Assembly: GCA_030765485.1 (NCBI GenBank) | Contig: JAVCCR010000015.1 | Span: 1 to 45,927 of the forward strand | From: Candidatus Gygaella obscura | GTDB taxonomy: Bacteria; Omnitrophota; Gorgyraeia; Gygaellales; Gygaellaceae | Length of the DNA stretch: 45,927 nucleotides | Direction of reading: 5' to 3' | In this document: positions 1 to 45,927 of the stretch, piece by piece | Position numbering within the stretch: the first letter of the stretch is position 1 | How the letters are laid out: each line of letters begins with the position of its first letter | The notes under the pieces: generated by a model | What the model was told of the DNA's origin: nothing | What the model saw: the letters and a program-made list of their open reading frames with translations, nothing else | Database searches by the model: none | Translations under genes and position numbers: made by a program

Positions 1-3000
1 AGCCGTGGTCTTGAGAAGAAACGGTGTGAGCCAAACTGGAAGGAATGTTTTCTTTTATCACATGGTATTGGTTGTTTTCTAAAGCCTCAAGGTAGTATTC
101 CTCGTCATCAAGATAACCGCCTATCTTATTCCATTTCCTTCCTTTGTGCTGTCCGCGAAATTTATCTCCTTGAATTTTTTTACGATATGAAGATGTAAAT
201 ATTTTTGAATCCCCGCCGTTGTCAGTTAAACCATAAAACTCTCCACTGATAACACTAACCTTAACTCCTTCCAAAAATAGCTCATTCAAAATGACAGCCG
301 GCACCCCAATGACTTCAAGCTCTAAGCTAAACAGCTCCTCTGTGTATTTTTTCTTTTTTTCTTTTCTTCTTTCCTCTTTCGCGTTTAATTCTCTTATGAC
401 AGTATCCTTAATTTGTCTTTCCCGCTCTAATTCTTCTGCTTCTTTGTATTCAAAGGCTTCTTCGATTAAACTGCCGCCGTTGTCGGATTTATCACTGAGC
501 CGAGAAATTGCAAACTTGTATTTCTTAATCAGTGCTTCCGCCTCAACCAATCTTGTTTTTAGATATAAAATTCCCCTTTGAAAATTATTATTTTTTCCTT
601 CAGATGCCATGCTTAATTCTACTTTAGCATTTAGCTCCTCTTTAAATCTTAATATAGACTCCTCTAATTTATCTATCTTCCTTTGATAATATTTCTTGGT
701 GCTCTCTACCTTTATCAATTTTTTTTGCTGTATATCAAAACAAAGAACAAGACGATTGCGGTTACTATGAATCTCTAGCATTTGCGCTTCATTAAAATTA
801 ATTTGTGTAGGCCCATCGAGCATATTATCTAGCATGCCATTATTGATTTCTGGAAAAAGAAAATCTCGATTTAAATCAAGCTGCCTATACCTATAAATCC
901 TATTATCTAAATAGCTTGCAACATGAAAATACTGATCAAAAACACTAAATCTAGATGATCCGTACAAAGAATTACGCTTTAAAGCAATACCTAATGGTGC
1001 ATTTATCGCTATTCTCTCTACGGCTTTTGTATTAAAATTCTTGCTTGATACGTAATTTTCAATGAAATTACTACTAATAAACGTTTGCTGAGTAACAACA
1101 CATCCTTGGAATCTTAACAATTCATCTTTTTTATTGCAGCCGTTGTCAAACTCTCTATTTTTGGAAAGCACATAACGCAAGAATTCAGATTCAACTTTAT
1201 CGTAAATATCAATTAATACGTTATGGCCATTTTTGTAATTCACCTGTCGTAATATTCTGAATAAATCATCGCGAAGAACATACTGCCAGGCTGCAGAATG
1301 ATATCCATAAGGGCTATCTAAAACATCTTTTAAGAAATCTATCCAGGAAACAAATTCAATCTTAATAACCTCTTCAGTATCAAAGGTACTTTCTAGTCTT
1401 TCTTTTTCAGCTACACTAATGATATAAAGATACAGATATGAAACTTCCCTATTGTAATCTTTTGAGGTTTTGTACAAAAATACTCCGTCTTCACGGTACT
1501 TAGGAATACCTATATGATTAACAAAGCCTTCTTTTTCAAAGAAACGACGCACCCTATAGAGCCTTTTAGCGTCAAGTGCTAAATTAACCTCTTCTTCCAT
1601 TTCCCTGGAAAGGCTCTGCTGCGCAGTCTCGCCTACGCCAAAATGTCCAGTTACAAAAAGCCCTTTGCGGTTATCTTTTCTGTGCTGAATAGCAACAAAT
1701 TTACCGTCTTCGGAAATTCCTAGAATATGATCTGTCCTATGCCAATCGCCATCTTTATGAATCATCTGTCTTGTCTTGGCAATACCTGTACGAAATAGAT
1801 TCTTTGGCTCAATTACATCGCAAACTTCAGAAATAAGTTTCCTGTGGTACATATCCACAAATGTTTCTTCTAAGATTCTACGACGAATACCTAATTCTTG
1901 ACTAAAGCTATCTAAATCAATTATGCCATCTTTAACTTTTTCAATAATCGCGGACTCGATAAATTTGGGATCTACAATAAACTCGTCTCCCCCGTTGTCT
2001 GATTTTGTGTTTATTTCTACCTGCTTACTATCATATTCATAAAAACTAATGTAGGTTTTAACTCTTGTGCTTTTACTTTTCAGACTACTTACTAATCGTA
2101 ACGGTATCTGTGACCTTAGATTATTGTTTATAATTTTTAAGCCGCAAGAAGCAATACTTTTAAAATCCTTACCCCATCCATTGACATTTCTTACAACACT
2201 CTTAGGGCTTATGTTTATAAAATCTACAAATACAACGCCGCCGGCTACTAATCTTTTCATAAATTCATTATATACTTTAACCTTATCAAGTATGTACTCA
2301 CTCACCCCTAATCCAAGCACTATAATATCAAATTCATCTTCTTCAAAATCTCTTAAGTCTCCATTTAAATCACATAATAAAGAGTGTTTACGAATATATT
2401 TTATATATCGCTCTGTAGATAAACTAAAAACTTCTTCACCTAATTTTTCCCTAAACCATTTTACTACTAACTGTGGATCCTCTTCGATTAGATTTTCTTT
2501 ACCTAAAACAAGTAATTCAACCCACTCTAAATAATTTCGTTTATCATTCTCAAGTCTATCCATTAAATCAAACACCTGATGACCCATACCTGGACCTACC
2601 CACAAGATGCGTGTTAATATGCTATGCATTCTATTTCTTTCTATCACTCCAATAATGTCTTTATATAGCTCATAACTAAAGAATTTATCTCTTTGTCTAA
2701 AACTTCTCATTGAATAGTTTTCAGGATAAGGATTTTCTTTGCCGCCGTTATCTTTATTGCCTAATTTTGTAAATTCATACAGTTCTTCAATAAAACTGTT
2801 GAGACAGCTGTCACTTTTAATATCTTTAGCCATCAACAAAGCTTTTAACCTTTTAGCTAAAAGCTTAGTAAATGTACTACTTGTTCTATTTTCTTCTACA
2901 ATCTGTTTAAAATTTCCTCTTAATTCTCTATCTATTTTTAAATCACGCCCGGGTTCATTTATACGGCTCTTAATATTATCGATTATCGTATTTACAATTT

Positions 3001-6000
3001 CAGCATATAAAGATGTTTCTTCTTTTGTTTTTTTATTTTCGCTACTGACATGGTTATTGCGCTTTCTGGAAACTTTATAAACTACCATATCTCCTTCTGG
3101 AATTTCAACAATATTTTCCTCCCCTACAAGTTCCTTCCATGCAGAAAGTCCGCTTGATAAAATATCAGTTGAAGTGATTTCACCAACATCACTAAAAATC
3201 CGCCATACGCGCTTCCAAAGCATTTCTCTTATGTCTGAACGGCTTCTCCAATCTTTTGCATACAAACCTAGAATAATAGCCCTATCTTGATTTGGCTGCA
3301 TACGATAAGAAAGAGCACCCACAATACGATCATTTTCAGTAGCAAAAAGACAGTCTTTTTCTAAATAAAGTCCGAAAACTCGCTCCCAATAAGGAACACC
3401 AGATCTTTCTTCATTGTTTAAGTGGCTAAATAGCTTTACCTGTTTGCTGCCGTTATCTCTAGAAATATTCTCGATAATATTATCTAACTCCTTACGGGCA
3501 CAATCGATATTTATAATTAAAATATCTAAACCTCTCTTCTCTAACTTTTGCTTTTTATATAAGTCCCAACAATAGTTCTCAAATTCCTTCAGAAATCTAT
3601 CAACAACCCTAACCACTTTTTTCTCGGTTAAGCATGCCTTAATCAGCCTTACATATCTATTAAGCATAAATCTTGAAGTTGCCTTAAAAGATTTGATTTT
3701 TAACAATTTTAAAGAATTAAAGTAAAGATATTCAAAAGCTCCGAAGATATTTCTTCTAGAGCAACCAAGAATCAAGCGTGCGTCTATTTTTGTACCTTCA
3801 AGACTTTTTGTATCTTGAGTTTTCTTACATCTGCCATTATCTAAAAGCCTACGCCTGAAACTCCAATCAACAGCAACTTTATTTAGACTATCTTCTTTTC
3901 CAGCAAGATAACTTTTTAAGTAATAATATTCATTTGAACTTAATCTCTTTCTAAACGCATTAAGCACATCATTGAATCTAGCAATAGTTTTTTTGATATT
4001 CTTTAATTCAGTATAAAAACTACCGCTAATCTGCCTTGAATCTCTTATTCTATTGAACTCATCTATCAATAAACCTAACTGTTCCTGACTACAAAGTTCT
4101 ATCCTTGTTAAAAATCCAACTCGCTGGATAAACTCTTCTGTAAAATCATAATAGAACCGTTTTAACGTCTGTAAGCGACTATCCTCAAACATAGCCGTGT
4201 ATATTATATAATTACGCCCATCACCGTTATCTGATTTCCCAGTAACAAGATAAGATAGATTTCCCACAAAAACGCCTTCGAATGTTTCGTACCCCTTAAC
4301 GATAGTTTCAAAACCCGATAAATTAAGATCATATTCCAACAAAGACTGAAACAACATATTAAAGTAAACTACTATCCCTTTTTTGCGCTGAGAAATATAT
4401 TCATTTAACAAAAACAATTCTCTTTCACTGATATTTCCTGCATTAAACTGCTCAACGCCTTTTGCTCGCTGCTGTTCAAAATTTACCTCCGATTTCCATG
4501 CCGGATATTCACGCAAACTAAATAAATCTTTTATTCCTAACCTTTCGCAAATATCTTTAATAATTACAGAGGTTATGTTTTGTTCAAAACAATAATCATC
4601 AAAATGAATCAGTTTCCCGCCTGGTTTAATTACCCTTAATAATTCTTTAAGTAACCGGTCTTGATCTTTAAAATAAGAAAAGGCTTCTAAATCCAACACG
4701 GAGTCAAAGCTGTCATTATTAAAAGGCAGATCGTACGCACAGGCTTGAGTAAATTTATCATTATTGTTATATTGTTTAGCATATTGTAACGCATTACAAT
4801 CTACATCTAAAGAAACCCAATTATCTCTGTAGGCAAATGGTGAAAGTAACCATAAAGTTCCTGCCCCAGAACCAATCTCCAATATCTTAGCATCCGCTTT
4901 TAAATATCTTTCAAAAATCAATTCCAGCTGTCTGACATATCCTGCTTGTCTAAGTATACGATGTTGGAAAAGACACTTATAATCCCAATAATGCTTATCT
5001 GCTGCAGTTTCATTTTTTGAGCCATTGTCATGATCCTCCCTAGATTTATCTTTTAGTGCTTTAAGTGTACCTATAATCAAATCCATAGCCTGCTTAGATT
5101 CTGGACCTTCAGCAACAAGCTTAACCTCTTCATTACCACCTATTCCCAAAGCTAATACGCTGATAACATCTTTAACATCGACCTCTTCTTTTCCTTTGAT
5201 AAGGAAAATTCTCGTTCTTTCAAAAATACGGGCTATTCCAGCAATTGCCTTAGCCGGTTCAATATGCACACCTAAAGGATTCTCCACGATCAAAGCTTTT
5301 TCTACTGATTGACGTTTTTTGCTTACATGTCTAGAATAAACTTTTCCTTTTATCTTTTCAGCAGAAGTAATAAAATAATGCTGGGTTCTTCCTCTTTTAG
5401 CTAAACGCAAAAAACTACCTAAAGTTAAATTATCTGGCAATCTTCCCTTTAGTTGTTCCTCGATAATCCCCCTGGTTTGCTCTGAGAAAATAAGCTTTTT
5501 CTTGTAATTCGCGCCAGCCGAAAGCAACTTATCTACAACCTTTATTATCTGGCTGACCAATAAATCGTTATAGTTTCCCCCTTTGGAATGGGTTAAATTC
5601 GACACAAACGCCCCTTCATCGACAGGCGACCCTAATCTTATAAACCCTTCGGATGAATGAATTCCTTCGCTTATAATGCCCCGTAAACAATAAGAATATT
5701 CTTCATCTAAATGATTGTCTCCTTTATAATTAATCCTCTTCAAATCAACATGCATGATAAGCCCGGGAAAAGCCTTGGCTTGAAAATGATCAGAGGAATT
5801 GATAAGAATAGCAAAAACCCCTGTCTTGTTATGAGAGTTGGCAGTATATATATCTAAACTCCATAAAAATCCTCGGGGATCACCGCAAATATTTAGAATG
5901 TTTATTATCGCATCGGGAACATGGCTGTCATTTCTGTAAACTACCCTTCCCGGATGGACTCTTTCCTTTAAATACTCCATGAAAAGAGGAATAAAAGAAT

Positions 6001-9000
6001 GAAAGTATTCGGTTTTAGAAGATTTATTAAATAAAAGCGCTAAGATTTCGATATATGAATACCAATAATCAAAACAATCTTTTTTAGAAAAAATATAACT
6101 TTTTAATTCTTCCATAGATTGTTTATCAAGACTCATTAAAACCTTTATAATGGCTATTCGGGCGTATTTATAACTACTCCAATAAAGAGCTTCTTCTAAC
6201 TCAAGAGAGGAATAACTTACCTTATCCATAGCCCTTAAAGTATCTATAAAACAATTGCTTAAATCATCCTGCATAGCAATTAATCTATTGGTAGCTATCT
6301 CCAATTTCCCTAAAGCTTCTTTTTGAATAGTTGCTCTAAAATCGCTACCTAACTTTCCTTCAGTAAGAATTAGCTTAATTAAATCTCTAACCTCTTTTTT
6401 ATCAAATTTAACCAAATTTAATATTCTTTCTTCTAGTCCGCCGTTGTCGCTTGAATTATAAAATAGACCTTCTAGAAACCTTCCCATCCCCTTTGGTCCT
6501 TCTAACATGATAAATTCTTCTTTATCTTTTGCAGAAAGGATTCTTTTATCACCTACAAATACAGGCAATACCCCTTTTATTCTAAGCATATCCAAATCAA
6601 CATAACTATCCCCGGCAACTAAAATCTGGCTATTGTTAATTCTTATATGATTATTTTGTTCAATAATTCTTTTTATTTTAAAAAGCGCATCTTTTTTGTT
6701 TCCTAAAGCAACATCAATTGCATTCGCAGAGCTATTGACATAAAGCTGGCCCTTTTCTTTTTCCAAAATATCACTAGCTAATAAAGAATTTCTTAATTTA
6801 TTGGCCAGCTCAAAAATAAAACTTTTTAAATATCTGTCCTCAAATACAGCAGTAACAGAAGCCTGTCTGCCATCACTAAACCAAATACTGTTTTTATTAC
6901 CAATTGTTACCTTGATCCCTTTTTGCTTGAAAAAATCAACTATCTGGTAAGAAAAGAATCTGCCGATTGCATCTTTAAATCTACTATCCATAAAAGCGCT
7001 TAAATTTTGGTCTATCAATAAATCTCCCTGCCCGTTATATCTTGCAAATACCGAACACTCGCTGACCATATAAAATGCCCCCTTAAGCATTTTTCTTTTT
7101 CGATAAGAAACTAAATCCAGCGCTCTTTTTTTTATGCTGGTTAATCTACCTGCGCTTATTATCGCTACAATTTTATTTAGCTCTATAAGCTTAAGGATAT
7201 TTTTAAACATCTTGGGTGTGATATTTTTCTTTAAAGGAACTAACGTGTCATCAAAATCAAAAACAAAAAGCTTCAAACCTCTTATAGGCCTATCAATTAA
7301 CCTCTTACAACCATTATCAGATTGTCTTACTTCGCGTTTTGAACTTTTCTTCTTAACAGCAGAAAGATAAAAATAGTTATCCCCTAAAAGATAGCTTGTT
7401 GTGATATTGCTAAATCCTATACCTTCAACAATACTTGCTAAAATCTCATCACTACAAGCCTGATAAAAATACTTCTCTGCCAAGCCAGCTGTATCAGTAT
7501 ATGTAGTGATGTGAAGCTTTCCTTCTGGTTTTAAAACCCAATAAGCCTGCCTTAAAGCTTTAGTAAAGTCCATGTGTCCGAGGCTTTCAAAAAACCCAAC
7601 ATTGCCAAAAGAATTATTTTTAAACGGTAAATATTCTCCATCGGCAACTACGGCGTTTAGATTTGTCGATTGTTTCCCAAGTAAAAGTAAATCACTTAAT
7701 ATGTCAATTCCTGTTATCTGCATGCCATATTCAGCGATCAACCCATGTTCCAGAATACCAAAACCTACCCCAACAGAAAGCAAACTCTTATCAGTTGCAT
7801 ATAGACCTATTCTTTCAACAATTCTTTCCCTTAAATAACTATCCGTGCTTAAAACGCTCATCCTCAAAACACCTAAGGCATTTAATCTTACCACCTGCCC
7901 ATTGCTAAATAACCGGTAAACATCCTGCAGATAAGCAATTCTTTTGTTATCACCTGCATTATCCAAAGATTGCTTTGCGTCTAAAAGACTACTATTTCTA
8001 TCAAGCTCAAAGCCTAAAGCATTTGCTTCCGGATAATAAGGTGTACTAAAATTACCTAATGCGCTTCGTATTTCAAATAAATATAAATCATCGCTTTTAC
8101 TTCTCGCTTCCTTTAAGGAAACAAATTTTCTTAAAGGAATAAACTTACCCTGTATTTTGGAAGCCAATGCAAATCTAAACCAATCATTGTACTCCATATC
8201 GATTTCACCAAATAATAGTAACCCGTCTTCTCGGAATTTAATGGAAAGTTGCTGGAGTGCGGTTTCTAAAACTTTACTGTCTTCACTATAGGGTAAAACA
8301 TTAAAAATGAAACCAATATCAAAATAACCATCTTTTGCATTAATACCTTTTAAAAGGTCATTTTCAAAATACTGAATATTACCTCGCGCATAATAATCTC
8401 TATAATTAATAAAATCTGGCTTTACACTCTGCTGTTTAGATTCGCTCATATTTAACCTATCATCAACAAAAACTTCTGACTGAGCTACTTTATTTTTTAA
8501 AAGCGCTTTCTTTTTATCTAAAAAATAAACTGTTTCGGGTATAAACCTATCAAAAGCCGATATATTATGATTTAACTGTGGATATCTATCTAAAAGCATG
8601 CTTGATAATTCTAATAGGCTTACCGGAGGAAAACCTAAACCTATAAAACAAATATTTTGTGATTTTGTTTGAAAGTTTATACCGAATTCTTCTTTGAATC
8701 TTTCTGAAAAAACAAGGTTATATATATACTGCATCCTGCCTTCATACGTATAAAATTCGTTATCGCCGTTATCTAAAACCTCTTTATTGTTTTTAAGCGA
8801 AACATTGTCTAAGTCTTTATTGTTTTTGTTGTTCGCCTTTGCAATAAGAATGGTACCGATTGTAACCAAGGCAATTCCTAACACAGGATAAATGCTTAGA
8901 AAACTAGAATCTACCCATATAACCGAAATAATAAATACAAATACAGGTGCGGCCTGTCTTAATTCAATCGTCTCTTTTAGAAAATTCAACTTATTAGGAT

Positions 9001-12000
9001 TAAAAAGTCTGAAGTATAATCCATCAAACGAAACTATTTTTTTGCCATTTTCCAAAACAATCTGTTTTTTATACAACTTAATAATATTGCTTTCTGCTCC
9101 ATTATCAGACAAGGTCTTTTCAAAAACATACCTTACGCTAGGAGGTCCAAGATGTATAATTGGAGCAAACCCAAATACTCTTCTTAAATCACCTCTTACA
9201 ATAAATCCCTCGTTCTTAAAAAGTTTGGTTATAGTTTTGTTATCAAGATATGTGAAAGGAAGCGGCATCCAGTCTCTGTTTTGATCAAGAAAATGCCCGA
9301 AATAATCCTCTAGGGCTAAAACTGATTTTTGTTCCTTAACTGAGAGCGCTAAAAATTGCTCTGTAATACTAAAACGGGAATCAAACCATTCCCCCTTTGG
9401 CCAAAAGATGCTGCTTTTGGTCTCCTTTAAAAAACTTTCAAAGAAATCGTCTTTCTCACCTAATATGTTTTCGATAACTGCAACCTGGCCACCTTTTCTT
9501 AAAACTCTTGCTGTTTCCTTTATTTGAGCGATCTGCTCATCCTCACTCATATGATGCAAACTCCACTTAAGAATGGCCAAATCAACAGAACCGGATCTAA
9601 TATCAATTGAAACGCTATCATGCTGTTTTTTATAAATCAACCTTCTATCAAATTCACAATCACCCTCTAAATAATCATTAACGTCGCAACCTATCACGCT
9701 AATATCTTCGATATCCCTTTTTAAAAAATCTTTGACTATTTCTCGGCCTAACGTATTTCTGCCACATCCTATATCAACTATTTTCCTTTGAAATCCAAGC
9801 AAGTCTTTAATAAAATGAACATTTAATAAGGAGTCTTTCTGAGATTTATATAATAATTCTAGATTATGCAAGGCATCAGGCCTCCAACTATCTTCGCTAG
9901 AATTAAAACCAAACTTCTTTGAAAATGCAACAGACGCCACTGCAGGATGAAGATGCTTTCTAGATGACAAAAAAGCAACTATTAAATAAGCAATCTGTTT
10001 GCTTGTTAAAAACTTGCCGTTACAATCCAATAAATTAAGCTTCTTACCTATATTATGATATTGGGTGATAATATCGGTATTGAGTCTTTGTTCTAAAATA
10101 TTTAAATAAACAGTTTTTACTTTCTCATCAACTAGGCCTAATAAAGGATTGAAACCAAAATTATCTTCTCCTCCGTTATCATTTTTACATCTTAACTCTT
10201 CTTCCTTCAATACAGATACTATTGTATTAATGATCCCATTAAAATCAGCCTTGTTGGGTACAACACCATTTACCAAAGAAACTATTTTCTCACTTTCTTT
10301 GTAGTTAAATAGAATATATGAGGAAAGTACCACGATCGGAAGACTAGAGCTTACTTCACGAATCTTTTTTATAAGCGTCACGCCATCCATTAAAGGCATT
10401 TCGATATCAGTCAAAACTAAATCAATTGTCCTGCCTGATTGGATTATATTAAACGCCTCTAAGCCGTTACTACAGGCAATAACTTTGGTATTAACTCCTA
10501 TCCTTTCAAACCACTTCTGCAATAAATCATGCAAAAATACAGCATCTTCAGCAAACAATATACTCTTTCCGTTAAGAATAGAAACATCTTTCTGACTGTT
10601 GCCATTATCCTTGTATGCTTTTTGAAGGTATGACGTGCTAATGCGCTGTAAGGCTACTATCAACTGAGGTATCTGTAAGGTTTTTAATTTTAGCATCCAG
10701 TAAAATGAAGCGATAAAGAATATCATGCTTGAAACACCGGCATACACTAAGTTCACTCCCCCAAAGAGCATAGAGTAACCCAGATTGAAAGAAAAATATC
10801 CAATCCCTTCGACCATCATCCGTTTTGCTAAATTTCTAATACGAAACTGCGCCCGCTCAAAACGAAGAAGCCCATTAGTCTTTTCTTTAAAGCTTCCGAA
10901 CTCTGCACCAAACAAGCCGTCACCTGCGATATAGCTGTATTCAGACTTTCTACCGTTGCACCTTACAGCTTCCGAGTTATCTGATTTGCTGCAAGACACT
11001 ACCTCCTTCATCGGCTGTTCCTTAAACGAAGCGTCGCCGTTGTCATGAGATTCATAATTTATAAAATACTTAGCAACATCGAATTCACATAATGACTCAA
11101 GTTCTTCATTGGTATATGCAAGGCTAATTTCTCTTAAAACACTCCTGAAAGAATCTGAACCATGCACTTTATTTTCAAGAACACTAACACTTTTTGTTAA
11201 TCCTCCTTTTTGAATCTTATAATTATTCCAACGAATTCCATATTTATTTCGTAATGTACCTTTTTCTTTACCGAAAGTAGCACCGATTACCTTTCTAAAT
11301 TGAAAAAAAGCATTTTTATCCCCTTTCAATATAAGTAAAGTAACCTTCCCTGACATTATATATGCTAGTAAACCATCCACAAATTTACTACCTCGATGTT
11401 CTTTATAAAATTCTTCTGCAAGCTCTTCAGAAAATCCTTGAGACCTTTCAGTAATTGATAATACCTCAAGCCCCCTATCTTCTAAGTCACTAATTATTTC
11501 TGTTTCGAGTCCTTGAGCATCAGGCTTTAACATTGCAAAGGCTATAGATTTAGTTGTTAAATCCTTCTTACTAACTTTTCTACTCATTTTTAATATGGAT
11601 GAAGGGAAATTCAATTTTTTGGATGTATCGCTTCCGCCGTTGTTAACGCCTGCAGCTTCAATAATATAATTTGCATAAGTCGTTGATATAGTGTTTGGTA
11701 AGCCGTCCTCATACCCATCTTTTCCTGACTTAGCAACATAATAAGTAATAAGTTTTATTCGCTCAGGCTTTACTCCAAGCGTTTTAGCAATATATTTTTT
11801 AACCTTACCCTCTGTTAATTTTTCTCCCGGATATACAAAAGAATGAATTTCTTGTTTTCCATTAAGGTTAATTCTACTGCCGTTGTCGCGATTTTTACTA
11901 TAATCAACAATCCTACCGCTGCCGTTATCATGATTGCGTTTTATAGACACCCTGTAAATCACCATGTCCCCTTCGGGGATTTCAACAATATTCTCTTCCC

Positions 12001-15000
12001 CCACAAACTCCTTCCATGCAGTAAGATCGGTTGAAAGAATGTCTGTTGAGGTGATTTCTCCGACATCAATGAATAACTGCCAGGCGCGATGCCAAAGCAT
12101 TTCCCGTATGTCTGAACGTTTTCTCCACTGTTTTGCACAAAGACCTGTAGTAATGACCCTGTCGTGATTGGGCTGCGGCCGATATGAAAGAACCCCTACG
12201 ATATGGTTATTCTCTGTTACAAGAAGACAATCTCTTTTAAGATACAAGCCGGAAACCCTTTCCCAGTAAGATATACCGGATCTTTCCTCATCGTTTAACT
12301 GCCTAAATAGCTTTGTCTGCTTATTGCCGTTATCATTACTACTTCTGTTAAAAGAAATTACGAAATCCCTATTAAAATGAATATATCCATTGGCTGCTAT
12401 TGCTTCACCAATAACTTCTTTATCAGATAAATTTAAAGCCAAAAAAAACAACTTATCTTCTTCCAGAGCATGATCTTGAATGCTCATAGAGAAGAAATAT
12501 GATAAGAATTCGATTATGGATATCGGAACAAGCTCACTTAACACTATCGGTTGGATATGAAGAGTATTGAATGCGGGAGTAAACCAGGCAAGAGACTGGT
12601 GTGGCAGGTCTTCTTCGATAATAACATTAAACTCAACCGGAGGAGCTTTTATATTATGTGCTAATAAACCAATAATCTGTTTGAACCTATCCCTATAAAA
12701 TCCGCCAAGGCGTTTTAAATTCGATCCATCCTGTACCAAAAATCTATCTTTTCCTTCTATAACAACCTTTCCAACGCTTAAAACATTAAACGACTTTAAG
12801 TGTCTTAAGATAAATACCTCCCTGGGAATGACATCCCCATTGTCTTTAGGGGCATCGCTGTTGCTTAAATCTTCTGCCTGCTTTATAGAAATATCGATTT
12901 TCTCAAAAAACTTAATCGTTAATATATTAAATTTATCCAGCGTTTCAAGTAAATCAATTGATTGTTTGTTGATAAGCTGTTTTATAAGAACCTCCTGTAT
13001 CTTAATTGTCCCACCAAGAAACTGAAGCAAATATTCCAATAAGGGACGTGCGATCTTTCTAATCGTTTCCGTTTGAGAAGCCCTTTTTCTCTCATACCAT
13101 TTTGATTCATTCTCAGCTACCTTTACGGTTAAAGAAGGTTCAATCTCCAATATATGAGAATACTCCATATATACTGAAAACTGCGGATTGGTAATTTTAT
13201 TAAGGCTATGGAATTCATTAACAAGCACTAATGTCTCACCAATAATCCTTAAATAAAGATCAACTGCGTTTTTACGTTGGCTGCTTTTTAATAATTTCAT
13301 TACGCCACCAAGATGCTTCTTGAATAACAAATCAATTTCATCTTTTTGTTCGGTTAAATAATTGGCTAATCCAACGCAAGCAACATATTTATAATGTTCC
13401 TGCATGCTTAAGGTATCGCTTCTTTCCATCAAGTCCTGCGGAATATTCATAATTTCGTTATAAAACATAAACGCATCCATAATGTTTCTGATGCATAGCT
13501 TAAGTCTTGGAGTCCTGTTATTTGCCTGTCTGATACGAACAATTATCTTATGCATTCTTTCTACAAAAGGATCGAGCATTTCTTTTAGTCTTTGTTCGGT
13601 AAGCTGCTGCTGGAATGAAACAACCTCATTCTTAGAAAGACCTTCATATGACTTATCAAAATCAAAAACATAGTAGCCTTCTTTAGTCTTTTTCTTATGC
13701 AGCGTCTTAACATTAGCAAGGTGTTCTATAAAAGTAACTAATTCATCAATTGAAGACAATAAATTATTTTCTAACAATACGTATTTTGCCGGGTCGGAGT
13801 TGGAGTCATATTTATTAATAATATTATTTACCTTAAGAAGCCTTTTTCTTATTTCCAGATTCAATGTCTTACCAAAAATAGAAATAAGCCTCGAGGAAAC
13901 ATGTTCAATATAGGTATGTGAAATCTGTCTTATCTTTACATCGCAAAGCTTATCAATGAATTCGAAATGTTCACTAAGTTCTTCCAGAGTCTCAGGCTCA
14001 GCTAAATCCATTATCTCAAAAATCTTATTGAATCCCCACTTATCCTGAATTTTGATTTTTGGATTAATATTGCCCATAGACATAAGGAAGTGTCCCAAAA
14101 GAATATATTTACGTAAGAAAAACTTCAATATTTCAATAACGGATTCTTTTACGTTCTCATCAGCTATATCGGCAATATCATTTTTCTTTTGGGTAATCTT
14201 AATTGCCATATCTACAAGTTCTTCTGCTTGCTGAAAATCCTGTGCGGTCTTTGGTCTTTTCTTAGTAAAAACCAACTGATTATCTTTTATAGTTTCAAAA
14301 GGCATCTTTGAACCATCGATAAATATAACAGTACTCTTATTAGAAAGGGATTCACCGAAAATACTTAGACGGAAATCAGGATTTGTCCCTCTTGTCGCGC
14401 CTTCTTTATCACTTAGTACATCCATGACAGCCCTTGCCTTCTTACCGCCAGGATCAACTCTTATATGAACGGCTGTACCCCAAAAACTCATATTATCTGT
14501 TTGTTTTGACTCTTTCATAGCAGATTCAATTAATTTACCGATAAACTCAGGTGAGTCCCTCAAAGCGTAATCATTGAATATTTCAAATAAATCCTGCTCA
14601 ATATCATCTCTTTTCTTCAATTCGGTCCTTAAAACGCTTACGGCAAAATTTTGATCTCCGGTTAATACTGCCATGGTCTTAAAAACTGCACTCAATGCCG
14701 TACGCATTACCGCCTTATCAAATATGTATTTTTTACCGTCTTGCTTGCTAACCAGATAGCTAAATCCCCTTAAAAGATCCACAAAAGAAATCATGCCTTC
14801 TTTAAGGCCATCGATATCGCCTATTATAACCTGGTCATCTTTTACCACAACTTTATCGCTAAAATCATCCGTATAGGCATATTTACCATAATGCCAAAGA
14901 GTAGTTAAAAGCTCGATAATGTCCCTTTCGATAAAATATCTCTCCGTGCCTTTTTTTGACGACTTTATTTTATAGTGACAAAGGGGTCCCGCACACTGAA

Positions 15001-18000
15001 TAAATTCAAAACCTAAATAATCGGACCCATCGTTCATAGTCAAAAATAATCTATCTATAACCTTTAAGTTCAAAATCTTTTGCTTAGTCTCTTCTCTTTG
15101 CACAAACTGTTTCAGATTTTCATAAATTCTCTTTGCTTCTCCCCATGCTTTTTCCCCGGTCACTCGCTTATAAAAAATAAACTTTTTACATTGCAAAACG
15201 TCTTCTTCTGTCTTGAAAAATAAACAAAACTTGAGAAATTTATTTGTATTTCTAATAGAGCCTATTGATATATCGCTGATTTTATTCTTATCAACACCAA
15301 AATAACCATCTTCTATTAAACCTAAAACCTTTTCCTGTATATCATCTGCCAACTGGTTTAAGCCGGAATAAACGCTTTTTGTTTCACTGCCGTTATCTAA
15401 TCTCTTATCTATAGAGTCACCATCTAGTTCCACAGCAAAACTTACCAATTCAGCAAGCCTTCCCTCATCAAAATCATCTTTATCCATAATTGCTACTACA
15501 TTGCCGTAGGCATTTAAATCACTGATTAAATCTTCACGCATACTAATACCGTCAGCAATAAAAACAATTTTTAAATAAGAAAACTCCTCTTTGGCAATAC
15601 TTACTAAATCAATACCATTAACAAAGGACATTTCTAAATCCACTGTAGCAACATTAAAATTTTCTGTTTTTAATAACTCTACTGCCTCTTGGCCGTTACT
15701 AGCTTCAACTGAATCAAATCCATAATCAGCTAAAGACTCTGCAATGAGTTTTCTCCAAATTTCTCTATCATCAACAATCAATATTTGACCATTATCTTTT
15801 ACTTTATCTTTAAAATCATACGCTGCGCCAGCATTAGACCCCCCACCAGCCACGGAAAGGATAGAACCTAATAATTTAGTCTGGCGTAGCGCATTTCCAT
15901 TATCCTCTACCGTATCAATAAATGCATCATACCAATCCATTAAGTGTCTGTCTGGAAAAAATCTATCTATCACATACTGTTTTGCTCTTTTAGCCATATC
16001 TTTATCAATTTTACCATTTATAATATCTACAATTGCTTGTGCTGTATCCTCAATTGAACGCTGTCTATCGAATTGATTTTGTTCATTAATCCCTACAACA
16101 AAGGCAGTGCCGTTAATTGGATTCTTCTTAATATCTATGGTTTGATCCAAAATCCCCCCAACGCCGCTTACGATCAAAGACAGTTCATGCAAGGCCGCCC
16201 CTGAAACTGCCAGACCAAAACCTTCTTTGGTTGACTTTAATACGCCTATATCTGCAATCCGCTGAAACGCATTAGTCTCAAGTTCATTGATATTATCTGC
16301 CCTTAAACCATCTACATCAAAACCCATAGATATAGCAAACTGTCTTTGCTTTTTTGTAAAAACAGTGCTGTTTACAGGTACACCCATAGTCTCTAAATTC
16401 TTAGTGTCTTCTGCTGTAGGCTGACTGGTTAAAAGAGGTATTATTATGATATTATCATCCTTGGCCAATTCTTGCAGACTTGCCCTAGTGCCGTTTTGTT
16501 TTATAAATTCCCGCGAGAACCTGCTTAATGCCTCTTGTTTCCTAACCTGAAGTTGACTTAATATTTCAAACGCCTCTGGATCATCTTTAGCCATCGGCCC
16601 GGAAAACATCAAACGCGGGATTTGATTCATGGATTTTCCCTGAATAACAAGCTCTTCAACTGCCCTTACCCAAGCCTCAATTACTCCAGTAGGGTCTTTC
16701 CAAGGGTCAAACCTGGCGTTTTGAAATACAATCGGCCTATCTGTAGGAATATTATACTTTTCAATGGTTGACTGAATAAATTCTTCTGACAAATCAATAT
16801 TAATAAGCGCTAAAGGATCAATTGAGGGCAGAATCTGGAAAAATTTTAGATTTGCTTCACTAAATATAGGCCTTGCCTGATGATTAACACCAGAATCAAA
16901 ATGAATAACAAACTCTTTTAGAAAATTCCATACCTTTCTACTGATATAGGCATCACTATCAGCGATATCCGGCTGAATATGTATTCTCCAAATAAACTTT
17001 GCCTTTGGATAAGCTTTTTTTAGCTGCACAACCATAGCTGCAGGCTGAGGATCATGAATTACTATAATATCAGGCTCTTTAATTTTTTTCTGTTGTTGAA
17101 GCTCTATAAGCTTTTCTGAATTAAACATAACTACTTTTTTATAATATTCAAATTCCTCTTCTGAAATCTGGATATACTTATTACCCTGAAATGCATTATG
17201 AAACTTCTTGGTAATATTAAAAAATAACTGCGTGCCTCCCATTACAAACCAACGCATTTTCACCCCTAATGCATTTGATTTTGGAATCAAACTCTGTAAG
17301 ATATCAGCAACTCCTCCACCAGCTGCGGATGAATTAATATGCCAAACCTGAGGATTCTTCAATCCTAGCTTACGAGAAAGCAAATTTACCTTTGCTTTAA
17401 GATGAGAAATCATTTTTGGATTACCTATGGCATTCTGAAAACTTTTCAAATTAATAGAATGGAGTTTTCTAAGATAGGGAAAAGGAATATTGTCTTCATT
17501 TCCCCCACAGTCTGATTTTAATGCTGCGCCAGCATTAGACCCCCCACCAGCCACGGTTAAGGTAGGATCTAATATTTTTAACTGGCGCAGCAAATCCTTA
17601 TTGTCAAAATCAATTACCTCTCTAAGATTAAACTCTGCTTCAAAAAATAAATCAATTGCATAGGCTAAAGAACTATTGGAGAACTTTATCAACCCAGGAT
17701 GCAAAACCGGGCCCAATTCATCTATTGCCGAATAATAATAAGTTCTATCTTTATGTGTAGGAACTAAATATGTTCTTAGGATATTTTTAACGATTTTAAA
17801 CTCAATGTGGCGGGTATTTAAGAGAAGCAAATATACAGAAAGTGCAACTCTTAGACCAGGTAAATCGTCCCGAGAAAGAATAATCTCATTAATTTTATTC
17901 CATAAAAGAAGCGGATAGTCAGAAAAATCTTTATTTAAAGCAACTGTTCTCTCATCTAAAGACAACAACTGATTTTTTATTAATAAAATTGCTTTATCTG

Positions 18001-21000
18001 AATTTCCATTATCACTTGTTTGATTTTGCTTATTCAAGTTTAAAAGATGCTGCTTTGTTTGAGCTATTCTTTTTCCGTATTGGCTGGGTAAAATCTTTAA
18101 AATATCAATAATATCAGTTTCTACAAAGTCTTCGAAGAATTTAGGGCTGTTAAAAACCATCTCATCTTCATCTATTCCAAATTCCTTAGCCAGCTCTCTT
18201 ATCCTGTACTCTGCGTCTTCAGGTAGAAGCATAAGATAAGTGGCTGATTTATCAGCTATGCTTAAGTCATTTCCTTGATTAATTATTCTTTTACGCAAGA
18301 TATCAGGGCTTATTAAGTTAAGCTCCTTATTTATATTTTCCTGCTGTTTATCTGTTAACGGAAAGTCTGTAAAACGGATAATCGTAATGATGCAATTTAT
18401 ATTCATGTTAAGCTTAAACAACGCTTTATTAATTACGCCATCTTCAGTTAAAAATTTAATTGTTATATCTACAACCGGGCGTTCATAAGGTTTTCTAGGT
18501 TGAAAATCATGTAAAAGTGCGGCAGTGATAATTTCTAAGGTTGACTCATAAGTGTAGTTCTTATGATGTGCTATTAGTAAAGCAATATAAGCTACTTCCA
18601 GTGAATGGCTAAAGCAATGATACCCTTTTTCGACAAGATCATCTTTTGTATGACTATTCAATAAATATCTGTATAAAAAGTTTAAATAAGAAATATCCCT
18701 TTGGTTAAAATGCATGCTTACCAAAGTATTATTGATTTTCTCCCAAAGCCTGTTACAGGATTCAACTGCTAAAGCAGTATTATCTTGATCTTTAGCTGAA
18801 GGATTTTTTAATAAGGCGGAGATTTCATCTTGGGTGAGAATTGGATCTGTTGTATCTTGTTTTTTATCACCATTGTCTCTAGATAGAGCATTACCATCAT
18901 CATAAGGATTGTAAACAAGCTTTGACCCACCAAGTATCATTTGATAAAGCTCTACCACAGGTAATCTTCTGACTCTTGCTTCAGAGATAACTAAAGCCTT
19001 CTCCTTATCCTCTATTCCTTTTTTATAAACCATGCCGCCAATAGTAACATTCTTAGTAAATATAAGAATTTCATTCCAGCCTAAAACTGAATTCTCTATG
19101 GTCTTTTTTAAGTTAGGGTAACTGATATATTCATCTTTTGCTGCATTTTCTAAAATCTCTGGTAATTTACTTTCACTTTTATTCAATCCTGAACAAATAT
19201 CTCTTGAGAATCGAGCAATAATATTTTCATTTGGAACATCAAGAATATATGCTGTATCCTTTAACATGCTTAGATGAAAATGTGTGATGCAACAAACTGA
19301 AAGTACCTCAAGCGAAAGAATATCCCTGTCGTCTATCCAAGATTTTACAAGAAAACAGAAATTATCAGGATTAAAAACCATTGGGTTCGTACGGATAATC
19401 TCCCCAGAGTAATCAATCGTCAAAGACTTACATTCTTCAACAAGTAAATGTCTTTCGCTATTACCGTTATCAAAGCCTTTACTATTATCTCTATCATTTC
19501 TAAGATTGGTATTACCCCTGTATATCTGCTCATTTATTTCTTTTACAAGACATGCAACATACACTAAACCACCACTTAACAAATAAAAGCCATTAGAGTT
19601 AAGGCTATATTTTAAAACAGAGATTTTCTTATTCTTTAGCTTACGAATCGGTATTGAAATCAAGTATAAACCGCAAATGCTACCAATTAAATATAAGGGA
19701 TTACCTTTTGCTAAAAATAACATGAACTGCGTTGCAGAAAAATAAATAAAACCAAAAAGCATTACATATTCCAAATATAAAGAAACCGCTTTCACAAAAG
19801 GTAAAAATAAAAGGCTAAAAGGCTTTAATCCATAAGTCTTCTTGTTAAGATGTATCTTATTTGCCCAATTACCCAGTTTATAGCTAAATACTGTTATCAA
19901 CGTATTAAATATAGTTAAAGAAATTGCCAAGATATTAGCCAACCCTAAAGCGCTTACCTGCTCTGGTAGAGGTAAAAATATAGAAGCACCAGCAATAGTA
20001 ACAAAAGTAGTAACAAGAGTAATCAATCCTGCAATTATAATCTTAATTTGGTTGATTTTTTCAGAACGGGGTGATCTATATTTAGTTATTATTAAAGGCC
20101 TGTAATGATTTTTTACTAGGCTTTTAACTGCAAAAAATCTTTTTATTGAATTCATTCTAGACAGCCTATCCAAAAGCTTAAAGCTATTAAAATCATCAGC
20201 AAAATACTTGCCTAAAAGAACAATAGAATTAAGATAGTTTTTTCTATTCCTGAATAACTTCCTATATATAGGTATATCATTACGTAAAATTATCCTAAGC
20301 TCTTCTATTTTTTCAAAAAATAAGTTGTGCATTTTATCAGAATGCTTTAACTCATGGGATAATTTTAAAGCTAAAACTTTCCAAGCAATGTTTTTTGGGG
20401 CCTTAAGAAGATTTTTAACAAAGCTTTCGCTAAAAACAATATAAAACTTATCATTTTGTAAAACTAACTTTGCGCTGTCTGCATTAATTTTACTAGTAAC
20501 CACTACGTGCGGAAGGCCCCACCAATGTAAATATTTACGGCTATTTTTAAAGGCTGTATTAAGTAAGTTTAAAAACTCAACCGAACTGTGATGCTTTTTA
20601 TTTCCTCCTACGAATACCTCATCTTTTAAATAATATAATCCGTATTTGGTGAGAAAATCTTTTTGGTTATTTCCTCCATTATCCCTAACCTCCATCATCT
20701 CATCTGAAGTTGTATCTCTTAAAGTGTAACCTGGAGTAAGTATATTTTTGTATTGTCTGTGTCTTGGGTGTAATAAAAAGTCTACTTTACTTTTAAGCTC
20801 AGTTGACTCTAATTTTGCAAGGTTATAAATGGGCTCACCACGGATAAGGCCAAACTCTGATATTTTATCAGCTGAAATCATCTGTCTTGGTCTAGGAAGT
20901 ATCTGGTCTTTTAAGTATTCCGGATTAGGTATTAATACAGGTTGGTTATTATGTTTTACCGCATAATAGGCAGCACCTCTTTTGTCTTTAAAAGCACCAT

Positions 21001-24000
21001 AGAATGAGGTTTGATTCCAGGTAAGCCAATCTGCCATAACTAAAGGTTCTGTTTCAGAGAGGTTTATACTTACATGGCCGTAGCCCGGCAGCATTATTGC
21101 GATATCACCTGTTGAGGCCTTTACTGTTAAGAAGTCAAGTATTGGGCTGTGCGGGTTCTTAGGAGTTTTGCAGTACTGCATTATCCAGAGCACTTCACCT
21201 GATACAACCTGGTATATTTCAGGCATTGCGACTGGGTCATGATAGTGACCAAAAGTCTTTGTATACTCATTACCTGACAATGCTGGAGGCAATATTGTTA
21301 TATCAAATCTTATTTTATTGTTGTAGAAGGTCTTTTGTATGTCTTCTAGTGAGGCAAATATACCTCTATGCATAAAATAAGCCATAGGTGCCGGTATTAT
21401 GTTTCTATCCTTTAGTACTGGCTCCATCTTTATACCTTCTCTTAGACTTCCGGCAAAGTAAGCTGCATCATAACCATAGTTATAATTTTCGTCAAGACGC
21501 CTTATGTCGGTATCTATGATGTTATGTGAATCTAATACCTTGTTAAAAGCTGTAATGCCGGTTTCACGTTCTTGTGGGTTTAGCTTATCGCCTGCTCTTT
21601 CTACCCTTCTATATGCCGGCTCCTGTTTGTCAAAGTATATAGTTCGAAGATAATAACTCCAGAACTCATTATCTAATGCGGTTATCAAACGTCCTTTATA
21701 AGTTGGGTTGGTTGAAAATGGTAGAGCTGAACCTGTACGAATGTCAGAGAGCTTGATGCAGAGACGGGAAATAGGAGTGCCACCATTGTCGGAATTAGTT
21801 GAAGTTACGATTGAATAGGTTGTATAGTCCGTTTTGTTGAAGGAAGGATATAAATTTACGTCTGATGAGAAAGGTTGTTTCTTCGGTAAGGTTAACCCAG
21901 TTGCCCGTGGTGGTCCTACCTTTAATCTCTCCTGAAGGAAGAACATGAATGCTGTACTCATAGTGCCAGCTGGGGAATTTGGCCTGGACAAAAAGACCTG
22001 TTGATCCCTGCTGAACCTTGGTAATTGTAAGTTCGTGAAGGTTAAGCATGATAACACCTCCTTTTGGTTAATTGTTTTTAAATTACCGTTATCCCGTACA
22101 ATCCATGACCTTTGCGGCATTGGATTGTATGAATTCTGTGCAAATATATACCAGGCTACTGCAGCAACTGAAGGCATTTCCGGATCCCAATTCCATGTTG
22201 AAACTGACGTGCATTCATTAGTTGCCTGTGTTAAATAGACCATATCAGAATCTACAATTACGGCCTTGTTCATTTCAGCAATATAATATTTACCTTTATC
22301 CTGATGACCAGCTAATCTTAAAGCCAAAGCAAGCTGGGCAGTAAATTCAAACTGTACGCCGTCTAAATCCGGTTCTAAATTAAGGCTTCCAATATCAACG
22401 CCTGTTATACCATTATAAGTTGTAACAAATATATCTTCTGCATCCAAAATAAGCTCTCTATAATCATTACCAAATGTTAAATAACCTAATGTGTAAAGAT
22501 CTGCAATATACCTATAGTCAGTTTCACTTGCCCAGAAACGCTCACCATCCCAGATTTCATTCTTCAGCCAGGTTTCAATTCTTAAAACTGCATCATGATA
22601 ATGATCGTAATCTTCGCTTGATCCAGCGATTACTAAGGAACTAAAGGCGTCCAGCCCTGAAAATGCTGCAAAATTCTGCTCTGTTGAGTGATAACTAAAA
22701 GTATTACCATCAAAATCATATCCATAATAAATTCCGCCACCTTCATCTTCTAATCCTATCAAGCAATCTGCTATCGCTTTAGCTAAAGGAATATATTTTG
22801 GATAAATTGCGCATGCATAAGAAGCAATCCTTAAAAGATATCCCATAGGTCCGGTGAGTATACCCTGACCATATACATAATTGATTGATCCATCTAAGTT
22901 GTAACACTCGTAAAAACCTTTAAATTCACCGTATTCATCTAATTGTCTTAAATATTCATTATTATAAAATTCTAAAATCTTAACCAGCTGTGCTTGTTTA
23001 TTAAACGAATGAAATGCCATAGCAGAAAGCGCCTGATCATAGGTATAACAAAGGCATGCGTCACACTCAACTAAACCCGTTGCAGCAGATTGCCTGTTAA
23101 TAAGCCAATTCAACATCTTTTCACTATGATCAATTAAACTATCCTCTGGTTCTGGATCAGGAACAATGCTACAGCCTGTCACAATGCCTGCTGTTGCCAA
23201 AGCGCTCAAGATTAAAAAATTGCGTCTTGATAAACCTTTATTATCACCATTATCTTGATTTTTATTATCATATAAATCTTCCTTGGAGGCTTGTCTTGCT
23301 TTTCTATGTTCGGCTATTCTTGTAGCTGTTTTCTGCTGCTGAATATGTCTTCTTAGTCCGTTACCACCACTATCTTTACTCGCAACATGATTTTCCAATC
23401 TTAAATTGATCTTCTCAAGTATCTTTATTAAAGCACCATGCTTTTCATATACGGTCATAGAAGAAGCATTGATATCTTCTATCTTAGACATCAATCTTGC
23501 GCTGGTTGGTTTATTATTTACTATGGCTCTAATGTATTCCGTGTAGTATTCGAAGTGATTGTATATTTCAGACTCTCTGATAATATCAGACAAGGCAATC
23601 ATAAATGCCTTAAGGCCCGTGTCTTTTGCCTGAAAATGATAACTATTTGCTCTGAATTTAAAAGGCTCTATGTCATCCCTTGCTACTAGGCTTATCCTAT
23701 CATCAAATGACATCGATACTTTTCCATGAAGGACTAGGTTCCTTTCTTGTTCGTCAATACTAGATATAAACTCATCAACAATCTTATCGAGCTCCTCTTC
23801 CTGTAACTGTTTTTGGTTTATTCTTTTTGCCCAAACCCTAATTAAACCCTTAGCTTGTGTCTTTATGTCTCCTTGGTTAAGAGCCATCTTAAGTGCATTG
23901 TAGGCAACCTCCTTATAGTTATACTCATCAAAATAATCGCTACAGGCATCTTGCAATCTTGCAACAAATGATTCTATGTTAGGTCTTAAATTGCCAAAAT

Positions 24001-27000
24001 TATCACGCTCTTTGTTGTAATCAACCCTATATCCAGTGCCTTTTGCCACTCTACCAATTACTCTTTCAACTGGTATAAGACGCTCAGCAATTACACCATC
24101 ATCTGTAGCAAATACAGGCGAAGCATTGCTCTGGGCATTGCCAAAACTGGTTGGACCTGCTTCCATATCCTGCCAAGAAAGCATCCCGCCAAAATCAGTA
24201 CCCTGCTGAATAAGCCAAGAAGTAAAAGTATTATGGTTATTGATAAATATAATATGGTACTTCATGCGGGGGTCAATTCTACAAAGATCTAATATGCGGC
24301 CCTTTTGATGTTCAAAGAAACTATCAAATCTTCTGCCGCCAATAAATATAACCGCTCCTGACTCAACTATCTTTTCTCTGAATTCTACGTTATATAAAAC
24401 ATCAATTAAAAAGTCCGGGCATTTATACTGAACGAATCTTCTTACAAATGTAAAGAAAGGCATATCGATTAACTTTACGCCATTTTGTTCTAGCTCTTCT
24501 CTAGTTACATTAAGTTCACCAAACACACCGTCAAAAAGATTATCAATAAAACGCTGTTTCTGCACTCTTTTTGCAGCCTGAATATCACTTATAAATTGCT
24601 GTTTTTTGAAGATATCATTCTCTAGCTTTTGGAATAATTCTGATATACTCACGGCATTTAATATCTTTTTATAGTCTTCAATAACATCTCTTACTTCCTT
24701 ACCCTGCCATCTATAGATATCAGAACCTTCGCTATTACCGAAAAGAGCATCTTCCTCTATTTTATGCAAATAATCTTTATATATGGTTCTTTTGCAGATT
24801 TCAGTATGTCTTGTAGAACAAAATGTTAAAAAGTCACTAACTGAAGCTGTGAGCATAACAAGATCAATTAGCCCATCATGGACCGTAAACTTAAATCTTT
24901 TGGCAATCTTTAAGATATTGAATAATTCCTGGCGGTAGCTATGAATTCCTGCAGGTACTATGGTGTGGTTATAGTGATGGACCAATAAATCAGCAAAGGT
25001 AACATCATTTTCAAATTCGTCTTCAATAGCTGAAGGAATAACCAAGGTTGTATTAACTTCACTTGTTGAAAATAACAGTTTGCTGCTGGAAAGTTCTTTC
25101 CTCACCAAATGCTTTATAAACCTTAAGGAGACTTTCCTGTAAAGCAGTGTCTGCAATGCGCGGAAGCTATCATAATTATCTCCCGGGTAGGCTTCATGGA
25201 ATACCTGTGGACAATACATCCAATACTCATGAAGACTAGAATAAGGATTCCTGTATATAGTGACATCTGCTTTACCAATACCCATGACATTAAGCTCAAT
25301 TCCCTCGTAGGTTAAAACCTTGTCCAATGAATTTAAAGCAATCTTAACCAAATCAGGATTAATGGGGCCCTCTCCCTTAATTGAGTTTGAATAAAATATA
25401 CCCATGACATGGATATTGTTGCGTGCTTCAATATCACCTAACTCTTGTTTTAATACCTCGTGCCAACCTCTTACTAAATCTGGCTTAAAGCTACCTAGAC
25501 CTCCTGCCATTAAAAGCTTGGCCAGTTGACCAATTTCATATGTGGCCTGCAGTTTAGTATATCCTTTTATCTTTACAAGGTGATTGTAAAGCTCATGCAT
25601 ATACTTCATGGAAAGCCCGTATTCCATCTGAAATATAAAGATATTACGATCCTTGATAGTCTCAATTGCCTGCTTTAAAGCCTGTGATTTAAACTCTTCT
25701 ACCCACGTTGCATCAATACTAACACCATTGGTATCCTGCTGGCGGTCTTGAGATCTAATGAGATTAGAAATAATACTCTCAAGCTCAGGATGATCCATAA
25801 TAAAGTCAATCACATCTTTGGCGCCTCTTGTTGTAAAAAGTCTATTTAGTTGATTGCAGACAGATAAGTTATCTCTATTACTATTAAATATTGTATTTTC
25901 TTTGTTGCCATTATCTTTATATTCATTGTTAGATTTTAATGTCTTTGCAGTGTTTTCTAATATCTGGCGTATTATACTATTAGATAAAATCTTAATTCCT
26001 AAAGCAGCATAATCTAAACCTGTTTTTCTTGCTGCTTCTTTATCTTCTTCCCACTGTTTCCAAAGCTTAATTTCATCTTCAAGACTTACCCACTCTAAAG
26101 CCTTAACTTCGTTATCCTGCTTCTTTATCTTTGATTTTTCCTCTTCGTTGACAATATATATAAATAATCTCGATCTTTCAAAGTCTTTTAAGCCCCCTTC
26201 TGGAAACTCGTGTATAACTGTCATTTGATTTTCTTTATCTATTGAGGCTATCCTTGAAGAATCCAATTTAATCTGGCGATCAAATACTTCTTCTTCAGTT
26301 TCTTTCATTACCCCGTCAATATAATCAACACTTAAACCAAGATGACCACTAGACGAACATTCTCTACAACCAGGAAAGAATTTTTTGCTATCGGAACGAA
26401 CTTGTACCAACATTTTTCCGTATTTATCAAATAAAATCATGAACGCGCTTCTATGCCAAGTACCAATAGCATGGGCTAGGTCCCTAGGTATAACTTTGCC
26501 GTTATAATTACCAAATTCATCTGTAGTTAAAAACAATTCTTTATTTAAAGCTTCTTCCTTGCTAAGCTCTATGCCTAACTTTTCTTTGTATTCTCTTTGC
26601 CACTGAACCAATACGTCTTCTAATACAGGATTGCCCTTAAGATCATACTCAATAAAAATATTTTCATCAGAGAATAAATAGTCAGGATAATATTTCTTTA
26701 TAAAAGCTGTAACCTCTTCAATTAATGATAACGGAGTATGCAGACATGATTTTAAAGGATTAACGGTACAATCTCTACAAGCTGAATCCTCGTAACTTCT
26801 TATAACATCACAACCTGTCCATTCCTCAAATTTGACTTTATCTTGAAAATTGTCTTCAAGTTCTTCTTTAAAACCGGAAGGTAAACTTTCTCTGCAAGGA
26901 TTACAAGAACCGTAAAAGTCAGTTGTTTCTTCGTAGGTGCGGTCTGGAAGATTAATTCTTACTAATAAATCTTTATTACCGTTATCGTTGAGTTTTAATT

Positions 27001-30000
27001 TATTAAGCAGTAGATCAAAAATTTGTTTTGTCCCTTGTGGTCCACCTACTGGCCACAGTATTATACCCTTTGGCAAAATATTTCTTGGAAAGCCGACAAA
27101 AAACCCTATCCCACCAAACTCATTAATTAACCTCAAAAACTCATAATCATTAGTTCCATCACCAAAACCGATTAGTAAGTAATTATTAAAACCATATTTT
27201 TCAATCATTGATAGAACCATATCTTTCTTACTAGCTAAATGACACCCAATATAAGTAGGTCCATGACACTTCTCTATCTGTAAATTTCCATCAAGGCTAT
27301 TCAAAATATCTTCAAAACGATTATAAACTTTCTGCATAATCTTAATATTTTGAACTTTGGAATTTGCCTGCTTTTCTTTAGAATTCTTTAATTCTAGCGT
27401 AAGCATCCTTTCGAAATTCTCATTTATAGTTATACTTCCTATTACCTTTCTATTTCTATCTACAAATTTATTAAAGGCATCTTTAATTTCTTCTAGAGTA
27501 TTTGCTTTACTAAGATCGGATATCGAATCTTCAATAGCTAAACTAAACTCATTTCCTAAAACTTCAATAAAACTCACAGCATAAGAATAAGCAATATTAA
27601 ATAAATTTCTTTTTGTAAGTTTCTTATCTATAAATTCAACTTTCCTTTCGCCGTTAGCATCCCACGTAATTCTACCTGTACCATTCATAAAACCATAAAT
27701 TAAATACTTCAACTTATCATCTAATTTACGGTCTCTAAATTCATTTTCAACCGGAATAATAAAATTATCCATTCCCAGCTCGATAACTGCTCCAGTAACA
27801 ATAATTATCCTAACGTTGTGTTGAACTAATTCTATAATTGTATCAAGCATCATTTTGCTTATTGGTTCGCTTACTTCAGCAATGGTTCCATCTTTATCTG
27901 CGAAAATAACAATATCTGAATAATCATCTAAAACTTTATTTAAATAATTACCGTTGTCCTTAATAACACTATCTAAATAATCATCGCTAAATGGAGATAC
28001 AAAAATACTCATTAAGTCATCGCCGTACTGCTTATATAGCGCTTCAAACCAAGCAAGACCACATTCTAAAAGAACTATTTTTTCCCCCTTAAATACAGAA
28101 TCTAACCCCACAACTAAATCCTTTCCTTCATGGCATTCTCCAGATTGAGGATCATTATAAACATACTCATCCTCAAAAGTAGTAACTGCCATACCCTGCA
28201 ACTGATTATTAATATAAGCAGTGATTATTTTGCCTTCCTTCTCTAGCCTTAAAAGATGTTCTGAATTGCGATAATGATAATTAACAGCCATCTTCTCGCC
28301 TTTACGGATATTACGGGTATGGAATAAAATGAACTTACTACAAAGCTCTCCATATAACTTCTTGAATTCATCCTGAACAGCACCTTTTCCACCACCTGGA
28401 GGACCGGAAAGAATTGCGAATTTTGCAATATTTTCATATACAGTTAAATCGATATCCTTTAATCGTTCATAAATCTCAATTGCGCTGGCAGTCTCATCAA
28501 ACTCAATTCCGGCTGTTTGAGCTACTTTTCTGAATATGTTAAGAGCAAAATCTTCAGTAAGGTTAGCCATTCTTAGCTTGAAGTTTTCAGGATCCCAAGT
28601 ATTTACCAAAACTAATTTATATTCATTGCGTTTCTTAACCTGTGCCGCAGCTTCATTAATTCTATTAACAAATTCTTCCTGCTTGGTTGGAACATAGAAT
28701 TTATTAATTGGTTCTGATTTGCTTATTGAAACTTCTGACTCATCTTTAACATCCTCTGCTTCTTTATATTCGCGGTAATGAATACGCTTGGCAATCTCTA
28801 AACCTACAACAGCATTAAATACCTCATCTGCATCTTTTGTAGCCTGCTCAAGATATTCATCACTAAACGGTGAAATAAATATACTCATTAAATCTTCGCC
28901 GTATTGATCACGCAAAGATTCAAACCAAGCCAAGCCACACTCTAACAAAACGATTTTATTACCTTTAAAAACCGAATCAAGACCTTTGATCTGAGCATTG
29001 CCTTTATAATTTAGCTTTGATACAGGATCAGTATAATCGTATTCGTCTACAAAAGTTCTTACAGCAAGGCCTTGTGGCTGATTATTAATCAAAGCGGTGA
29101 TAGCTTTGCCTTCTTCAACTAAAGTTGCTAAAGGCTCCTCGTTACGATAATGATAATTAACACCCATTTTTTCGTTTTCACGTATATTACGGGTATGAAT
29201 CAATACAAACTTTTCAATAAAATCGCCGTAAAGCTCTTCAAACTTTTCCCAAACAACACCTTTTCCTCCACCCGGAGGTCCTGAGAATATAGCAAGTTTG
29301 GCTGTTGTATCATAATTAATCAAATCGGTATTTCTTAAAATTTCGGCTAACTCATTTGCGGTCATATTAGATGAGAATTCAAAGCCCATTGATAACAATA
29401 CATTTCTAAAAATACTTAAAGCGAACTCTTCTGTTAATTGATTAATTGTTCTTTCTATTTCTGCATCTGAAGTAGCCCATTTGTTAACCAAAACTTCTCT
29501 ATATTCACCTCTCCTTGCAACCTGCGTAACAGCTTCATTTATTCTATTTTCAAATTCTTTCTGCTTAGTCGGCATGAAATACTTTGGATTTTTGCCTTCA
29601 GAAACTGCTTTTTCATTCTTTGTTTTAAGATCTAAGCTTTCCTTGTATTCACGGGAATGAATACGTTTAGCAATCTCAAGTCCAACAATAGCAGCGAGAG
29701 ATTGTTTGATAGAATCGCCGTTGTCTTGGGATTTATTTTGTTTTTGAATTACTTCATAATGTTCTTCATCTGTAATGTTGGCTGTGCGTTCAAGACAGAT
29801 AAGTTCAAATGTAGAAAGATGTTTGTTAAGTTTTTGTTTAACTTCTTTATCTGTAATATTAAACTGTTCTGCTAAGATATCTGTAGTTAATCTTGTTTCT
29901 GTAGCTAAATATGTAGCCATAGCTTTAAATAAATCGCCATCTTTTGCTGTCAACTCAACAAACCTTCTACCATTTCCCTGCTTTTCTCTATTATAATCAG

Positions 30001-33000
30001 CATGTAATAGGAATTTACGGAATAACTCCGGATACATTTCCTTGCAGGCATTCCACATTTCACCTTTTCCACCTGCGGAAGGGCCAGAGAACAAGACAAA
30101 CTTAGCACTGCTTTCATAACCTTTATTTACCAAATCTAAAGCAATCTTTGCAGCCGTATCCATTGCTGTCTTGGCCTTATCATAATCAGAAGAAGTCATA
30201 TCTTCTAAAATCTTACCTATATCTATTCCTTCAGGAACATTCCCTTCCTGTTCTACCTGTCTTAAGAAGTCACCAAACACAAAACCAAAGAACTTAGCTT
30301 TTGCAAACTTTAATTTCTTAATACCCCATTCATTTACCACATAATACTTATAATCAGGCTGACCCATATATTCTTTTAAGGAATTGGCAATACGAGTAAT
30401 AATATCATTTGCCTTACCGCTTTCATCGGTACGGCCTAAAGGTAATTTTTTGTTTTCTTTTAAGCGGCGATCGCGGAAGCGTTTTATCATCTCAAAGTAA
30501 AGAACTTCAGCGAATACAAATAATACCTTTAATTCCTTACGTGATAATTCACCTAATACGCTGAGTGCTTTTTCTTTTCCATTGGGGATTGCTTTTATTT
30601 CCTTATCATTTGAGCTTATTCTTTCAATTGCCTGCTGAAGCTTTTCATATTCCTGCTGGCTCAATTCTGTAATGCCATCAAGAGAATCAACGCCAAGCTT
30701 TTGAATAATTAATCTTGCTCTTTCTAAATCGTACTTTGCAAATGCCTTAGCTAAACCTATTGCTTTCATTTCAAATAAAGCCTCGGAAAGCTCCTTATCT
30801 GAAGCAACCTCAAGATTTTCTCCATAAGCAGCCTTTACCTGCTGTAAGAAATCTTTACCAAACTGCTTTGCTGTAGCGTCAGCAATAGTCTCCCAGGAAA
30901 GCGGCATAATAAAGATTGTGGTTGATGCAGGATATTGAGAATTGATATGCTCAAACCAGATTCTATCACCTTCTAAAACTGCGATAAATCTTGAATTAGA
31001 ACCAAATACTCTTTCAACTTCCTCAAAATTAAGACCCTGATTGTATTTATTATGTATGGATTCTACGGTAAACTTATCACTTCTTTTGGCGAGTAACTCT
31101 TCGGGGGAAACAAAACGGTAATCAACGCCTTCAAACTCATTATAGATTTTGATAGCACTGATATCTGATGAATCTGCTGGTGGTGAACGAGGCTGAGCCT
31201 GTGGGATAACTTCTTCTGTTTTCTTAGTTTCTGAATCTACAGGTTTGGATTGCTTAGCCTCGGTTGCTTTTGGCGCATCTGACTTAGCAGGAGGCGTTGA
31301 TTTTGGAGGAACAGTTTGATTAATAGATCCATTATTATTTGGAGGACCTTGAGGCTTTTTAGGATCTTCCTTACTATTATTTTTATTTACTTTAATATTA
31401 CTTAAATATCTCTTAAATCTAATAAATCCAAACACATCTAATATACAATAAAATATTGCAGCTGTACCTTCTAATAATCCTCGCGCTAATCCACCGACAA
31501 ATGTTTTTCTGTTATCTAAAAATGGTCCATATATAAATGCAAAAGGTATAACATAAAAGAATAACTGAGCAATAACACCAATTGGATGATATGGTGCAAA
31601 TAGCATTATAAACAGTAAGGCAACGCCCCATATGATTGTTGTTCGATAGCATTCGTACAATTCTCTAAATGGCATCTGTGGATAAACAATATCTTTAACA
31701 CCAGATGTAAACAATCCGGCTTTACCTTTGAAGGCATTTCTTACTTTCTCATCATGCATAGGTATGAAAGGAGCGAAAGTAAATACCAAACTCCAAAAAC
31801 GCTTAATATACTCAGCATATCCTTTCCAGAATCCCATTCTCATATTGAATAATCTTAAACCACCAGCAGTAATAGCTTCAGCAAATATATACTGCATTGC
31901 AACAAAAAGAAGCGGAACACTTAAATAAGCAAATGGAGTAAAGGTGAAAAAGAAAGCAAATAAGAAAATTAACAAGTTGTATCTTGGAATCAAAGGCTTG
32001 TTAAAATAGAAATCAAAGTTCTCTAATATTGTAAGCTTTTCTGTCCAATGAACCATATCGCTTTCTAAAAATTCCTGGAAGTATGTAGATAAAGTTTCAT
32101 CCATAACCAAACCGCCAAATCTATTCTGAAAATCTGGCACAGCAGCCATAATCATTTCCCTAGGTCTTCCCAGTGAAATCCAAGGAGTATATTCTCCTCT
32201 ATAGCCTTTAACCATAGCTTGATGAGCAGCAGCAGTATCTTCAATATTTGATAAATATACACCCCACATAGCCATTGTTCTCCAACGGACAATACCGGGA
32301 CCATAGAAAGCATGCCCTCCGATTTCAGCCTCTATAGGAATAACACGCGTATTCCATACATCTTCTGCAATTTCATGGCTTGCAGCGGTTTTACTAACAA
32401 AACCTGTTTTCATTGTAAGTCTTGTAGTTAAGAATCCTAAGTTTGGATTCTCTTTAAACTTATGCCCGATAAATGGCAACAAGAAGAAATCTGCAGGATA
32501 ATAGAAATGGTCTCTATCTAAGTTAACTATAACTGCATCATCAAGATTATTTCTAAATAAGAAATCTTCTATAAATCTAGCTGCAATACTCCATTTATCA
32601 GTCTTTGGTTTCCATAGTTTCGCCTCTGATTTTGGATATTCATACTCTAACCCATCATCTTGCCTATCGACTTCTTGTGGATCCATAGTAGAAACAATAA
32701 TCTTATTCCCATAGCTATTTACGACATAACCTTTTTCAGTCATTATGTCAACTAAAGTCCTTGGTTCTTTTCCACCCCACAGCCCTGCTTTGATTTTCTT
32801 TATTTGCTCATCTATTTCATCCTTTTCTTTCTGGGTAGCAGCGGTAGACTTTCTTTGTTCTAATTCTATTATTGCCTGTGGGTCAAGTCTCTTGTCAGAA
32901 TCAATATCCTCATGTATATGAACAAACATTAAATGGGCATCCATATCGGCCTGCGTAGGCTCTCTTCCCAGATTATGTTTTAAGTATACTCTTATTGCAT

Positions 33001-36000
33001 TTTCTCCAGCGCTCTCGGCCAAAAGAAGAGTTTTCAAATATCCGTCTGCCCTATATAAAACCCAACCAACAACTATTGCCTCTTCAGCTATAGCATTAAG
33101 ATTTTTATCGGCAGATTCTATCCCAACTTTCTTTAAAATATCAGCGACTTCCTTAATTGTTTTTGCTAACGAAAGGCCACCTGTTAATTTCGTAATATCT
33201 ATAGATTCTAATAATGCTATTTTTTGCTCTTGGGTTAGGCTGACTCTGTTAGCAATTTCTTCCACTAATCCTTCTTCCAAGAATATTATCCAAGAACCAG
33301 AGAAATTTTTCTTCATCATTTCGAAACCTGATCTTATTAATCCTGGAAGCTGCTTAGTTCTTTCTGTAGCTTTCTCTTTGGCTTCTTTACCATCCAAGAA
33401 CTCAACAGTTGGAATAATTCTTTTCTTTCCAGTTCCTTTAAAAATAAATGCACCTGGATCTTGTTCAATCTTTCTTAATAAATTATCTTCTCCGCCGCTC
33501 ATTTTTACAGCCGATCTTATCTTATTGAAGAATTTTATAATTTCTTCTTCTGCATTAACGCTTCTGAATTTCTTAGGTATTTTCTTGCCATTGAGTATGC
33601 CTAACAATTCAACTGATTCTGCTTTGCTTATTAAATGATACCTTCGCAATGTCTCATTAACTAAAATAACCTCAAAAGCATCTCTAAAGTAAGGATATTT
33701 GATAAGGCGGTTGATATCAATTTCACCTATATCTTTAATGGTTTTTATTTCATCCCAAGCTTGATTCTTCTCAAGACTGGTAGTTCCGGATTCTCCGAAC
33801 AAATACCAGTTGCTACGAATAGACTCTCTTAATGTTATAATTAAAATAAGCGCTCCAATAAAAAACCCAACTATAGGAATAGTACCCCATGCATAATATA
33901 TACTAATAAGCCCTACTGCAACGCTATAAACAACAGTAACCCCGATATAAATCTTAAAGAAACGTGTTTTTGTTCTTATTTGCGTGGGCGTCAATGAACC
34001 TTTATAATTCTTTCTATTTTTAATGACTTTCCCGATATTCTTAAACCAATCGGTGAAATGAAACTTTAAAAATGGTATTAATTCAATTACACCTTTAAAC
34101 AACAAGAAGCTTGTTGTAAAAACCACAAATGCTGCCCCTGTTAACGAAACAGCTAATCCAGCAACAGGATAAGTAATCATAAATATGTACCCACCAAAAA
34201 CTATCGATACAATAATAGCTGCGCTTCTTAAGAATGTATTGGTCACCCATCTTTCTGATTTAGTGGGGAAGGTCGGCTGGTTTAACTTAACCTGTCTTTG
34301 TCTTGGATTATCATAGCGTTGTTTTAATTCTTCACGCATAGGATGTATCAACTTTTCAACATTTATTCTGGCTTGAGCTTTATTAGTACCCTCTTGATGC
34401 CATAATCTCTTTATTCCTAATTCATCGGTTTCAATAAGAAAATGTTCATTAAACTTAAACTCAACTATTGGATCTCTACCTTCCTTTATAAAGGAATCGA
34501 ATAATCTTCCTAAATCTCTATCAGTAAATACAAAGTAGCTATCTTCCCATTTGTTATCCTTAATCAACTTTTCAATATCTTTTTGTCTTCTTCCACCTAA
34601 GTCTTCATCCCACTTGGCGTGCTGATCAGCCATTATCGCAAGGAATAAATAAGTTAAAGGTTTAACAAAATTCTTTTCAACGAAAATAATCTTTGCATTG
34701 TTATCATCTACAACAATATCTCTCAATTCTCTTTGAACCTGAGCTCTTCTTCCGTCAGAAACTGGATAATATTTATCAATCAAAGTTTTTAAATCTCTTT
34801 CTTTATACAACTCTACCAAATAATTTGTAAATGAACCGATTAGATAAAGATGTCGATTAATAAAAGCAACCCTTCTTAAAACTTGCTGTTTGCTGAAACT
34901 TGCCAAATATCTTTCTTCAGCTATTTCTTCAGTTTGTCGATTGGCTAATCTCTCAGTTAATTCCTGTTGTTCTTTTTTCTTAGTTTCATAAGTACCGATA
35001 TTGCTAAACAGCTTGGAAATTACCTTTGTAACAACCCATAACGCCAACGGAAGTACAAACGTTACCCCTAAGATACCAACCCCAATAACCACAACAGATG
35101 ACCAAATAATACCCAAATCTTCCTTTGATCTTATAATATTATTTATTAAACTATTCTCTTTATGTTTTGTAAAGTGAGTAACAATATATTCTTTAAATGA
35201 TTCGTACCCTTCCTTTGAATAATTTGTCCAAACTATCGGGGTAAATCTATCTCTTCTTTCAAACTGAACATTGTTAAGATAAAATTGCTTTCCATCTCTT
35301 TGAACACTATTAAACACTTCTTCTGCTTTATTTTCATCTGTAATAACGTAACTGTTACCTTCAACGTCAACTTCTCTACCATTCACAAATTCCTGATATT
35401 TTCTACTCAATGTTGAAGTCGTCTCTTCTGCCATCCTATCAAAAACCCACCAATGTCCAAGCCTATCTCCAGATTCAAACACAACTACGTGTCTATAAAG
35501 CAACTCTTCGCTATCGCCTAAGCCAGTATTCCAGAAACCAATCTTGTAAGTTTCCTCTGCTGTTCCATAAAGCGGACTATATACTATGCGTTTCTTAGGA
35601 AATAATAGCGGCTTATCACTCGAGTGAATCTCCCAGCGTAATTTACCCATATAATCAAAAGCTCTTTCCTTTACGCTCTTTTTCGTATTTCTTTCTTCAA
35701 CAATACCATAAACAAAACGTATCTCTGAATTTTCATCTGTTCCGCCAACCCTGGTAACCTTAATATCATTAGTTCTGCTGATTTTCTTATCATTCTTATA
35801 GTGAGATTGATCTAAGATAATCCTACCTTCTTTATCGTATCTTGCCTTAAAGGTTGCAGCTCTTTTTCCATAACCTAAATGTAAAGCACCCATATCGTAT
35901 GCTGTAGTAATATCTCCATTCTGAGATATAAAGGTTATTTCCCTAAATTTGTTTAATATCTGCTGTGTCTCGCTATTTATAAATTTATCTGCTTTGATTG

Positions 36001-39000
36001 CGCGTAAAGAATTTACAAGCTTCTTAGCATCTTGTGAATTTCCGGCATAATCTGAAAGCGTAGCTATTAATCGACCTTCTCCATCTTTTAAGCTAACGTT
36101 AATATCTCTTAATCCGATTGGTTTTAGACTACTATTGGCTAATAAGTTATGCTTTTGTTCGTAGTTACTATCTTCTTTTGATACTGAAAGCTTAATTTCC
36201 TCTATAGGAATAAATATACTTTCGACAGTCAAGAATGCCATCAATCCAAAAGTATCTTCTTTTCCAAGGTAAATAGATGCGCTATTTATAACCGTATTGT
36301 TTTCTCGGTTAATACCCATACCTAAAGAATAGTGTCCTACGCCATCATTATCAAAATCAAACATCAATGTTGAAGAACAATCGGACTCTCTTTGAATAAA
36401 GACATCACCGTATAAATTGCGCCAGCTGGTACGGGAAATTCTTCCTAATCTCTTGCCATTTTTATCATAAAAGATTACGATGTTGTCTGATATAATGTGG
36501 CGCTTAGCTAAATCAAATTCCTTAAGTATACCGATACCTACATCATACTCTTTCTGTCCATTGTGACTTTCTTTATAGATAGTGGTTGAAAGAGACGGAA
36601 CTTCATATGCTTTAAGAAGCGCTACCCTGTAAGGAATCGCAACTTTAATGCCTTCGATTTCAAAATCTTTAAAGTAATGAAATGCTTCTTTTCTTTCAAT
36701 ATGTACAAAACTGGGCAATCTTAAATTACCATTTTCGTCTTTTAAATTACTAAACTGCTCTATTGCCTGAGCTAAATTATTCTGAACGAATATATATGCA
36801 TCTTGATTGCCATTTACCTTCAAATGTAATCTTCCTGTCGGGATTCTATCAAACTCTTCTCTTAACTCAATAAAACATACTGGTTTTTTGTCAAAATCAA
36901 GAACCAATGTCTTGGTATCATCAATTGCATAAGATAAAGCTGATACGTTTCTAATAGGCTCCTCATCCATAGCAAAACGCAAACTCAAAGTATTGCCTTT
37001 ATATTCAAATCTAACCCTTATAAAACCACGCTCAATTTTAACAACCGGCATTTCATCTGATTCGAATGCCTGGATTGAATCAACAATTATACCTTCTTTA
37101 ATATCTAGTGTGGCAATTTCGGCCCAATTTGCTTCTTTGAAGTTTGGCAATACTGCTTCAGGCAATAATTCTACTATTTTACTGGCAGCCTGATCTATTT
37201 TTTCACGATCAGCCTGTAAAAGATCAGTATACTCTAATGAAATTGATCGAGAAACCTTATAAACAGCCTCATAATTATAGTCGCTAGACTCAACTATATC
37301 AGCCACATAAGAATCATATCCTTTGTCTGTCGGTATCTCAAAGAAGCCTTCATTGTACTTAATTCTGATTTCTCTTTGTAACTGATCAATACCAAAGGTT
37401 CTTTCAATAACTCCTTCTGTATCTATTTGTCTTACAAAATCAAAAGCTGTGTTTTTATCTGCTATGGCAATTTTTCTTTCACCAGAGTTAACAGTCCAAC
37501 CAATCTGTTCGGTAAGATTAAAATTGCTATCAAAATCCTTATAAATTCTTTCAACGGTTTCAGCTCCAGTTAAGCCTAAGCTGGTTCTGATGTCTTCTGT
37601 TAATACACTTGATGTCTCAGCGAGTCTAACTCTAACATTAACAACATTACCTTTCTTATCCATAAACGGCTCAACTATTGCCATACCCCAGGCATCAACG
37701 CCAACATAACTCACAACTTTGCCTTCTCTAGTGCTTATTTCATGAAGCTTAAATTTCTTGGTTGCATCGTGCTCTTTGGTAACAACCTCACGAATACCAA
37801 TATAGTTGGATTTATGGGTCTGGGTTAATGCGCCATCTTCGGCTATACCAAATATAGTTTGAGTAGCAATATCCAAGACTCTTATTTTAGCTAAATCACG
37901 ATTTGGATAATAGTGACGTACTGGCTGACCCTTAACATTAAGCTCAATCAGGCTTGCTCCGTTATAAATACTTGCACCTAATTCAACACGTAAGCTAATA
38001 TTGTCTTTTTCAACCAAGGAAGCCTTTGCAATCCACTTGGCCTTTCCATCAACAGAGACAAACAATAGGTTATCTTTATAGACACCCTGTAAGATTGCTT
38101 CACCACTTGAAGTGATCTCAACAGGATAGAATCTATTGTCTTTTTCTTTTACAAAATGCATTAGAGGAAGTAAATTAGTATATAATAAAGTTTCTTCTGC
38201 TTTAGTATTTGGTTTACCATCAACCAATCTATCTACAGGAAAATCTAACAACTTTATCTTATCACCCCCATCAGGCAATGTGTTGTTGTTAGTATCATTA
38301 AACCACCAGAACTTACCGTCTTCTTTTACCTGTTTGGATGAGAATCCTGAGCTTAAAAGATCGCTCTTCGTTAAGTATGTTGTAACGGTATTTCTTGCGG
38401 TATCTGGATAGCTTACGCTGGCAACTATTCTTAAAGCTTTCTTTGGTAATGAGGTAACTACTTCAACATCATTATCTAAGGTATAGATTTTACCGTTATA
38501 ATTCCAATAATAATTATTATCAGCTCTATAGAGATTATCGGCTAAAAATGCATAGCCTCTTCTTAATGCCCATACAGGAAGCTGAATAAACTTATCTTCA
38601 TCTGTCTTATAGACATATTGCTTAAATCCGAATTCAGCATTCCGTATACTTACTACCTTGACCTTACCTGTTTTTATGTTTTCGACGAATTCAGCTTCTG
38701 TTAAATACACGACTTTACCATTACCAGTTGTGGTTAAGAACTTGTCCTTTGATAGCGTATCCAACAACTCAAATCCGGCTTTACCGACTTTCCAAACAGC
38801 TCTTTTAACTTCTTTGCCGTCTCTGGTAAAATTCCTAAATTCAAAACTATAAACCGATTCACCAATTGCATTTTTCTTCTCTTTTCCATCTTCCTTAACT
38901 GCTATTGAATAGAAGTTACCTGAATCAATTAAAGTTTTAATTTCTTTTTTAGTTAAATCGAATCTACCTTCTCCCTTAACGAATATTGGACCAATACCGA

Positions 39001-42000
39001 CTAAATCAGCTTTTGACTGCTCCAGGGCCTTAGTACCTAATTTGATTACTGCCGGATAATCTGAATTGACTAATTCTGGAGCAACAACTAAAGTATCACC
39101 TTCTTTTTCACTAACATAAGCTTTGTAAGTCTCATTACCAATAGCCACATTAACGTAATAACGTCCGTCTTTGGCTTTATTAATCTTATATGTATCACGC
39201 AATTTATCTTTATCGATATATTTAATAACCTCGGAAGCACCCAAAAACTCTGACTTTTCACTTATGTAGATAGACGTTGTACCATCTAATTTGTAAACTA
39301 TACCTTCCTGCGGTAAACCTTTAACAGAAATTTCATTGGCTTTTGCTCCGGCAACAAAAACTTTACCATCAGCAGTCCTGTCTTCAAATTGCTTGATTTC
39401 TTTTTTGAGATTTTCACTTAATATAACCTTAGCTCCGATGCTCGGGCTTGAGTAAAGACCCATTAACTCAGCTATACGGCTGTCCATAACGCTCTTACCT
39501 TTAATATAACCCCTAGAATCATACATCCCTTTTTCAGTACTTTTGCGTAAAGACACGATCGGACCGATTGTCGCACCAATAGCTTTAGTCTCAGTTTTAT
39601 ATTTATCATTATCATCGCCTTTTTCAGACTTATATTTGATCCATTTGCCTTTTTTCCCATAGGTTGCTGTTGGACCAATAAATGAAACCAACTCCTTATT
39701 GCCTGTCTTGGGATTACGAGCCCAAACCGTGTAAGGTTTAAGACCTAAAGTCCATCCCATTTCTTCCGTATAACCCCACTGGCTAAAGAATTGATTGAAC
39801 AATCCGCTGCTTACGCTACTGCCTTCTTTCATAGGAATTAAAGTATTGGTTAACGGCCAACTTACGCCTAATAATCTCGGCCATCTGTTCCAACCCTTTG
39901 GGCCGCTTAAAAGACCTTGTGGGGTAAGATCAGTTACACTATCAGCACCTAAACCTAAATCATATCCGCCAAACAAACCAAAAGATGCGCCCGGATAAAA
40001 ACCTAGTTTTGGCTCTTCAGGAGACTTGAATTCTTCTATATCTGCCACGCCGTATTTTTTGTCTAATTCAAAAGCTAAGTTTCTTGCAGACTCGCTTAAT
40101 TCTAAGCTACTCTCTTCGTTAAATAAATTTTCGGTAATATCTACGTCATTAAAATCATGCCCGGAAACGATTTCTGGTATAATCCGGATAGATGGAAGCT
40201 TTTCTCTATAAACGCCTCCTACTGGCGGATGATCTAATACCTCGCGCTTTCCGCTTGATTTATTAACTAAAACTCCGCATGATTCATCTTTCTTCGCCCA
40301 ACCGGAATACTCTAAAATACCACCTATTTTATAACTATTAGTTTTACCTTTAACTTTTACCAAGCTGACAGTGGTACCGGCAGGAAGATCAATTACTAAA
40401 CCTTCTTTTGTGTCGTCGTCAAACTTAATCTTAATTGACTCACCTGGCTTTAATGTGTATGTCTTTAAATTTACTGCATCCTTGGCACTTAAGAATTCTG
40501 CCCCATCAAGCGTCCTATGAATGGCAAAAGGAATATTCATCTTTATTTTTTCATCTCCGACAATAACTTCTCTGTCTCCTATATTGCCTAAAGCAAATTC
40601 TCTCGTGAAAACTGCGGATTTTTCTCCCATTACGATAATTCCGCCGTCTTTAGGATCAATATAAACTTCCTTGTCGGTCATCTTGAATCCATCGGGATTG
40701 AAAAACCAAATTCCTCTATTCTGAACCTTGAATTTCTTACCCTTAATTACCATCTCGCCTTCACTGATTTCAGGAAGTTTACCTTTTGCGGCCAAACCGA
40801 AGAGTTCTCTCATGTCTTTGGGAAGCTCGACATGGCCATCTATATAAACTTTGCTTCCTACATCAAGATATCCTTTAAGCATCTTAGCTGAATCAACAAG
40901 CTCGTTTCTGCCATAGAGCGGCTGAATACCGTCTTCATCCTGCCAACAATCAATCTTTTTCAAATAGGTTTCGGTTTCAAAATGGAATTTTTTAAGAGAT
41001 TCCGGTGTATTAGGATAATAAATTTTACCTTCAAATACTTTTCTTACTTCTGCGGTATCCTTAAAATACATATACAAACGCTGATAGTAACCGTCTTTTT
41101 CTCTAAAATATCTAACATTACTGTCTCTAATAAATTTCTTGGTTGCCTCATCATAGCGTAAGCCTAGGAGAGCGCAGACTTCAAAGCGCTTCTGTACTGC
41201 GCTTAAAACAACAATCGCACTGTAATCTTTAAATTCACCTCTAAATATTCTACCCAAACCTTTATTTAATACTTCACCAACTTGAGAAATATCTACGGTC
41301 TCAACGACTTTATAACTATCGATAAACTCATCGGTCTTCTCGTCATATCCGGGGAATAATAAGAAATATCCGTAATCAGTACCTAAAACAAATAAATCAT
41401 TAGCCAAAGACACACTGGCAACCGGTGCAGGGATAAAGCCTTTAAATAGCTTTAATCCGCCTTTAACTTTGAATAATTTAGGAATACCGACTTCTACAGC
41501 GAAAGCTTTCTTACCCGCGGTATTGGTCTCAATACCTAATTTAAATACTACAAGGTTAAGGCCTTTTAATTTGCTCTCCTTATCTCCTAAAAGTATGCCG
41601 CCTTTTTCTAAAAAGATTTCATCAGTGGTAGGCCACTGTAATATTTCGATAAGCTTATCTAAGCCGGCGGTATAGGCAAATACTTCGCTTAGAGTATTCT
41701 GCGCAACATTTTTAATCACCCCATAAGAGATCTCTCCCAGCTGAACAAAACTTCCAACTTTTCCCCCGGGCTGAATTCCTATATAGCCGCTACCGCCCAA
41801 CTTAATAATATCGCCTAATATACCCTGAATATCAGTTCCAATTGTTAAACCGATACTTAATATATCTTCCTTATTAATAATACGGCTCTTGGCCAATGCC
41901 TCTTTAATACCAATGCTTAATTTTTCTAAGTCATTTATCGCCATGGGGATTTTCTTATCCTGAAGTTGCTGTATATACTCAATAAGTTTTTCATATTCTT

Positions 42001-45000
42001 CTTCAGAAACCTTTAAATTTCTCTTAGCGGAGGCGACTTCGTCTTTATTGTCTTTTATGGCAAGATTTATCTTTGATTTCTGGAGGGAAATTTCTTCTTC
42101 TAACTCAAATTGTCTGTATATTGCGCGTAGTCTTTCTAACTCTAAAGACAACCTCAATACCTCTTTTGATTTATCTAATGCCTTATCAAACTGCGTCTCC
42201 TGTGATTTTCTTAAAGCATTTATTTCGGCTTCGGTATCTTTATATCTTTTTGCGACTTGTTCTTTGGATTTGAACTGTTTATTTGAAAATACAGTTTCAT
42301 GCTTTACTGCTGTATCAATGGCGGGAATAATTATTTTTTGGCCGACTAAAATAATATCTGGATTTTTGATTGTGTCCTGATTGGCCTGATAAATTTCCTT
42401 CCATAACCTTGCATTTCCAAATTCTGCTTTGGCAATGAAACTTAAGGTATCGCCTTTTTTAACGATATATTCTTTAGCTGAAGGGGGAGCGCGCGGATTT
42501 ATTATAGAAGTAATTTCTTGATTCACCGGCTCTTTAGACTGATGAGAAACTATTGCTGTCTTAGTATTGTTAACGATTTTCTCAGCTCTAACAACTGCTG
42601 CTTCAGTATTAGTTTTTTCTACTTTTTTGACAACTGTTCTCTGAACTGGAACCGTAGAAGTTGGCGGAGAAACTGGTTTATCTAACGACTTTTGTTTTGC
42701 CCATAAGGCTTTTAATGCTTCATAGGCCTTCTTGGGAGTTCCATCTATTTTTACAATACCGAAATATTCTTCGTTCCCGAAATTATCAAAAGGAACGCTG
42801 AAATAACTTCCACCTTTATTTTGCTCTAAAATGTTGCCCGATTTCCACCACTCATCCTGCCAAGTCATAAAGGTTACGCCTAAAGTTTTTCCTTTAATAT
42901 TATTCCAGATCTTTACAACTGCCCTTGCCTGAGCTTCTTCATTAACCTTGCCTTTATTATTATCAAAAGAATCAGCACCGGTTTCGGATAAATACATCGG
43001 CTTATTGCTGATAGCTTTCCAATCAGCCAACGCACTTGCCGGATCAGTATGTCTATATATATTCATACCCCAGACATCTACTGAAGGGCACATCTCAACT
43101 ATTTCTTTAGTAGGTACTTCTCCGTGTGCGGTTGAAACAGGGTGATTATTGTCAATCCTATGGGCTACTTGTGCTGCCTGCTCTAATATCCTATACCAAT
43201 TATTAATATCGTTATTAATCCATTCCGGATGATCTCGGAATAAAAAGTTGTATTCATTACCAAACTCCCACATAAGTATTGCAGGGTGATTTTTATACTC
43301 TTCAATATAGCCCCTATAAGTACGTCTTTTAATATCTGCTCCATAAGAATATCTGTCGTCATAATTAGGAAATCCTACAATCACCTTTATCCCATAACGG
43401 CTAAATGCATTTAATAGGTCTTCTTCCGGTGCAACATATGTACGCACAGTATTAATACCGGCTTCCTGCATTTTCTTTATATTGCCTTCGCCCACAGTAG
43501 CTAAATCTAGTACTAAATCGCGTCTATCTTCGCCCTTTTCTACGGTTGAGAGGGTAACGCCCTTAATTTCAAAAGGCTCTCCCTCAACAAACAATCTATT
43601 GTCTTTTATTGAAACGACTGGGATTTCTGCGGCGGATACTTCACTTACTAAGGACAGTTTATTTAATTCTGATACGGCTTTTGACCAGACAAAACGGGCT
43701 TTTTCACTTATAGATTCCAACACAGGAGGAGATCTTGATCTTAAACTATATTTAACATTGTCTTTTCTAATCTCATTATCCCTATTAATTATTCTAGCAT
43801 TAGATTCTAATTTAAAAACACTGTTAAAGTTTATATCAAGGATACCGTTGCTATTGGTTCTCAATTTTCTATTCTTTATTGCTTCTTTTAAAGATACTCC
43901 TCTTTCTTGAGTTGCCGGTTCTTCAGTTGTCGGCAAGAATGAACCCTGAATCTTGTAATACCACTGTATCTCATTGGGCAATCTATTATGATAAAGCATA
44001 CCGACAACAGAACCTTTAAACGGAACAAATAGTAATGCCCAAGCAAATTTTTGCTCGTCACCGGATGAAAAGATTCCCATTCTTGAAATGTTCAATAACT
44101 CTCTATATGAATAGCTGCTATTTTGAGCAAAATCAACCACAAAATCTATCTCAATCGAAGGAAGAGTCATCTTTAAACTTAAAACCGTAATAAATCTATC
44201 CATATCGACCTGTGGCTTAACCTTTTCTACGGCATCCACAACACTCCAGTAATAACCACTGACCGTTGGCATCCACCAATAATCACCGTCAATATCGTAA
44301 GATTGTGCATATTCAAAATCTGTTAAAACTTTTTCAAAAGCATAATCAGCCTGTCTATATTCATAGAAAGCCCCATGAACCAAAGCCCTTAGATAATAAG
44401 CTGTGCCTACATCGTTTAACGCCCAGTAGTCTTCAGCAAACTGCGGATCAGTAATATCTGGGAAATCTGTTAAGCCCTCTGTCTGAGAAAGCGCCGCTTC
44501 TTCATGCAACACAATCAATTTATCCAGATATTTTCCAGTATGGAAATATTTATCATTATCGTACTCAGACCAAGCCATTCTAAGAAGCAATTCGGAAGAA
44601 TAATCACCATAGTCTATAGCGTAAAATATATAATCCAATCTTTCCTTTATGGCATTTCCTATACTGTAATAAAGTCCTCCTCCTGTAGCATCAGCAAACT
44701 GTGCATTCTGCATACATGGCTTTGTCGGTAAAGGAATCTCCATAGTAACTTCGCTTGCCTCTGCATATCTTGTATCAAGATATGCATTCACATCGAGAAT
44801 ATCAGCATATTTTGTTACTGCTTCGTTTAAATCACCTTGTGCTTCAGCAATAAGCCCTGACAAATAATACCCAGTTGCCACGTCATTAAAGGCCCAGCTG
44901 TTAACTAAATCAGCATCCCCAATCAAATCGCCTTCACCATCACATAAACTTGCCATATCCATTAAGGCTGCGTCTTCATAAAGCCTGTTTAATACACTTA

Positions 45001-45927
45001 TATAAATATTTGCCCGGTCATAATCATAATAATTGTATCTATTCCATGCCTGTGAAAGTAATTCATAAGACTCAACAACTCCATCATTATTTGTATCAAA
45101 TACTAATTTCGAATCATTAAGCTGCATAATCGCATACTGTGAAACAATTCCCAATTTTACATAGAAAACAATCGATTTTCCACCAAGCACTGATTTTAAT
45201 TCCATCTGTGCATACTCAAAGCTGCCTATAGTATCATCTTGATCATCTCCTGTTATCTGTTTATAGTATTCAAGCGCCTGCTCTTTATTATCTTGGAGTT
45301 CTGCAATCTTACCCAACATATAATAAGCCGTACCGACATAATTTAGCGCCCAGCTATTCTGCCAAAATTCTTTTCTGGCTGTTTCTTCTTCTCCATCATA
45401 AATACCGTTGCCGTTAACATCAACCGGCGCCTCAAGATAATCATCCATATCAGACATTTGTTCTTGGGCATAACCGTTATATAAACCAATCATGATCTTT
45501 GCATAAATAGCTGCCTTTTCATAGCTTTGTTCAACTTCCTGACCGTTGATATCTTTACCTGTATAATATTCAAATATCTTAGCACTTATATAACCAGCAC
45601 TTAAGTCGCCAATGATAATATCGTTATTAATAATCTCATCTACAAAAGGCAATAATTTCTCACAGATATCTCCCAGCTTAATATAAATAGTAAACCCATC
45701 GTATTCCCCTTCACTCTGAGCATAATAATAATTATCGATAACTGTATTGAAAGCTTCTTTTGCCGCTATGCTATCTTTATTCTGGATATAAATAAGCCCC
45801 TCAACAAAATAGGCACTTCCTACGGAATTTAAAGCCCATGTATTAGCCCAAAATGCAGATTTTTCTTCTTCGTCAATTACACCATTACCATTTGTATCTT
45901 CCGGGGTAGCCGGATAATCACTTAATA
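1..45927 (-). CDS. Giant multidomain protein (internal fragment, at least 15,308 codons visible; start and stop outside window)
   Basis: Hand translation of the minus strand in one frame (codon starts at p mod 3 = 2) gives continuous domain-like protein with no stop found. Landmark codons across the window are all in this frame. The ORF track contains no long minus ORF and no ORF in this frame, as expected if edge-truncated ORFs are not listed. No intergenic gap was found. Confidence 0.93.
1370..1830 (-). other. Domain: Nudix hydrolase-like
   Basis: GHFGVGETAQQSLSREMEEEVNL fits Gx5Ex7REUxEExGU with N in place of the last G (box at about 1577-1651). Confidence 0.75.
2230..2650 (-). other. Domain: methyltransferase-like
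   Basis: HSILTRILWVGPGMGHQVFDLMDRLE...EDEFDIIVLGLGVSEYILDKVKVYNEFMKRLVAGGVVFVDFINISP. Confidence 0.55.
3060..3460 (-). other. Domain: acetyltransferase-like module, copy A
   Basis: DNGSKQVKLFSHLNNEERSGVPYWERVFGLYLEKDCLFATENDRIVGALSYRMQPNQDRAIILGLYAKDWRSRSDIREMLWKRVW...EENIVEIPEGDMVVYKVS. Confidence 0.65.
4540..4910 (-). other. Domain: SAM-dependent methyltransferase-like
   Basis: AKILEIGSGAGTLWLLSPFAYRDNWVSLDVDCNALQYAKQYN...AYDLPFNNDSFDSVLDLEAFSYFKDQDRLLKELLRVIKPGGKLIHFDDY. Confidence 0.8.
5050..5305 (-). other. Domain: HPr-like phosphocarrier
   Basis: EKALIVENPLGVHIEPAKAIAGIARIFERTRIFLIKGKEEVDVKDVISVLALGIGGNEEVKLVAEGPESKQAMDLIIGTLKAL; GxHxxPA retained. Confidence 0.85.
6540..7290 (-). other. 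Domain: HAD-superfamily phosphatase-like
   Basis: LKLFVFDFDDTLVPLKKNITPKMFKNILKLIELNKIVAIISAGR ... ILVAGDSYVDLDMLRIKGVLPVFVG. Confidence 0.8.
7390..7880 (-). other. Domain: SAM-dependent methyltransferase-like
   Basis: SLLSVGVGFGILEHGLIAEYGMQITGIDILSDLLLLGKQSTNLNAVVADGEYLPFKNNSFGNVGFFESLGHMDFTKALRQAYWVLKPEGKLHITTYTD. Confidence 0.75.
8220..8680 (-). other. Domain: methyltransferase-like (degenerate)
   Basis: QNICFIGLGFPPVSLLELSSMLLDRYPQLNHNISAFDRFIPET...YFDIGFIFNVLPYSEDSKVLETALQQLSIKFREDGLLLFGEID. Confidence 0.55.
9440..9800 (-). other. Domain: SAM-dependent methyltransferase-like
   Basis: RKIVDIGCGRNTLGREIVKDF...DVNDYLEGDCEFD...SVDLAILKWSLHHMSEDEQIAQIKETARVLRKGGQVAVIENI. Confidence 0.8.
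10190..10600 (-). other. Domain: response-regulator receiver (REC)
   Basis: GKSILFAEDAVFLHDLLQKWFERIGVNTKVIACSNGLEAFNIIQSGRTIDLVLTDIEMPLMDGVTLIKKIREVSSSLPIVVLSS. Confidence 0.9.
11105..11565 (-). other. Domain: nucleoside diphosphate kinase
   Basis: KSIAFAMLKPDAQGLETEIISDLEDRGLEVLSI...AEEFYKEHRGSKFVDGLLAYIMSGKVTLLILKGDKNAFFQFRKVIGAT...KVHGSDSFRSVLREISLAY; includes the active-site xVHGSDS motif. Confidence 0.88.
11930..12335 (-). other. Domain: acetyltransferase-like module, copy B
   Basis: DNGNKQTKLFRQLNDEERSGISYWERVSGLYLKRDCLLVTENNHIVGVLSYRPQPNHDRVITTGLCAKQWRKRSDIREMLWHRAW...EENIVEIPEGDMVIYRVS. Confidence 0.65.
15470..15800 (-). other. Domain: response-regulator receiver (REC)
   Basis: DNGQILIVDDREIWRKLIAESLADYGFDSVEASNGQEAVELLKTENFNVATVDLEMSFVNGIDLVS. 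Confidence 0.85.
15822..15890 (-). repeat. 69-bp in-frame palindromic element, copy 1 (encodes LRQTKLLGSILSVAGGGSNAGAA)
   Basis: + strand begins gctgcgccag and ends ctggcgtagc (10-bp inverted repeat, 1 mismatch). Same length and same reading frame as copy 2. Confidence 0.85.
15920..17500 (-). other. Domain: GT4 glycosyltransferase, trehalose-synthase/phosphorylase (TreT)-like
   Basis: VWHINSSAAGGGVADILQSLIPKSNALGVKMRWFVMGG...KAKFIWRIHIQPDIADSDAYISRKVWNFLKEF...VFQNARFDPWKDPTGVIEAW...STKEGFGLAVSGAALHELSLIVSGVGGI. Confidence 0.85.
17523..17591 (-). repeat. 69-bp in-frame palindromic element, copy 2 (encodes LRQLKILDPTLTVAGGGSNAGAA)
   Basis: + strand begins gctgcgccag and ends ctggcgcagc (perfect 10-bp inverted repeat). 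The first 34 bp are identical to copy 1. Confidence 0.85.
18080..18720 (-). other. Domain: HD-type phosphohydrolase-like
   Basis: HCFSHSLEVAYIALLIAHHKNYTYESTLEIITAALLHDFQPR: H...HD spacing. Confidence 0.7.
19540..20070 (-). other. Predicted transmembrane segments
   Basis: IKIIIAGLITLVTTFVTIAGASIFLPL; VSALGLANILAISLTIFNTLITVF; LYLEYVMLFGFIYFSATQFMLFLA; PLYLIGSICGLYLISIPI. Confidence 0.75.
20990..21790 (-). other. Domain: glucose-6-phosphate isomerase, cupin type
   Basis: LPPALSGNEYTKTFGHYHDPVAMPEIYQVVSGEVLWIMQYCKTP...KASTGDIAIMLPGYGHVSINLSETEPLVMADWLT: cupin GPI motifs (GHYH, E in PEIY, PGYGHVSIN). Confidence 0.85.
21795..22049 (-). CDS. Embedded 84-aa small protein in a different frame (MLNLHELTITKVQQGSTGLFVQAKFPSWHYEYSIHVLPSGEIKGRTTTGNWVNL...)
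   Basis: ATG at 22049, stop TAA ending at 21795, in frame p mod 3 = 0. A strong Shine-Dalgarno AAGGAGGTG lies upstream. Its amino-acid composition looks more protein-like than the overlapping giant-frame translation. Confidence 0.6.
   Translation of the reverse strand: MLNLHELTITKVQQGSTGLFVQAKFPSWHYEYSIHVLPSGEIKGRTTTGNWVNLTEETTFLIRRKFISFLQQNGLYNLFNRNFN
22055..22063 (-). promoter_or_regulatory. Shine-Dalgarno sequence AAGGAGGTG, AGGAGG core 7 nt from ATG
   Basis: + strand cacctcctt at 22055-22063; start codon complement cat at 22047-22049. Confidence 0.75.
22110..23150 (-). other. Domain: (alpha/alpha)-barrel glycoside-hydrolase-like
   Basis: HSEKMLNWLINRQSAATGLVECDACLCYTYDQALSAMAF...YGQGILTGPMGYLLRIA...YHSTEQNFAAFSGLDAF...WDGERFWASETDYRYIADLYTLG. 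Confidence 0.6.
23150..23250 (-). other. Internal Tat-type signal peptide with lipobox
   Basis: DNGDNKGLSRRNFLILSALATAGIVTGCSIVPDPEPED: twin Arg, hydrophobic stretch, VTGC lipobox; in the giant frame, with no start codon immediately upstream. Confidence 0.75.
23990..25760 (-). other. Domain: alpha-glucan phosphorylase-like (GT35)
   Basis: IFIFQMEYGLSMKY...IGQLAKLLMAGGLGSFKPDLVRGWHE...RRFVQYKCPDFLIDVL...AVIFIGGRRFD...IIFINNHNTFTSWLIQQGTDFGGMLSWQDMEAGPTSFGNAQSNASPVFATDDG parallels phosphorylase motif order. Confidence 0.65.
26090..26620 (-). other. Domain: Nudix hydrolase-like (IPP-isomerase-like N-terminal pattern)
   Basis: IPRDLAHAIGTWHRSAFMILFDKYGKMLVQVRSDSKKFFPG...SGHLGLSVDYIDGVMKETEEEVFDRQI. 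Confidence 0.7.
26990..27950 (-). other. Domain: HAD-superfamily phosphatase (sugar-phosphatase/PMM-like)
   Basis: DIVIFADKDGTIAEVSEPIS (DxDGT) ... IIIVTGA ... LLIGFGDGTNDYEFLRLI (motif IV). Confidence 0.75.
27970..28840 (-). other. Domain: guanylate-kinase-like P-loop module 3
   Basis: AKFAILSGPPGGGKGAVQDEFKKLYGELCSKFILFHTRNIRKGEKMAVNYHYRNSEHLLRLEKEGKIITAYINNQLQGMAVTTF; P-loop landmark near 28381. Confidence 0.75.
28840..29680 (-). other. Domain: guanylate-kinase-like P-loop module 2
   Basis: AKLAIFSGPPGGGKGVVWEKFEELYGDFIEKFVLIHTRNIRENEKMGVNYHYRNEEPLATLVEEGKAITALINNQPQGLAVRTF; P-loop landmark near 29257. Confidence 0.75.
29680..30500 (-). other. Domain: guanylate-kinase-like P-loop module 1
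   Basis: AKFVLFSGPSAGGKGEMWNACKEMYPELFRKF; P-loop landmark near 30061. Confidence 0.7.
31180..31380 (-). other. Proline/lysine-rich low-complexity linker
   Basis: KKPQGPPNNNGSINQTVPPKSTPPAKSDAPKATEAKQSKPVDSETKKTEEVIPQAQPRSPPADSSD. Confidence 0.8.
31390..35110 (-). other. Domain: membrane-embedded GT2 / cellulose-synthase-like glycosyltransferase
   Basis: Hydrophobic helices (IIWSSVVVIGVGILGVTFVLPLALWVV; SAAIIVSIVFGGYIFMITYPVAGLAVSLTGAAFVVF; YNLLIFLFAFFFTFTPFAYLSVPLLFVA) around DDAVIVNLDRDHFYYPADFFLLPFIGHKF and HAFYGPGIVRWRTMAMWGVYLSNIEDTAAAHQAMVKGYRGEYTPWISLGRPREM. Confidence 0.65.
35200..41900 (-). other. Long beta-rich region of unknown family
   Basis: Repeated short hydrophobic/charged strand-turn patterns with G-K, D-G turns (e.g. 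DGKPNTKAEETLLYTNLLPLMHF, DGRYYVNVAIGNETYKAYVSEKEG). No family recognised. Confidence 0.5.
41950..42310 (-). other. Domain: coiled coil
   Basis: KQFKSKEQVAKRYKDTEAEINALRKSQETQFDKALDKSKEVLRLSLELERLRAIYRQFELEEEISLQKSKINLAIKDNKDE...: charged heptad-like helix. Confidence 0.7.
42325..42480 (-). other. Domain: LysM peptidoglycan/glycan-binding motif
   Basis: EYIVKKGDTLSFIAKAEFGNARLWKEIYQANQDTIKNPDIILVGQKIIIP is a canonical LysM pattern. Confidence 0.93.
42700..43625 (-). other. Domain: glycoside hydrolase, GH2-like TIM barrel
   Basis: NRLFVEGEPFEIKGVTLS...NIKKMQEAGINTVRTYVAPEEDLLNAFSRYGIKVIVGFP...NHPAILMWEFGNEYNFLF...PMYLSETGADSF resembles GH2/GH5-type (beta/alpha)8 domains with a WEFGNE acid motif. 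Confidence 0.8.
44000..45927 (-). repeat. WALN/TPR-like protein repeats with interspersed DxNxDG Ca-loop-like motifs (N-terminal part of visible protein)
   Basis: Recurrent FWANTWALNSVGSAYF / FWQNSWALNYVGTAYY / NSWAFNDVATGYY / DYWALNDVGTAYY. The TGGGC of the WAL/WAF core lies near 45834, 45348, 44892 and 44421, so spacings are 162, 152 and 157 codons. DTNGNGVIDEEE, DVNGNGIYDGEE and DTNNDGVVES precede repeats. Confidence 0.75.

Follow-up and report, generated by a model that had tools for sequence, protein, structure and literature searches.

Giant open reading frames (ORFs) are already known in the Omnitrophota. The giant protein of Velamenicoccus archaeovorus has 39,678 residues (Seymour et al. 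2023, PMC10066038), and larger ones, with a maximum of 85,800 residues, come from the West-Roberts et al. 2023 preprint as cited in PMC12057145. These ORFs are a standing puzzle: no function is assigned to the bulk of their sequence, and the use of the chain is unknown. The locus analyzed here resembles them in running for more than 20 kb in one frame, in its transmembrane segments and in its phylum. The ORF fills 45.9 kb of the window, the whole 45,927-nucleotide stretch of Candidatus Gygaella obscura DNA under study, and 72.5 kb once neighboring contigs are joined, and a crude hydropathy method finds 37 peaks, which satisfies the expectation of several transmembrane helices. The scarcity of annotated domains, a description rather than a definition of the Omnitrophota giants, does not apply, as many Pfam domains lie in the tail. 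In contrast to the giants described before, annotated enzymes and regulators are abundant in this tail, which carries a conserved separator. The new element is the architecture. We interpret the window as the middle of a giant Omnitrophota gene for a polyprotein-like chain in which the separators, or marks, are probable cutting sites; cutting is inferred, and we hold the interpretation tentatively, at a little under even confidence.

Reading frame and contig joins

When the reverse complement was machine-translated in the frame that spans 2-45925, it yielded 15,308 codons and 0 stops, which bears out the claim of the preliminary description that a single uninterrupted minus-strand ORF crosses the window. 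The other five frames contain 630-2,003 stops, with a longest open run of 238. The window is all of contig C33 in a genome of 1,384,577 bases (33 contigs, 94% complete). It shares 51 bp at its low end with the start of contig C16 and 114 bp at its high end with the end of contig C10; both matches are exact, and neither overlap sequence has a further match anywhere in the genome. Neither join interrupts the frame, and the earlier proposal that both ends of the ORF lie outside the window also stands. The joined C10-C33-C16 frame has 24,193 codons from stop to stop, with the first ATG at codon 12 (24,182 residues from this Met) and a terminal TAG. The C33/C16 join is supported because one ORF on a contig of the sister species (G001; the genome of the window is G000) has homologues of both sides. 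Both joins rest on the overlaps, and the C33/C16 join also on this homology, with no read data behind them. The largest other ORF in the genome has at most 4,326 codons, and the remaining genome looks ordinary. A Tad/Flp pilus locus lies directly upstream of the gene; downstream of the gene are an ABC solute-binding protein and a protein of GH2/TPR type that is related to the giant's own core.

The TAG that ends the ORF (C16:5562-5564) is located in a linker after a methyltransferase module. Beyond it the same frame remains open for 1,445 codons with the same separator motif and the same kind of module, and finishes in HEAT repeats and a tail; the first Met of this stretch is at residue 61, within a module. 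Since TAG terminates 198 ordinary ORFs in this genome, the tail TAG is a normal stop and recoding was rejected. The TAG may mean that the gene is divided in two at this point, or it may be a nonsense change. Ribozymes or tRNAs within the ORF were also rejected, as no tRNAs or Rfam families were found in the window.

In the sister species, from the same genus, two homologous contigs are open over their full length (6,680 and 2,800 codons). Aligned blocks share ~67% amino-acid identity, and dN/dS is 0.07-0.25 in all blocks with unsaturated dS. The open homologous contigs and the low dN/dS therefore identify the ORF as translated, constrained coding sequence and not a chance frame.

Modules and the Asp-Asn-Gly mark

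The joined chain has two kinds of territory. Residues 1-4,628 and 6,383-12,448 contain no Asp-Asn-Gly (DNG) and carry TPR, GH2-like and LysM domains together with a transmembrane core that other giants share, and residues 4,629-6,382 and 12,449 to the end consist of modules bounded by DNG. The features of the window, in the order of translation, are as follows.

2..45925, minus strand: stop-free ORF of 15,308 codons, residues 7049-22356 of the joined stop-to-stop frame
43946..45925, minus strand: TPR repeats running on from C10, which also ends in TPR (Pfam TPR_2, TPR_8 and TPR_6 above cut-off)
42506..43945, minus strand: GH2-type TIM-barrel glycosidase-like domain (PF02836, 39.7 bits)
42323..42469, minus strand: LysM domain (PF01476, 39.6 bits)
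31502..37504, minus strand: transmembrane core (hydropathy), common to the giant ORFs of order-mates
27959..32485, minus strand: repeated P-loop (guanylate-kinase-like) domains (PF00625), an internal repeat
215..29725, minus strand: 34 DNG separators, out of 50 in the ORF
25916..26986, minus strand: DNG module, NUDIX, isopentenyl-diphosphate-isomerase-like (PF00293, 36.6 bits; NCBIfam)
23255..25915, minus strand: DNG module, alpha-glucan (glycogen) phosphorylase fold, 887 residues (AlphaFold and Foldseek)
22094..23254, minus strand: DNG module, Tat-type lipoprotein signal LSRRNFLILSALATAGIVTGC a few residues past the DNG, then a domain
20684..21790, minus strand: DNG module, cupin-type glucose-6-phosphate isomerase (GPI; PF06560, 89.3 bits)
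19472..20683, minus strand: DNG module with transmembrane segments (hydropathy), also in the sister species
18014..18877, minus strand: DNG module, HD-type phosphohydrolase-like, weak (PF01966, 20.1 bits, below the cut-off of 22)
15905..18013, minus strand: DNG module, trehalose-synthase-type glycosyltransferase (TreT_GT1, 140 bits, and Glycos_transf_1)
15797..15904, minus strand: DNG mini-module of 36 codons containing a 69-nt stem-loop repeat
15398..15796, minus strand: DNG module, response-regulator receiver (PF00072, 47.1 bits)
11930..12334, minus strand: DNG-to-DNG module of 135 residues without an assigned family; 3 copies, 71-73% identity
11045..11887, minus strand: DNG module, nucleoside diphosphate kinase (NDK; PF00334, 79.6 bits; KPD and NxxHGSDS intact)
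10181..10609, minus strand: DNG module, response-regulator receiver (PF00072, 52.9 bits)
9107..10180, minus strand: DNG module, SAM methyltransferase (PF13649/PF08241)
7319..8773, minus strand: methyltransferase module (PF08241, 51.5 bits)
6449..7318, minus strand: DNG module, HAD-type phosphatase (PF08282)
5030..6448, minus strand: DNG module with an HPr-like domain at its end (PF00381, 52.5 bits)
4232..5029, minus strand: DNG module, SAM methyltransferase (PF08241, 59.3 bits), duplicated DNG to DNG further downstream
2753..3457, minus strand: DNG module, second copy of the 135-residue family
1148..1999, minus strand: DNG module, NUDIX hydrolase with intact NUDIX box (PF00293, 31.9 bits)

The enzyme modules are delimited by the conserved DNG tripeptide, a feature that the preliminary description missed. 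Its impression of an unusual mixture of cytosolic enzymes and secreted modules holds: Pfam places NDK, NUDIX, GPI, HPr and TreT beside TPR, GH2 and LysM, and response regulators and methyltransferases are also among the matches. A Pfam histidine kinase lies on C10. The transmembrane core received no assignment from Pfam, NCBIfam or PDB sequence searches; inspected by eye only, it resembles a membrane glycosyltransferase, and its homologues occur in 30 of the 128 genomes of the order, mostly in long ORFs. The tail modules appear complete, with Pfam domains near full length, and are under purifying selection; their activity can only be inferred from these alignments. The phosphorylase-fold module was modeled by AlphaFold with a pTM of 0.81 and matched 4bqf in Foldseek (E of 1e-17); its DNG lies in a low-confidence end that precedes the folded domain. 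The receiver at 15398..15796 begins one residue past its DNG (DNG-Q-ILIVDD).

The 69-nt stem-loop repeat has two copies (15822-15890 and 17523-17591), both in frame in the giant ORF, and no other copy in the genome. The genome has two NDKs, an ordinary gene (C10:66908-67339) and the diverged copy in the giant ORF (window 11102-11542), and an NDK within a giant ORF is also present in another genome of the order (G007). Recent copying of the genome's own genes was rejected as a general source of modules, as the matches are only distant.

The joined frame contains 50 copies of DNG compared to 5.6 expected, and the first in the window is at 29717-29725. The genome's other 1,176 proteins are not enriched (57 versus 68.5 expected). 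Its excess score is 64.8; across 200 random concatenations of the other proteins, no tripeptide scored above 18.9. The mark is encoded by 13 different spellings in this genome, and of 23 aligned junctions where both sisters have DNG, 19 differ in synonymous codons. Residues flanking these 23 junctions are 0.22-0.43 identical, compared to 0.67 overall. The 23 junctions were selected for the presence of DNG in both sisters; independently of this set, nearly every DNG inside a BLASTP block has a DNG partner in the sister. Sequence comparison thus indicates that DNG is conserved as a peptide and not as DNA. Marks sit in hydrophilic stretches and are followed mostly by Asn, Gly, Asp or Ser and then by Lys-rich positions; one falls within the histidine-kinase ATPase motif. 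Mark codons lean mildly toward C-ending forms (GATAACGGC) relative to ordinary DNG (p of 0.002-0.05), which hints at a partly shared DNA ancestry of the marks. Translational re-initiation at TAATGG inside GATAATGG was rejected: the ATG is out of frame, AAC occurs in half of the marks, and there is no enrichment of Met or of a ribosome site plus start after DNG.

The mark also coincides with the borders at which the sisters diverge. Of 27 BLASTP block edges, 14 lie no more than 8 residues from a DNG, compared to 1.6 expected, an outcome reached in 0 of 20,000 simulations. Most modules are either nearly whole in the sister or missing altogether; the GPI module is missing exactly from one flanking DNG to the next, and module duplications likewise extend from DNG to DNG. 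As judged from these alignments, modules are gained and lost as whole DNG-to-DNG units. At joined-frame residues 19702-19707, in the window part, the sister has DNG and an inserted module of ~248 residues where this genome has DNAG, a decayed or modified mark.

Tat-type signals follow separators in window 22094-23254, in the L005 region on C10 and in the giant ORF of order-mate G031. They stand 4-10 residues after marks, three in this genome (one found by pattern search, two by eye) and three in G031 (L151-L152). Free homologues of the domain at 22094..23254 mostly have N-terminal signal peptides. TatC is absent from this genome and its sister, G031 has no clear TatC, and TatC scores above cut-off in 17 of 127 genomes of the order. 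The idea that modules undergo functional Tat export in the producer was rejected in the absence of TatC in both sisters, and the signals may therefore be inherited relics.

N-terminal domain, order-mates and competing readings

The ORF begins on C10 with a strongly conserved signal/anchor, SxFxxWI..A....FLPEQVA.A. A Peptidase C39 domain comes next (PF03412 at 32 bits, above the cut-off of 22). In the PDB the closest chain is a double-glycine protease domain, a weak match (E of 0.35). Of 31 sequences, all 31 have both Cys131 and His219; near the column expected for the third catalytic residue (Asp), the residues are Asp, Glu or others. The C39-type domain occurs in 62 of 128 genomes of the order, often in large ORFs and, where aligned, behind the same signal. 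Signal and domain together (L012:17567-18403) are 90% identical between the sisters versus ~56-78% for tail modules.

The preliminary description had assigned the ORF to the known giant-gene type of Omnitrophota, and the relatives fit this assignment: those from named genomes are mostly Omnitrophota, and order-mate ORFs extend to 57,756 codons. Independent assemblies of the order contain ORFs of 57,756, 57,099, 48,300 and 42,913 codons and many others; the 42,913-codon ORF comes from a 2-contig assembly and has a short run of N inside. The 57,099-codon ORF, in G031, has a tandem repeat of QKEVLGGKIDE at the contig start (G031:C6:1-170); the repeat lies inside the ORF, which is therefore open and longer.

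The mark differs among lineages. The top over-represented short peptide in G031 is [SA]SP[VLI] (SSP, 135 versus 10.9), G055 uses SSP, G007 uses SSS (103 versus 11) and G103 uses DGG, often behind Lys or Arg (46 versus 6.1). Identical codons surround many marks in G031 and G007. The examined stretches of G062, G032, G056 and G015 have no over-represented mark. The phosphorylase-fold module stands behind DNG here, behind SSP[VL] in four loci (L179-L182) and behind LDNGG in L184, and an Omnitrophota homologue (L185) is a free protein of 905 residues with a signal peptide. Among the named genomes that carry this module, five of seven loci belong to Candidatus Omnitrophota and the other two are labeled Planctomycetales and uncultured. 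Downstream of the phosphorylase-like module in L180 and L181, the peptide MSSAV.NLSTF.AP..ILFYLP...GWWGKIASEGSDR.AEGF follows SSPL and is conserved between the two genomes; it looks like another gene translated in an unusual frame.

The chain begins with the signal/anchor and the C39-family cysteine-peptidase domain, continues into the large envelope core (TPR, GH2-like, LysM, transmembrane) and ends in a tail of ~40 compact DNG-bounded modules under purifying selection; its processing is inferred. The marks would be recognized as peptides, most likely as protease sites, and cutting during or after translation would release the modules as separate proteins. Shuffling would be tolerated because any module placed in frame with a mark would work. 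The chain's own C39-type domain may be one candidate cutter, which we do not claim. A role for C39 as the general cutter acting on double-glycine sites, appealing where the marks are DNG[G] or [KR]DGG, was rejected. SSP and SSS are unlike double-glycine sites. The [KR]DGG-marked genome (G103:C26, L161-L163) has no match to the C39-type N-terminal domain, and the SSP lineages keep C39; because the marks vary while C39 is conserved and G103 shows no match to it, C39 is not the general cutter.

The strongest competitor, a genuine possibility that we nevertheless rate as doubtful, is an uncut, envelope-anchored string of beads in which the marks are short linkers spacing the domains, their constancy due to a structural function or to a preference for one linker throughout the lineage. 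The V. archaeovorus giant protein was seen by peptides and proposed to be a coat (PMC10066038), the marks lie in hydrophilic, low-confidence stretches, and the Ser/Pro-rich marks of other lineages are typical of linkers. A plain linker, however, could do without an exact tripeptide whose flanks and codons vary freely, and cytosolic NDK, HPr and NUDIX modules and buried N-terminal signals fit an uncut chain poorly. Cutting is favored over a mere linker because the mark is exact while its surroundings vary freely, because the modules include soluble enzymes and because signals that work only at an N-terminus stand just behind marks. The marks could also be footprints of a DNA process, sites of in-frame module insertion or exchange with little function in the protein, an explanation that we regard as unlikely. 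Whole modules are gained and lost at marks, duplications run from DNG to DNG, identical codons occur near many G031 and G007 marks, and the DNG codons are biased toward GATAACGGC. The 13 spellings of the 9-nt mark and the synonymous differences in 19 of 23 sister pairs instead show selection on the peptide, which is not expected of a DNA footprint, and protein-level conservation of the mark beyond that of neighboring residues is seen for two species.

Two further explanations carry much less weight. Export of the giant toward a prey or host cell, with enzymes and regulators released there, is very improbable, even though Tat-type module signals occur in genomes without TatC, the chain has an N-terminal signal/anchor, Tad pilus genes lie directly upstream and a predatory or parasitic lifestyle was proposed for Omnitrophota giants (PMC10066038). 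The modules look like housekeeping proteins with no recognized toxin among them, relic Tat signals account for the same data, and so large a chain of folded enzymes would be hard to export. We give almost no credence to an artifact, whether from misjoined contigs, an incorrect genetic code or a series of pseudogenes. The assembly is of metagenome type with 33 contigs, the joins rest on 114- and 51-bp overlaps, and there is one in-frame TAG; yet the window alone is one stop-free contig, dN/dS is far under 1, and the independent assemblies of the sister and order-mates contain the same kind of ORF, including the one of 42,913 codons (2 contigs, short N run).

The cut polyprotein remains our preferred reading. 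The occurrence of one module behind differing marks and as a free secreted-type protein speaks for it, as does the position of DNG in a low-confidence end of the predicted model. Against it, there is no evidence for cut products or protease activity, both of which are only inferred; one DNG lies inside the histidine-kinase ATPase motif, the Tat signals are possibly relics, and the C-ending codon lean hints at shared DNA ancestry of the marks. The fullest form of the proposal, in which ~40 enzymes and regulators, or ~5% of the genome, are made as one polyprotein cut at a lineage-specific signal and swapped as cassettes, is conceivable but rather unlikely. The separators parse the giants into a list of where modules start and end, which are common and how they are gained and lost, and they allow a direct test of polyprotein use for ordinary enzymes in bacteria. 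If cutting were shown, this would be a new kind of system, a cellular bacterial polyprotein.

Comparison with known systems

In the literature searched, we found no description of the separator system or its lineage-specific forms, of the conserved N-terminal C39 domain, of module turnover between separators, or of bacterial polyproteins for ordinary enzymes; this is weak evidence of novelty, as preprints and most subscription journals lay outside the search. The terms linker, peptidase and C39 are absent from the text of Seymour et al. (PMC10066038). Pfam scans detected no condensation, adenylation, ketosynthase or carrier domains of NRPS/PKS megasynthases.

Rickettsia palindromic elements are short stem-loop repeats inserted in frame in coding sequence. 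The 69-nt repeat is a similar in-frame stem-loop, with only two copies here, both in this gene. Peptidase C39, the double-glycine leader peptidase, is comparable in the Pfam match at the ORF N-terminus and the invariant Cys and His; unlike in C39 systems, no ABC transporter domain was found adjacent, and the marks are DNG, SSP and DGG rather than a bacteriocin leader. Polymorphic toxins with autoprocessing peptidases are likewise large modular secreted proteins with N-terminal or internal peptidase domains, and C39-like domains occur among them (PMC3482391), whereas the modules here are metabolic and regulatory and not C-terminal toxins.

A further parallel is with viral and engineered polyproteins, in which one frame encodes several complete proteins with a short repeated peptide at every border. 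The repeated border peptide of this ORF is conserved at the peptide level, as is characteristic of a polyprotein. In contrast to the viral and engineered cases, this is a cellular bacterial gene of tens of kilobases in which cutting is inferred and no protease is assigned, and its module order and content differ between sister species.
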